Positions 1 to 64,000 of a stretch of 64,000 nucleotides of DNA are shown one piece after another. Position 1 is the first letter of the stretch; every line of letters starts with the position of its first letter. Both the position numbers and the translations under genes were made by a program. The notes under the pieces are model-generated. The model saw nothing but the letters and a program-made list of their open reading frames with translations. It did not search any database and was not told the DNA's origin. Origin of the DNA: Astropecten irregularis (taxonomy: Eukaryota > Echinodermata > Asteroidea > Paxillosida > Astropectinidae); the NCBI GenBank assembly GCA_963971285.1, contig OZ020248.1, positions 20,915,873 through 20,979,872 on the forward strand, given 5' to 3'.

Positions 1-775
1 TCCAGATCAAGGCCATCGACGAACTGCTCCTTGAGTATTATATCCGGTTGTTTATACAGCTCGGGGTCCTTTTTCTCCTTTTCCTCATACTGGATGCGTT
101 GCAGGGTTCGATACGGATCGGGATCATCATCGTCGAGTTTTAGAGTGTCGTCGTCATCATCAAAAGGTAATCCCTCCGATGATGAAAAGGAGGCCGACTT
201 AAGAATTCTTTTAACCGCCGGAGGTGATTCATCCTCGCGTGCGTCGGGGCACCTCGTCTTTGTTCTTTGCACGACTGGGATGCCCTCATCGATGGGTAAT
301 GAACCATCGGGCACAATAGGGTTTCCACCACCGTACTGGACAGGCTTCTGCACATCAACGAACAATGAAAAAACATCATCGAATACAGGTAAAAATTTTT
401 TTTTCAATACGGGTAAAATTTGAGATAACGAGAATGGTTACTGATAAACCCACAGGACTATATCGTACCTCCTTTTGGTGCTTCTATCGGCTATGCCGCG
501 ATGGTAATATCGTTGGAGGCGCTATACATGTTAAACTCAATGCTCACTAAAATAATGGATGACCAAAACTTCCACGATGTCCTCATACATTTTAGAACTA
601 ACCTGTATGGTCCGATCCAGTTTGGTTCCAGCTTGCTCCCCTTGCATTCAATCTTCCTGTAGTTCCTCTTTAAGACAAGCATGCCTTCTTCCAGCTGGAA
701 CACCTTGACATTTCTCCCCTTTCTCTTTGCATAGGTTTTCTTGTCGTTCTCTTGAGCGGCCTTGATGTTTTCATT
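1..775 (-). mobile_element. Ty3/gypsy-type LTR retrotransposon fossil: Gag-like part plus integrase C-terminal part
   Basis: Bases about 760-490, read on the minus strand, encode the tail of a Ty3-type integrase: a basic stretch (KTYAKRKGRN), then KLEPNWIGPYRL, the GPY module that follows the integrase core in this group. Bases about 360-1 encode an acidic stretch ending in DIILKEQFVDGL, a Gag-like motif. Along the minus strand the integrase piece comes before the Gag piece, the reverse of the usual gag-pol order. The same parts in the same order recur at 62,980-63,700, where 541-770 is matched almost base for base by 63,311-63,540. I see no LTR. The element is a fossil with several breaks. 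Confidence 0.7.
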
Positions 776-872
776 TACCTGTATATTGAGGATTCTAAAT
801 TTGTCAATGGTTCTGAGCTTATAATTTTGACATTGGAATATAGATCAGCTAATAATCAGTAATTACACGACA

Positions 873-1100
873 CTACACAGCTTCTACCTGCTCTGTCGCT
901 TTTCTGGTGAATTCTTGCAGCGTCTGGAAATCAGGAGTTTCCGGGTGTTCCTCCTGTGGAGGTAGGACAGTCAAAACTTTATCACTTTCCTTGGTAGGGA
1001 TGTGGAACTTTTGTTTCAACTGATCTATCATATCTTTTCCATCATCAGTGAACTGTTTTCTTATTTCATATTTCTTTGGCACGCAAGCAGCAGAAATCAC
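873..1100 (-). CDS. Small ORF of unknown origin
   Basis: A 75-codon open stretch, charged and lysine/glutamate rich, containing FHIPTKESDKVLTVLPPQEE. I do not recognise it. It lies directly upstream (minus strand) of the Ty3 fossil and could be a leftover of that element or an exon of another mobile element. It has no signal peptide, membrane segment or known motif. It may be chance. Confidence 0.2.
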   Translation of the reverse strand: MISAACVPKKYEIRKQFTDDGKDMIDQLKQKFHIPTKESDKVLTVLPPQEEHPETPDFQTLQEFTRKATEQVEAV

Positions 1101-1139
1101 TGCAACTCACAGAATCCTTTGTGTACATATTGCTTGTGT

Positions 1140-1470
1140 TTCTGACACAAAATGCTGTTCTTTGAAAGCATCTGCACTTTAAAAAATGAAGTGCTATATT
1201 CAGCACCTTAGGACTTGGAGATAGCACTTGTTAGTGCTCGCATAGGGACTGCACAACTTGTGCTAAGCACTTGTTCAAGTGTTGTTGGTTAGCACCGGTC
1301 TGGGTGCTTAAAAACGACACTTTAAGTGTAAGAACCTTTGCTCTTACGGTGCTAAGGAATGTATACGCTCCCAGTATCCAAAAATTTGCACTTCAAGTGC
1401 TTAAAACAGCTCCTTGTAAAGACTGTAAAACAACCTTTATAGTGTAACTTCAGCCTTCTTCCAGCACTTA
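1140..1470. repeat. Cluster of short inverted motifs AGCACTT / AAGTGCT
   Basis: About 330 bases carry many copies of AGCACTT, AAGTGCT, TTAGCACC and GTGCTTAA in both orientations (for example around 1,255-1,275, 1,290-1,325 and 1,390-1,405). The density of complementary 6-8-mers would allow hairpins. No long terminal repeat pair is evident. It could be the end of a non-autonomous DNA element. Confidence 0.35.
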
Positions 1471-1740
1471 AAATCCCCTTCTCAAAACAGCCAGTCGTTG
1501 TAACACTCCAGTAGTAAAAAGGACAAACAGAAGAGTTATGAACTTAAGTACCGGCATAAACCGGCTCTTTAATTAATCTTCACTATACAACGTGTGTTTT
1601 TGTATGAAGAATGTTCAAACACATACCGTATCGTAGCAATTCTAAACATTTGATATTAGCAAAAAGCTCAACAACTGTCTAAAAACTGTAGAAACACATA
1701 AATAGAACTTATTGTTGTAATTGTTGTGTAATCATTCAGG

Positions 1741-1917
1741 TCAAATCACCCGTGCATTTGAAGGCAGGATGAACACTATTACATGATGATTGTTGAGGGC
1801 TCGGTGAATAATATTTGTGTAGGCGTCTTTATTATGTGGTATCCTGCCAGCTTGCACAGTCCTGTCTTTTCCACAGAGTCTACAAATGTTCTGAAGAGAC
1901 AATTTAGAACTGGCCAT
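1741..1917 (-). CDS. Possible first exon with a CRLCGK cysteine pair
   Basis: An ATG at 1,917 opens 59 codons beginning MASSKLSLQNICRLCGKDR. The CxxC (CRLC) near the N-terminus resembles the start of nuclear zinc-binding proteins, but no second cysteine/histidine pair is visible in this exon. It directly follows the Myb/SANT-type fragment on the same strand and could be a separate protein or an exon of the same mobile element. Family unknown. Confidence 0.25.
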   Translation of the reverse strand: MASSKLSLQNICRLCGKDRTVQAGRIPHNKDAYTNIIHRALNNHHVIVFILPSNARVI

Positions 1918-1984
1918 GATAAAATAACATGGTAGAATGAGCCCCCATTTGAAGCATGTGTGTTGCCAGCATTCATGAAGCTTA

Positions 1985-2430
1985 AGTTGGGCAATCAACT
2001 GACCAAACATCCAGAAGTTGTGTTCGCGATCTTCCCGGCGAAGAATATTTTCCCTCTCACCCTCTTTTTCCATCTTGCGCTCTCTTTCCATCTGTCACTC
2101 CTCCCACTCCATCATCTGTTTATTTGCTGTCGCTTGTTGCTCAGCAAAGGCTGTCATTGCATTGTTCATTATTTCCTCAACCTTTTGGTGCTTGGCCTTC
2201 TTGTGAATGCTGGCAGTGGGTGGACTGCTGGTCTTCCTCTTTTTCTGGATCTGTGGAGTTTAATGAGTTGACGTGGTCTTCATCATCATTGGCCTCTATA
2301 GAAGTCCCTGGCATGGCAGCTGTGTCGCACAGCATCTCCCCTGGTTCAATTGTTGGCCTGCAACCATGGTCTTCATCCATGGACTTCATCCATGATGTCA
2401 AAGTGGGGACATGTCTTCCTCTTACCACCC
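1985..2430 (-). pseudogene. C-terminal part of a Harbinger-type Myb/SANT-like protein
   Basis: Minus-strand reading gives an acidic linker (EANDDEDHVNSLNS), then an alanine/glutamine helix (TAFAEQQATANKQMMEWEE) and a long charged helix (MERERKMEKEGEREN) ending in EDREHNFWMFGQLI. This order is typical of the C-terminal half of the Myb/SANT-like DNA-binding protein encoded as the second ORF of Harbinger transposons, which helps the nuclease reach its DNA target. The SANT domain itself is not visible here. The reading frame changes near 2,180 and an in-frame TGA lies after EWEE, so it is broken. A Harbinger nuclease remnant on the same strand lies at 30.8 kb, too far to be the same copy. Confidence 0.5.
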
Positions 2431-3349
2431 GACTGATTCCGATTGTAATCTTTGACCTATTTTATATAAACAATGGAAACATGCCAGCAAGATAAATATG
2501 TCATCGAATATTTTTTTCTCTCAATACCAGAAATGTTTAAGTTATTTATTACGGTTAAACCATTTTTGTTCACATTGTGCAGATCTTACCTTGCCAACAA
2601 ATGAAAACAAAACCACTGAAAATATTATTTGTAAAAAAATGCATTATTTTGTGATCAAATTTTAATTCCTGTCTAGTGTCAGTGGCCATTGAAAACTATG
2701 CCGAATTGGATGTAGCTAATCCTCATAGCTCTTCTATCTTTGCCAATGGTTTTGGCTGACCATCACACTCATGATGTTTTTATTGATGATCAAGCACAGC
2801 TTGTGCACATAATTCTTCATTTTCCTCCTTTCCTACAATCCCAACCCAAACCACCATTTTGTAATCTGTAGAATGCAAGCTCAGTATTTTGACAGTACTA
2901 TGTTTAGTGTGCAGGAAAGGTGTGATTCTGCTGATGTTCATACATACATGTTATATGTACTCAATTTGCATACATGTCTTTCTGAATGTTTCTATTATTA
3001 TTATGTAGTCATTATACAGGAATTGACATCATTTGTTCAGACAATGGGTAAATGATTGCAATGTCACTACTCAATGCCACAATGAAATACCAGGTAAGTA
3101 TCTTCACATCAGTGTGACAAGTGTTCACCTGTGTTATGGTTTACATCCTCAGATCTTACACTTCTGCTTTCAACCACATTTAGACATTACAATGTAGTAA
3201 AGATGCTATTTTACAGGATTTTATTTCAACTTTGGCAAATTTAAACACACACACACCACATACATGTATCAAGTAGATTGTGGATTGATCCATGTGTTTT
3301 TGAATTAAGCAGTGCTTTTTCAGTTTTCGTTTTTAAAACAGAACATTTA
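2431..3349. other. No gene seen
   Basis: AT-rich sequence without a convincing ORF, splice-bounded exon or repeat structure that I can support. Confidence 0.5.
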
Positions 3350-3876
3350 TTTAGAGACTACAAGATTTAACAGATACTGTAGTTGGTGTTAGCACCTGAA
3401 CCCTGGAATGACCCAACTTCAGGGTGTCACTGGGGCTTCAAACCTCAGCTGACGGTTCAGGCTATAACCCATACTCAGTTTATATTCAGCTAATGAATAT
3501 TGGTTCATGTTTGAAAATTGTAGATTTGTGAATTTGTTCAAGTTTTTTCAATAGTATTTAGCAAACTTGTATTTTATTCTTAAATGCTTATTTTTTCTAA
3601 AACACTTCTAGAGAAGTAACAAGTAAACAAAAAAATCTGCAGACTTATAATGATGTACTGCTTTGATAGATGATTCAGTTTTCTAGGTTGTGCAGATTGT
3701 AAAACAAATGATTAGATTTACTGAGTGTAGGTTTGCAAAGTATGATGTATGTGTACCTGTTTACTACACTGCTGATGTTATGATATTTGTAATGATACAG
3801 CAGCCCAAACATGCAGATTAATGTTTTGTCAAAATGTTCCACTGCCACTGCAAAATGCTCCACACTGCTGAAATAC
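3350..3876. repeat. Dispersed repeat, copy 1 (two conserved blocks)
   Basis: Bases 3,372-3,475 match 41,167-41,270 with only a few differences; similarity extends weakly upstream to about 3,350. A second shared block (3,770-3,875 versus 41,350-41,430, around GCAAAATGCTCC) follows in the same order and orientation. It holds no long ORF. It behaves like a non-autonomous interspersed element or two internal pieces of one; I see no tRNA box, poly-A tail or terminal inverted repeat that would classify it. Confidence 0.6.
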
Positions 3877-3879
3877 CTG

Positions 3880-6800
3880 AGAATCTTCTCCAGAGCTCTT
3901 GGAAAGATCAACATGCAGCTTGAATGTTAAGCAAGAGACACCTTGAACACAGTATCAGAACTGTCATTGCCTGAAGAATTGATGTATGAATCAACATGTG
4001 CAGTTATGACAACTGACATCCAACATGAGTGGAACAAACATCCTCAGCCTGCACCCTCATCATCATCACTTTCACTCTCTCCAAGACAGCAGTGCCAGGT
4101 ACTGAACTTGTGATGTGTTTCTTCTCATCAGTCAGAGATCTGCCAAGATATCAGATTTCAACAATGTCACTGATTCTCTTCAAGACTGGTACAAGTGCCT
4201 AACTAACATCCTGATGAAGAAGGCACAACTGTGCTGCATGGGTAAAGGTGCAGGAGTCCTGAAAATCCATTGAGATTATTGAGATGAAGTGAACACACAT
4301 CAGTGTTATCATTGAACTTCACTACATTGCAGAAGCTGTACAGACACACTGTACAGCCAACCAGTAGGAGAGTGATACTGCTACCATGCAGCATTCATTG
4401 ATAAATGACATGCAGTGAAACATCCTGATGAATGATACATGTGAAAAGCCATCAGTGTGTACAGAACTACAGAGATAATCATGGTATCCTCAACAACAAC
4501 TTGTGGACTTGAGCAGTGAGCATCAACAGTGGAGTGGAGCATATGACAATTCATTCTGTCCACCATTTCCTTTTAAGTTATGTTGCTACAGGTCCACTTT
4601 GATCTGCACATTCCTTCTTTTACAGTTAATGGAAACAAAGATAGTAAAATATTAAGCAAAATGTGATCTCATGCAACGTTAATGGAATTGCATAAGAATA
4701 TAAAGTGAACCTAATAATTTGTTTTGCAAAATATGTTTATGAATCCTGGTTACATTTCATTCACATTGTTTGAAGTCCTGTCACACATAATATGAAACAT
4801 TCATTCATTTACTGAACTGCGGGAGGTGCTCACATTTTAGAGCAAACTGAAGAAATCTGTGAAACTCTGATGAGAATTCTCATGTTGAAGTTATTTTCTA
4901 TATTTCATTGATTTGTATTGAATTGTATGAGCATCCCAACAGCACATGAATGGCAAACTGTTATGAAATACAGTTGTAAGATGTTACAAATTAAGGACTA
5001 GCCATTACTTTTTAGATCCTTGAATGTAGTTGAAAGCAGAAGTGTTGTTGTATTTTTCTCCTTCCGAGTCATACATGAGTCTTATAAGTGACCACAAATC
5101 TTGGTTATTGTTCTTGCATGTTTGTTCCAGCACAAAATGTAAAGTTGAAGTGACATTGCATGATTTTGCTCACAGCTGTCAAAAACTGTGATTATTAAAC
5201 ATGTCTTCAATTGACAAGTTTGTAATAACTTTTGAAACGGTATGATCTGCATATCTTAAAAAACACTCTGTAGTATTGTCAAATGCTGAGCTTTCATGAC
5301 AACTTTACCCCTGGTCCCTGTAGATTTGTTCTCTTTTCTTTCTGTTTTTCTTTAAGAATTTCAAACAGAAGATTCCTGCTGATCTTGAAAGATTGCTAGA
5401 AATCCTCCCACAATGTCTTGGTCACAGAGTCAAAGATCCATGACATCACTCCGTAGTGAATGTTTTTGGCAGCTGTCCTCTTTTATGCCAATTGCATCTC
5501 TCATGTAATTTGGGCTTTTTTCCATTCTCCTATCAATTTCTTTCATTCTTAAGGCACTCTACATCAATGTCTCTCTGTAAACTGACACCTGATTGTGGAG
5601 GCCTTGATGCATAAAGAGTCTGCACCACTGGTGATGTCATGCAATAGGGTAATGGTCTAGTTAGTGTAAGTTGAAACACTTGAAAGAAGGCAACAATGAG
5701 TCAGGTGGTTTCTGATGATACCCCCACCTCTGAGTGGTTAATACAAAGAACCAGCAATGGATATTGTTGGTCTTTGGGGGACCTTTATACCACAAGTGTT
5801 TTCAGTTTTAGAAGAAATAAAGAAACCTTTTCATCATGTTCTGAAACGAAAGTGGTGTATTTTTATCTGAAGGAATTACTATAACCATCTTTGTTGTGCT
5901 CTTTGTTTTGTTTGTTAACTTTTCTTTATTGTTGTTGTTATTGTTGTTATTTTGGTAGGTAGAGCATTCACTTTGATCATGTATTTTTCAGCTTGCATTT
6001 CAAACATAGAATTTTTGTTACATTCCAGAGAAACTCATGTGTGAAGATTGCATCAAGGAAAACAGTGTAATTGATCAGTGGGACATTGCCATTGACATTC
6101 TCCTAATTCATAAATTATCAGGGGAGGGGGAAACTTGGCCTCATCCCCCACCAGGATTGGCAGGGAAATGCCACCACCCATGTATGACAGATGTACATGT
6201 AGAAAGAGCACCAACCCACCTCCCCAACCTCCAACCCCTCATTTCAAAAATTGCAAGAATGTTTCAAGTGAGAGAAGGTGAATGGTTCTTTATTCTAAAT
6301 AAATGAAATCCTCATACAATGTTAGAATATTTGCAGTGACCTGAAAGACCTTTGTATAAAAACCTCTCGATACCACCAGGCTTTAGAAAATGGAAAATGC
6401 ACACAGTGAATTTAATCTTGACAGATGCAGACCAGTAAATAGGTCCAAATCAGTCTGTGGAGCTTATTAATGTTTTGTAAAGCCTCAAAATCTTTTTATA
6501 AAAGCATTTGCTTTTGTCTTGTAAAGGAAAAATGGATGGAACCCGTAACCAGAGTTTGGACATTCACCTTTGACCTGTTTAGATGAAATCATGCCCTAAA
6601 GTTGCTCTATTTTTGCCATGAAGTGGAGGGGTACATCAAGTTTTTGCTGGCACCAGTCAATTTGGCAGTTTTAGGGTAATTTTTCTTTAGATGGTATTTT
6701 CTCAAAAGGTCATCGGTTACCCTATAGAAAATTGTGAAGAAAATTAAAACGGAAGTTATCAGCTTCATTTTGGTGTATGGCTTGATTGCCTGAGAAACTT

Positions 6801-7620
6801 GTGAGTATTTGTAATAATTGTTTGAAATTGGTAATATTTTGCATGGGAGCCATGTGAAATTATTTACTGGTCTGAGTGTCTGCCGCCCTCTGTTGGTATG
6901 GGGACATAGTATGGTGCACTGTGTCCCTGGAGCAGGTACCCAGACTCCACAATGGAATTCCATATACGTACTGTATAATATCTCACATGTTGACTGAACG
7001 CGTGTTCATTTGCTTTGGAGTGTGGAAGTAAACAAGTTAGGTGTTGCGTTGCCGATGTTGCTGAAGTTTTAACGTTCCTAAATGTTCTGGACAGTCGTTC
7101 TAGGTGCAAACATGTATTTCCAGTTTGCGTTTAGTCACCTCCCGGAAGTCTATGGCCATGTCATGAATGTTGATAGTTGGTGACTGATGATGACCAGTCT
7201 CAGGAATGATCGAATGGTTGTGGCCCAGGCTGCCACGCATCACATGCACGGACAACGGACTTGTGGATGTCATGAACGCAACAACATACAGTATACATGA
7301 ACCTTGTGACAACAAAGTATTCCTTCAGTTTGAATGTGCAACGTGGACCTGATGACATACCAGCATACATGGAGTGCATTGAGTGCTATTAATTAGCTTG
7401 TATTAATGTGTACTTCCAAGATGCAAAGAGTAAGCTCCACGTCTACAGCAACTCGGTGGGTTTTGACTTCTTGCTAGTCTGGTCCCTTCCTCCATTGCCT
7501 GGGCTAAGGAGTAAGGTAAGTACATGTACATGATGCATGGTGCTGCAGACAGGTCATTTCTTCATTGTTATGACTTATGTGCTGGTTCTTTCTCCGCTGT
7601 ATGCCAACCTCCCAGAGCAT
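3880..7620. other. No gene seen; low-information stretch
   Basis: Short ORFs occur on both strands, but none carries a recognisable motif. 3,960-4,095 on the plus strand could be read as an exon (ELMYESTCAVMTTD), but I cannot place it. GTT/TTG triplet repeats lie near 5,930-5,955. Nothing else is supported. Confidence 0.4.
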
Positions 7621-7635
7621 GGCTGACGTTAGCTG

Positions 7636-8158
7636 TGCAGTAACTGTAGCCCAATATTACTCCTGACGTTGTTATTTATTTATTGTTATTTAATTATTGC
7701 GAGAATTCTCGAGAATTGCGAGAATTTCTTTAGAATTCTTGGGAATTCTGCACGTGTAGATCAGGGAGTAGACTGGTGCCGTTCGCTTCATTGCACCTAA
7801 ATGGAATGTAGACTGGACAGGGTACTAGGGTAGAGTTATATTCTTATGTATTTCCTTATATTATTTCGCAAAGCACTGTGGGAAATTTGCCGCAGAATCC
7901 AAGTCATTTTGTATGTACTGAGATTTGGGCCGAAAATTGCTCGTTTTGTCGAAATCCGAAATTGGAATTGAATTTTGTTTCTTCTGAATGCTTCTTCACG
8001 ACATCAGGAACACCAGGGTGAGTCATTATGCCACAGATCGCTAAATAACAGTCATTTTAGGGGTGGGGAATTCTCAACAGATGAGATCAATATATATCCT
8101 CCTGTAGCCCTATATACGACAACAACGTCAGGAGTAATATTGGGCTACAGTTACTGCA
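7636..8158. mobile_element. Fold-back (MITE-like) element with 38-bp inverted repeats
   Basis: Bases 7,636-7,673 and 8,121-8,158 are perfect reverse complements over 38 bases (the arms contain CCCAATATTACTCCTGACG). Outside the arms the flanks stay partly similar (GGCTGACG motif at 7,621 and 8,163). The interior includes a run of nested GAATTCTCGAGAATT-type palindromes at 7,695-7,750. A short open stretch at 7,975-8,015 ends at a good donor-like GTGAGT. No transposase is seen, so it is non-autonomous; superfamily unknown. Confidence 0.65.
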
Positions 8159-8998
8159 GCTAGGCTGACGTAAATAATATCAATTTCAGCAAAAAACCAT
8201 GGCGAAAGAATTCGCGTGTTAACTGTCTCGAGACACGAGAGCAAGTCAAAGTGCATTTGATAGTTGTTTTAAGATGATCAACGACTGTTTCAAGCACGTG
8301 AACCTGCATAGACGTATGACATTTGAGTTTATGTAAGACAACTTGTTTGGCATAGCCAGTGGCATGCGGTCAAGTTCTTCGTAATATGGTTTGTACATGG
8401 GCTCATTGCTAAGCGTGTGAGGATTTTAATCAGAATGTACCAAGTACCAACGTATTGATTCTTCAACAATTATGTGTATGTTCGAACTGGCATTTGTCGA
8501 AATTGCAGTCCAAAAAATAATCATTTACCACTGAAGTACCACTTGTTCGTGTTTGACATAGAAGCCGGCAGGTACTTTAAGTTTTATGGAATCTTTTGAC
8601 ATGATTTCACTCATTTCTGATTGATGTTTTACTGCATAACTTATGAAGTAAGAAAATGCCTTCATCCCGCATTTCATTGGCTTCTTCGGCATTATATGAA
8701 ACTTAATCGTCCTTTGAAGTGAAGCATACTTTCATCTTGAGAGAGTTTCTGATTGTGTAGATCAGAAGGTGGGCAAGATGAGAGTGAGGAAACGTTGCAG
8801 TTTGGAAAGTTTTGGAAGTCCATGTGCCATTGTTGTAAGACGGATGCAGAAATCGTATTATATCTGTGAAGCGATCAATTGCGTGACATGATGCTGGGGT
8901 AGAATTTGTTGAGAAGAACTTCTGATGTCAACCAGTACATCCGGTATTGTGGCATTTTAGCAATGGCCATTGCAAGAAGTACAAGGCGATGAATGCCT
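8159..8998. other. No gene seen
   Basis: No supported coding or structural feature in this stretch. Confidence 0.4.
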
Positions 8999-9325
8999 TC
9001 ATTTCTTGGACATCAATTGGATTGGTAGCCCACTTACATGTTGAAAAGGAAACCACTGGTGGGCAGCATGGTATCCAAACATGTACGGCAGCTTGCCGTA
9101 AAATGGCGGCGGTTGCATGGGCGGGGCCATGTTGAAATACTGCCCTCTCGAGTCAGAGGTCATCGCAGGAAAATTCCAAAGATGACCTGCGGGGGCAGTC
9201 GGAAAATTCTTCGTGGAGGGGCCTGGTGAACATGGGGTGACCCAAGGCAACGTTGAAACCGACCCAGAACCCTCTCTTTTCTCTATAGCACCAGAATCGC
9301 CAGAAGAAGCACTGGAGGTAGATTT
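8999..9325 (-). CDS. Possible terminal exon, serine- and proline/aromatic-rich
   Basis: Minus-strand reading is open from an AG acceptor-like site near 9,330 to a stop at about 8,999: a serine-rich acidic start (SDDKSTSSASSGDSG), then APPMQPPPFYGKLPYMFGYH and a basic end (MSKK). The composition is protein-like, and the PPPFYG/PYMFGYHA stretch resembles low-complexity regions of nuclear proteins. I do not recognise the family. It sits downstream, on the same strand, of the transposase-like fragment at 9.5-10.1 kb and may belong to it. Confidence 0.3.
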   Translation of the reverse strand, partial: KSTSSASSGDSGAIEKREGSGSVSTLPWVTPCSPGPSTKNFPTAPAGHLWNFPAMTSDSRGQYFNMAPPMQPPPFYGKLPYMFGYHAAHQWFPFQHVSGLPIQLMSKK

Positions 9326-9479
9326 ATCATCCGAACCTTGCTCAACATCATGAAAAACAAATGTTCAAATAATGTAAACGTGGATGTAGGCCTAGTGGCC
9401 TACTATATACTTACAACCTTTAGAGCTAAGATGGGAGCATGGAAAAACATGTGCACGTTTATCAGACCATACCACAAAC

Positions 9480-10065
9480 GACAATGTTAGTGGTTTCGGG
9501 CAGTAGGCCTATTTATTGGGCTGAAGGTGGGCTCATTTACATTTTCATCAATGGAGGAACTTTCCATTTTTCCACATATTGGGCATTGATAGAAGCAGAC
9601 AATCGGATGGAGAGTTGCAGAAGCATGGTGCCAGTGGGAAGATTGTATTTTATCTTGAAAGATACAGGTGTAATTCTGTGCAAAGTCCAGGACCTGCCTT
9701 TAGTGGAGGTGCAGTGCTGAGATGTACAAATTGCTGGTGTTGCCATGATGCATTGTAAAGATGACTGCTGATGGTTTCTGCTTCTGTCACTAGTTCATTA
9801 GTACATTCCATGACTGTTCCCACTTTAGATGCTATCTGCTGCTTTACTACATATTTCCCTTTGTTGTTGACAGTTGTCTTCTCCTATCTTTTCCAGGTCA
9901 TTTCTTTGTCTCCATGCCTCACTTTCAGCCCTTCCATCTTCTCTGTTAGTTTCTTGGTTCCACATTCTTTGCATTTCCTTTTCATGCATTCTTGCCTGTG
10001 GTACTTGTGCCCCTCAAGTTTGTCACACATCGTATTGTTTGACATGCAAATGTTCATGTACACAT
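9480..10065 (-). pseudogene. Fragment of an uncharacterised RNase H-fold, transposase-like family
   Basis: Minus-strand reading shows, in order, a CDKLEGHKYHRQEC / KRKCKEC cysteine-rich segment, a linker with HLYNASWQHQQF, then QVLDFAQNYTCIFQDKIQ and SSHWHHASATLHPIVCFYQC. The D-F-A-x-N-Y ... Q-D-x-I-Q-x-x-H-W ... A-T-L-H-P signature is one I know from many cnidarian, echinoderm and mollusc predicted proteins. Its conserved aspartates suggest an RNase H-fold nuclease, that is a transposase, but I know no established name. One in-frame stop and one frame change between the cysteine part and the DFAQNY part show it is broken. Confidence 0.55.
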
Positions 10066-10137
10066 ATGTACAGTACAAACACATGTTCATGTACACATAC
10101 ATGTACATGACTTGGCAGTGTTCAGATTCTTTTACCA

Positions 10138-10500
10138 TAGATTTCCCCAATTATACGAGTGAAATGAAGTTTGATGGGGATTCTAACGAGCCATTACCGG
10201 AATGAGGAGTCACGTGAGATTGTATAATCTGATGATTGAGGTTACGTAACACATTTAGAGACACAAAGGAACAAAGGGCCCCAGCTCCTATATGAGGTGG
10301 GCCCTGGAGGTCCGCTCTTCAGGTATTAAAGCAATGCTTTACACTGGCCACCATTAGGGGTGGGATAAATGCGTTCATGCAATATAAGCTACGAAGTTCA
10401 CCACAACAGGGAGGGAGTCACGTGACTCCTCATTCCGGTAATGGCTCGTTAGAATCCCCATCAAACTTCATTTCACTCGTTTAATTGGGGAATTCTATCT
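10138..10500. repeat. Inverted repeats at the DIRS end
   Basis: About 10,142-10,217 and 10,416-10,496 are near-perfect reverse complements, each about 78 bases (both contain ATGGGGATTCTAACGAGCC). A further copy of the outer motif (CGGAATCACGTGAG) follows at about 10,516-10,530. DIRS elements are known to carry terminal inverted repeats plus an internal complementary region near one end, which would produce this pattern. Confidence 0.65.
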
Positions 10501-12475
10501 CACCATTACCTCCATTCGGAATCACGTGAGACTTCAAAGCTGGACAGTGTAAAGAGACAGACCAGTATAGTTGCAGGAAAAAAACAGTACATGTCTTTAT
10601 TTTCAGATCATGGTTTCATAAATCATACACATATAGTTCACCAACTGGTGATACAAAGTTATAAATAAAATGTGCATTCCTTTACACTTTATGAGCCAAT
10701 ACACACTTGGAAAAGGCAATACGCTGATGCTCAGGGTCAGCTGTACTTCGGTTATAGAACTTTGCAAAAGTTGATGCTTTAGCCCAACCAGCCGTTTTCA
10801 AAATTGCATCAATTGGCAGGCCCTTGTTTGCGGCCCCTGATGTGGACGCGCAGCGTATACTAGTATGTGCCTTGAACAATGAGGTATCTACCCCTGCCTT
10901 AGATAGTGACTCTTTCAGCCACCTGGATATGGTTGCCGTGGTAACTTCATTGTGCGGAGGAGCATAGCTCAGAAATAATTTAGTCTTGCTGGCCCGCACA
11001 TGTTTGGTTTGTCTAATATAGTTAGCTAACGACCTTACTACACATAATGTTTTGTTATGTGTATAGGGTGACAAAACCAAATCTGGTTGTGGTTTACCTG
11101 GGCGAGAAGTCTTGACAAGGTCGGTAATTTTAATCTTAACCATACTTCTTTGTACGACCATATTGCTTAGTTTAATAAGAGACAAGGTCTGAGCCCGTTG
11201 TCCGGTGGTGACAGCACACAAACAAATGAGTTTATATGTCAACATTTTCAAATGTATTGATTCCACCGGTTCTAACCCGCTAATGAAACAAAGTAATATA
11301 CTAATGTCCCAAGTACATGAGTATCGAGGTAACTGTGGCCTCAAGTTGAACACACCTCGCATAAACCGAGTGACAAGTGGATGACTACCAAATTGTTCTG
11401 AACTGTCCGTTGTTGACCAAAGGATGGCAGACAGGGCACTGCGTGCTGTGTTCACCGTGCTACATGTATATGCAGCACCATTGTGGTACAAAGCTGACAG
11501 GAAATCGAGGGCCTGTCCTACAGACGCTTGAACTGGATGGATAGTCCGTTCAACACAGAAGTCAAGCCATTTTGTGATCGCAGAGTAGTATTGTTTCCGT
11601 GTGCTGGGTTTCCAGGATTCGGTGATGATGTCGATAGTTCTCGACGAAAGTCCTCTTGTGCTGAGGGATCTCCGGATAAGAGAGCTGCACACAGCACTAG
11701 GCGATCTCGCAAGGGCTGCCGATGCTCTGGCAAATGTGGAAGCTGTAGTAGGTCGCTTCTCTTGGGCAGCATGAGTGGTCTCATGGTGATGATGCGTAGT
11801 AGTCTGGGATACCAGGTCTGTGTGGTCCATAATGGGAACACCAGGATGGTCGTTGCCTTGTCTCGCTCTATCTTTTGTACAACCCTGTCGATAAGACAAA
11901 ATGGGGGGAAACAATAAGCAACTTCATTTGCCCATGACAAGGAGAATGCATCAAAGGATCTCGCTTCTGGATCAGGATAGCGTGATATGAATGGTTTCAT
12001 CTGATAATTGATTCGGGATGCAAACATGTCAACTGTTGGTTTGATTTCGGTTGCTTTTAGTATGCGGTCAAAAATTGCCGTATTCAGTTGCCATTCCAAA
12101 TTGTCATTGAAAGACCGGGACAGCAGATCCGCGGTAGAATTCTGTTTTCGGGGGATGTGGTATGCGATTACCCATATCTCATTCTCTAGGCACCAGAACC
12201 ACAGTTCCCTACGCGAGAGCAACACGAGAGCCATGAATTTCCCGTGAGGAGGCTGGCAAGTTTGTAATCCACCATTGTAAATCAGTGATTGCCTCATTAG
12301 GCAACTGCATGTGGGCGGAGAAATCGCCATTGTTTAATTTCAATGCAGTGTCTTTTGCTATTTCTAGACTTCTGTAAAAGAGAGGCCCGGTGGGTACCGA
12401 AAGGAAGGATGAAATTAATTTCCCAATGACCTGAGCTACAAGCCAGATTGTTGGCCGTCGCTGATTTATAAGATG

Positions 12476-13513
12476 CAGTGTTCTCCAACGTTTACGCGAA
12501 ACTTCGACGAAATTCTTCCGAAAAATCGGCATTTTGAATGAGCTTGCTTTATTCAAACTACATTTTCGATGATTTATCATACATTCACATGAAATAAGAA
12601 GTCATTTTTGGAAATTATGAGGAACAAAAAGTTGAGTTTGCGATTGCAACTGTTGACACTAATTTTGCCACAACGGGATTTTACCTTACCGCGATGTGCC
12701 ATGTGATGGCCGTGGGGCTAATGCTTCGTGTGCGACCGGTCAACAGTCCGCTCGGTCACGCTACCAACGTTACGTACCTTAGTACACGGAAACTTTTAAT
12801 GTTCACCTGTTATTGAATGATTTTCGCTCTTTGCTAAGATTTACTTATAACTTGTCATCTGTCATCACGTTTCGTTTGGAATGAATGGAATTTTTTCTTG
12901 ATTTCTCTGTGAAACTTAGAATATTATAATGTCTACCTAGGCCCACAAAATATGATGGTAGGCCTATAGAATATAAAAAACTGGTCTACCCAAGTAATTT
13001 TTTTAAGCTGAGGCCACTTTTAAGTTTTATTCAAATGTTTTTGGAATTTTGAGGTTTATTTATTTTTGCTTGACCATTAGACATATTTTCTTCGGTTTTA
13101 AACTGATTTTCAAAATAATGTGGGACCAAGTCTCTTGTCTAATTTTGGATGTGAATAGATTTAGATAATTATATTTGTTAAAATTGTTAATAGGGTAAAT
13201 CTTATTAATTAATAAACCTAAAATAAAACGCTTGGTCTTAACACATTTTAGCTACCTAGATCAATAACTGAAAATTGAAATTTTGGAACAAATAGTCGGT
13301 ACTGATCTTTTATTTGATGTTCTGTTTAATAATTTGCTTAATAAATGGAAGTCTTATACAACTCTTGACAACTTTTGCACACACAAAAATTGGGGTAAAG
13401 TGGACAGAAATTGCCTTAGAATGCATCACAGAGCATCTAGAATCCAAACGCCGTTAGTGCTTCCCGCTACGCGCTCAGCACCACTCTCTAATTTTATAAG
13501 TTGGAGAACACTG
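12476..13513. mobile_element. Non-autonomous DNA transposon with 14-bp TIRs and 6-bp target duplication
   Basis: Starts CAGTGTTCTCCAAC and ends with its exact reverse complement (13,500-13,513). AAGATG flanks both sides (12,470-12,475 and 13,514-13,519), a perfect 6-bp duplication. It sits inside the DIRS fossil, so it is younger than that copy. No transposase ORF is visible in 1,038 bases. The CAGTG start is hAT-like, but hAT usually duplicates 8 bp (some subgroups 5-6), so the superfamily is left open. Confidence 0.8.
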
Positions 13514-13905
13514 AAGATGGGTACATGCCTGCACTATGCTAGTAATTTTCCGTGTTGGCAAACAAACCAACATGTCGGCTGTATTTATTTCAAATCCCAG
13601 AAACTCTAGCTTTCTCGTCAGGGTTTTGACTGATTTGGTTTCGTTAATAACAAACCCCAAGCACTCCATTAAGTCACACCTAGCATGTACATTCCTGTTA
13701 CATTCCTCTTCTGAATCACCAATAAGTAGAGAATCATCTATATAGTTAGCTGAAATATGGCCCTGATTTCGTAATGTTGCCACGACAGGTTTCATAATTT
13801 TGGTGAAAATGCGGGTTGCGCTAGAAAGACCAAAACATAAACAAGTGAACTGCCACAATTTGTCTCTCCATTGAAACCGTAAGCACGGGGGTTGACTACA
13901 CACCT

Positions 13906-14415
13906 ACCCCCACCTGGCTAGAAAAATTCACTGTGGGAAAACCCCCCCCCCCCTTACCAAAAAGCTAGATCCGCCACTGCCGTCTACGGCCACGTTGTTC
14001 ATTGCCGTATACTTTCGAGGGGACCAGGGTTTGCGTTGAGCTCAGGGTAGTTGTTCCTCGTATCCTGCCCATCTTTACAAAGATCCAAAACCTTGCCAAT
14101 TATGATCTTTGTGAAATCTGGAATGAATCAATTAATAAGTGATGTACATTGTTTGGAATGACAATTTAAAGAATATGGGGGATTTTTTAATCCCAACTTT
14201 GTGTCCTATTTATTACATGTACATGTACTTTAAATTCAAAATATTCCAGCAATGCACATTGATAAAAAAAATCAAGGCATGTACATGTATAATTTTCGGT
14301 ACAGAAGCATTTCCTCTTTTGTTTTGGTTTTATTTTGACTATGCATGTAGAGTGGCCATATTTGGCATGATTGGAAAAAGTTGTCAAAAGGAAATACATT
14401 GTACATGTAACTTAC
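13906..14415. other. No gene seen; C-rich tract
   Basis: A run of cytosines lies at about 13,940-13,952, followed by AGATCCGCCACTG. The remainder is AT-rich with ACATGT motifs. No supported gene. Confidence 0.4.
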
Positions 14416-16323
14416 TGTAAGAGCAACTCTTCAACACCTTTCTCACACTGTACCCTCCAGTAGGTTGCTTTGCCCGTGGGTTGTAGATGCTGTATGCTGG
14501 ATTTCCTTGCTTGTCCAATGCTTGCTCCCTACCAGCGTTCTCATTAAAATGCAAGGCAGCTAGGTATATCCTGCAGAAAAATGTTCAACTGTTGTCAATG
14601 TGTTCATAACTTCATATTTACTGAAATAGATGCATGCACAAAAATACTGCAGTCAACGGGACACTCAAGATGAAAATGTGATGTCTACATGTTATTATTT
14701 TATTCTGGCATTACGCCAAGGATTCTTAAAAACAAACTAAATCACTGTACTACAAAGTACCCTTAAACCCTCAGAGAATATGACAACTGTGCGATACAAA
14801 CCCAACGAGATACAGTAACCCCAGCCAGATTAGTAGTAAAGTTTCATAGATGGAAGGGGAAGAAAAAAGAGCCCAAAAACTTAATTTAATTAAACAAAAA
14901 TCAGCAGAGTGCTTGAAGATAATTCCTCACCTGCACAGCATACCTTCATACGAGAAGGCAAACATCTTCGGTGCATACTGATTTATGACGGAGTGGAAGC
15001 TTTCCATAGATGAGGTCTGCATTGATGGAGAGAGCATCTTTATGTCTTTTCGAACCCACGTGCTGTCCAAAATGCTGGAAATTTTTTTGGCTGGTGTAGA
15101 GCCTAAAACAGGTAAATTACATGTACATGTACAATTTTAGTGTGGTTAAAAAACTTTTTTCACTCGGAATAACTACCAACAAGGACCTTTTTTTATTTTA
15201 AATAACATACATGATTGTACCTGGCTTTATCCACTTTCGTTCTGGAAGATCTCCGTGGGCACACTGGGGGAACAGCTGGCTGTCATGATGATGCACATTG
15301 ACCACATGATTGACCACGCTTGAAAATTTGGCCAGCATCAAATCGCCATCTCCATCAGGAGTAGAAGCAGCAACCCAGTAAACATTGTTCACTATGCCCT
15401 GGATCCAGTCCTTTATTTCTCCGCATCCAGATGAGTTTTCAGCAGCATGTAACTTCTTCTTCAGACCTAATGAAAGAAAGACTGCTTTTTCAAACCTCAA
15501 TAATAATATAATGCATGTTCTCACAGATCTGAAGATGGGCTCTTTATAGGCACATACAATGATAACATGTACTTGTACTTGATTTGTCTGCCGGTGAAAA
15601 GCAAACAAGTCTTCTTTTGAAATATCCGACTTGTCAGTTTAAACATGATAAATGTGTACGGAATTAAGACTCACCTTTGGCAACATGCCACACATCATAA
15701 AAGTGCCGGATACCACGAGGACTTAGATTTTCCCGGATGTATTTGGTGATCTGCTTGTGACGATCAGTAATGATGGTACTGATTGTCACATTCTTGCGGT
15801 CCATCCATTTCATTGCCCTCACTAAGCCCTCTTTCTCCATGAGGGGAGACTTGAAGTCCGTCTCACTCTTCTGTAAAAACAAAACAAAAAACACATAACC
15901 AAATGTGTGAATTGTGACTGACCATAACCAACCTCAAGTCTGGATTGACCTGAAATTACTAATTAACATGTTGTCAGTGGGTTGGTATACAGCCATTTGA
16001 ATATAAAGTTAAATGACTAATATAAATAAATATCCTAGGGGTGCATTTTGCCAATTTCATATAATGCAAAATTTACAAGGCGTATGTAATGAGTGAGAAG
16101 CAAAAGTTGTGAAAATGTTTTATTCACCTGTACTTGCTCAATGTGGAGAACTTTACCCTGGTTCAACTCCAAAACGCTGTAGCAGTCAAATTTGGCTGAA
16201 AAGCCCATGGAGTCCGCCCGCATATCTCCCGCAAGAACTGCATCAACGCCACTGTTTTCGATGTCGGACAGTATCACGGCTTGCTGCTCATGCCATCTAT
16301 CTACGATAGCAGGCTGAAGATAT
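14416..16323 (-). mobile_element. Five-exon transposase, THAP-associated (Kolobok-like) DDE family, N-terminus missing
   Basis: Five minus-strand exons with GT-AG borders and continuous frame: 16,323-16,128; 15,870-15,675; 15,466-15,221; 15,102-14,931; 14,570-14,416. The product carries LAGDMRADSMGFSAKFDCYS, then IITDRHKQITKYI and FYDVWHVAKG, then AASTPDGDGD, then SSMESFHSVINQYAPK and LAALHFNENAGREQA. The two aspartates and the MESFHS glutamate fit a DDE catalytic triad. Related fish and cnidarian proteins have an N-terminal THAP finger; I assign it to Kolobok from memory, with reserve. I see no stop or shift in the five exons. The 5' exons are absent; a Ty3 integrase fossil lies upstream. 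The last exon ends at a donor (CA|GTAAGT), so the true 3' end is not located. Confidence 0.65.
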
Positions 16324-16329
16324 CTGCAT

Positions 16330-16870
16330 GCAAGCAACCAAACCCAAAGATTTGAATATGCAATGTCTTTATTAAAAAAATTAATAACCAATGAACCTTT
16401 AAGGTTTACACTTGGGGCCAGGGGCAATGGTATCATTTCAATTTTTTGTTAAAGGGCTGAATGCTTAATAAATCCCAAAATTATAATAGAAAAATCGGCA
16501 AAGACTAAAGAGGACACACGGCAGCAAGTAGTTAAGGCAACGTACAACGCACCAACATTACTTCCGGGTACGCGCTCCTTGTGAACTCTAACGTGTGACG
16601 TTTCATTGGGTCACTGCATACATTATGACGTCATGCACCTTTTGCCAGAAATTTTCCCTGCTGGCACAAGAATGGGCCAGTTTGACACGTTTTTTTCATG
16701 ATTTCAGAATAGGAATGTCGAGGCAAAGTGGGCTACCAAGAATAAATAAGTATTCTTCCTTCCAAAACAGAACAGAAATCAGAAAAACACGGCACGCTAG
16801 AGGCTAGCCTTAAAAAGGACACATGGACCTCGACATGTCTTCCCTGAACTATCAGGTCACAGTAAGCAGT
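16330..16870. other. Intergenic or 5' intron stretch
   Basis: Upstream of the Kolobok-like exons on the minus strand. It contains a perfect CRE-type TGACGTCA at about 16,627-16,634. No further exon is recognised. Confidence 0.3.
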
Positions 16871-17365
16871 TCAGCAAGCCCTTCCCCTTGGTTGTAGATA
16901 ATGAAACATAAAGTGATAGTAACTAACCTTGCAAGGTAATCTGGCTTCCCTGTTGTAGAGCAAGAAAAACGGCGTGAACCTCGTGGAAGTTTGGACCGAA
17001 GTCCTGTATGCGAACAGCACATTGTCTGCATACAAAGAAATCAAGACAATGAGGTCAGCACATAATGAAACACAAACAATCAAGTTTAATTACTGTGGAC
17101 ATTTTTGACTGATATAGTCCATGTTACCTAATTTGAATATAATATCAAAATCACCTAAATACTCCTCCCAGTCATGCTGATTCTCATTCACCAACTTGGC
17201 AATTGTTGTCTTCAGTGTCTGGTTCAACTGCTGGTCAAGGCCGTTGGTCTGAGGGTGATATGGGGAAGACACACGATGGCGAATGCCCCATCGCTTGTAC
17301 AATTCCTCAGACAACTGCCAGGGAAAACTATTTTTCTCTTCATACCAATAGGGCATATCATTCAC
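16871..17365 (-). mobile_element. Ty3-type integrase fossil
   Basis: Minus-strand reading of 17,340-17,150 gives RHRVSSPYHPQTNGLDQQLN and KLVNENQHDWEEYL, the middle of a retroviral-type integrase core (SxYHPQTxG motif). 17,060-16,960 gives NVLFAYRTSVQTSTRFTPF and LLYNREARLP, the following conserved block. The block around 17,185-17,330 is closely related to 63,558-63,697, so this copy and the one near the window's right end belong to the same or sister families. No LTR is visible. The piece is a short, broken fossil. Confidence 0.8.
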
Positions 17366-17639
17366 AGGAAGAAAACATTACAAATACATTTCAAATCAAT
17401 GCAGGAAAAGTGGAATCCTTATAATTTCATCTGAAAATTAACTTTATTACATTGAGAACTTTTCTTTTACAAATTCCAAATATGGAAGAAAAATTTTTAC
17501 TCCACTAGAGTACCTCTACATTTCGTTTAGTAGTCAGTACATTTTCTACTAATTACTAACACAGAAATATTAAAAACTAATCAACTACATGTATAACAAA
17601 CTGCTTTAACTTCACAATTCAGTCTTCCCTTTCTGCTTT

Positions 17640-17800
17640 CTTTTAGATACTTGTTTACACGCAAGGACATGACATGGAACAGATGTTCATAAGGACCATG
17701 TTGTCCACCGCTACCTCTTTTCTTTCCAAGACACGTTTCATGACCGCATTGAACGATTCACTGGCATTGGTTGTCACACCAGAGTCATGACTATACATCC
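17640..17800 (-). pseudogene. Scrap of a MULE-like transposase
   Basis: Minus-strand reading gives HDSGVTTNASESFNAVMKRV followed by KEVAVDNMVLMN. The G-V-T-T-N-x-S-E-S-F-N signature is the segment just after the catalytic core in MULE-type transposases, usually followed by a SWIM zinc finger. The stretch ends in a stop (TGT GTT TAA region). A SWIM-like piece at 47.5 kb on the same strand is too far away to be the same copy. Confidence 0.4.
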
Positions 17801-18122
17801 CTACCAATTTCAAATTTTAAGGCACAGAAGAACTGGTAAATTTTGATATCTGTAATGAAATGATGAATAAATCATCAAAATTAACAATCTCACAAATGTA
17901 AAAAAAAAAATCACATAAGAACTCACATACATATTTAGCTCAGGGGAACAGGAAGGGAAACAACTGATGAATGCATCACACAAAAAAATGCTAACCACAT
18001 TGCTAATAAGCCTTTTTAGCATTACCAAGTCGTAGGTACAGTGTATCAGTACAACAACACATTAACAGATCAAACTAATGTGGTGTACAGGTTCCTGCTC
18101 ATGTGTATCTTTATTGATATTA

Positions 18123-19417
18123 CAGTCGACTCCCGTTATTACGAGGTCCGTCGGACTTTCACAATTTTGTCGTTGTAACCGGAACCTCGTTACAACCGGA
18201 GCGCATTTTTCCGCCATTTTGTTGCGCCCAAGTTACGTGCTATATTTACACGTGCGTCTTGTAATTGTGTAACGCACGTGGGAACTCATGAAAACACGAA
18301 CAAAATGCATGATTTTATGTTTGTATATGTCATTAACGTACATGTATATGATGATGAATAAATGAAATAAATGATACTGCTTCAAGAGTATAATAATTGA
18401 CGACCTGAGTCGGAAGTAGACGGCATCAACTGATGTGAAGAATCGCTGTGAAAAATCACGGACGTACGTAAGTATGTCACTCGCACAAATCGTGCCGATT
18501 GACTTCGCTTCCGGTTTTAATTTGTTATAATAAGTCAAGAGAGGGCGCTATAATATTACATTAAAAAGGGGAATATTATGTTTTACGCTTCTGATTATTT
18601 ATTATTATTTTTTGCGTCACATAATTTCTGTGGGATAGTTCAATTATTTATTAAACCGTTTTTTTACCAGCATGGCACTGCTCTCCCAATTACAAGCCAT
18701 GGTTTTAGCGGAGGTCAGGCGATAAAACAGATCAGTTTCATCGGCGTTAAAGATGTCCGCGATCCCCCAGACAACCGCAGATGACCCGTAGGCCTACCGT
18801 GCGACGTCCGCTGAACATTTTATCGATCACCCTTTTTCAAAAGACAGGGTGCGATTTTTGAAATATATTTTTAATAACCACAACGGTGGACAATTTGGAG
18901 CAATTACACCCCACCGCTGGCTGATGTTCCAGCAGCAATGCTTTTTAAATCTATTCTTACAAAGCTAAGTTATGCTGATTATCCCCATTGTCCGTTTACA
19001 ATGCCTACTCAGCTCAGCGGCATGGTGCCGCAGTCATGAACCTAGTCGGGCTGAGAAAACCGCAGCGGGGGGATTAGAGACTTGACACGCATGGCTCTGC
19101 GTTCGCTAATTCACGCCATCCCATTGAATATATTTAAGATCGGCACACTCGTGAAGCTACGTCGCCAGAATTGGAACTTGAAAGATCGCCGACAAAAGGT
19201 TTGAAAAGATGTCGTTGTAAATGGATTGAGAACAATGTTTTTGCTCGCATTTGGTTAGCCAAAGTCGTCGTTATACCCGGAATCTCGTAATGCCCGTGCT
19301 CGTAATAACCAAATATTTCCCCATAGTAATGTGCACAAATTGATCGGGACTGGGGAAATATGCTCGCTAAATCCGGGTTGTCGTTATTTCCGAGCTCGTA
19401 GTAACGGGAGTCGACTG
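18123..19417 (-). mobile_element. pogo/Tigger element with TA target duplication, decayed transposase
   Basis: Begins CAGTCGACTCCCGTTATTAC and ends with the matching inverted repeat CGTAGTAACGGGAGTCGACTG; both ends are flanked by TA (18,121-18,122 and 19,418-19,419). This TIR start is characteristic of pogo/Tigger-type Tc1-mariner elements. Near 18,770-18,680 the minus strand encodes DIFNADETDLFYRL, the first-aspartate block of DDE_1 transposases, followed by AKTMA. The rest of the transposase is too decayed to follow, so the copy is a deleted, inactive derivative of 1,295 bp. It lies at the 3' edge of a hAT dimerisation-domain remnant and probably inserted into it. Confidence 0.85.
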
Positions 19418-19419
19418 TA

Positions 19420-19655
19420 TTTATTGTTCCTGTAAGGTAATTAGGCAGGAAGGCAGCGAATTCACCCAAGAAATGGTTGAGGTCTATCTTCTGCACATGT
19501 CCGAGATTGCTTAATCTGATGTTGCCCATTGAGTTTTGCACTACAGTCTTGATCAATTTGAGTGCTGAGAAACTACGTTCACATAATGCAGATGTAACTG
19601 GCAGGACAACAGTAATTCTTGCCAAATGATAAACCCCTTGAAACACCTCTCCAAA
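19420..19655 (-). pseudogene. hAT transposase C-terminal dimerisation domain remnant
   Basis: Minus-strand reading: LARITVVLPVTSALCERSFS, ALKLIKTVVQNSMGNIRLSN, then FLGEFAAFLPNYL. The V-T-S-A-x-x-E-R-S-F-S-x-L-K-x-I-K-T motif is the hAT C-terminal dimerisation domain of the TTF/ZMYM-type subgroup. The pogo element at 18,123-19,417 begins right after it. An upstream part of a similar transposase is at 20,951-21,340 on the same strand, so the original hAT copy may have been split by the coiled-coil family between them. Confidence 0.75.
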
Positions 19656-19747
19656 GGGCTCGATCTAGTTAACATTCTCTGGGAGTGAATCGGATAGTTC
19701 AGCCTCTGGGATGCCATTGGTAACATCCATAAGGACTAGATTCTAGA

Positions 19748-20803
19748 CTATGTGCATGGCAGGGGACATAATATACAAACATATACAGGTTTTAGGCCAG
19801 TATCTTTTGTATTTTTCTCTACAATGTTTTGTATGTCATTGAAGACTTTGGCTCGGTTTTTGTATTTTTGTGATTTTGTACAACTTTTACTTTTGCCTCG
19901 ACCTCTCTGACCTCTTTGTCTTTTCACTGGATTTTTTAACCGATCCACCTGACGTTCCAATTCTAGACTTTTCTTTCTGTTTCCTCAAATCTGCTTATCA
20001 TTGAGGTCAACTCATGTTCAACCTTGATCAGCTTATTTCGCTGATCATTTAAGTCATGTTCTAGTTTTCGTTTAGTGGGACTACCGGATTTGTGCGGTAA
20101 CTTAATTGAGTACTCTGATTGTTTCCAATTGTTCAACTGTACTCCCAAAGACTTGCCTCTAGCACGTATGCATGTTTTAGATCTCTGATACATCACCTTT
20201 TGTTTTTGTTTTAGGGTCTTAATGACTGGAGGCAAGTCAATTTTGTCACTAGTTATGTGATGTCGATTTAGTATTTTCGAGAGGACTTCCTCATTACTCA
20301 TGCCCGGCTGCTCAAACCTTTAATAGCAATGTCATATAGTAATAAATTGTTAACCTCAAGATTTACAACATACAGATATTGTGAACTAGCTTGTGGTACA
20401 TAATATACATGTATGCCGGTCTACCATGGCACACTTCCATTCCCCAGATATATTATGATTGTGCCTGCTCTTTCAGCTGCTCATCTGGATCCCAGAAGCA
20501 TCCACCGGGCAGCTGAGTTATAAGCTGCCTCAGAAAGACTTTCTTGATTTCTTCCACTCTTGCTTGTTCCTTTCTGGACTTGAATGTGAGCAGTTCATTA
20601 CAGAACAGATCTTCTTTCATTGCCACACAGGCTATTATGGTAGACGTTGTCTTTAGCATAGAAGAAGGATCTGATATCAACTTCTCAAGTGTGGTGACAT
20701 CTTCCTGGTAAAAATCATTCACCTCAAGAATGTTACGAGGTTCACTCAGCAGACCCATCCAGGGTTGTGTGATGTATTTGGCAGCAATGCCTAATGATTC
20801 CAT
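19748..20803 (-). CDS. Uncharacterised TE-associated protein (LPGG motif plus coiled coil), two exons or fragments
   Basis: 20,803-20,453 encodes ESLGIAAKYITQPWMGLL and later QLITQLPGGCFWDPDEQ. The A-x-x-x-I-T-x-P-W and Q-L-P-G-G-x-x-W-x-P motifs recur in an invertebrate family of unknown function that I know from amphioxus and corals. 20,301-19,748, in two frames, encodes a strongly charged helical region (LEHDLNDQRNKLIKVEHELT, RQVDRLKNPVKRQRGQRGRG), probably a coiled coil with a basic tail. The two parts may be exons of one gene, but I could not fix splice sites. The frame changes near 19,962. Confidence 0.4.
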
Positions 20804-20950
20804 ATGTACTTCACAGCTTCCATTTCATGATAAATTAGCAAATAACTCTCAAACGAATTATTGCTACATACACTGTATTGCTTTTGCAATACACAATTAC
20901 AATCCATAATGAGGATTATTTAAGTCATCATTGATTTCCACGAATCTGCA

Positions 20951-21340
20951 TTATGCCAAAGTATTCCTGTAATGTTGGGGTGTTTTGGAATGCCATCCAG
21001 TTTTGGGTATCTTCAACTCTAGCTTCTGTGTCACATTCGTTGTATCTTGAACTAGTTCCTTACATTGCTCAGAGGAATGCCTGCTTTTTAGATGATTAAT
21101 TAAGACAGTTGTACTTTGGAGGAGTCCTTCAGCATTCATATTATTGCCCTGAATTGCTTTGGCAACTTTTTCACATCGGCCCAACTCCAAACATCTTGAG
21201 ACAAATCTTCAACCCAAAGTTAGTCTTGGCTTGAAGTCCTTGCTTGAAAAGTCCAGCAATTTTGGCCCTTGAGTCTGTTGTGGTATTGTTGTCTTGGCAC
21301 AGTTTACCTAAATTCATAAGAACAGTGTAGTACGAGTCAA
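20951..21340 (-). pseudogene. hAT (TTF/ZMYM-type) transposase middle fragment
   Basis: Minus-strand reading of 21,340-20,951 gives TDSRAKIAGLFKQGLQAKTN, then GRCEKVAKAIQGNNMNAEGL and VTQKLELKIPKTGWHSKTPQ. The alternation of helix, 'N-A-x-x-L' and 'I-P-K...P' resembles the insertion domain of ZMYM-type hAT transposases. A frame change occurs near 21,180. With 19,420-19,655 it may be one broken copy. Confidence 0.4.
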
Positions 21341-21344
21341 CAAT

Positions 21345-22437
21345 GAAGGTCATTGAATAATTCCACATTCCTGGGCGATGTGCGGACTTATAACCTCTTG
21401 CAACAGGATTCCGACTGTTGAACATGTCGAACAATCTGTCGATTATCTAATAAGAATAAAACAGGAATCATTGTGAATTGTCTGTTGCTGTGATATTTAC
21501 TTCATAATTCAAAGAAAAGTAGAAAGCATAAAAATACTGAATAACACATTCTGAAACACATGATTCGTTTCTTCATTTTACTACTTGAATCTTCAGGTTT
21601 GCCTTTGTTAAACTGAAGAAAACCTTGCCAGGATCAACTTGATGGTTGCTTCACACCCTTGGAAGTTTGCGTCCTTCGACTTGCTGAGCATGGTTAATGC
21701 TGATGCAACAGACCTGCTCAGTGTCTGTGCAGCTAGGGATACCTTTATCTTTTGCCCTTCAAAGTCCACATGCTTTGAAGACAGTCGATTGGCAAGATGA
21801 AGTCCCTCGGTTTCCTGGAGTGTACTTAACTTGTCTAAGATAGACCAATTAATCTCGCCATCTGGGCCAGAGATAGGGCTGTATGCATGAAGCATATTTC
21901 TTGCTAGCTTCAGCATATGGCAAGCATCCATTATGAGATGCACACGCTCTCCAGAAAATGGATGGATGAAATACGGCTTTAGTGGTTTACCCAGGGTTAA
22001 TTCGCACCCAAGCATTGTCATCATGCTGACATTTGTAGCATGGCCATCCATGGTCATACACACAAGACACAACTTTAATGCCTGCTTCATGAAGAGCTTG
22101 CAGGGTTTGCTCGACCAGCACTTTCTGTGTTACTGGCTTCAGAGTTCTGGTTAGGAAGTATGCAATTGGAGCTTTCCAATGAGACTGAAGTCCAACCACC
22201 ATAAACACCAAGGCCTCACTTGCTTCGGTGCTCTCATCTGGGCCATCACCAAGATCAACAAAGCCCACAATTTTTCCACTGGAAGCATTGTAGTGAAGGT
22301 GTTTCTTTATGGCCATGGCATCTATCATGAGGCAGACACGGCTGTACTTGTCTGGATCACTCTCCTTGTGTTTCTTCAATACTTCCACCATAGCACTGTT
22401 TAAGCCTGGCTTTGAATACACAGATTGCAGCCACCTA
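21345..22437 (-). pseudogene. P element / THAP9-type transposase, catalytic part
   Basis: From an AG acceptor before 22,437 the minus strand reads RWLQSVYSKPGLNSAMVEVL, then CLMIDAMAIKKHLHYNASSG, KIVGFVDLGDG, EALVFMVVGLQSHWKAPIAY and FLTRTLKPVT. This is the RNase H-like core of P-element transposases (THAP9 family). It continues, after a frame change near 22,050, with MDGHATNVSMMTMLGCELTL, LIMDACHMLKLARNML and EGLHLANRLSSKHVDF. A further exon from 21,446 gives IIDRLFDMFNSRNPVARGYK. The N-terminal THAP finger is not present nearby, and the C-terminal part runs into hAT sequence at about 21,340. One frameshift and the truncated ends make it inactive. Confidence 0.8.
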
Positions 22438-22439
22438 GA

Positions 22440-23215
22440 AGATACAGAGAGTGTATGGATACACATCTTTAAACACTTTGAATTTTTGTAACAGATGCTA
22501 TCAACAAGTCCCCAACTAACAATTGCAAATAATTATAAAGAGTGATTAAAAGTACCTGGCTAGGGTATGTGGATGAGGTAATGGAAAATGGGAATTTCTG
22601 CGTTTGTTTTTAAATATCTTCTGTCTGGAACCAACTTTGGAGCATTGCCAATTTTTGTTTGAATGTGTAAGGGCAATATGCTTGCTTGGGGGTGACCATA
22701 TGTACCTCTATAATACACATATGCAATATGAAGCTTTTCTGATGATCAATCTGAGTATTAGGGGGGCCTGAAAATGAAAATTAATTATTTCCGCAGAATA
22801 AATTTGAGTTTTGAGCTGCCTGTAGAGAGAAAGGGGGATGAGATACAATTGTTTTAAGGCCAGATTTGAGTTCCTTTGGTACAAGTTACCAGCTTTGTAT
22901 CTTATTTTAAAGTTGCTCTTTAGGACATTTCAAAACACAATTTCTTCAATGATGAGTATCGCACGCTTTTAAAGGGCGATACCATGCCCACTTTGACAGG
23001 CCCTAATTCCAAAACGACTTGGAGTTGAAATGTTTAATTTTGCATATAGATGATTGTTAGAAATGAATTTCAGCCAAATCGGAGAGAACAATCCATAAAG
23101 CTGACACTGATGATGAATAAAAGCCTATAAACTCAGGACTTTGTGATAGAAGGAGCAGACTAGTGATTAAATCAATGATATCTAATGATGCTTCACTGCC
23201 ACAGTTGAATATGGG
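22440..23215. other. No gene seen
   Basis: No recognisable coding block; AT-rich. Confidence 0.4.
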
Positions 23216-23480
23216 ATGTCCTTTCATATCCATCGACAAACTGCTCCTTTATAATCTGGTCTGGGTGTTGGTAGATTTTTGCATGTACATATCTATGGCT
23301 TGTTATACTCTCTTTGTAGCGTTGAACAGTTAAACATGCTACCTCCCCTAGTCTTGTTTGTTGGTCTGTCTCTCTGTCGGTCGTAGTCAAAGTCCTTCCC
23401 TCTTCCTATAAATTTCCACAACTCAAATGTGGATTTTCTGTCAGATTTGCTCAGCTTCTTCTTGTTCAACTCCTTGGACT
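23216..23480 (-). mobile_element. Gag-like retroelement scrap
   Basis: Minus-strand reading around 23,290-23,225 gives KIYQHPDQIIKEQFVDGY, clearly related to the Gag-like motif of the Ty3 fragments at 1-60 and 63,000-63,050. Upstream (23,480-23,330) is a lysine/arginine-rich stretch. It is a short fossil, broken, probably of the same family. Confidence 0.45.
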
Positions 23481-23639
23481 TTGACAATGATGTGCATCAT
23501 TGCTTCTACACTCTATTGGAAGCATGACATTAATACATAACACATACATGAAATGGGAGATGTATCGTTTCTCAGCTGAACTGAAGCCTGGAAGGAAGCT
23601 CAATGCACCAACTGATCTTTCCATGGTGTTGGCACAGAG

Positions 23640-24209
23640 TCATATCCAGTGGGCATCCACTGGTATGCCCTGTAAGATACAATAGATAAGCTGCTCGAAA
23701 GCCTCACTGACCACTTTCAGTGCATGGATAGCTCGGTTGTAGTGGTGACCCGACAGAACACCACGTATGGACCCTTCCGCAACTACGAGGGATTCAATGA
23801 GGATGTCTTTCAACCCAGCATCGCCGAATCTCTTGCCTATGACACTGAGGAAGGACATTCAGGTATGAAATTCCCCAAGACGAATGACTAACCTGTCCTT
23901 AAGCACATCGTTAGCCCAGCGAATCTCCTGGATCTTGGCGTAGATTGCCTGATTAAAGACCAGAATAGCCTGATGGCACTGGAATCTATCAGCCATGTCC
24001 AAACTGCGCTGGATGATTGTATTGACCGTAGTCATATCAGTGGGAGTGGCCTCAATGACAGGCAAGTAGTGCACTGATGTCAACTGAATGGGGTAACTGG
24101 CAGTGGCTATATTATATCCTGTCCAACCAGGAACATTGTTACCTCCATCCATAAATTCCCTGACACATTTGCCACTGAATGTAGTTAGGCGAACATCAAG
24201 AGCAGCCAA
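23640..24209 (-). pseudogene. Uncharacterised invertebrate TE-associated family (GVLSGHHYNR motif)
   Basis: Minus strand: LTTFSGKCVREFMDGGNN, YNIATASYPIQLTSVHYLPV, IEATPTDMTTVNTIIQRSLD, ILVFNQAIYAKIQEIRW, DRLVIRLGEFHT, a stop, then MSFLSVIGKRFGDAGLKDIL, EGSIRGVLSGHHYNRAI. I know this signature (P-T-D-x-x-T-V-N ... F-D/N-x-A-I-Y-A-K ... G-x-F-H ... G-V-L-S-G-x-H-Y-N-R) from repeated, unnamed proteins in corals, molluscs and amphioxus; no function is established to my knowledge. The single in-frame TGA after FHT is the only break in about 190 codons. The 5' part is caught in a tandem duplication. Confidence 0.55.
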
Positions 24210-24395
24210 CTGCAGATTTTGTGTTTCGTTTCGCCCGTCGCCCTGGCAGTGGCTATATTATATCCTGTCCAACCAGGAATATCGTTACCTCCATCCATAA
24301 ATTCCCTGACACATTTGCCACTGAATGTAGTTAGGCGAACATCAAGAGCAGCCAACTGCAAAAAAAAAAACTGCAGATTTTGTGTTTCGTTTCGC
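24097..24395. repeat. Local tandem duplication of a 146-bp unit
   Basis: Bases 24,097-24,242 recur from 24,243 with about two substitutions. Near its end the second copy carries an inserted run of about ten A plus a repeated CTGCA before rejoining the shared sequence (GATTTTGTGTTTCGTTTCGC). The unit includes the 5' end of the uncharacterised coding fragment. Likely a recent local duplication, or an assembly artefact. Confidence 0.8.
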
Positions 24396-27190
24396 CCGTC
24401 AGGGAAAAAAGGGAGCGCATCTCTTCTTCTTTCTCATTCATCGATGCAGAACGAGAAACATCGAGGGGGGTGTGAACCACCCCCTTGACTCACACATATA
24501 TTCGCTGGGTAGGCTTGTCAGCAGCGGCCGAATCCCTTTTTCAAGCGTCGGTTCCTGACAAGCTGTCTCAATTTAGTGACAGCCGGCAAACTTTTTGCGG
24601 TTCCTATAGAGAGTAAAAAGGAAACGTGACTGTGTATGACAAATAAATCATCCGATAAAGTAAGAATTGGTACATCGTGGTACATCCTAACCCCATATAT
24701 CAAATGAAAGCTGCTTTCATGCTCTATCCGATTGTGTGGGGTTCGTACCTTGAGAACGTGGTCCTTTAGCGATACAATGACTTATAAGCCTGGCTTCTGG
24801 GGAGAAGTTTGCTGTTGAGTCCACTGGTCTAGTATCAGACTCACAAAGTACGCACAACAAATGGAGCGTTGCCAGCCTAATCTGGCCATACCACGCATGC
24901 GTCCTTTACAGCTAGACGCAAGATCAGACTAGGCCGAGTCGGCCGGCCTATATGCATATTGCATGCAGCAGGTTCTCTGACATGCTGCTACCCCATTTGC
25001 AAGTATTTTTTTCGTAATTTTTTTTTTCAAAAGACATTTTTGACAATACTTTATAACAACAAACTTCAGTCATTGGCATCATGATTTCCACAATTTTATT
25101 AAATTGACCAGTACTTTTCGTGGTTATTTTGATTTTATCTTCCTTTCAAGAAATGTGTTTTTCAGCTGAATGAGTGATAAGCTGGCAAGTTAGAAATATT
25201 TTTAGTTAAAAATTGTATGTTAATTATGCTAATTAATTACTGCACTAATTAATTACAAAAACCTTCAAATTCCTCGTGAACAATTTATTTGATCATCAAC
25301 AAACTCAATTGTGTTGAACAATTGCATAATGAGTGAACTAGGTCATTTCATGGCTTCATATTTTCCTAATTACATAATTACACTAATTAACATCCCAATT
25401 ACTATGTCAATTAGTGTTAAAAACCATAAAAAGTCATACTTGACATAAATTTTGGGCTGACTGATATTGCTTTCACTTTGAAAAAATACTTTGTTTCATA
25501 AAACATGAGCACAGGTAATTTTTTTCTAGGATGCCAGGATTTGAGTCATTTATTAATTAAGACTTAATGAGGAATTCAAAAAATCTTTACAAATTAACTA
25601 AATTGCCCTCTTGTCTCCAAATCACTCTTCTTGAAGAATTCCCATGTAGCTTTAAATATTCAAAGAATGGGATCAATCCTGTTTATACTTCTCCAGATAT
25701 GACTTGCTGAAGTGGCCATCAGATTCCATAAATCCCCAATGTACTCAAAAGGACCATCATAGAAAAATGAAAAAATTAGAAGATTAATGGCCCATTTTCA
25801 AGATTTAATTTCTTAGCTCTGAGGGTCTTGTTGGCTGTGAAACTCCTGTAACAGAAACAAAACAAACAGTTTTTCATATAACCTGAATATAAACTCTGTA
25901 GATTAAGTGGTTTGGTTTCTGTGGGCCTAATTAAGAGGTGATAAAGTGATTGATGGCTCAAGGTAATTGGGGTCAAAGGTCAAGAGTGGGATTGGGCTCA
26001 GGGATAATCTGTTCTAGCTCGGGATTGCCTTGGCCGATTTTCTTCAAACAAAGACCAGTTGTTTTCTTTCAACCTGTTCTATGGTTTGGGCTGCGATTGA
26101 AGAGCCCTGATGCTTTGGAAAAAAATGGTCTGGCCTCCCTAATGATATGATGATTTTGTTTTGGGAGCTTTTGCTAGGATGTATGCATGTTATGCATATC
26201 ATAATGAAACACATTTCGATAATTGAGATTTTATTGAAATGAAGAAAGATCTCTGAAGTATTTCAAAGATAGCATACTAGTCGTATTGCATGGTTTCTTT
26301 GGCTCTCACTCTCAGGTGTCAGTTACAGGTGTCAGCCTTGGGTCTCAGGTGCTACCTATATGTTGAGACTTGGCTAGCATCAGTGGTTACCGTGGTTACA
26401 GTCGTCAGTTCAGATTGTAATTCAATGGAGAGTGCGGAGATCCATGCAGCTCTGGTGGATGTTTGAGCAGAACCATCCATTGGAGTGAGTTGCAGCCTGC
26501 AGGTGGTGTGAACACTACCCACAATCAGACTGTTTACTGAGGTGCCTGGAGTTGGAGTCATCCTCGGGCCATAGGATACGGAGATAGTCTGTGGATTTCA
26601 GTCGGCAACTGTTACAGTAACAGCACAGGAACTCTGAACTAAATAGTGAGCTGTGACTGGAATGCTCACACGCGTTTGGAACTGTCGGTTCATTACACGG
26701 AAGTGATCTGAGAAAATCCAGGATCCTGGTAGAGTAGTAGACGTACATGTACATGTTTATGATATAATTGAGCGCTCATATTGTTCATTGCCAATCTTAT
26801 TTACTTTTTCACTTTATTCAACTTTGTTATTGCTGTTGAACCTTGTGTTCAAAGAATTACAAACATTTATTACATTTAACAGAACTGAGTTGTGTTTTGA
26901 CAGGTTGTGTTGAATTAAAAGTGTTGAAATCTAAAGAATGGAAGTTTTGTGAATGTGAGTTACATTTCTGGGTTACAGTATGTTTCTACCAGCACCATAA
27001 TTAATTTGGGCCATGCATGAGCGTCATTCTTGGCGGATACCGGCGCATTTAAGTGTCCACTATTATTATTATTATCTATTATTATTATTATCTATTATCT
27101 TCATATCCTGAAAGTTATATGTAAATCTGTTTGAGTATGTTACCAATCATGTACTGTACCTTTAATTGTATTGCACCAATACATTGACTA
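24396..27190. other. No gene seen; AT-rich stretch
   Basis: 24,410-24,560 contains a short C/G hairpin (GGGGGGTGTGAACCACCCCC). 25,000-25,800 is strongly AT-rich with ATTAATTA motifs. 26,300-26,560 has loosely repeated GGTGTCAG/GTTACCGTGGTTAC motifs. No coding block is recognised. Confidence 0.4.
27056..27105. repeat. (TAT)n microsatellite
   Basis: Interrupted TATTATTAT/CTATTATTA tract. Confidence 0.85.
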
Positions 27191-27195
27191 TTCTA

Positions 27196-27560
27196 CATAC
27201 CCCAAGACCAATGACGACTCCAGGAACAAAATATACCATGTCATCCAGGAAGGTTTGTAGTGTCTTCAACAAGGTCCCTTGACTTGGCCGGGCCTGTGGT
27301 AACTCCGTCATACAGAGCGGCTAGGCCCAGGCCAAGGAACTCTTCCTCGGTCCACCCATATCTTGTACCTGTTCACCCATAGAGGCAACCTTTATGGGGA
27401 GGTGGGCATTGTATGATGGCGCTGACAGCTCATCTACATGTATCATACTTCTAAAAATGCTCAGCCTTGAGATTGTGATCTCGCAGGTGTCACCCTTGGT
27501 GAAATCAGCAGCATTTTCAGGAATGTTTAGTGACCTACCCTGTACAGTAGGTACAATTGC
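27196..27560 (-). pseudogene. HECT-like domain fragment, copy 1
   Basis: Minus strand: VDELSAPSYNAHLPIKVASM, GEQVQDMGGPRK, then in another frame EEFLGLGLAALYDGVTTGPA. The P-[IL]-K-V-x-F-x-G-E-x-x-x-D-x-G-G-P-R-x-E-F-L pattern is the N-lobe start of HECT ubiquitin ligases. A related copy lies at 33,016-33,300 with the same flanking words (VDELSA, TSGPVTSRSLV versus TTGPAKSRDLV). HECT-like tails of this kind occur in TE-borne proteins of aquatic animals. One frameshift after GPRK; the catalytic-cysteine lobe is absent. Confidence 0.5.
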
Positions 27561-28031
27561 CTGAAGGCAATAATGACATTTCTTGTTGGGGGAACTGCTG
27601 TTATGTAAAGAAAATCAAACTCTCAGTATGGATAGCTTGTAATGACGATATGAGATCTATAGAGTTCTTTGTGAGTTCTACAGGCTATATTACAGTTACT
27701 TGAAATGGTTGAAATTAAAATAACATGAACATATTCAAATACCCTCGCCCACATATACATGGTATTAACTGCAATGTACATGTACTATTATTAATACATG
27801 TTTTTATAATAATCAAACAACCACAAGTACTAAGCGAATTGACTGGATGAAGTTATTGAAACATTCACTTTTCAAAGAAGTAAGATTTGTTTGTTAAAAA
27901 GGTTAAATGACAAAATATACGCCGACAATTTAGACTGACCAAAGATGTCAATTGAACAAATATCTATAAAAATCATCAAATAACTACACGGGAAAGTGAC
28001 TGATTTTTAAGTCATTGAAAAGTCAAAAAGT

Positions 28032-28134
28032 GACTGGATCGGGATTCGAACTGGTGACCTCAGTCAGGGCTGGATAGCTCAGTTGGTAGAGCGCCTGTAC
28101 GGTATTGGTTGCCGGTTCGAATCCCGCTCTAGTC
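28032..28134. repeat. Inverted pair of tRNA-derived sequences (SINE-like or tRNA pseudogene)
   Basis: 28,068-28,134 (plus) has tRNA hallmarks: a 7-bp acceptor stem, A box TAGCTCAGTTGG with a GCTC/GAGC D-stem, and B box GGTTCGAATCC. The anticodon arm is short and does not pair, so it is not a functional tRNA. 28,032-28,059 is the reverse complement of a similar 3' half (GGGATTCGAACTGG is an inverted B box); 22 of 28 bases match the right arm. Head-to-head tRNA-like halves form a hairpin. Confidence 0.65.
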
Positions 28135-28283
28135 AATTTGTCTTTGTTCACTTTTCAAATATCCATAAACTTAAATCAAACAAAATGTGCGATAAAGATG
28201 TGTACAAATATGAAAAATATAAATTAACACTTGATTAATACTGGATGGTTAACATGTATGTCACTATTATGTAAATGTTTACT

Positions 28284-28970
28284 CTACATGCTTTGGCTTC
28301 CAGAACCAGTATTTGCTATCTCCGTCTTAAATAGAATTTTATGGATTTGAAATTTCACCCTTGATTGCACATTGGAGGGTAGCTTGCGACATATGTCTGC
28401 CATGGACCGAAAAAACACATCATATTCATCTTCTTCATTCTTGGTGTGGGCCTCCCTCCCATCTTTGAGATAATTTAGGATCTCTTCCTCGAGTTGCGAG
28501 GACTCTTACCGCCTTCACTTTCTGGGATTCTTTGATATGGTTGGGATTGGACTGGGAGTAGGACATGATGTGCTACTAGTGCTTGCTGTAGTGTCACCTT
28601 CACTGACATTGCCATCACTATCTTCCACGTCCGAATCAACACTGACTGCGATGTTGCTATGTGTGCTGTCAATTGACAAATCAAAAATAAGAATAATTAA
28701 GTACATGTATTGTGTACTGTAACGTCTATCTTTTGAGTTACAACTTATGATTTGGAATGGTTCATATGACCAGACAGATGCGTAATGAATCAAATACTGT
28801 ACATACACTCTGGGCTTAATGTAGGGCAGTAGAAATTCCAGGATGGCTTCGTATTTGTAGGGTTTTACTGTTTTCGCTGCTTGGCCACTCTTTGTCTTTT
28901 GCTTGTTTCATGACTTAATAAATGCATCACGGACATCTTTCCATTTCCTGGCAGCTTGTGCCCCTAATAA
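28284..28970 (-). CDS. MADF-BESS domain protein (damaged)
   Basis: Exon 28,970-28,807 encodes the second half of a MADF domain (RKWKDVRDAFIKS, a stop, then KQKTKSGQAAKTVKPYKYEA, ILEFLLPYIKPR). Exon 28,665-28,284 encodes an acidic serine-rich linker (SVDSDVEDSDGNVSEGD) and, after a one-base frame change near 28,500, a BESS motif: DEYDVFFRSMADICRKLP, SNVQSRVKFQIHKILFK. MADF binds DNA and BESS mediates protein contacts in insect and other invertebrate regulators; Harbinger elements also carry MADF/Myb proteins. Introns have good GTATGT and TTGACAG borders. The first MADF half is not found upstream. One stop and one frameshift suggest a pseudogene. A second MADF copy is at 62.46-62.7 kb. Confidence 0.65.
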
Positions 28971-29344
28971 ATACAAAGATAAGAAGATAAACAAAACAAA
29001 CTAATGTTAAATTTATCATTTTTCTGCAGCTGATTGGCCATAGGTGATTCATACAAGAGCATATATCGGTTTGTCGACTCAGCCGCGCGGATTATCCACC
29101 CCCAATGTAAACAATCCCATAGAATAGCATGCGTTCTATATTTTTTACCGCGCGGAAATCCGTTACCGCTCTCCTGTGTAAACGGGCCTTAAAAGTCCAA
29201 CTAGTTGGACACTAGGCCTCACAAACCGAACACAATGGAACACATGACATACTGCCTTTACCATTAACAATGAGATCCGAAACAGTCAGTTACATCACAA
29301 AGTGAGTGAGTGTTGAGGCAAATTTAGGTCCACCTGGACTTTCT

Positions 29345-30030
29345 TGAGATCTTGCTTCTTCAACCAACTACTGGTATGTGTTTAGCAGACCACAGTGGAA
29401 TGGCAAATTCCGATTGCCTGACCTGTGTTCTGGGTGCTGGTTATGGTGTTCGTGACGGCCAAATGCAGGTTATGGCTGAAACAGTTCAACATGTTCAACC
29501 ATGGCCATCAGATATCTCTGACTGCCTTCATGATATTGGCGTCATTGTCCGTCATGATGCAGGACATCTTCTCCACTGGTAGATCCCATTCCCGTAAGCT
29601 AAATGTCAGCGCCTGGGACAGAGTCTCAGCAGTGTGGTTTTCTGGGACGAATGCCATCTGCAGACATTGACTTTGGAGTTCCCATTTATCTGTGATGAAG
29701 TGAACCGTAACACTCATGTAGGGGTCCATGGTTGTACTGGACCACATGTCCGTAGTAGCGGTGAACTTCAGCTCTCACTATGTTGTACAAGGCATGTGTC
29801 GCTACGGTAGAAAAATACTTCCTACCAGGAAGCTCATACTGGCGATCAACTGCCACCAGCATCTTCCGGAATCCTTCTTTCTCCACGGTGTAGATTGGCA
29901 GCATCTCTTTAGCCAGGAAATTGGTGACGGAGTCGGTCAACTCTCTCCAGCGGCTGCTATCTCTGGTGTATTTTCTACATCTGGTGAAAACCTCGGTGAT
30001 GGTCGGTTGTGTCGGGCCTTCTGAAGTTTT
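29345..30030 (-). pseudogene. hAT (ZBED1-like) transposase N-terminal to catalytic fragment
   Basis: Minus strand from about 30,000: SITKLQKARHNRPS, TDSVTNFLAKEMLPIYTVEK, EGFRKMLVAVDRQYELPGRK, YFSTVATHALYNIV; then, in a second frame from about 29,747: DPYMSVTVHFITDKWELQS, HTAETLSQALTFSLREWDL and CIMTDNDANIMKAV. This is the order of ZBED1-type hAT transposases (helical domain, then the first catalytic aspartates around W-T-S...Y-M-x-V-T-x-H-F-I and V-T-D-N-A-x-N). A frameshift near 29,740 separates the parts. The BED finger and C-terminus are missing. Confidence 0.75.
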
Positions 30031-30533
30031 GTTATACTTGGGCGGTAATATATTCTGTTGAATAAGGGCAGAATGGATACACCATTATAATTCTGAAGTG
30101 TACTGGTCACTTGAATAATGGTTCTTTCACAAGTGACCAGCACATACACTGAAGATCAGTCATCCCCCTTCCCCAATTACCCACCCTTCATTATGATCGG
30201 ATATTTGCTTGTGTTTCTAGAAAAAAATGGCAAAATTGATTATTCAAAAATCCGGTTCGCCACAGTAAACGCATCTGGTGCTGAAGTACTGTCAGACAAC
30301 TGGGAATAAGAAAGAAACGGAATGCATTTAGAGCGGACCCACGCTAAACACGTTTAAAGCCAGACTGACGGTTACACAGATCCTCTTTGGCCTGGCACGG
30401 TTTTTATACCAAATTTACACTTAAAATGTGATATGCCAAGTTGTTTTGTTGGTGTTGTAGTTCTACAATGTAATTGAGAAAGGTGTGTACATTAATAATT
30501 ATGTAAATACTTTGGGCAATGCCATGTACATAC

Positions 30534-30733
30534 CAGTGTAGTATGCTGTTTCTATTTGGCTGGAACACATGATAGACTCTCTTGATACATGCACGCTGTA
30601 CTTTTCATGACTTGGGGGAAAGAGTGAGTTCCCATATTGATAACTCAACTCGTCCTCTATTTCAATGATGACGTCTCTCTCCCGGGAGGAAAGCTTCTTG
30701 GCTGAGTAAACCAGACGTCGCTTCCCACATTCC
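30534..30733 (-). CDS. Single exon of an uncharacterised family (CGKRRLVYS motif)
   Basis: A 200-bp exon with AG|GG acceptor and TG|GTATGT donor encodes CRECGKRRLVYSAKKLSSRE, DVIIEIEDELSYQYGNSLFP and SRESIMCSSQIETAYYTG. The C-x-x-C-G-K-x-R-x-V-Y-S ... L-E-x-x-x-Y-x-x-G-x-x-L-F ... I-E-x-x-Y-Y pattern recurs in cnidarian and mollusc proteins I know only as uncharacterised and often repeated. Function unknown; the CxxC could bind zinc. No neighbouring exon found. Confidence 0.45.
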
Positions 30734-30814
30734 CTGCATTATATGTGCATTCTCTAGAAAACAATTTTAAACAGGCGTATATGTACGTATGTAATTTATG
30801 TTACACTGGATTTT

Positions 30815-31130
30815 CAATTTAAAACCAACGGGAACCTCCAATCCATTGATCGGTTTTGTCTTGGCTGGAAGGAGCTGTCCTGAATTTGCTTTTATGAAAC
30901 AATGGTGATTGGGCAAACACTAGTGCGTCATGGACACTGCCTGGGTAGCCAACATTTATGTTGAGGAATCTATAGCATTGATCAACTAACCCTTGAAGCA
31001 CAACAGAATAAAATCCTTTCCTGTTGTAGTAATCATTTCTGAATGCACGCTGTGCTTTTATTGGGAGATGGCCCCAAAGCATTGTGGGAAACCCCACCTC
31101 GCATCAAATCCTTTGATGCCGTCTGTTGAC
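30815..31130 (-). pseudogene. Harbinger nuclease (HARBI1/DDE_4) fragment
   Basis: Minus strand: HLPIKAQRAFRNDYYNRKGF, YSVVLQGLVDQCYRFLNINV, GYPGSVHDALVFAQSPLFHK. The Y-x-N-R-K-G-[FY]-x-S-x-x-x-Q ... G-x-P-G-S-V-H-D block is the hallmark of DDE_4 nucleases of PIF/Harbinger transposons. Only about 90 residues remain; neither the last catalytic glutamate nor the N-terminus is seen. No TIRs are recognised around it. Confidence 0.75.
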
Positions 31131-31139
31131 ATTTTACAT

Positions 31140-32085
31140 ACGGGAATTCTGATGATTTGCTTCGTCATCGTCTTTGTTATTGCACAGCACACCGAGACAC
31201 AAAGTAAAAACACCGAATAAAATCACAGTCACTTCAGTGTTCACTTCCGCAGTTCACATTTGTGGCAAGCCTCCAAACAGTGATTGCAACACATTGCTCA
31301 ACGCGGAGGAATTTTGAGAAGTTGCCTAAGCAAACTTGATTATTACATGTATCTTTGAACTACATGTACATCCATATTTGTAAAACGACATTCCAATAAG
31401 AGCTGGGATCAACCTAAACTGTGAAGATCTCATCTTGGATACCATTGCTAGAACAACAGTTAAGTACAGGAAGAAGAAGCCAGACATTGTTGCCATTCAG
31501 TACATCTGTACATCTGTTGCTCATGCTACAACAATGGTGTATTGTGACCTGAACATTTTGTATTTGACTCTTTTAATGTCTGAAGTTCAAACATAAAGTT
31601 TATTTCTTAAGCTCTGGTATGACAAACCAAAAACAATGTTTTTCTTATCCACTTATCCTGGCATATGCTCTGCTAACACAAATGCTGCATGGGACCATCA
31701 ACTAGGAGAGAATGTGTGGAACTTGGAATTATTCAATCTGGCAGGCAATTTGTGGAACCATACAACATGTCACAGTTCATTCTCATCTCTTACATTAATG
31801 AATGAATGCCCTTCAGATTCAGATTCAGATTCAATTCACATAATTTACATTCTGCACAGGACAATTGAAATTTACAAGACAACAAAACCAAACAAAATAT
31901 GTTGCTGTGAATTATCCAGGTAATTCAAACACTACTAGGTGTTCAACACATACATGTACATCAACGCTTACATTTAACGCATAACAATTAAAAAGCCTGA
32001 GTCAAGTAAAAGCATAACACAGCCACTAGGACTAATCATTTGAATGAAGTGCATTAACATTCTTCAGTTAATTTAAAAAGTACTT
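31140..32085. other. No gene seen
   Basis: 31,400-31,590 is open on the plus strand (INLNCEDLILDTIARTTVKY) but matches nothing I know, and I do not count it as a gene. A short GATTCA microsatellite lies at 31,816-31,838. The stretch after it (AATTCACATAATTTACATTC) resembles the 3' tail of a LINE, not provable here. Confidence 0.4.
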
Positions 32086-32089
32086 ACTT

Positions 32090-32560
32090 CTTGTGTAATA
32101 AGGTAGATTCGCACTGGTTGAGTTTTCACCTCCTCAAAGTAACCCTCTATGGTGAAGGGTGCTCCATTTTGGAGGGATGAATCCAAATCTTGGCCGTTAA
32201 ATGTGGAAAGATTGTAATTGAAATTTTCAATTTTTATTGCCTGTGCTTCGTTTGTCCAAGACCACGTACAAACTTTAAATGAAAAAGAAAACCTCCGTGC
32301 TTGAAATCAGGAACTGGATGTCTTGCATCAGAGCGCCCTTCTGTACGTTGCCCCCTCCCACCTTCACACTTACATGTAGGTGGCCATTGTACCTGTTGTT
32401 CCGGAGCTGGTTGTCAGTGAATACAAGGCCCATGAACTTAAGCACAAGTCCGTGTCCATTTTGGGCCTTGAAGCATGTACCTCAAACTCTGACTTCTTCA
32501 ATTCCATGTTGTGATGTTCATCTCCGATGGTGACATAGAAGTTCCCCGTCCCTCAAGTAA
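32090..32560 (-). CDS. Possible BEN-like coding remnant
   Basis: Minus strand, several frames: LAELNLAKASLLEGRGTSM; GLVLKFMGLVFTDNQLRNNR, YNGHLHVSVKVGGGNVQKGA, LMQDIQFLIS; then FNGQDLDSSLQNGAPFTIEG, YFEEVKTQPVRIYLITQ. The FMGLVFTDNQLRNNRYNG segment resembles the BEN consensus (K-L-x-x-x-V-F-[ST]-x-E-E-L-x-x-S-x-x-x-G) seen better at 54.3-54.5 kb. The match is weak and frames change, so at best it is a decayed gene. Confidence 0.3.
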
Positions 32561-32639
32561 GCTGGCTTTCGCGAGGTTGAGCTCAGCTAGGTGGCAGTTG
32601 TTCCTCTATGAGGCCTGTCATGACTCTGGCGATCATATC

Positions 32640-32900
32640 AGTTGATGCCTACAACTCATTGATTGCCATGAAGTACTGGTTGTAGATGATGAGTTGATTC
32701 ATTACTGCAACATATGTAGTTTCATCAATAAGGAGGCTGAATATTGGACTTTCATGTATTTCCTTCAGGATATTTTCTCTTGATACAGCAGCAAGAACTC
32801 CCTGCAACCCATTGATTGCTGTGAGCATCTTCTGCTGGTTTTCTTAAATTTCAAAAATGTCAAGACGCCTATTGATGGCATCAAATGTCCCATCCTGATC
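32640..32900 (-). pseudogene. hAT transposase scrap (DUF4371/ZMYM-type)
   Basis: Minus strand: NILKEIHESPIFSLLIDETT followed by YVAVMNQLIIYNQYF. The I-x-K-E-I-H-x-S-P-x-F-S-L-x-x-D-E-T-T-D block is the first catalytic aspartate region of ZMYM-type hAT transposases. Upstream 32,900-32,800 is a short helical stretch. Too short for more. Confidence 0.55.
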
Positions 32901-33015
32901 TAACAGTATTTAGATATTTCATTACGATGTGCCATTGTGTTTCTCAGGTAATTAAATTTTTAAATACATGTATATATGCCACATTTAATATAATTTATAA
33001 CTACAATAGAATAAA

Positions 33016-33300
33016 TCAAGGCAAAAAAGGACACCAACCAATTACAATTCTGGCGACATAAAATGCTTTCCTATCAAGGTACATGTAGGAAGTGCCCGAA
33101 GTTTGTTGAGTAACAAGTGACCTTGATGTGACTGGGCCAGATGTTAGTTTATCATGGACATTATTTAATGCAAGATGGAGATTTAACTCTTTGTGAGGTC
33201 CTCTGAGATCCTGCCCTTTCTCGCCCATGAACTGTACTTTCAAAGGGAGGCATGGATTATACACCTTGGCAGATAGCTCATCCACCCTATTCCTCATCAA
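33016..33300 (-). pseudogene. HECT-like domain fragment, copy 2
   Basis: Minus strand: RVDELSAKVYNPCLPLKVQF, MGEKGQDLRGPHKELNLHLA, then TSGPVTSRSLVTQQTSGTSY. Same family as 27,196-27,560, as shared VDELSA, GE-x-x-QD-x-x-GP and S-R-x-L-V words show. The GGP of canonical HECT domains is GPH here. The C-lobe with the catalytic cysteine is missing. Confidence 0.5.
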
Positions 33301-33589
33301 ACTCCTCCACTGCTATCCCACTAGCTGCCTTCTCTCACATGTTTTTCTCTTTCACACAGTCCATCAGATGTTTCACTCTATCAGTATCACAAACAGCTCG
33401 TTTATCAACATTGAAATTGCAAGCCTTCAAGGCATCGGCAACTTCCTACCAAGCTGATCCTGACACTGACAGTGACACTGTTGTCACATATGCTGCCCCT
33501 GCAGCATCTGTCAGTACAACTCAGTTGATGTTTTTTTACAAGTACATTTCTTATCGAAACACCCATAATTGCATCGGCACATTTTCTGA

Positions 33590-33730
33590 TTTGAGCCACG
33601 ATTATCTCTAGCCATCAATCTCACTACGTCTCGAAATTCTTGGCTTAGTGGCTGATGTCGGAATGGAACCATTTTGTTGTGATGACACTGCACCAGTAGC
33701 AGCAACATCACCGCCAGCACCCAGCCAAGC
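33590..33730 (-). pseudogene. Cysteine-rich fragment (CRCNYGCFDKKCTC)
   Basis: Minus strand: PLSQEFRDVVRLMARDNRGS, then KMCRCNYGCFDKKCTCKK before a stop. The C-x-C-x-x-x-C-x-x-x-x-C-x-C-x-K spacing resembles CXC-type zinc modules found at the end of several TE-borne invertebrate proteins; a comparable piece is at 58,560-58,680. Confidence 0.35.
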
Positions 33731-33996
33731 GCTAGTCAATACACATGATTTGCCTGGATGTGTGGGATCAGTGCCCGGTGTGTGCTTTCTTGTTATCCGT
33801 CCCAATAAAGGGAGGAGACCGCCCGTTTAAAGTGCTGAATTCGACTCTTGTTGATGGACCGTAGAGGAATACGGGTCCCAGAAACATCAGGTAGTCATTG
33901 GTTGTTGTCTTCACTGCCACGTTCTTGTACATCAATGATGTGACGTGGAGAGGGCCAAGATAGAAGGATTTGTCTTCTTCGGGAGTCTTCTGATTT

Positions 33997-34025
33997 ATAT
34001 GTGACCCAGCACGAGTAAATGAGGC
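33997..34025 (+). repeat. Left terminal inverted repeat of the 6.46-kb element
   Basis: 29 bases starting ATATGTGACCCAGCACGAG; the reverse complement of 40,425-40,453 with a single A/G difference. Confidence 0.8.
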
Positions 34026-34610
34026 TTTTTGAGGGAAAAATCAAAACTTGGTTTTTGCTATCATCACATTGGGCATGTTTCAAGGATCAAAACCATTTTT
34101 TATTCACCTTCATAGGACACAGGATTACGAAGTTATGGTCGATTTAAGGTCACGTGACAATAACATTGTAACAAACAAATTAAGCAGATACAGTGTGTTT
34201 TAAGTTTTTGAATTATTTTATTGCAGTTGTGTTATTGTTAACATTCAAAACACCATAGCAACCAAGCATAAACTTCTTCATATGAACACTAAATCTATCA
34301 CACACATAAAGAGGATGTTACCCTTTAAATGCTGGACACAAATTGCACAAATTTAATTATGTTGAAAAATTGGGATAATGGGCTAAAAAATGCCAATTTT
34401 GGTATTTTTTTTTAGACATACGTCCTCCAAGAATTGCGGCAGTCATTTAAGGGGGCACTGTACTCAATAAACAGCCAAAGCCCACATTCTCAGATACCAT
34501 GCAATCACATCACAATGTCACAACCAGACCACTCCAGTCATATATCAAATTGAAGCTAAGGATGTGTAGAATTCAAATTATAATAATAATATGTCGTTAA
34601 ACTCATACTG

Positions 34611-34625
34611 GTTACCATGGCAACC
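34611..34625. promoter_or_regulatory. RFX-type X-box palindrome
   Basis: GTTACCATGGCAACC, a full two-half X-box as bound by RFX factors. An identical 15-mer lies at 34,769-34,783. Confidence 0.5.
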
Positions 34626-34768
34626 ACATGCTTATATGCTATTGGATAACACATTATATGCTTATTATTTGAATGTGTATGCATATTTTTACATCAAAAT
34701 ATTGTCACGTGTTGAGCATGAGGAGACGTACAAATGAGATTGGTCGTTTTTCATTTCAAGGTCACATC

Positions 34769-34783
34769 GTTACCATGGCAACC
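34769..34783. promoter_or_regulatory. RFX-type X-box palindrome, second copy
   Basis: GTTACCATGGCAACC, identical to 34,611-34,625, 158 bases away, within the 3' non-coding part of the 6.46-kb element. Confidence 0.5.
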
Positions 34784-35282
34784 AAACCGTCCAATCAGAA
34801 ATGAATGCCTCGTCATTAAAAAAATTGGAGGTCATATCTGAAAAGTGTCAATTAGAATAACTGAGCATACTGCTCCCAATAAACTGGCCAAATTTGGTTT
34901 AATTTTGATTACCCCTTCTTGAGTTATATCAAATTTTGTTGCACAATGCATTATACATGTACATGTAAATGGTAAAAGCGGCAATACGCCTTTAAAAATC
35001 GTTGAAATTGTAAAATGAAGCATTTATGTGATTTCAGTTGTCATTGCATTTCCATACTGCTGAAATTCTACTTCCGGGTTTCTCCAATTTTGACGGGTGA
35101 TAAAGAATGATAAAAGAATTAAAGTAAAAAGTAAAATTTGAGTAAAATAAGTACTGTAATTGTTTTCAATAATTCAAGAAAGGTAAAAATTTTGAGAAAA
35201 AAAGAGTAAAAAATGGCACGAAATCGTGAATTTTACAAGAATTTTGGCTGGCAAGAATGCTGGCTTGAATTGGAGTCACCCC

Positions 35283-38200
35283 TCATGTGCTTTTGGGAAC
35301 ACTTGGAAGTGGACATGTCACATCCTTGTTGTCATAGGAGCAAAATCGACGGATGCTGTCATAAAGATACCACTGCCTTGCTGCAGAGAGCCCAGGTACA
35401 GCTCTCTCTTGTGGCAACTCATGGGGAGGCATAGCATTGGACTTCACGAGATGAAATCGCTCCTCTTCCGATTGGGCAAATTGTCTGGCATACACACACC
35501 CTGGTTCATCTGAAGAAAATCTGTAATTAAATGGGGAGGTACAAAATTGTACATTTTCAACACAATTTGTCAGAACAATTGTCGAATGGTACAAAGTAAA
35601 AATATTGTTGTCCAATCCAATCTTTTTTTTTTTTGGCTCTTTTAAAGCTGTACAATTTCAATCTCACAGATAATTTTGTAGCCCTCTATAAAGTTTCATA
35701 CCGAAAATGGTGATATTTCTTGATCCCGGGAAGCGCTTTGAAGTACGGGCCTAGAAATGTGTGCCAATCATACTGGGAAACAAACTGGGTACCATCCTCC
35801 TTCCCAACTAATTGAGGTACATTCAGATTTGTAAGTGAACTTGTTCGCACTACATCACACAACTCCTCCAAACTGGACACATCAGTCACACGAAAGCGCT
35901 TCTTCAAAAGTCCAAAACACCAGTCCGGTGCGAATTTTGTATGTCCAGTTAAGAGGAAGTTGAGTGTGATGGAGTGGTGATGGCTGTTGATCACCCGCCA
36001 CAGCATGTACCAAAGCAAATACTTATTCTTATTTTGGCCACTACAGTTATCGCAATGCAAATTAACTGATTGTTCCTTTAAACTGTGCTGATCAAAAAAA
36101 TGGTGGAGGAGGTTGATAACCAGATTGGACCCCTTGTCGATGACAAAGCTCTCGTCCATCAAGTAGTTCACCTGAAAAAAAAGAAATTGATGCACAGATC
36201 TCATGTAAGATTTACCGGTAGGTTAGACTACATTGAATCTGGCTTTCTTAGGTTTCAGGTGGCGGTGCAATTTTTCTTCTTTACAAGTAAATAAGGTAAC
36301 ATGTACATGTAATTAGATTCTTGCACTTGCAGCTATGCATGGCTGAGTTAGGTACAGAAGCACAGTTGTAATGAGTCACTCTTTTTTGTGACTCGAGTCG
36401 AGTCATTTAGCCTTTGGGACTCGAGTCGAGTCAAGTTGCCAAAAAATGTGACTCGAGTCGGACTCGAGTCGAGTCATTGACTCGAGTCATTACAACTCTA
36501 TACAGAAGTGCCTACCTCGTGCACAGAGACATAGAGACTTGGCATTGAAATGGCCTGCTCTTTGAAGGGTCTGTTGGTGCATGGATCCAAATAGCAAAAT
36601 AAGGAACTTACTTGTTTTGGAATGGCCTCAGCACACACACCGAATATCAGGCATTTCCGGGGTGTCAAGAAATAGATGGGGCCTGGTTGAAGAGGCTTAT
36701 GGGGATAGTGCACTTGCTGCGCAAAATCAAATGAGTAGTGTGCAGTTGCAGGGGGTGACGATTTGTCTGCAGAATCAAGGTGTTCATCTAGAGCTGCTTT
36801 CGCTTGTTGAACTTGTGCGGTATAGTGGGAGCGCTGCTTGGTAGCAGTTAGAAGGTGCTTCTCCTGCTCCTTCAGCTTGTCCCCTTTTTCCTCTTCGCTT
36901 GTGTTTGCTGATCTAATAATAGAAAAGTAATTATACATGTAATAATCAATTTTGATCATGTGTTGCATGTGCTACAGACATTTATCATGGGGCTACCATC
37001 TTAAAATTGTCCAGTGCAATTTGACAGAGTCATGGTGAGGCTGGTGAAGGATCAACATTTTGACATTGCAAAGATAGTTGCATCATGATAATGGTGATTA
37101 TGATCTATGATGCACTAGGAATTCTAAAAAGCCATATCAGCCTAGCTAATCACCTTATAATGAAGCTGTTGTTTTCTTGACATGTGGCACAGAGGTCTGT
37201 CATTGGTCTGGTGATAATGATGTGGGAGCACAATTCCCTCCAGATGTCCCTGAACGATGTGGAAGCGGCAAACCTGTATCCTGCAAAATCACAGATGTAA
37301 AATAAGTGATTTGCAATAGCGGTGATGGAAGTTGTATAGGGGCAGCAAGTGCTTCTCTTCTGTTCAAGAAATTAGTACCACTTACCCCCAGTTTTCATGA
37401 CGTTCTTATACACTCGGTGCACATTGGCTTTTGTGGTGTTGCTCGGAAGCAGCAAGATATCGTCTCGCTTGTGGCCTGCTACCCTGCCTGGGAGCATTAC
37501 AGCATGTGTGGAGGCATAGTTCTGTAAGAAGACGACGATCCGTTGGATATCTTCAAATGACAGAGCTGATTTACGTTGTTTTCCCTTAGTAGTCCTTACT
37601 CTAGAGCTGATACCATTCTCCTGGTAGTGTGCTTGCACTGCTGACAGCTTATTCTTACTAATGCTATGAGGGAAAAAAGTACGAAATACTCATTACTTTC
37701 ACATGCAAACGATTTGGCTGAGAGAGAACAATAGACAGAGATTAGGAAGGGACGGGATTGTGCGAAGGAAAACAAGATATCAGGAGAATAGGGGGCATTT
37801 TTCAACTTTTTTTTCTTTTCAATTTTTTTACACTGAGTAAATGATGAGCAATACAATATCTTAAAATGATTTTTGTAAATATTGCAAAACAAGTCACGCA
37901 AACATGAACATGAAACGTTCTCGGCACACTTTCTTTCCCCTCACGTAGTATTCTGTGTGGGCACGCTTCCTCGTGACTGGTGTGTGCTTGAGTGCAGTTG
38001 TCAATTTTGAACAGTTGGAATGTCCTTGAATGGCCCCCATCACCAGCAGATCCTTTTCAGCTAGAAATGAACAATGAAATCAAAACTTACTCAAAATGAA
38101 ATAACATTTGTATTGGGGTACTAAAATAAGTTCAATATACTTGTACAAAGCAACAGTATGCCTGCCAAAAATTTGAATGCCTATCATTATTTTAAAACAT

Positions 38201-39837
38201 CAAAACATGTACATGTATTTTGCTTCCATTTTTGAAATCATTATCAAAATTAACTTTTAAAAAATTGAGGGTAAAGAAAGACAACTTGGCTAAGGCACTT
38301 AACCGTCATGAGGTGAATACTTATCGCTTAAAAATACACACCATTATACGTGGTTTGGCACTGAAAACATGCCATTATTGTTACTAGGCCTATTCTATAC
38401 ATTAGTACAACTACATTCGTGACGAATGCTGGTCAACTCGTACACACGCCAACTCGTACACACCAACTCGTACACGCACCAACTCGTACACACGCCAACT
38501 CGTACACAAGAGGCTGGTCAACTCGTACATGTATGTGCCGACTCGTCATCACACGTTACCGGTCAACTCGTACACAAAAAGCTGTATCAAATATTGTTTA
38601 CATTCTATCTATTGGATCATTGTTCGTACAATGTATTTCCCTGATTCATTATTGGATGTGTGTGATACAATAGTACTAGGCCCCTATAATTCTTTACTTT
38701 TTAAAATCCTTGGAGTTTATAGGAGGGCGCCTGACGCGTCTTTTCGATCCTAGAGCACTAGCAGCAGGATATTTCTCAAAGGCTAATCTTTACTTTTTAA
38801 AATCATTTTTGGTGGTGATAATGATTGTAAAATAAACTACAATTCTGTTCTTAATATTGACTGAATTGTCTTCTTGTTTTGGTTTTAGCATTTACTATTT
38901 TTTGTAACTATATTTCGAGACTGTATTTAATTCCTATATCTATACCGATTTTCGAAAAGTTCTTATTCCCACAAAACGTATTCCATAATAGGACATAAAC
39001 ACTCCGTCTTTACTCTGCAAACGAGTTTTGCGTAACTAGTTGCCAGTTGGCCTGTGTACGAGTTGACCAAGCTGTGTACGAGTTGGTGCGTGTACGAGTT
39101 GGCGTGTGTACGAGTTGACCAATTTGTGTACGAGTTGGCGTGTGTACGAGTTGGCATGTGTACGAGTTGACCTGCTTCGTTCGTGACAGTCATTAGAATA
39201 GTCATTGGCCTAGATTTTATCTTGGGACCCATTTAATGATGTAGTAGGCCAACCAATGTGCGGTTGTATCCACCCGATTCCACCACAAAATACAAGAAAA
39301 CAATACGAAGTATAGTCAGAAATTATCTTCAAGGTTAAAATCCACCAACCAACCATTAAACATTAGCCTAAACCCACCTTCATTGAACGCACGAAGTTCC
39401 AGACGTGATGTGAGCATTGCTTCAGTAGTGAAGGCCTGATGACATCCTTCACTTTTACAGTTACACTGGAAATTCGCTGCCTTTTGTTTCTCGATCTCGA
39501 AATGGTCACTGACCGAATTCCTGGCCTCCTCATTTGCAATCCTTTCTCCAACATGAAGATCTGTTTCACTATTTTCGGCACTGTCCACCTCAAAACAGAC
39601 AAGGGGGGCTTTCGGCGGTTGATCATTTTCACACGTTTCATGAAATTCATCGGCACTGTCCCCGCAGCCGCCCTCGTCGTCTTCCGAGACCGAGTCTTCT
39701 GAGTCGCTGGATTTGCTGCTTACAAAATAATCATCGATAAGCTGCTTCCACTCGGCACCCTCTTCTTTCCCGTCGTGTAAATTGCAGCCCCGAATACTGT
39801 TTAATAACCCCGAAATACGTTTTTCTTGAGAATTCAT
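35283..39837 (-). CDS. Putative transposase, HCDNCSGQNKN family; seven exons, 678 codons, open
   Basis: Exons 39,837-39,378; 38,060-37,898; 37,663-37,386; 37,280-37,154; 36,912-36,612; 36,171-35,702; 35,520-35,283, all GT-AG, frame continuous, no stop until TGA at 35,285-35,283. Order: acidic serine-rich N-terminus, cysteine pair and FTTEAMLTSRLELRAF; DLLVMGAIQGHSNC; KRAHTEYYVRGKKVCRERF; SFEDIQRIVVFLQNYA and LPGRVAGHKRDDILLLPS; RPMTDLCATCQENN; a coiled helix; HYSFDFAQQVHYP, GPIYFLTPRKCLIFGV; VNLHCDNCSGQNKNKYLLWY; TGHTKFAPDWCFGLLK; and RQWYLYDSIRRFC near the end. Aspartates in YSFDF, HCDNC and APDWC are my candidates for an RNase H-fold catalytic triad. I believe this is the family filed as DUF7869. 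Start chosen as the first ATG of the open exon. Copy B at 58.7-60 kb is broken. Confidence 0.75.
36365..36500. repeat. GACTCGAGTC palindromic repeat tract
   Basis: At least seven copies of the palindrome-forming motif TGACTCGAGTCGAGTC, imperfectly spaced, inside the intron between exons 5 and 6 of the putative transposase. Copy B of the gene has no intron at this position. Confidence 0.75.
38418..39188. mobile_element. Iteron-ended MITE nested in intron 1 of the transposase
   Basis: Left end (38,431-38,575) has seven copies of CAACTCGTACA, mostly as CAACTCGTACACACGC; right end (39,050-39,170) has seven copies of the reverse complement TGTACGAGTTG. Outermost CGTGACGAATG and CGTTCGTGAC also mirror one another. 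The middle (38,580-39,045) has no ORF of note. Arrays of short subterminal repeats in opposite orientation are typical transposase-binding regions; the spacing (14-24 bases) is irregular. Target duplication not resolved. Confidence 0.7.
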
Positions 39838-40424
39838 GACAAAAAAAACGATACAAACGCCTGTTTAAATATCCATGTGTCCATGTAATTACGCAAGCGC
39901 AGTGTAACGTTTATTCACTGCGCAAGCGCAGAAATGACATCAGCATACATTAAGCTATCACATGATCACAAATGACCAATGGCATTTGGCTTTATGGCAT
40001 AGCATGGTAACGAGGCCGTAGTTGTCTACAGGGCCGTAGTTGTTTGTTACACGATTTTTTATTGGCTTTGACGGATTTCTTGACCTTTGTGCTACGTTTT
40101 ATTTATAGCACAGGAAATTCCCTGTTTAACGGTAACAAACATGGCGCCCTTGGATGTTTGTGCGACTCAGCGCCGGCGTTCAAAGTGACACTAATCGCGA
40201 GCTCTTTTTCTAACGAAACTTGTAAAAGTGGTTAAATTCCGGAGCAGACACGTCTCAGAAAACATACTAAAAACACATGTTATCATCATTATTTTCAGAA
40301 GAAAGGTATAGCATATGAAAGTTTACTTCCCAAGGTATGTTTTTCACACAAAAAAAAAAAATTAAAAATTTGACCGTCCTACTCATTTTTTGCATGTAGA
40401 GTAGTTTCTGTAATGCCGCAATAC

Positions 40425-40453
40425 GCCTCATTTACTCGCGCTGGGTCACATAT
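40425..40453 (-). repeat. Right terminal inverted repeat of the 6.46-kb element
   Basis: Reverse complement of 33,997-34,025 with one mismatch; followed by ATATGATAC. Confidence 0.8.
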
Positions 40454-40459
40454 ATGATA

Positions 40460-41140
40460 CCATATCAAGGAAGAAGGAATATTGCACAGCATGAGACCAC
40501 ATCTTCTGTTCCAGAGACTGTTGCTGCTTCTCTTTGATATTTGTAAGATGACTCTTGTACAGTTCATGGTCTTTAATGTCCCAGCGCTGTATTATATGAT
40601 GCTTTTCAATGTTCAGAAGTTACCTGTCCAAACTGCTTAGAGTAATAAAGAATAATAACAAGTATTTATTTGCTTATCATTTTTAAGGACAATGTTGACT
40701 GCAAGTTCCTGCAGATGAAAACAATTTACAGACTTTAAAAAGGCATTTACTGGACTATCATGTGTGAATGTTTCTACTGATTGGTACTAGAGGTGGGCCT
40801 ATAAGGGGGTGTTTACAATTGGTTCGTTCATACATTATAAGTCTTAGTACCACTGGTGTGGGTTTTCCATGTAAATTTGAAGTGCCTTATTGAATGGGAA
40901 ATGTTGGATTAGGATGTTGTGAAATGAAATTCGCAATAATTGGTCACGTTTTTTTTAGTTTAAGAAGAGTCCTTAGTTTGGTCTTGATCTGGTTTCATTG
41001 TGTAAAATAGGGCTGTGCATTCACAGGTAATTTTGGACCTGAGTTTCCTTTGCCCAAACGGATGGGTACCCGCGATATACACCTGTATTTAGCCAATGGG
41101 TTAATTAAATTTCATGTCTAAGACAAACAGAAGGCAAAGT
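40460..41140. other. No gene seen
   Basis: AT-rich stretch outside the 6.46-kb element; nothing supported. Confidence 0.4.
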
Positions 41141-41144
41141 TTAT

Positions 41145-41430
41145 TCCGAGACAATACTCCTTGAAGAGATACTATAGTTGGTGTTAGCACCTGAACCCTG
41201 GAATGACCCAACTTCAGGGTGTCACTGGGGCTTCAAACCTCAGCTGACGGTTCAAGTTATGACCCATACTAAATGTATACATGTACATGTATCTTTGTCT
41301 TAGAATTATTTAATCAAATCAATGTAAAGTATATGTGAATGTAGTTTATGCTGATATGCCATTTGTAATGAGACTTCAGCTGAAAATGCTCCACTCTGCC
41401 ATTGCAAAATGCTCCTCACTGCTGAAATGT
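41145..41430. repeat. Dispersed repeat, copy 2
   Basis: 41,167-41,270 nearly matches 3,372-3,475, and 41,350-41,430 matches 3,770-3,875, both in the same orientation. The gap between the two blocks is shorter here (about 80 versus 295 bases), so the copies differ by an insertion or deletion. Confidence 0.6.
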
Positions 41431-41574
41431 CAACCTACAAATGTACAATCTGGAAGGAACTGCTGAAGTCTTGCTGACACCTCTTGGCCTGACACCAGGA
41501 CTGCTTAAAAATGAACGACTGCACACAAAGTACATCACTCCACATCACAATCAATATCTGATAACTCCAGCAGT

Positions 41575-41673
41575 CGATTTCACAAAACTTTACGCAGTTG
41601 CGTAAGTCTACTTACGCCACAAATTTCGTGGCGTAAGTGGACTTACGCAACTGCGTAAAGTTTCGTGAAATCG
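41575..41673. mobile_element. 99-bp hairpin MITE
   Basis: Near-perfect palindrome: about 46-base arms (TTTACGCAGTTGCGTAAG ... mirrored) around a 7-base loop AAATTTC. Each arm itself contains nested TTACGCAACTGCGTAA and CTTACGCCAC palindromes. It opens CGATTTCAC and closes GTGAAATCG. No coding capacity. Confidence 0.75.
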
Positions 41674-41679
41674 GGCACT

Positions 41680-42160
41680 GGTCACCTAACGTCATAGCGC
41701 TCATCCAGTCTTCATCAATGGGTGCTATTTCATCTCCCATCAGGACCTTTTGAAAGAGACAAGAAGCCTTCTGTAGAAGTGTCCTTGCCTTTGCAACACC
41801 TCTACTCTTCAAAGCCATAATGCACAGTGCGTTCTCTTTGGTATAATTCTTCCTCGTCTTGTACACAATACTGCTGACTTAGCTTTTTAAATAGGCCATC
41901 CAACTCCTGGATGATGCATGCAGCTGTTCCAGTCATGTTGGTCGCTTGCAAGTGGAGCTCAATTGCTGTCCAGGAGAAAACTGATCGGTTCACTTGAGAC
42001 AGCAGTGTATGCCTGAAAAGAGGAGATTTCTCTCAGCTTTTGCTTCAGTTGGAAAAACTTAGTCCAATTCTGGATCTGGTGCAGAGGGCATCCTGTTATT
42101 CTGTACATCTGTGTACGTGAATGTACATGTACATTTACATGTTCGTGGTATATGTTCACA
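41680..42160 (-). CDS. Helical ORFs of unknown family
   Basis: Minus strand in changing frames: QIQNWTKFFQLKQKLREISS; FSWTAIELHLQATNMTGTAA, CIIQELDGLFKKL; and NYTKENALCIMALKSRGVAK, ARTLLQKASCLFQKVL. The amphipathic character suggests a once-translated helical protein, but the frames shift and I cannot name it. It may be the 3' part of the coiled-coil family just upstream (42.46-43.08 kb), since both are on the minus strand. Confidence 0.3.
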
Positions 42161-42459
42161 TAATAAAAAAATAATTATGGGAAATGAGAATAGGATGACA
42201 CCTACCCCTACATGTAAAATTAAGTTTTTAATGTAGATTTGAATCTAATAAGGCATAATTTCCATGCAATCAACAGATAAACTATATCACAAATTAAATT
42301 GGTAACAACTAACAAGTGGAGTTTGTTGATTGCAAAGAATCATAATTGTAATTGTAGTAGCTGTTTCAACACACATACCATTGGCACATTCTCTTAGTTC
42401 TAGGAACCATTCACTAAGGATACTGTGGTCATCTTGCACCTTCTCCAAAAGGATGGTCT

Positions 42460-43080
42460 GGTCAGCTTCGCTTCAGTACTTGCCTCCATCTTTTGTGCCT
42501 GGGAAGATCATTTATTTCCATGTTTACTGTATAAACAGTTTGTCTTACACTTTCTGTATTCATTCCATCTTGAAATGTGTTGATCTCATCATCTTCCAAG
42601 AGAGCAATGAGCTCTTCCAGCTCCCAGTTTCTCTGTTCAAGATATGCTACTCGTCCATCAAGCATGGAAACATCTTTGTCCTGAAGTGTGGGTGTTTGCT
42701 GTGAATGTGAGTGGCTTTGGCTCTTCTTTTTTTGATACCAGATTTTCTTGTACATTGTACATCTTCTTCATACTGGGTGATTTGTGCTTTGAAGTTTGAT
42801 TCTGTTGCAGACAGTGATCTTTCATGAACGCAAGCTGTTCCTTAGATGTCTGCAGGTCATCATGTAGAGCTTTCTTTAACCGCTTCTTGCAGCTTGTCCT
42901 TCTCTTTCTGCAAAGTGCTTATCTTTTCATCACGCCGTTTTATCCTTTTATTTACATTTCTCACATTGAGAGCTTGTGCTTTTGCTTTGGACTTCCTGCA
43001 ATTTGTATTCTGTGTCTCTCAGAACCCTTGGACATCTCCTCGTACTTGGCTTTACAAGCCTCAAACTGGACTGTAACAAA
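42460..43080 (-). pseudogene. Coiled-coil protein of an uncharacterised, repeated invertebrate family
   Basis: Minus strand: an N-terminal helical part (FEACKAKYEEMSKGSE; KAQALNVRNVNKRIKRRDEK, ISTLQKEKDKLQEAV) and, after frame changes, VAYLEQRNWELEELIALLED, DEINTFQDGMNTESVRQTVY. The N-x-N-K-R-I-K-R-R-D-x-x-I-x-x-L and E-L-x-x-L-I-x-L-L-x-x-D-x-I-x-T-F-x-x-G-x-x-T-x-x-V-R-x-x-x-Y signatures belong to a family I know from corals and amphioxus as many near-identical predicted genes, probably mobile. The copy has at least two frame changes. Confidence 0.45.
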
Positions 43081-43109
43081 CTCTTGGTTGTTGCTTCGAT
43101 CTTCAAAGT

Positions 43110-43400
43110 ATATGTTTGTTACATTTCAAGAAAATAAGTGTCTCCAGTATCTGTGGAGATAGCCTGGCTCGGTGTTGTTGCATGACCAAACTACCTCTGC
43201 TAAAAATGTGCTCCACCAGAGCTCTGCTGGCTAGAACACACAAAGTGCTCATAGCAAGGGCATGCAGAGATGGGTACATGGCCTTCTCCTTTCTGCCCCA
43301 AAAATGAGACAGCATCTGTGCCGTGGAATACCCGAAGGTATTTTTCTATCTGCATCCGTGTGCTGTCCTTCTCCCGACTCCTCGTTAAGCTCCTGATCGT
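43110..43400 (-). pseudogene. hAT (ZBED-type) C-terminal dimerisation domain
   Basis: Minus strand: MQIEKYLRVFHGTDAVSF, then KAMYPSLHALAMSTLCVLAS, RALVEHIFSRGSLVMQQHRA, RLSPQILETLIFLKCNK. This is the ZBED1-like hAT tail (Y-P-x-L-x-x-L-A ... C-x-x-x-x-S ... E-x-x-F-S ... R-x-R-L-x-P). The conserved S-S-x-x-S-E-R is A-S-R-A-L-V-E-H here. A frame change lies near 43,320. Confidence 0.7.
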
Positions 43401-43639
43401 CTTTTACTTTGCCAACAAACGGGGCACCTTGTCAGGGATGTCTTTATCTTCACTGCTGGAGTGTATCAGGGCTGCATCTTCAGCATGAGATGTAAATCGT
43501 TCTGCTTCAGATATGACCAACTCTATAATATTAAGAAAAAATTCATCAACTAATAAATAAAATTGTGCAAGTTTATTTACATTCCTGGAAAAGTTACAAA
43601 CTTGGATCTGTTCCTCTTGATCACACATGTATAGCTTTT

Positions 43640-44047
43640 AATCCACTGGTTCTCACAGATGAATACTCATAGAAGCGAAACAGTTGCCCAAAGACATTCT
43701 TAAACTTCAGCAGATAGGGAATGCCTTTAGCTGACTGTGCTGCTGCTAAGGCAAGGTGATGAGCTATGCAATGGATGTTCACAAGTTGTTTGTTTTTTCT
43801 CTTAGCCTGGCAGCAACCTGCATGGGTAAACAGGTTTCATTGATTTGTTCTTAGTTTTACCATTTGTTCCAACGTATGAGTAATTTCTGATAACGTATGA
43901 TAAATTCTGAGTTGTTGGACAATGAATTATACTTATCCCACTCTTCCTTCCAACCATAACTGCAGCTCCATCAGAACCCAATCCTGCAAACTTTGTGTGA
44001 GATAGATTCATTTCTTGCTGCATATTTTCCAGCGCAGATGATATCAT
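43640..44047 (-). pseudogene. hAT (ZNF862/KIAA1586-type) catalytic fragment
   Basis: Minus strand: MISSALENMQQEMNLSHTKF, AGLGSDGAAVMVGRKSGIS; then CQAKRKNKQLVNIHCIAHHL, ALAAAQSAKGIPYLLKFKNV, FGQLFRFYEYSSVRTSGLKA. G-x-G-S-D-G-A-x-V-M-x-G-x-x-x-G and the H-C-x-A-H-x-L-x-L-A-x-x-x-A block are typical of the ZNF862-like hAT subgroup. A non-homologous stretch of about 110 bases separates the two blocks, and a stop follows LKAIHV. Confidence 0.7.
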
Positions 44048-44104
44048 TTCAGCTGTACCATTAGGGATGTCAATTACTTGAAGGAAACCGGTGGCTACAT
44101 GTAC

Positions 44105-44330
44105 CTACAGCATAAAAATAATGCATGCATTGCATTTATTCAAATCCGACCAGTATTCCAAAAATCTAAAATCTATTTTTGCTGTGTTATTTACCTGTTT
44201 CTTATATCTCTTCATTGATGCAAATGGAATATTTCCAGCCACATATCTTAATACATTTTCCTCCCCTCGGTCAATTTCTGCATTTGATATCATTTGCTTG
44301 CAGGCACAACAGTCGTATTTCTTTCTTTCA
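44105..44330 (-). CDS. Small exon-like ORF (LRYVAGNIPF motif)
   Basis: Minus strand: ERKYDCCACKQMISNAEID, GEENVLRYVAGNIPFASMKR, YKKQVNN, then a TTACAG-like donor region. E-x-x-V-L-R-Y-V-A-G-x-I-P-F is a phrase I know from TE-borne invertebrate proteins, without an assigned function. The CCAC pair could bind metal. Confidence 0.3.
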
Positions 44331-44394
44331 TTAGTTTAACAAAAATGGCCTCAATTTGCCTTCTAAAAAATGAATGATAAATGTGGCCTGCCTA

Positions 44395-44710
44395 CTTGGT
44401 GCTAATATATTTCTGTTGCCATTTGGGTCCAAAGCTAGAAAAGGCACGGCCCCGCTGCTGGAATGCATAGGGATGAAAATTAGCCAAATGATTAGACGGA
44501 TATCCGACCACTGTAAGCCACAACTCCACGCACTTACTGGCTCATGATCTTGATGGCATACTTGAACTGAATATCATAGTCACACCAGCCATAACCACCA
44601 AAACGGAAAGCTGTTGAGTGGATAATGTACGCGTATTTCAATAACTGCTGAGCCCAATCCGGATGGCGCGACAAATAAATAGAAGAGGAAATCAAGAAGG
44701 TGATAATGCT
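44395..44710 (-). mobile_element. Retroelement Gag-like scrap (possibly DIRS-related)
   Basis: Minus strand: YLSRHPDWAQQLLKYAYIIH, STAFRFGGYGWCDYDIQFKY. The P-x-x-A-x-x-L-x-x-Y-x-x-x-I ... G-x-G-W-x-x-Y-D-x-Q-F-[KR] pattern occurs in the Gag-like ORF that precedes pol in several DIRS-like and related retroelements. Short, broken fossil; family uncertain. Confidence 0.4.
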
Positions 44711-44974
44711 TGCATTATTGCACTTGCACTTGCTTTCTTTGCAGTTTTGCTTTAGCCTTCAAGTTTAATATTGTGAATTTGATTTCTCAGCTTAGCCCAT
44801 GTCTTTCCCTCTTGAAGGCTACGCCCTCCTCTTCAAAATCAACAAACTGAGTGTCTTTCCTGGAATTAGTTGACAACACATTTTCACTTGGATTCAGGTC
44901 AGAGCTGTTTCCTGGTCAGAAAGCCTTGTCCCAATATGATGCAAATACCTGTCAACACATGTGAAAGCATGATA

Positions 44975-46254
44975 GGGTATGTTCACACGAGCTGCTAACT
45001 TCGCTGCTAACTTCGCTGCTAAGTTAGCAGCGAAAATTTGTGGCTGTTGGAACGCAATTTTAGCTAACTTCGCTGTCAACTTTGCTGTCAACTTCGCTGC
45101 TAAGTCCGAAAGTTAACAGCAGAAATTTGTGAAGTTAACTTCGCTTCCTCCGAGTTAGCAGTGAAATGTGATACTTTAGCAGCGCTGCTAACTGTGATTT
45201 TCCGTATGAACGCAACTGACCTGCTAGAGAAAACATGCCTTCCGCTCGATGTGTATTGCCGACCTCTCACGCACGTTGTGCCATGGTGGTATACAACTGT
45301 ACATTGTGACATGTACATGTACGTGCGTGTATAATACATATGTTCGTATAGCTGTCACTTCTTCTTGCTGACATCAAATTTAAATGATTTTAGGGCACTT
45401 TTTGGCCTCAAGTATGTGTACATTTTAGGGGCACTGGGGCCAAAAGCATGGGCCGACGAGACCATTTATTTTAATGACGGAAAGGCACCGATTCCAAAAA
45501 CACCGTTGACGGTGTACACGATGTACGGCATTGTTATTTGCGAGATCTCCGTAAAAAAAATTCTGACCGTCCTTCCAATCATCGTAAATTGAATTTTCCT
45601 GATCAAGTAAAACTTACTTGAATTTCAGTCGGGTATTTTGTCCTTTTGGCCAAGTAGCTACAATTTTCATATACTTGATCTAAAACAATATAAAAATCGT
45701 GCAAACGTCTTCTGAAAGCGACGATGATCACACAACCCATCACGCACACCACGTGCAAACTACACAGTGAAGTCAGCACGGCATCTCAAAATTTCCACAG
45801 TCAAGTGCAGTCATAGCGCTCGCTACCACGCACGTGGCCGTGGATCGGCGGCCGATGTTCAGTCAGTACATATTTTGCAGCGAGAAACTTTGGCCGCGGA
45901 CAGAGTGGGCATTACGGCTGAATCAGAGTATGTCATTTTCGCTATCGTATTTGTAACATTTCATTTTTTGTGCATAATTTATAGCTATTGTTCGCTGTAG
46001 TTTTCGCGGCATTTACCTGGTTTTTTTTTCTCGAACAACTACCGGAAGTAGCCGGGATAGATCAGCGATGTTATAACCAATGACGTAATGGTTTCGTGAC
46101 CTCTGCACACGCTAATTGTGCAGTTAGCAGTCGTGAATTTAGCGTGTGAACGCTCAGTGATTTTTAGCTAAAGTTGCTTTTACGACCGAACCCCCGCTGT
46201 GATATTTTAGCAGCAAAGTTAGCAGCGAAGTTAGCAACTCGTGTGAACATACCC
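44975..46254. mobile_element. 1.28-kb MITE with iteron-rich terminal inverted repeats
   Basis: Begins GGGTATGTTCACACGAGC and ends with the matching inverted GTGTGAACATACCC; ATA flanks both sides (44,972-44,974 and 46,255-46,257), a possible 3-bp duplication. Both ends carry repeated GCTGCTAACTTCG motifs in several orientations (44,992-45,200 and 46,120-46,240). The interior has a CpG-richer region (45,720-45,920) and no transposase. A 3-bp AT-rich duplication would fit Harbinger, but the TIR alone does not decide. Confidence 0.75.
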
Positions 46255-46955
46255 ATATTCTATCAGAGAGTAGGCCTACTTAAATTGGTTGATTATTCCA
46301 CTCTCGCCTTTCCTCTGGGTTCATATTAAGCCACATTCTATGGATGAGTCTATTTCTGGATAACATATCCATGTCTGCGTGTTAGATAGATAGATAGATA
46401 GATAGATTTATTCATTTATCATGCCACAGCATGAAATTCCATTTCTTTATTTGCACACATAAAAACATACAAATTCACCAATATACAATTAATTATTACA
46501 TTTAACAGCCCTCAAAAGTTGATCTAAAGGAAAAACAAATAACACAGAAAAAGAGAAGAAAAAAACATGACTCAATAACAATGTATGACAAATTATTAGT
46601 GCACACTGCACAGGAAACAAATTGAATGTCTTGAACTTATATGACAAATGGAAATGTACATTCTTCATGGTCTTGTTACAGTTCCAATGATGACTGGCCC
46701 CATTGCCGCAATTTTCTTTGGGCCACAATTTCTGTTCAGTATTATTTCAAAGAGATGGTATTTGCATATATCTCAGACGCATTTGATTTAAAGAGTGAAA
46801 AGTTATCATTACCCAACCAACAAGATAAACGATACGTGTTCCGTGCATTGCTAACTTTAATCGGTTAACTGCACTGTAAGGCAAGGGTCGTTAACCGTCC
46901 ATGAATGTATTCCAAACTTGTGCGCTTTGCAAGATCTACCTGATATGACAATTTG
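46255..46955. other. GATA microsatellite and LINE-like tail; no gene
   Basis: 46,382-46,407 is (GATA)n followed by TTTATTCATTTATCATG and an A-rich region, as often seen at LINE 3' ends on the minus strand. No ORF is recognised. Confidence 0.4.
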
Positions 46956-46959
46956 CAAA

Positions 46960-47320
46960 CTTCACTGAGGGCTGAAATACTGCAATGACGACACACTTGT
47001 GTTATGATGAATCCTAATGAGTAGACATCAGTATGAGGTGACATAAGACGTTCATTCTGTACAAGCTCTGGTGCAATCTAACAATATCTCTTCATCCATG
47101 TTTCTTGTTCTTCCTTCGAAAGCTGGCGTCAAGGGCATTTTGATCCAATATTTTGCGCCTTTCTGAAGTCAATAATGACAGGAGTAAAGCCTTCACCATG
47201 TAGAATAATGTTGCTTTCATGGAGATTCCCATGTACTATATCTGATCTATGAATTGCTACTAGACCACATGCAACCTACTGGATGACACCTATCCATGGC
47301 ACTTGATGTGTAGGGGACAG
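46960..47320 (-). pseudogene. Protein-kinase-like fragment (subdomains VIb-IX)
   Basis: Minus strand in changing frames: VACGLVAIHRSDIVHGNLHE, SNIILHGEGFTPVIIDFRKA, QLSKEEQETWMKRY, APELVQNERLMSPHTDVYSL, GFIITQVC. This follows the kinase order catalytic loop, DFG, APE, subdomain IX. The catalytic aspartate position reads HGN and DFG reads DFR, so the protein could not have been an active kinase even before the stops. Kinase domains like this (I-D-F-G-K-A ... I-A-P-E ... D-V-Y-S) occur in multi-copy TE-linked ORFs of cnidarians and amphioxus. Confidence 0.6.
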
Positions 47321-47529
47321 CTAGACCTATGTTTTGGCACTTCCTCCAGATCACCTGCTACCACTGGGCACTGATCTTCGCAGACAAATAGCTCATGTTC
47401 ACATTTGGAGCATGTTCTTTGGCTACACTATAAACAAGGTCATCCCCAAAGAAGGAGTCTATGTTGAGAGTATCAGTTGGGTTTCTTACATAGGATTTTA
47501 TTGTCTCTTCATTTCTGCATGAATACATA

Positions 47530-47725
47530 TATATCCATTACACTTGCATTCAAAGCATGATGCCTTTTTGTCTTGATAACTATAAGGGTCAAACTGGTCA
47601 CCAATTTGACCCTTGGCCATCACATACACCTGGCCCGCACCACAGATGGCAATCACAGTCTCACCATCCACCTTGGTCGATTCCGTGTATCTTGGGTGCA
47701 AAATCGCATTCCTCTCGCACTTGAC
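47530..47725 (-). pseudogene. SWIM-like zinc finger fragment
   Basis: Minus strand: HPRYTESTKVDGETVIAICG, AGQVYVMAKGQIGDQFDPYS, then SCFECKCNGYICIHAEMKRQ and a stop. CxC-x4-CxH (CKCNGYICIH) is the SWIM pattern, which in MULE-type transposases follows the catalytic domain. No MULE core is visible next to it; a kinase-like fragment follows on the same strand. Confidence 0.4.
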
Positions 47726-47729
47726 AAAG

Positions 47730-48340
47730 TGGAATCTAAAAAATAGGACAAATTGAGAGAAACTTTTATTAAAATCTTTGTTTTAGGAAACTTTATCCTC
47801 AGCTTAATGGGTTATTTTAAGGAGCTGATCAAGGAGTAATACACCCCATGGAATGTTCTTACTGTCCAAGAAAGAAACAAACTCTCTTGGATCCTCTTTG
47901 CATACTTGTACTGCATCTTATTCATTTGGTGAACAATGTTGCTAATCCTGGGACTCAGGTACGAAGAATTTCAATTGTAGTTTTCTAGTTGAGTCTTTAA
48001 AACCTGGTCACCATTCTTTATCAGAATTGAGCACGCCGGAGTCCACATTAGACTATGGTGTCAATGATAGAGTGAACTCTTCTCCCATTTCCTTCCACTT
48101 TTTTTTTTGGCCGTTCTGTTCACTTGATAGCGTATCGATGCCTCCTTCTGGTCAGCTATACTCAAATATTGAATAGTACTTGCCATACATGCCTTATAGT
48201 ACAGTGCTCTCTGTGTAGATCTGGCCACAACCAAGTTTTGTTTATTACTAGGGGCCTTATAATTTTACAATGTAATACATGCTATGCATTGAGTTATGAG
48301 AGAAGCATATGTAGCATTCAGGACAGAATTTTAAACCATT
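47730..48340. other. No gene seen
   Basis: No recognisable coding block. Confidence 0.3.
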
Positions 48341-48344
48341 ATGT

Positions 48345-48770
48345 ATGGGGACTTATAATGTTACCCTGGCAGCACTCTTCTCTTCTTCTGGCTGTTTTCG
48401 CCCCTCCAAGCAGGAAGTTTCCTCTGACTTCTTCAATTCTCCCATTTCTTACATGTATGCTGTGATGCTTGGATTACTGAGTACAGCATATGGCCTAGCA
48501 CTGTTCTTTTACCATACTCTGCTGACAGCAGATAGAACTGTCTGGATGTGTTTGGATGCTGCCAAACCCTTATTAATGCTGAGCTGCAGCTTATGAACAG
48601 ATCATCCGACATCTTTGGAACTGCAGTCATCACCTACTTGTATACTACTTGTGGACTCGCTAGTGTAAGTCAAAGTTGCTTTGCAAGTTATGCACTGCAC
48701 ATTCTTGCTGTCAGTTTTTTTCAAAGTGTGTCCACACTTGGCTAGTTGCACGCGGCATGCTGGTCTTTTC
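48345..48770 (-). pseudogene. hAT fragment with BED-finger-like and catalytic-domain pieces
   Basis: Minus strand near 48,730-48,650: SKNVQCITCKATLTYTSES, a BED-type C-x-x-C ... T-S motif. Near 48,600-48,500: HKLQLSINKGLAASKHIQTV, LSAVSRVW, the H-x-L-Q-L-x-[IV] block of ZBED-type hAT transposases. The two pieces are adjacent, though separated by several hundred residues in intact proteins, so the copy is internally deleted. Confidence 0.5.
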
Positions 48771-48914
48771 TAGATATACTTTGAATTTGTGCTTATGTAT
48801 GGTAACAAAATGTTTGTAAGATGCGATATTGGCTCTGGCCTGGATGCGGAATGCAATGTCAAAACACGTGTAAAATATGATGCTAGCTGGGTTATCATTG
48901 AGCCATGCTTATTC

Positions 48915-49127
48915 TTACAGAGTATCAAGGTCTTTCTGTATCAGGGATGTGTTGCCAACTTTGAGTGTATCCAAGGTATTCAACCTTTTGGCTGCTGTGA
49001 TTTGACTCACAGATATCCCAGCATTCTCCAACAACTCTTGGGTTGGTATCTGTTGGAGTGATGGCAACATGCTTAGAGCATCAACATCATGTACATACAA
49101 TGTATATGAAAATGAAAGTACTGACAC
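48915..49127 (-). CDS. Small unknown ORF
   Basis: Minus strand: MLPSLQQIPTQELLENAGIS, VSQITAAKRLNTLDTLKVGN. Amphipathic, uninterrupted for 70 codons, not recognised. It may be a leftover exon. Confidence 0.2.
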   Translation of the reverse strand: MSVLSFSYTLYVHDVDALSMLPSLQQIPTQELLENAGISVSQITAAKRLNTLDTLKVGNTSLIQKDLDTL

Positions 49128-49129
49128 TG

Positions 49130-50060
49130 TGACCTCACATACTGTAGGTTACCTCTCTCAGTTGTTAGCTTTGGTGAGAAGGTTGTCATACACTTGACCA
49201 CAGTTTCCTTTATTCTCTCATATGCAATTGGATGTACCCATGACCATCTCTGAATGCAGGGAAAGCACAGGGTCGGTTATGACCATTCTTGAATATACCC
49301 TTTGAGTTGGAAGGCTTGATCAATCTGTGATTGTCAATGGCACGGCAAATGTCATGAATCTAGTCCAACACACACCCCTACCGACACAACCACACACATG
49401 AACGCACGATTTTGTGCCTAGTGGAATTTATTACTAACGAAATACAACTCCAATTTAAAAATAAAATTTTCATTAAAACAAGTTCACACGTTTTTGGTGT
49501 GTAAATGCAAATTACAATTTTCATATTCATGAGCAAAACTGCATCACAGTATTAAACAGTGGTAACCCAATTGATTTGTGTACTGGGTTTTTAAAAAGGC
49601 CTTTCCCTACCTAATTTTGTTGGTGCTGAATAAGTTCCTTTCAATCAACCAGTAGACAATTTCATGTGCCAAACCATCTCTCTGGCTCTGATTTGTCCTT
49701 TCAATTTGAATTTTTTTTTTAAACGTGACATACAATAAACACTACTTACACTTATGTACATTTTATTCTACATTACAATTTGGTCAGTATTAAAATCTGA
49801 AATCCATATTGCTGCTAAGATGTAACTTCAATCCTTAATATTCATCCAATGTATTTTGTACAAATAATAAACTGCTGCTCATCAACCAGAATAATGACCT
49901 GAAAATTATAATGCTTAGAGTTAGGGGTGGGGGCTTGATGTTTCGATCCTAGCATGATCTTTCTCAAAGGCTCGCACTGTCTAAGCAAAATTCAGCTCCA
50001 AAAGCTGACCAAGGAAATCTGAGGAACTGCAAAACTTTGAATAAAGGGGCAGTACAAAGG
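49130..50060. other. No gene seen
   Basis: AT-rich. 49,935-49,980 carries TTTCGATCCTAGCATGATCT, a phrase also present at 38,736-38,780 (TTTTCGATCCTAGAGCAC...TTTCTCAAAGGCT) and reminiscent of Penelope-like element ends; too short to call. Confidence 0.4.
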
Positions 50061-50064
50061 ACAC

Positions 50065-50952
50065 CTACAACCCTATATCAACAAAATGTTCGCAGATCTC
50101 ATCAGCAGAAATTCGACACTTATAATCGTAATTCAAGGCTTTCTCTAGCATAGGGATGACTGTTGCGTATTTGATGCGATCTATGGCACCCAGAGCGTCT
50201 GGTGGATGGCCGTTGGTACGCTTGCCGATTATTGTTGCCTGGTGCTTTCCAGGAACTACACCCTTTAAATCCCACAGCTGGGCACCACTAAATAATTCTG
50301 CTAGTGTGCAGCCCAGCGACCATACATCTGACATTTGCCCAGGTGACAAGCCTTGTTCACACTCGCCCATGACTGCAGCGGAGAAAGACGGAAAGGAGGC
50401 AATGGTACTTTTCAGATCATCCAAAACTAAATATTTATCATTCACTCTAACAATGGTGTAAAAGTGACCCGGGTTCATCTGCATGGCTGCTGTCAGTGTA
50501 TAGAATGAATCATGGACTGTTATGTGCTCATCAACAACTACTTCAGGCTTCATTGAATTTTATACATTCTTGTCCAGACCGAGAGTTACAGTAAAGAAAT
50601 TTGGCAATTCATAATACTGCCCATCTAGGATGGTGTGCAAAGATTCATAACAAATCTCACATAACACAGGATAACATCGTCTCCTTACAGCTTTATCAAT
50701 CATCTCATTCAAGGCTCTGCTAACATTTCCATTATGTCTCTTATTGACTGAGTCTTCATAAAACAAAACAGGGTCATTAGAGCATTCTACAGGATATATC
50801 TTTCGACACATGGGGCATGTCCCATTCCCTTTAAATCCTGTTACAAACTTGTTGCTGTTATGGTGAAATTTCTCAAAAGCTTGTACAATTTCTGCATCTC
50901 CATGATCTTTCAGATAATAACCTGCAACAATATTGGACAGCCAGTCCAACAA
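50065..50952 (-). pseudogene. Hybrid ORF: USP-type peptidase (finger to His box) joined to a protein-kinase C-lobe
   Basis: Minus strand from 50,952: TCPMCRKIYPVECSND and LCEICYESLHTILDGQYYEL, two CxxC pairs as in the USP zinc finger, then LPNFFTVTLGLDKNV. After a stop at 50,560 it continues in the same frame with DEHITVHDSFYTLTAAMQMN, PGHFYTIVRVNDKYLVLDDL: the histidine box of ubiquitin-specific proteases. Without interruption this runs into GQMSDVWSLGCTLAELFSGA, QLWDL and KALNYDYKCRISADEICEHF, the C-lobe of a protein kinase (subdomains IX-XI). The Cys box and the kinase N-lobe are absent. USPs remove ubiquitin; with one stop and both active sites incomplete this copy cannot act. Confidence 0.65.
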
Positions 50953-53055
50953 TTATGGCAATGACTAACTTATATTAGTCAATTTGACTAATTTACACTG
51001 GTCCCTTGACTACAGTGATGATTAAATTGAAGTACCCAAACGAGTGCGAGCGAGTTCGAGCGTATACGAGCGTTAACGAGACTCGATAGCGCTCGTTACA
51101 AATCACACAATCTCGTACCTTCTCACATTTTCACGTAGATTCTCATTTGTGCATGCGGGACACACGAAGTCTGTGCGAGCGTTTACGAGGGCTCACTGAC
51201 CCGTGAAGTAATTTTGCAAATGCCCGATTTACAAACGCACAATCCCAAGTTGGAACGCCGAGTGACGTACGTGTTCTATAATTATAGCTTGTCGGGGATG
51301 TTGACCTTTGGTGTATATAGGCCTATCGTTTGGTTTTAAGTCAGGATTTTGCACGGAAAATGTATTAAGACTTACCCGTAACGTTTATTAAATGCCGATG
51401 CTTGTTATTTCAACGAGTGCAATGCATCTTTCTGCTGTTGTATAATTGGCTCTCGTTTAATAACTCGTCGCGTATGTTGTGTCAAAAGTTTGAGCAGAAC
51501 TTGGGAAAGCGGCGGTCGGCGGCATAAAAACAAAAAACAAATCGGACAAACTATGGCCGGGCAGCGTATTTTTTGTTTACACCAAACTCACAGGCTTTTT
51601 CGATTTTTTATTCAATGTAACGACTGGTGAATGCGTCTACGCTCACTCTGCTCGGGACTATTCATGCCCTGCATGCATAAAAGTATCCGGGCAGGGCAGA
51701 CGAACCGGGGTACACGGAAATTACCAAAATTAAAAACTTGCCCGTTTTCACATAAAACTTAACATTTCACATAATTTACCTTGCCGATCTGTAAAACAAA
51801 CTGTAAAATTAAAAGTGTTAATCTATTCTAATAAAATGGTGGGAACGGATGAACCCGACCCGACGATCTTTGCATGTCCGGCCGTGTAGGTAAGTATTGT
51901 TTATTTGCTACGTATGGCAGAACTAGTAAATCAGAAAATGCATATTCATGAATTGACGACGACCGTGTATTTAAAACTGATTTTCACGTGAATGTAATGT
52001 TCAAAAGTAAAAATATACTCAAAGGAAATGTTAAGAAATCATGTAGTTTTATTGTTGGCCAGCTTATATCAAATTGTCAATGTCTCTGTTTGAGAAATAT
52101 TGAGACGATAATGTTGATCGTGAATTTAATCAAATGTTATCCTGAATTTAAGGTAGGAGAAAAACTACTATTTTTCAATATCCAACAAACATGTAAATCA
52201 TAAATACTTTGAGTAGACAATTTAGAGACAAGCCCGATAACTAAACCACATATTACTCCATGAAAAGCCGAAACAGTCAGGAACGCTGAAAAATAGCGAC
52301 CCTTCCGGTAGCGAAGTCAAGAAAATGAAGTCTCTATGTAAGCACGATGTGCACAATGCACATGTTAGCACGTGTAGTTTAGAAGTACGGTATATGCGTT
52401 CCGCATTGGCCAAAACCCCAATCAACGTCGCGTGTTAACCAATCACATCTTACATTACTCCCACGTCGGTGTCTATGTTGTGTCGGGTAGGCTCCCTCTG
52501 TTCCGCAGGGGCTCGCATGGTGAATGAAAACTTAACACACAGCTCCCGCTTTAAGTTTTGTTTGGACTACCATGTCGTTAGAAAAAAGACTGAAGCAATT
52601 TTTATTTCTGGTATCTGACTGAACTAAGTTTGCCTGAAAAAAAATATGCTTCGCAAGTTGTTTATTTATTACAAGTTGCTTTGTATCTGTCCGGAGTGCA
52701 AATAATAAGTACATGTATATTGAAGTGTCAATTTGGTTGGTACAGAGATGGTTAAGTTTTGATCGATTTTATTTTGCTATGATTACCCATAAGGTATATT
52801 TCTATAATAAGAAAAAAAATTGATTTTAAAATACACTGCGGAACACCTAGCCACTTCAACAAGAGAGCCCGGTCCTACTTCTCAGTGAATTAAAATATTT
52901 TGTTCAACGTCAACATTACAAAAAAATAATTCTTATCATAGTATAATTTTCACTGTCGCAATTTGCGGACGCATTCTCTACAGTCTAACAGACATAATTA
53001 TCAGGCTCAGCCCGTATGTATCATGACCCATTCAACAGAATGGTGTAGGACATGA
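50953..53055. other. No gene seen; short motif cluster
   Basis: 51,040-51,090 and 51,175-51,190 carry GAGCGnnTACGAGCG-type motifs (GAGTGCGAGCGAGTTCGAGCG). 51,900-52,560 has moderate CpG content. 52,620-53,000 is AT-rich. No coding block is recognised. Confidence 0.4.
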
Positions 53056-53410
53056 CGCTGCCTTCAAAGTGATCCAAGTTGTTGATGCCCTATCAGCCGC
53101 TATAGCAACAAAGCCAGCAATACCTTTTCAATAGATAAAGTAAGTGGCCTCCAAAGCGTTCATGATGAATGCCAGGGTTGGCTTCACGGAGCTCACCGTT
53201 ACGTAGGAATCGCCAGACAAGGCATCGGTGAAGTCTGCCAGGGGCTCCAGGGCTTTGATGACTGAAGTCAAGACATCTTTATCTTGCCACGTCAGGAGCT
53301 GCAGACTTTTCCGACTTTTCGATCTTCCGTCAGGACCCGCCCAATTGCTCGTTCCTGCTCCATGATTCGGGCGACCATCTTGTACATGTAGGTTGAGCCC
53401 CATCTTGTAG
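53056..53410 (-). pseudogene. hAT (ZBED1-like) fragment
   Basis: Minus strand: STRWGSTYMYKMVARIMEQE, RAIGRVLTEDRK in one frame; then LQLLTWQDKDVLTSVIKALE, PLADFTDALSGDSYVTVSSV, KPTLAFIMNAL in another. S-T-R-W-x-S-T-Y-x-M ... L-x-P-L-x-x-x-T-x-x-L-S-G-x-x-Y-x-T-x-S is the ZBED1-type middle region. A frameshift lies near 53,300; upstream and downstream parts are missing. Confidence 0.7.
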
Positions 53411-53414
53411 ATTG

Positions 53415-53640
53415 GATTTTTCAGGGAACACTTTTTTATGCTAGGATCAGTATACGTTTGTGAGATTTGATTTTTCAGGGGGATAATTTTTTTTTCGAAA
53501 GGATCGAGATTTCATTTTTTTCTGGGATTGGATTTTTCAGGGAACACAAGATTTTTTCTGGGATTTGATTCTTCAGGAGACATTTTGTTACGAGAGGATC
53601 AGGATTTTTTTTTTCAGGAGACCTGGATTTTTTGGGGATA
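53415..53640. repeat. Imperfect tandem repeat with GATTTTTCAGGG core
   Basis: Five or six degenerate units of about 30-65 bases, each with GGGATT(T/G)GATTTTTCAGGG(A) and an AGGATCAG-like spacer. Neither ends nor ORF. A minisatellite of unknown origin. Confidence 0.6.
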
Positions 53641-54245
53641 TTGTAGGCCTCACCTGTCAGGTTATTTCATTCATTCATTTGATATCATGTGTTCATTTAT
53701 AAAGGAAAAATCCTCCAGGTTAGTATACTAATGTTTACATTAAATACATGTTTACAGCTGAGAATTGGGATTTCGTCTTCATGGAAAAGGGGTCTTTTGC
53801 GGGATTTTCCCTGAGGGAAGAATTGTGGAATAAGTGGACCTGGGTCTTTTGGGGGTCTAAACAAGAATAAACATAGACAGGAAATTAACAGGAATGAACT
53901 CGAAACACTGTTGATCTGTGAAGCTTGCAGAGTGATTATTTTAATCATTTTATTTTTCACTGTTTTCTCAAAAAGTGGGCACCGTATGGGACTGAAATTT
54001 TCACAGATGAGTATTATTATATCTTCCTTGATATTTTTGCCCATGAATCTGTATTTCTTTGACAAAAACTAAAGTATGATACTACCAATAACGAAAAACT
54101 GTTTGTAGGAAGAATATGGATAAAAAAACAAACATTGACTTCTAAATGAAATAACTAATAATGCAATGACCAATAATATTAATATTTGTTCCCTTCATTG
54201 ACCTTGGCCGACATCTTCCTGCACTTCGCATTGACTGCATCACGC
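53641..54245. other. No gene seen
   Basis: AT-rich, no supported feature. Confidence 0.4.
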
Positions 54246-54247
54246 AG

Positions 54248-54972
54248 CTACTTCTGTGGGGCTTCGCTGAAAATTACCTCTGGGAATTCGATGGCGGCCT
54301 GTGCCATAATGGCCTCGAATACAGGGTGTTTCCTCAAACACTTTTTGACGATCTTACATCTTCCATTAAACACATCACCCCCATGAAAATGTGACTCTGC
54401 TAATTCTTCTTGCGAAAATACCCCTGCCATTAACTTTACAACAAAATCTTTAGGATTATTTACCCGATCAAAAACTCTATCATATGTGTTCTTGTCCATT
54501 ATTGGCCTGGTTTCTCCCCTCACGGGCGTCGAGTGATAGCCCATCTGGGCACGAAGATCGCGGACTTCGCGCTAGAGCTCCCTTACCTCTGACGTCACCT
54601 CTTCTAACTTCGCTAGCACCAAGGCGAGGTCGGAGGGAGTCGATGGCTGTGGGGCGGGTTGGATTATCGTACTGTAATCATTGGAAGAATCAATGTCACC
54701 GAATGAAGATATGTCCCACTCTATGATGTTGGAGTTTGAGCTGGTTCGGCGGGGTCCCGTGCTGGCTGAGCTGGTTCGGCGGGGGTCCCGTGCGAGCTGA
54801 GCTGGTTCGGCGGGGTCCCGTGCGAGCTGAACTGGTTCGGCGGGGTCCCGTGCGTTCACGCGTTCTGCTTTCCATGCTGGGTAGGCATGATCAGCGTGTT
54901 CCAAAGCAAGATCCATGGGCCATGGGCCACGTGAATGCCGCCCGAATGTTATGTCTGTCCCACTATCACAAA
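54248..54972 (-). CDS. BEN-domain protein, single visible exon with one in-frame stop
   Basis: From an AG acceptor before 54,972 the minus strand is open to 54,248 except for a TAG at about 54,573. Order: CDSGTDITFGRHSRGPW; a proline/alanine/arginine repeat (RDPAEPAQLARDP); SNIIEWDISSFGDIDSSNDY; a coiled helix LALVLAKLEEVTSEVREL[stop]REVRDLRAQM; then VNNPKDFVVKLMAGVFSQEE, LAESHFHGGDVFNGRCKIVK, KCLRKHPVFEAIMAQAAIEF, a good BEN domain. BEN domains bind DNA in chromatin regulators and also occur in virus- and TE-borne proteins. The stop sits in the coiled coil. A weak relative is at 32.1-32.56 kb. It may be a host gene lost recently or a TE passenger; later exons on the 5' side are not identified. 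Confidence 0.65.
54735..54853. repeat. 30-bp coding minisatellite, four units
   Basis: Four tandem units of GAGCTGGTTCGGCGGGGTCC plus CGTGCGAGCT-like spacer inside the BEN-domain exon. One unit has an extra G, which moves the minus-strand frame from ...DPAEPAQLAR... to ...GPRRTSSAST..., both open. Confidence 0.8.
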
Positions 54973-55139
54973 CTGCAGGGGTCAAAATAAAAAAATGTCC
55001 TTACTAGCCGGCTGGGACAGTGGAAAAAAAAAGTTACTGGCCCCCCAGAAAATCTGGTGGCCCAATGCCATTTTGTAATTTTAAACTTATTCAGCACTGA
55101 TCAATACATAACTCATAACTTAGGGGAAGGAATTAGTTA

Positions 55140-55700
55140 AAAGTTGCTATCTGTCATTTCTTCTTCTGTCTGTGGTTTGCTGTCATCTTCTTCTGGTTCG
55201 ATGTCTGTATCCTCTTCTGGTTCACTGTTAGTATGAGTATCTGTTGGTTTATTATCTTCGTCACTCTCTGAACTGTCAGTGCCATCCGTGTTGTAACCTC
55301 CCTCATCAGTGTCCTCATCAGAGATTGAGTGAGAGGAAGAAGAATCTTGATGTTTTGGGGTTTTTTGTGGACCATATGGGATTTGACTGGGTCTCCTTTG
55401 CCTCTTCTCCGCCGATATCCAGTCATTGATCGCTGGAGTTGGGTCGAATTATAGGATTTCTTCAGAATGTAGCATTATCATGAGCAAGTCCGATAGGACG
55501 TCAGGTTTCAACTTTGCGCGCCAATCAGTTTTCACCATTCACATTTCAGAAAACCCTCTTTCAGCATCTGCTGAGTGCGCAGGTAGGGTTAGGATCAGAT
55601 CAATTAAGGCCATAGCATTTTGGCAGTCCAGGCCACTAGATGATGCAACATCAGTCCAATTTGCATCATGTTCCTTTGAGCTGTAGTTGGGATATCCAGA
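55140..55700 (-). pseudogene. hAT (ZNF862/KIAA1586-type) C-terminus with acidic tail
   Basis: Minus strand: ALIDLILTLPAHSADAERGF, SEM[stop]MVKTDWRAKLKPDVLSDL, LMIMLHSEEIL, FDPTPAINDWISAEKRQRRP, then an acidic serine-rich tail (SDEDTDEGGYNTDGTDSSES) to a stop at about 55,143. L-P-x-S-x-A-D-x-E-R-G-F-S-x-M-N-x-x-K-T-D-x-R is the dimerisation motif of this hAT subgroup. Two in-frame stops. Confidence 0.7.
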
Positions 55701-55749
55701 GGTACTTTCTCATCATGGTTATGTGAATTTCCCACCGTCGCCTTGGCTA

Positions 55750-56295
55750 GGACCTTTTCAAATGAAGTAATATCCCCGCCACATCGCTCACCATCACAGG
55801 TACATGTCTGTTGGCATATGTCACAACATTGGTGCTGTTGAAAACTTGTGACATCTGCACAATCTGGTTGGCCAAACAGTTTCCTTACAATCTGCCTCCT
55901 GCACTGCTGCCCTTCATGTGAGAAGTCATCACTCTACCAGCCAGGTCTCCAGGATAACGAATAGTAACAGCAGCACTGGGCTTGTTATCTCGGCCTATCC
56001 TCCCAGTCAGTTGCATATATATCAACAGCGCATGCTCACAATTGCGTGCACGTGCGCTGTTGAATTGAAGACAGATTCTCAAAGGTTCCATTGGTAGGTC
56101 AACGTTATCAAATTGTAAAACATCGGGCGACTTTTCCCAATGATGTGATTTTACTCCTGACGAAAAGAATTCTCGAAACGCTTTTGCATGATCAGACATA
56201 CGTTTGTTGTGCGCATCTGTTGTGGGAATGCTTGACGAGTCATAGCAAAACATACATTGCCTTCGTTGATCTATGACATAAAGTGTAAAATGTCT
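55750..56295 (-). pseudogene. Hybrid ORF: Ulp1-like peptidase piece fused to RecQ helicase C-terminus
   Basis: One open frame from 56,304 reads HFTLYVIDQRRQCMFCYDSS, the H-x-x-L-x-V-I-D ... Y-D-S histidine/aspartate region of C48 (Ulp1/SENP) peptidases, and FREFFSSGVKSHHWEK. From about 56,070 it becomes QLTGRIGRDNKPSAAVTIRY, helicase motif VI as in RecQ. Downstream CRRQIVRKLFGQ and QHQCCDICQQTCTCDGERCG give the RecQ zinc-binding module. Peptidase cysteine and helicase motifs I-V are absent, so two coding pieces were joined by deletion or rearrangement and no activity is expected. Both domains occur in large invertebrate DNA transposons. Confidence 0.55.
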
Positions 56296-56454
56296 GTCTT
56301 GCAATACCGCAATAGAATTGCAATACTTGCAATAGAATCAGTTGGGGCATATCGTTATAGTAACCTATGCTGCATTTTTTCCTTGTCTTTTTTTGTATTA
56401 TTGCAATTGTTTCGTGGCAAAGTAGGGATTCACATGTTGTTACAGCTGCCCCAC

Positions 56455-56900
56455 TTTTAACTAGAAACATGCTCCCTTCAGCTGGTCCACGCTGACTTGC
56501 TCTCGTTTTCCACCAATGTCAAGCGTGAAAAACTCTGCATTGCGTTTTAGGATTTTGAATGGTCCCTTGTAGGGTTGTTGCAATGGTTTGCGTCATCCCA
56601 AATGAAAGCGTGAGAAGTATTAAACAAATCTTTCTGGATGTAAGAACCCCCTTGTCAGGTCCTGATTGGTGTGAGTGAGCAAGTGCGCATGTGGTGTTTC
56701 AACCGGCAAACATAATCGCTCAGATCAAGTTTACTTTGAACCAGAGCGATGAATTGTCCGGGCAGACGCAGGGTTGTACCGAAAACCAGCTCGGCTAGGG
56801 AACATGCCAAATCCTCCTTCACCGTGGTGCTAACACCAAGGAGGGTATGGGGCAAGTGTTCTCTCCAGTGTTGCGCTTTGAGAGCTGACTTCAATTGTTG
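56455..56900 (-). mobile_element. Ty3/gypsy integrase and C-terminal fossil
   Basis: Minus strand: KAQHWREHLPHTLLGVSTTV, KEDLACSLAELVFGTTLRLP, GQF, then YVCRLKHHMRTC and, further on, PLQQPYKGPFKILKRNAEFF, TLDIGGKRE. This is the end of an integrase core followed by the small domain that closes Ty3 pol. The family differs from the copies at the window ends and at 17 kb (W-x-E-H-L-P-x-x-L-L-G-x-x-T-x-x-K-E-D-L is typical of a different Ty3 clade). Fossil, broken, no LTR seen. Confidence 0.75.
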
Positions 56901-57016
56901 TTGAAATCACTTACATATCTCTTCACCTCATCTGCGGCTCATCTTGTTGCAGAGACAGACACAAACTCTCTTGGACCATCATGGTGTCCACTCTGCCTCC
57001 AATGCTGTATTCTTCC

Positions 57017-57757
57017 TCAACAAGCTCCTCCTATCTGCCTGCAGATTGACAACCTTTTCTTGAAGTTGTTGCGTTGATAACGGAGAATTTGGGGCATTTG
57101 TTGAAGCTGATCCGATGATAACAAATCCAGGACACGAGTTGGGAGGACGTCCCTTTTGAATTTTGTTTGTATGCCGTTAAGATTGCGAAATCGTAACAAT
57201 TGCACTACTAATAAAGTGGGACAGTTTACAATACGACACATGATATTTTTGGTACATTGGTCATTGTCACAAATTTCGCACTGAAGCCCCTTGACAGTTT
57301 CTTCTTCAAAATGATTTCGCACACAGATTTGCAAAGTGGAATTCCATATTACGGGAACTGATAAAATACCAGATGATGGATTTTCTATTTCTGAAACGTT
57401 ATTGCAAATAAGACATTTAATGTGTTTTGTTATTTCAATTTCATTAGTTAAACAAGTCTCACCAAAGAAAGGAACCATGAGCTGCTGATAAAATTCAGCA
57501 GCGTCCTGTTGGTGATTGCAACTAATTTTCATTTGAACGGCAGATTCTTTTATTATAGGGTCGACGTAAGAAAAGGATACTGATTTGTGGGTGTCCATTG
57601 ATAATATTTGAAACAGTTCTATGAGCTGTCGCCACAAGAAAGTATCACTTCCTTGAAATTTGTCAGTGATTTTAGCTTTATTGATGAAAGGCTTCAAAGC
57701 TTGAACTGTTGCAATCCACCAACAGGACACTCCGTTATTTTTAATTCCCCGTGGCAC
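57017..57757 (-). CDS. USP-type ubiquitin peptidase, N-terminal two thirds, open for 246 codons
   Basis: MPRGIKNNGVSCWWIATVQA carries the USP Cys box (G-[IL]-K-N-x-G-x-[ST]-C). HQQDAAEFYQQLM is the QQDAxEF motif. CLICNNVSEI and CEICDNDQCTKNIMC supply zinc-finger cysteines, and NCPTLLVVQLLRF is the L-P-x-x-L-x-x-x-L-x-R-F motif. The His box that should follow is missing; the frame ends at KRLSICRQIGGAC. USPs cleave ubiquitin from proteins. ATG at 57,757 is in good position, but a preceding exon is possible. It lies 120 bases upstream of a Ty3 integrase fossil on the same strand. With the USP-kinase hybrid at 50 kb it suggests a repeated, TE-linked USP family. Confidence 0.65.
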   Translation of the reverse strand: MPRGIKNNGVSCWWIATVQALKPFINKAKITDKFQGSDTFLWRQLIELFQILSMDTHKSVSFSYVDPIIKESAVQMKISCNHQQDAAEFYQQLMVPFFGETCLTNEIEITKHIKCLICNNVSEIENPSSGILSVPVIWNSTLQICVRNHFEEETVKGLQCEICDNDQCTKNIMCRIVNCPTLLVVQLLRFRNLNGIQTKFKRDVLPTRVLDLLSSDQLQQMPQILRYQRNNFKKRLSICRQIGGAC

Positions 57758-57891
57758 ATTAAAATTTATGTTATTTGATTTATTTTGTGGATCGTTGTTT
57801 TTCCAACTTAACCTTTGGTTTTCTGTTGTGAGCTCTTCTACCTTTGTAGATGAAGCTTACTTTGATGCTGTCCACCTTCTTTCCCTTTTAT

Positions 57892-58242
57892 TTACATTCC
57901 TTGGAGTGTACTTTGCAATCTCCAACTCCTCCAGTGCTTGGATGTCTGTCTGTCTGTAGCCAAGTCCACATCAGCAGTTGGATCTGGTTCTCCTGCAACA
58001 TGCTGGTCAGCATCCACGATCTTCTCAACCTCATCTATAAACATGAATGACATCACACTTTTTACTGAAGCTACATCCCTGACATCCTTCAGTTTTTGTG
58101 GAATTTCATACATGGATTCAAGAAAATGTACAAGTTTTTGTTTGTGTTTTCCGGCTTGAATCTTTGCTTTTCTTTTCACAAGCAGTGAAAACTGAGTTTG
58201 AACATTTCCAATAGCTGGTAATAATTTGTTTGTAATGCTCAT
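57892..58242 (-). CDS. Helical ORF of unknown family
   Basis: MSITNKLLPAIGNVQTQFSL, LVKRKAKIQAGKHKQKLVHF, LESMYEIPQKLKDVRDVASV and MFIDEVEKIVDADQH. Mostly helical, lysine-rich first half and acidic second half; open for 116 codons. Not recognised. It precedes the USP ORF by about 130 bases on the same strand and could be its upstream exon or a separate protein of the same element. Confidence 0.3.
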   Translation of the reverse strand: MSITNKLLPAIGNVQTQFSLLVKRKAKIQAGKHKQKLVHFLESMYEIPQKLKDVRDVASVKSVMSFMFIDEVEKIVDADQHVAGEPDPTADVDLATDRQTSKHWRSWRLQSTLQGM

Positions 58243-58499
58243 GCCTTATACATTTTGAGGTTTTGTTCACATTTCTGAAGCGTATGCAAGTAGAATATTT
58301 GATGTCTGGTTGCAAATGCTGTTCCTAAAAATAAAAAAGTCATCTGTGACATCATTACTTGTAAACAGTACACAATGCAGTTTCCCAACTTATCTGATGT
58401 GCTCACTTGGCATTATGTGTTCTCCCAACAGACTGACCTGTACTAACAAAGTGGCCTAAATTATGGGGAGCTGAGGAACGCTTCCGTTTTGGAAGCAAG

Positions 58500-58690
58500 G
58501 AACCAGTTGTCTGTAACCCCCTACTGTAGCCATGCTCAACCACTCTGCTTGCTTTTGTTGGGCACCCACTGGTTAAACGTCTCCTCCCACTTAATGTCGT
58601 CCTCCGTTGGGCAGAATTTTCTTTTCTTCGTGCCACATTTGCAAGGAATTGGACATTTCTGTGCAACACTCTTGCAAGGGCAAGCTCCCC
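58500..58690 (-). pseudogene. Cysteine-rich fragment (CPCKSVAQKCPIPCKCG)
   Basis: Minus strand: GACPCKSVAQKCPIPCKCGT, KKRKFCPTEDDIKWEETFNQ. C-x-C-K-x-x-x-x-x-C-x-x-x-C-x-C-x-x-x-K-x-x-x-C is a CXC-like zinc module as at 33,590-33,730. A stop follows NKSKQSG. It lies just past the end of the second HCDNCSGQNKN gene. Confidence 0.35.
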
Positions 58691-58739
58691 TTGTCCATAT
58701 CTTTCCTCTCTAACATGTGTTCTTACACGCACATGTAAC

Positions 58740-59960
58740 ACGATGTCCTTGGTTGGTTCAAACAGAATTCACGAATTCTCTCGTACAGATACCACTGGCG
58801 CTTCGCATCTAGCCCTGATGGTGTCTGTGGCTCCGGAAGATCTGCTGGAAGCCAACCTCCTCATCATCAAGTGCCTTCCTGAGCATACACTGTGCCTGGC
58901 TCATCAGAAGTGAAGCTATACAAATAGAGAAACAAGCAAAAAAAAAAATCATTCACTTTAATACATGTACTTGTTTTAACACATTTGACACAATGAGCAC
59001 TTTTTATGAATGATAGCCAATGAATGTTTTTTACCGAAAGTGTTGAAAACTCTTGATCCCTTGAAGTGGCTTGAAGTACACATGTAAGGGGAGAGAAACG
59101 TCTGCCAGTCGTACTGTGGTACAAAGATGTTCCCACCTTCATCGCCCACAAGTTGAGGAATGTTAATTCCTGCTTTAGTACTTCCAGAGATGACTGTCGT
59201 GACATCATCCAGGCACGAGACTGGTGTTCGGCGGTAGCACTGCTTGAAGAGGCGCCATTCTGGCGCAAACTTTGTGTGGCCCACCACCATGAAGTGCAGC
59301 TGGATGGAACAGTGCAGGCCATTCATGCAGCGCCATAGCAGATACCACAGGACGAACCGGTTTTTGTTCTGCCCACTGCAATTATTACAGTGTAAGTGGG
59401 CAGTATGTTCACCTAAACCATACTGTTGAAAAAAATGGTTAAGATAACTTATGATGGCATTGCTACTCTTTGAGATGAGGACAGACTCGTCTACCAGGTG
59501 GTTCACCTGCTGTGTAACTCCCTCACAATGAACTCCAAAAATGCCAAGCTTTCTTGGGGTTAAAAAATACACAGGTCCAGGTTGTATAGGATCTTCAGGA
59601 TAATGCACCTGTTGTGCATAATGGAAAGAGTAGTGCATGACACCGACTCTTCCCTCACATGCCTCATGTGGTCCAAGATGGCTGACTCCTTGCGCTTCTG
59701 ATGCTGACTTAGCCTTGCTGTACAAGTCTGCGGTAGAATGTCTGCTCTCAGTCCAGTTGCTGGAGGTTTGCTTGTTGCAGCATACAACGAGACTGCTTCT
59801 CAGTATCAGGCCGGTTGGCAGACATATACAGCAGGCTGTTGTTCCTATGACAATGCCAGCACACATCTGTCATTGGCTTGTGGCATACGATGAATGGACA
59901 TAATTTACACTACATCTTCCGAAATGTTGAAAGAGCAAGCACTCTGTTACTTTACTGTGA
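58740..59960 (-). pseudogene. HCDNCSGQNKN-family (DUF7869-type) transposase, copy B, broken
   Basis: Minus strand: KPMTDVCWHCHRNNSLLYMS, ANRPDTEKQSRC; after a stop and frame change, HYSFHYAQQVHYPEDPIQPG, PVYFLTPRKLGIFGVHCEGV, TQQVNHLVDESVLISKSSNA, AHLHCNNCSGQNKNRFVLWY, VVGHTKFAPEWRLFKQCYRR, NIPQLVGDEGGN; intron 59,037-58,917; then SDEPGTVYAQEGT, stops, and LDAKRQWYLYERIREFCL. Alignment by eye with copy A (35,283-39,837) is clear over exons 4-7. Two introns of copy A are absent here, while the last is shared. HCDNC is HCNNC and APDWC is APEWR, so proposed catalytic residues have changed. Exons 1-3 and TIRs are not found. Confidence 0.75.
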
Positions 59961-60179
59961 TCTTTACTGTGTCTAGTGAAGATTTCTCTTTCCGAGTTGC
60001 AGGCTGAGATGCATGCTTCTTTTTGACCATTTGCCTGAGTCTCTGAACAACAGACACAGAAGATGCTTGTGCTGTATATAAGTACATGTATCTGCACAAA
60101 AATACCTTGGCCTACTCAAAATGGTTTTAAAATCTTTGCAGACGCAATGAAAGGATGGGATACAGACCTAAAACAATTA

Positions 60180-60476
60180 CATTTATGCTTTAAATAACCG
60201 GCTCTGGAACTCCAAGTACCGGTATGGGATCCGGGTGATCTTCGGTTGGCCCTTTTCCACCGACAAAATGCTTTGAGCATAATTATGTTCCTTGTTCGTC
60301 GTCACCGTAGAAATGTTGAAGCCCTTCCGTCCACAAGCTGTAACCCATCCTTTACATTTCTCAGGTTTTCTAAACATTTTCTGGAAAGTGATGAAAAATA
60401 TGACCTTCGTGTCAGGCCCATCCCGGTTCCTGGAGTCGCTATTGCATGTCCCATACCAGCAATGCTTTGTTGTCAC
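60180..60476 (-). CDS. THAP-like zinc finger exon
   Basis: ATG at 60,476 opens MVTTKHCWYGTCNSDSRNRD, KVIFFITFQKMFRKPEKCKG, WVTACGRKGFNISTVTTNKE and, at the end, IPYRYLEFQSRLFKA. C-x-x-x-x-C-x-S-D-S-R ... F-x-x-F-x-K ... K-C-x-x-W-x-x-x-C-G-R resembles the modified THAP (C2CH) finger that starts several transposases of fish and invertebrates, including the group of the 14.4-16.3 kb gene. The second C...H pair should be CSKHF; here it reads YAQSI, so metal binding is doubtful. No transposase body follows directly. Confidence 0.5.
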
Positions 60477-60699
60477 CATTTTTTGCAACTTTTTACGACG
60501 CCTCTTACACACCGTACATGTAAACGTTACACAAAAGGTTAACGTTGCATGTACTTTCATGACAACCTTGTCCGAACATCTGGGTATCTATAGCTGTTGA
60601 TAGAGGGTGTATTCTATGAAAAGCTCGAGTGTGGAGCCCTATTTGTTGGTTAATCAATTTGGCTGATTTGTTGGGCATATTGAAGAACCTCTGCACAAT

Positions 60700-61310
60700 A
60701 GTTGGGAAAACTAGTTATGAAATACTTGGGCAACTGCGTATCAGTTTATGACCAATTGTTGGCCTCCGACTTTGCTCCAGACGCACCCCAACCAGTCCTC
60801 CACGAGTGCATCGTCCATCCAGCCCTTTGGGTGCACTCGTACAATGACGCCAGCAGGAAACTTGGTCTTCGGTATGGTCTTCCGCTTGAAAACCACAAAG
60901 GGTGGCAACTTCCCTCCATCAGGCCAACATCACGGTGAACCGGTCCTTCCTGTTGTCGTAACGCTAACACTATTAACACCACGCTGTGCAATAGTAGCAC
61001 TGTACGGGATGTTGAAAGTTAGCGGCGTCTGGTCCGCATTGCCAATGCGGGAAAGGGGATAGCCATGCTCACGTCGCTGTCTGATGACGTACCGTTGGAA
61101 AGAGATTGTCTTGTCCTCCACGTCTTCAGGCAGCCGCTGGGCGATGTGGGTGCGACGTAGAGCCCATGGCAGCCCATGAACTTGCGCGCCCATGATGTAC
61201 TGGCCTTGAAGTCGACGATGTTCAGTCCACCTGTAACAGCCTTTGCCTTCAGCCTGAGAGCAACGGTGGAGATGGCGTGGCGTGATAAGTCTGATTCCTA
61301 CTGTCATAGC
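60700..61310 (-). pseudogene. pogo-like (DDE_1) transposase fragment
   Basis: Minus strand: NIVDFKASTSWARKFMGCHG, SFQRYVIRQRREHGYPLSRI, GNADQTPLTFNIPYSATIAQ, RGVNSVSVTTTG; after a frame change GKLPPFVVFKRKTIPKTKFP, AGVIVRVHPK, GWMDDALVEDWLGCVWSKVG. N-x-D-Q-T-P-x-x-F is the first-aspartate block (NMDET in relatives), and P-P-x-[VI]-x-F-K ... G-W-M-[DN]-x-x-x-x-x-x-W is the following one. Ends are missing and no TIRs are recognised. Different from the pogo copy at 18.1-19.4 kb. Confidence 0.75.
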
Positions 61311-61740
61311 CAGATAATTTGAGAGCTGCCTGAACAACAGTAACAGGATGATGGTTTCACCATATCCTTTGCCTGTTGAATACTGTTGTTCAGCTGTCTC
61401 GAAATATCTAGAACCTTTGAGAGAGTCCTAATCTTCTCTCTGGCTTTATCTTTACTTCTATTAGAATTGCTCTTGCCAAGAACATGACCCCCCAACCTGC
61501 AAAATGTCTTTATCGTTTCTGACGACTAATGAAATTTTATCATATTTTATGTCCCAGAGGGTGTCCTCCATTTGGACTGAGAGAGTGAATTTTGTAGGAA
61601 GGAGCACTCGCCCTTCTCTTACGTGACTCTTAGTAGAGCTGCCCTGTTTACTTCTGTAGGGGCATGTCTCTTTATGTTTCCACAGATAATGTCGATGGAA
61701 ATATCCAAAGCAGTTGCTGCAAGGGATGTAATCATTCACG
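61311..61740 (-). CDS. Zinc-finger-like protein of an uncharacterised fish/invertebrate family
   Basis: Minus strand: MNDYIPCSNCFGYFHRHYLW, KHKETCPYRSK (C-x-x-C-x12-H-x-x-x-C type), EGRVLLPTKFTLSVQMEDTL, ISLVVRNDKDILQVGG; then VLGKSNSNRSKDKAREKIRT, LSKVLDISRQLNN, AKDMVKP. The Y-[IL]-P-C-x-x-C-[YF]-G-x-[FY] ... L-W-[RK]-H-x-x-x-C-[PP] start followed by L-L-P and 'I-S-L-V-x-[KR]-N-D' is a pattern I know from repeated uncharacterised genes. The frame shifts once near 61,490. The pogo fragment follows immediately downstream and may have interrupted it. Confidence 0.45.
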
Positions 61741-61785
61741 GTATGCTTTGCCTTTGTGTTGTCTCTTGGCTCACTGTCTTACATG

Positions 61786-62067
61786 TCATTTTCTATGCCA
61801 CTGTTGAAGCACAACTTTATCATAACTGACCATACGATTGTACAAGGACTTCTTTGCATATGACAGAGGGAGGTGAATGACTGACTTGTGTGGAAGCCAG
61901 TCGCCAATCTGTCCAAACAAATACCTCATCCAACCCAAGGCTTCTGTTGTCTTATCCTTCCTTTGGTTCTTGGAAGAGTTCCCATGGGTACCCTGTGGAG
62001 TGTGGACCTCATCCTCAACCAGTCTTGTGCACGGTATATATTTCTTTGAAGATACATCATATGTCAC
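61786..62067 (-). CDS. Fragment of an uncharacterised family (GDWLPHKSVIHLP)
   Basis: Minus strand: EALGWMRYLFGQIGDWLPHK, SVIHLPLSYAKKSLYNRMVS. W-x-x-x-[YF]-F-x-x-x-G-D-x-x-P-x-K-x-x-I-H-L-P is a phrase recurring in invertebrate and fish TE-linked proteins, upstream of a transposase-like core. Only about 60 residues of it are here. Confidence 0.35.
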   Translation of the reverse strand: MTYDVSSKKYIPCTRLVEDEVHTPQGTHGNSSKNQRKDKTTEALGWMRYLFGQIGDWLPHKSVIHLPLSYAKKSLYNRMVSYDKVVLQQWHRK

Positions 62068-62452
62068 ACACCACGCACTGCTCTATTGGAATAGCATACG
62101 GTACAGGTATTGCTAGCTTTGACCGGAACTTTGAAGCTTTGAAGCTCTGATAACAACTATGTAGGTATACGGGGCGTGTTCAGGAGACAAGTAGCATTCG
62201 ATGTGCACATAATCTGGCTCTGTGTACAAAGCTATTGCTGGGGCTTGCTTGCACGCATGCATCATCAAGGGTGGTCAACGAGAGTGAACTGGGGAACTTA
62301 GCGGGTCAGTCACGGTGACTGTAGGCGGTTGCCTATTGGAGCCTACACGGCCTACCACTTCGGGAGCGAAATGGTGAACTCTGAGAGAAATGTGAACAAA
62401 ATAGACTAAGTCCCAGAGAGCACTTTCATTGTGGAGCTCGGAGGAGGGGCTT
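62068..62452. other. No gene seen
   Basis: 62,190-62,260 on the plus strand could be read as RCAHNLALCTKLLLGLACTH, faintly hAT-like; too short to support. Confidence 0.3.
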
Positions 62453-62454
62453 TA

Positions 62455-62790
62455 CGTACAGTAATGTATATCTTTTGAGTTACAACTTATGATTTGGAAT
62501 GGTTCATATGAACAAACAGATGCGTAGTGAATCAAATACTGTACATACACTCTGGGCTTAATGTAGGGCAGTAGAAATTCCAGGATGCTTTCATATCTGT
62601 ATGGCTTCACTGTTTTCGCTGCTTGGCCGCTCTTTGTCTTTTGCTTGTTTTGTGACTTGACAAATGCATCACGGACATCTTTCTTCAAGCTTCTTGAAGA
62701 GGCCAGCTGGAGTGGCCCGTTCAACCAGAAAGGAAATCAGTTCCTTATCCTTGATCAGTTATTGCAAGCCGGAGGTAGTTCCAATCTTTG
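62455..62790 (-). pseudogene. MADF domain fragment, duplicate of the 28.8-29.0 kb copy
   Basis: Minus strand: KDKELISFLVERATPAGLFK (MADF start: L-I-x-x-V-E), then in another frame LKKDVRDAFVKSQNKQKTKS, GQAAKTVKPYRYESILEFLL, PYIKPR. 62,470-62,685 matches 28,727-28,942 at the DNA level with about 15 differences in some 213 bases, including intron sequence. The frame change near 62,695 disables it. No BESS exon follows within the window. Confidence 0.65.
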
Positions 62791-62979
62791 TGGCTTGTGA
62801 TTTTCCAGTTGACGGAAGGCCAACGAAGAATGTGTAGAGGTTTGGCACGATGTTGATGGTGTTTTAAGTATTCAACTTGGATGTCAAACTGCACATAAAT
62901 AAAGTGAAATTTCTTGAAATTTATGCAGCAATTATAACTCAACATTTACAAATGTATAGTAGCATGAATAATTTTCAGG

Positions 62980-63720
62980 TTAACTGTTAAGAGTGGACAA
63001 TATGATAAGGACGAACTGCTCCTTGAGTATTATATCCGGTTGTTTATACAACTGGGAGTCCTTCTTTTGCAGGCGAAGGAACAGGCGCTGTAGCGCCACA
63101 GAGTACTCACGTACAGTCTCTCCCCGCTGCTGTTTACGGTCAAGTAGCTGGCGCTGTAACTCCCCGCTCGTCAATGGCTCCCCATAGGATGTCTGGAGGT
63201 GGGCGAGTACGGCGTCTGGCCCCACTCCGCTTGCCAGAAGGGCTCGTGCCTTTACTCTGTGCCGCGACGGTCAAATCGTTGGAGGCGCTATAACTCGATG
63301 CTCACAAAAATAATAGATGACCAAAACTTCTGCGATGTCTTCATACATTTCAGAACTAACCTGTATGGTCTGATCCAGTTTGGTTCCAGCTTGCTCCCCT
63401 TGCATTCAATCTTCCTGTAGTTCCTCTTTTAGGACATACAAGCATGCCTTCTTCCAGCTGGAACACCTTGACATTTCTCCCCTTTCTCTTCGCATAGGTT
63501 TTCTTGTCGTTCTCTTGAGTGGCCTTGATGTTTTAATTTACCTGTATGTGGGGATTCACCAACTTGGCAATGGATGTCTTTAGTGTCTGGTTCCTCCACT
63601 GGTCAAGGCCGTTGGTCTGAAGGTGAAATGGGGAAGACACACGCTGGCGAATGCCCCATCGCTCGTACAATTCCTCGGACAACTGCCAGGGAAAACATTA
63701 TGGCATGTTGGTTACTATAG
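62980..63720 (-). mobile_element. Ty3/gypsy fossil, second copy (Gag-like plus integrase parts)
   Basis: Minus strand: 63,690-63,560 encodes a piece of integrase core (SSPYH-like, closely related to 17,185-17,330); 63,540-63,320 encodes the GPY-type integrase tail (KLEPNWIRPYRL region), nearly identical to 541-770. 63,225-62,998 encodes a Gag segment: SYGEPLTSGELQRQLLDRKQ, QRGETVREYSVALQRLFLRL, PDIILKEQFV. Order is integrase then Gag, as in the copy at 1-775. Fossil with several breaks; no LTR seen. Confidence 0.75.
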
Positions 63721-63789
63721 GTTTCCCCGCACATTTAAACATTTTATTTTTGTATAATAAAGCACACCATATGCGGTACATACAACAGT

Positions 63790-64000
63790 ACATGAACTTT
63801 ATGCATTTGGTTGTTTCTGGTCAGGGTCATTGAGAGCAATCAGATGAAGAATGGGCAGATTCGTCTGAAACTCTCCCATTGCCTTCTTCCAGCTGAAGCC
63901 TTCGGCAGTTAGTCTGTTGACCATGGCAGTAACAGTCGTGTTTTTCTTCTTGGCAAAGTTGTCCATTTCTTTTTGCGCCCAAAGGGCGATGAGTTTTACT
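63790..64000 (-). CDS. Partial ORF running off the window, uncharacterised family
   Basis: Minus strand: VKLIALWAQKEMDNFAKKKN, TTVTAMVNRLTAEGFSWKKA, MGEFQTNLPILHLIAL, then stop. The F-A-K-K-x-x-x-x-x-x-x-M-x-x-x-L-x-x-E-G-F-S-W-x-x-[AV]-x-x-E-x-Q-x-x-x-P-x-L phrase is familiar from repeated invertebrate proteins without a named function. The 5' part lies beyond base 64,000. Confidence 0.35.

Follow-up and report, generated by a model that had tools for sequence, protein, structure and literature searches.

A probable two-armed, multi-megabase transposon trap around a one-strand coding window in the starfish Astropecten irregularis

The window, meaning the whole 64 kb stretch analysed (C11:20915873-20979872 of a 476 Mb genome), lies inside the right arm (C11 ~19.34-22.03 Mb) of a longer locus, and its coding remnants read on the minus strand. 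By window position, these include a Ty3-type integrase C-terminal remnant named by eye (491-844), part of which (491-810) has a second copy in equal orientation at 63257-63573, and a DIRS/Ngaro-like element (10685-13903) with Pfam matches to a reverse transcriptase (13586-13864), a tyrosine recombinase (10742-11242) and a SAM-like domain (11426-11620). DNA transposons are represented by a weak MULE transposase remnant (15676-15882, E 0.004), a hAT remnant named by eye (19137-19664), a P-element-like transposase with a GTP-binding insertion domain and an RNase H N-terminal domain (21632-22412), a Pfam DDE_Tnp_4 remnant that we take to be of Harbinger type (30885-31061), a hAT dimerisation region (43124-43306) and a pogo/Tigger-type transposase remnant with DDE_1 and HTH_Tnp_Tc5 domains (60771-61312). 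All six genome matches starting at residue 1 of the hAT remnant at 19137-19664, itself included, fall in the right arm. DUF7869, which the preliminary description had named the HCDNCSGQNKN family, occurs twice (35695-36138 and, adjoining the pogo remnant, 59012-59479). Also on the minus strand are a protein kinase fragment (46982-47287), a ubiquitin C-terminal hydrolase domain (57116-57748) and an ORF (50068-50559) that joins a kinase fragment (50086-50340) to a ubiquitin-protease-like N-terminal half recognised by eye, with further copies in the right arm and also three short tails on C25. The plus strand carries a copy of a ~4-6 kb repeat (3096-7561), direction-locked in both arms where scored, whose well-conserved core (6751-7562) is a candidate promoter or leader and has near its end a 5' splice-site consensus (7513-7521) that is kept in samples L013 and L025 and in the left-arm copy L041. 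SINE- and MITE-like short repeats are present in both orientations, and Rfam at the gathering score returned one tRNA-like match in the window and one in 14 interior samples.

The one-strand coding reported in the preliminary description was confirmed, and the bias extends far past the window. A six-frame Pfam search of the window, with stops written as X and segments that took in stop-free runs of at least 44 aa (849 aa unscanned on plus, 2345 aa on minus), gave 19 rows on the minus strand at E<=0.05 (best 8e-40; four weak, E 0.004-0.05) and none on plus. When the 150 longest stop-to-stop ORFs per strand were searched individually at E<=0.02, minus ORFs matched 18 families, mostly TE domains (best 2e-41), and plus ORFs matched four families, none of them TE domains (best 0.004). 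Stop-to-stop ORFs of at least 150 aa numbered 14 on minus and one on plus, ORFs with a codon score of at least 10 numbered 26 and five, and repeat pairs more than 2 kb apart within the window comprised eight direct HSPs (five families) and one inverted (39 nt). The roughly 40 coding blocks described earlier do not equal 40 insertions, since adjoining blocks can share one element and pogo and DUF7869 recur side by side elsewhere; ~15-17 insertions were counted by eye. Among the family names first proposed, Kolobok and HECT had no such domain in the window's Pfam scans, and MADF-BESS was represented by a weak BESS match (Pfam E 0.0099). Concatenated cDNA as a source of one-way coding was ruled out by the absence of poly-A/T asymmetry. 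Plus-strand depletion of poly(A) signals (AATAAA in the window, 42 on plus against 75) is by estimate about what base composition predicts and was not used. Splice donors showed no general enrichment on the plus strand (two plus and one minus both in the window and in the 14 interior samples) and are notable only for their position at the repeat.

On C11, TE coding lies on the minus strand in the ~2.7 Mb right arm and on the plus strand in a left arm at ~18.96-19.25 Mb, with a neutral centre of 50-85 kb between them (edges 19.255-19.28 and 19.33-19.34 Mb). Copies matched by eight TE-type protein queries, six from the window together with Ty3 from sample L022 and a P/THAP-like query from L031, numbered 87 minus and one plus in the right arm and seven plus and no minus in the left (own copies excluded, copies of one family within 8 kb counted as one locus); after places of all families within 10 kb were merged and the window was excluded, the right arm still held 65 minus and one plus. 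For hAT, only matches ending by residue 90 were tallied, because the remainder of the query is another dispersed repeat, and a right-arm match to that remainder (21.972 Mb, minus) was left out of the count. The bias is common to P, hAT, pogo, DUF7869, USP-kinase and Ty3; no further DIRS copies were found in the right arm. The polarity switch was also traced by tblastx, AT skew and codon score (plus/minus: left 24/3, right 16/58, centre 2/1, outside 4/7), AT skew being slightly negative also in three of four outside and three of four centre samples. Blastn chains of at least 250 were mainly direct between right-arm samples (30 direct, 2 inverted) and mainly inverted between arms (2 direct, 7 inverted); those between outside and right-arm samples were 14 direct and 1 inverted, which is unexpected for a control, and chains of 60-249 between right-arm samples were even (15 direct, 14 inverted). 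An intact Ty3 (1429-aa frame) at 19.670 Mb has the wrong orientation, and intact Ty3 occurs in the right arm once on each strand (n = 2).

Beyond the arms the rule lapses: right of 22.09 Mb, TEs are back on plus, and a transporter exon lies at 22.2 Mb. On other contigs, Ty3 (68 plus, 69 minus), DIRS (49, 52), DUF7869 (10, 9), P (16, 12), P/THAP (7, 6) and pogo (4, 1) were counted on both strands, as were elements of the TE-rich region C1 10-15.5 Mb (14 plus, 17 minus). DUF7869 has accumulated in the two arms, which hold 31 of its 51 loci, the window's included. None of 19 parvovirus-like NS1 matches lay in the right arm; five were just beyond it (plus), 12 on C1 and two on C115.

The repeat core is almost confined to the locus and follows the opposite strand rule, with 32 plus copies and one minus in the right arm and two minus in the left; the inverted exception is a partial core at 20.447 Mb, and a plus-strand fragment lies outside the arms at 18.609 Mb (sample L009). 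One MYB-like site was found in the core, where TATAWAW had no match; of the neutral centre, 30 kb was read. Together with its conserved 5' splice-site sequence, the core may represent a repeated leader. A first impression of modular purifying selection on the repeat was weakened because, apart from a variable stretch, identity between samples L013 and L025 is mostly 90-100%. At three sites elsewhere (C11 16.79 Mb, C10 5.24 Mb and C19 1.73 Mb), the nearest core is followed 7-17 kb downstream by a DUF7869 remnant in antisense orientation to it. Two plus-strand core pieces also occur at C11 16.73 Mb, to which the 16.79-Mb DUF7869 is sense at 62-66 kb downstream, and P/THAP at C11 16.672 Mb is not antisense to the leftward core.

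The locus thus has two polarities with a switch between them; decayed copies have built up in it, and it contains a direction-locked repeat with a splice-donor sequence. From these features we consider it probable that the window belongs to a divergent transposon trap on C11, ~3 Mb long with two arms, flamenco-like and feeding piRNA production. Given the arm polarities, long elements point toward the centre and outward transcripts would be antisense to them. As reconstructed from DNA, transcription in each arm would run outward, perhaps starting at many repeat copies, and the resulting long transcripts, antisense to the TEs caught there, would enter primary piRNA production. Antisense insertions would be kept and long sense insertions lost over time, as we propose, because the latter introduce termination signals and sense RNA without contributing to silencing; the genome would thus retain in this locus a memory of its transposon families. 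The uni-strand piRNA cluster first suggested for the window accordingly holds in its one-way rule, over ~2.7 Mb, but not in its simple geometry, which reverses across the neutral centre; the plus-strand precursor antisense to every element, also proposed then, is partly supported and appears a better fit once the whole locus is viewed. In Asterias rubens, the RNA from three of four parvo/denso-like contigs was mainly of negative sense, and their 5'U small RNA almost exclusively so (PMC6085071). This pattern, the PIWI-domain genes found at three loci in the genome and the antisense DUF7869 at satellite cores were counted for the trap reading. Weighed against it were the wrongly oriented Ty3, the inverted and outlying cores, the arrangement at C11 16.67-16.79 Mb, the excess of direct chains between outside and right-arm samples, the even short chains, the negative AT skew beyond the right arm, the plus-strand TEs right of 22.09 Mb and the scarcity of promoter motifs in the core, whose recurrence may stem from duplication. 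A more specific version, in which the memory consists of repeats and inserts and is transcribed from many start sites, we hold only tentatively: at least ~30 near-identical, direction-locked promoter-leader copies with a splice donor, spaced through both arms, would transcribe the inserts behind them as antisense precursor, and the copies on C10, C19 and C11 at 16.8 Mb would form minor satellites of the trap, an antisense DUF7869 remnant lying downstream of the nearest copy in every case. The uneven end of the repeat and the cores at C11 16.73 Mb count slightly against this version and slightly for duplication.

Segmental duplication, in which an ancestral one-way block was copied along C11 and partly inverted into the left arm without selection or RNA, seems unlikely, even though window positions 5671-7561 recur at 36 other right-arm loci with 76-97% identity, P/THAP, DUF7869 and pogo stand in equal order at 19.638, 20.533 and 21.458 Mb, and some DUF7869 pairs have equal scores. 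The right-arm core matches that were tallied, 31 with that of the window, end at query 520-532 in 22 cases and earlier in one, and eight reach the query's end (538-540), so that the shared stretch may extend further. Against copying stand the ~15 different families in one direction in the window alone, right-arm P/THAP copies that range from 35 to 88% identity, the differing order of blocks common to the window and sample L019, and sample L013, which is unlike the window beyond the repeat. A pair of very large introns, or two divergent genes, with outward transcription and selection against sense insertions would yield an equal bias and would suit the splice-donor sequences at repeat ends; we rate this as improbable, as no Pfam domain reached E<=0.05 on the window's plus strand (the arms elsewhere were sampled only), ~32 core copies are unlike one gene, TE enrichment is strong, and 87 against 1 across unrelated TE classes exceeds the orientation bias of TEs in introns, which is less strict. 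Still less probable is that TEs enter in one direction relative to a replication fork or to the local state of chromatin or transcription, selection playing no later part: a replication origin could lie at the switch point and the rule spans TEs of unrelated integration chemistry, but the effect is local, other contigs and C1 being even, intact Ty3 lies on either strand of the arm and short repeats have no bias. Chance in a window chosen by a pattern-seeking reader is scarcely credible, for although the window was selected, the rule covers 2.7 Mb mostly beyond it.

The trap reading invites comparison with several known systems. Mammalian pachytene piRNA loci with bidirectional promoters have divergent arms from a central region and are short, TE-poor and A-MYB-driven; the likeness is one of structure only, the present locus being TE-rich. 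In flamenco, splicing occurs near the 5' end. Like flamenco, this is a long locus of dense, decayed TE remnants, most of them antisense to one direction of transcription, here deduced from DNA. Unlike flamenco, which has one arm and a single direction from one end, it has opposite arms around a neutral centre, is longer (~2.7 Mb in the longer arm) and has 87 of 88 found copies one-way in several TE classes; for Drosophila melanogaster flamenco, the figures are 79% antisense, mostly Ty3/mdg4 (PMC10495008), and up to ~650 kb (PMC10643416). The flam-syntenic and flam-like unistrand clusters of Drosophila are likewise strand-biased TE traps and arose repeatedly, with candidates outside the melanogaster subgroup spanning 227-1085 kb; their bias is Gypsy/ERV-borne, from Gypsy alone among LTR families (PMC10643416), whereas here DNA transposons follow the rule as well as Ty3. 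Uni-strand clusters of Trichoplusia ni also retain antisense insertions, and their description reports 57.1% of insertions and 79.7% of TE nucleotides antisense, a largest called ovary cluster of 462 kb and a W chromosome proposed as a single giant cluster, which may therefore exceed this locus in length (PMC5844692). No starfish piRNA cluster was apparent from titles or abstract openings in the literature searched. If transcribed as predicted, the locus would be an echinoderm archive of antisense TEs extending over megabases, with a near-absolute rule reaching beyond one TE class, and the repeated leader module would be a concrete candidate mechanism for transcription on that scale. The trap model would then be directly testable, young insertions being expected on both strands and old ones antisense only. 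On our best reading, the trap would exceed the uni-strand clusters we found described in both length and strictness, and would be less selective as to TE class.

The window is a graveyard of transposable elements (TEs) whose recognisable coding remnants lie on the minus strand. A Pfam search of its six frames, with stops read as X, returned 19 rows on the minus strand, four of them weak (E 0.004-0.05), and none on the plus strand (E ≤ 0.05), leaving out segments of 849 aa (plus) and 2345 aa (minus). When the longest 150 stop-to-stop ORFs per strand were each scanned alone, the minus strand gave 18 families, mostly TE domains, and the plus strand four, weak and non-TE. Two tests independent of any protein library, ORF length (14 minus vs one plus ORFs of at least 150 aa) and the relative orientation of repeats separated by more than 2 kb (eight direct HSPs vs one short inverted), agreed with this result. 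TE superfamily names were assigned from domain names or by eye. The one-strand arrangement claimed for the window in the preliminary description is therefore real, and megabase-scale counts extend it further than claimed.

Along the window's contig (C11, OZ020248.1; window at 20915873-20979872), we took twenty 10-kb samples at 200-kb intervals between 18.6 and 22.4 Mb. The window's minus-strand ORFs, queries sharing families with the window, matched the 14 samples of 19.4-22.0 Mb in 43 merged intervals on the minus strand and none on the plus, four samples being without a match. Eight protein queries were searched across the genome (475.7 Mb, 168 contigs), excluding their own copies and merging within 8 kb per family. 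They detected 87 minus and one plus copies in the right arm (~19.34-22.03 Mb, containing the window), seven plus and no minus in the left arm (~18.96-19.25 Mb), two plus at 22.09 Mb, and four plus and five minus in the remainder of C11, all lower bounds since only the best candidates were scored (Ty3 150 of 1136, hAT 150 of 267, DIRS 101 of 311). Because copies are not all independent, we also merged all families within 10 kb, excluding the window, which left 66 right-arm places (65 minus, one plus). On other contigs the same TE families are mixed in strand (plus/minus: Ty3 68/69 and DIRS 49/52, counted as matches; DUF7869 10/9, P 16/12, P/THAP-like 7/6, pogo 4/1; USP-kinase, one plus locus), as is a TE-rich control stretch at C1 10-15.5 Mb (14 plus, 17 minus).

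Right of the right arm, at C11 22.09-22.17 Mb, TE pieces (DUF7869, P/THAP-like, parvovirus-like) are back on the plus strand, suggesting an additional small block of opposite polarity. Parvovirus NS1-like matches numbered five just outside the arm (C11:22129315-22167151, all plus), 12 at C1:11.1-15.1 Mb (mixed strand, some in 4-kb tandem) and two on C115. An exon beyond the arm, at 22.2 Mb on C11, gave 14 matches to monocarboxylate transporters (29-52% identity), all nine named ones from Patiria miniata; the best DUF7869 match is also from Patiria (66%).

The polarity switch was sampled between 19.04 and 19.38 Mb (L029-L040). By tblastx, 15/15 intervals of L030-L034 resembling the right arm were inverted relative to it; L012 gave four inverted and one direct, L011 was mixed and L029 had none. 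Codon scores of at least 10 (plus/minus) were 24/3 in the left arm, 2/1 in the centre, 16/58 in the right arm without the window and 4/7 outside, and AT skew was positive in 7/8 left and negative in 15/16 right samples, being slightly negative also in 3/4 centre and 3/4 outside samples. Polarities being opposite, the elements of both sides thus read toward the centre, which (19.28-19.33 Mb, 30 kb read) contains mostly short repeats, oriented both ways. At C11:19340001-19345000, three tandem minus-strand units of ~1450 bp each contain ORFs of ~100-170 aa followed by a histone 3' UTR stem-loop (Rfam), possibly an array of mobile-element genes with histone-type mRNA ends.

Among right-arm samples, blastn chains of at least 250 bases were 30 direct and two inverted, whereas those of 60-249 bases were even (15 and 14, by subtraction); the rule therefore covers long elements, not short repeats. 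Long chains between right and left were two direct and seven inverted, and centre pairs were about even; outside samples vs the right arm gave 14 direct and one inverted, contrary to expectation. Only one protein copy breaks the rule, an intact Ty3 on the plus strand at 19.670 Mb with a frame of 1429 aa; a second Ty3, at 21.166 Mb, has a long open frame of 1534 aa and is on the minus strand, and these two cases only hint at filtering of direction after insertion. MITE-like stretches of 0.4-1.3 kb with terminal inverted repeats of 28-81 nt occupy window positions 44975-46254, 7636-8158, 18121-19419 and 10137-10498. Units resembling CAACTCGTACAC and CAACTCGGTCCG form arrays of inverted pairs at window 38434-39172 and in the C11 sample L025 (~8914-9937); they look like the subterminal repeats of an insertion.

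The arms account for ~0.6% of the genome, yet hold 31 of the 51 DUF7869 loci found (window's included). The six hAT matches starting at query residue 1 all fall in the right arm, along with two short ones (residues 56-87); elsewhere mainly the query's other part is matched, with a few matches beginning at residues 17-59. USP-kinase occurs beyond the right arm as three short tails, on C25 only. CpG observed/expected is 0.57 in the right arm, 0.61 in the left, 0.66 in the centre and 0.74 outside, consistent with presumed long methylation of the arms. P/THAP-like, DUF7869 and pogo pieces adjoin in one order at C11 19.638, 20.533 and 21.458 Mb, and so may form one composite element; the DUF7869-pogo pair also occurs at C27 1.524 Mb.

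A ~4-6 kb repeat is itself direction-locked at the arm loci scored. Window 5671-7561 matched 36 further right-arm loci in the same direction, two left-arm loci reversed and one diverged C22 copy among the best 40 of 2127 candidates, and elsewhere may hold more. Its well conserved core (query 7031-7570; 40 of 44 candidates scored) occurs in the right arm as 32 plus copies (window's included) and one partial minus, most 92-98% identical, and in the left as two minus. The splice-donor sequence AAGGTAAGT lies near the core end in the window, L013 and L025; the left-arm copy L041 carries it in reverse. Most right-arm matches end within ~7550-7562, which need not be the true terminus, since 8/31 tallied (window's own included) reach the query end. 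Outside the arms, cores lie at C11 16.73-16.80, C10 5.22 and C19 1.74 Mb, with a fragment at 18.609 Mb; at the first three places a DUF7869 remnant is antisense to the nearest core and lies downstream of it at a distance of 7-17 kb, the C11 remnant being in sense to two plus cores at 16.73 Mb, 62-66 kb away. On sequence grounds we propose the core as a candidate promoter-leader; the same pattern would be expected of an element that spread recently or of local duplication.

We regard a divergent, two-armed piRNA trap as the best supported reading, and a probable one. Transcription would run from the centre outward in both arms, possibly starting at many core copies, and its transcripts would be antisense to the long elements. 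The genome carries PIWI-domain genes at three loci, Ago and Piwi counted together. In the sea star Asterias rubens, PMC6085071 describes TE-derived piRNAs and parvo/denso-like contigs, 3/4 with mainly negative-sense RNA and almost only negative-sense 5'U small RNA, which its authors suggest may stem from insertion within or beside a piRNA-producing locus; these data support the plausibility of the mechanism rather than the C11 locus itself.

The literature searched, from which subscription papers were mostly absent, yielded no description of a comparable echinoderm locus. Flamenco is 79% antisense (PMC10495008). Flamenco-syntenic candidates outside the melanogaster subgroup span 227-1085 kb, and in a comparison of LTR families the flam-like bias concerns Gypsy only (PMC10643416). 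In T. ni, 57.1% of insertions in uni-strand clusters are antisense and the W chromosome is proposed as a single giant cluster (PMC5844692). The C11 locus by itself would exceed the 0.2% of the genome that one model is reported to require of piRNA clusters (PMC7259680).
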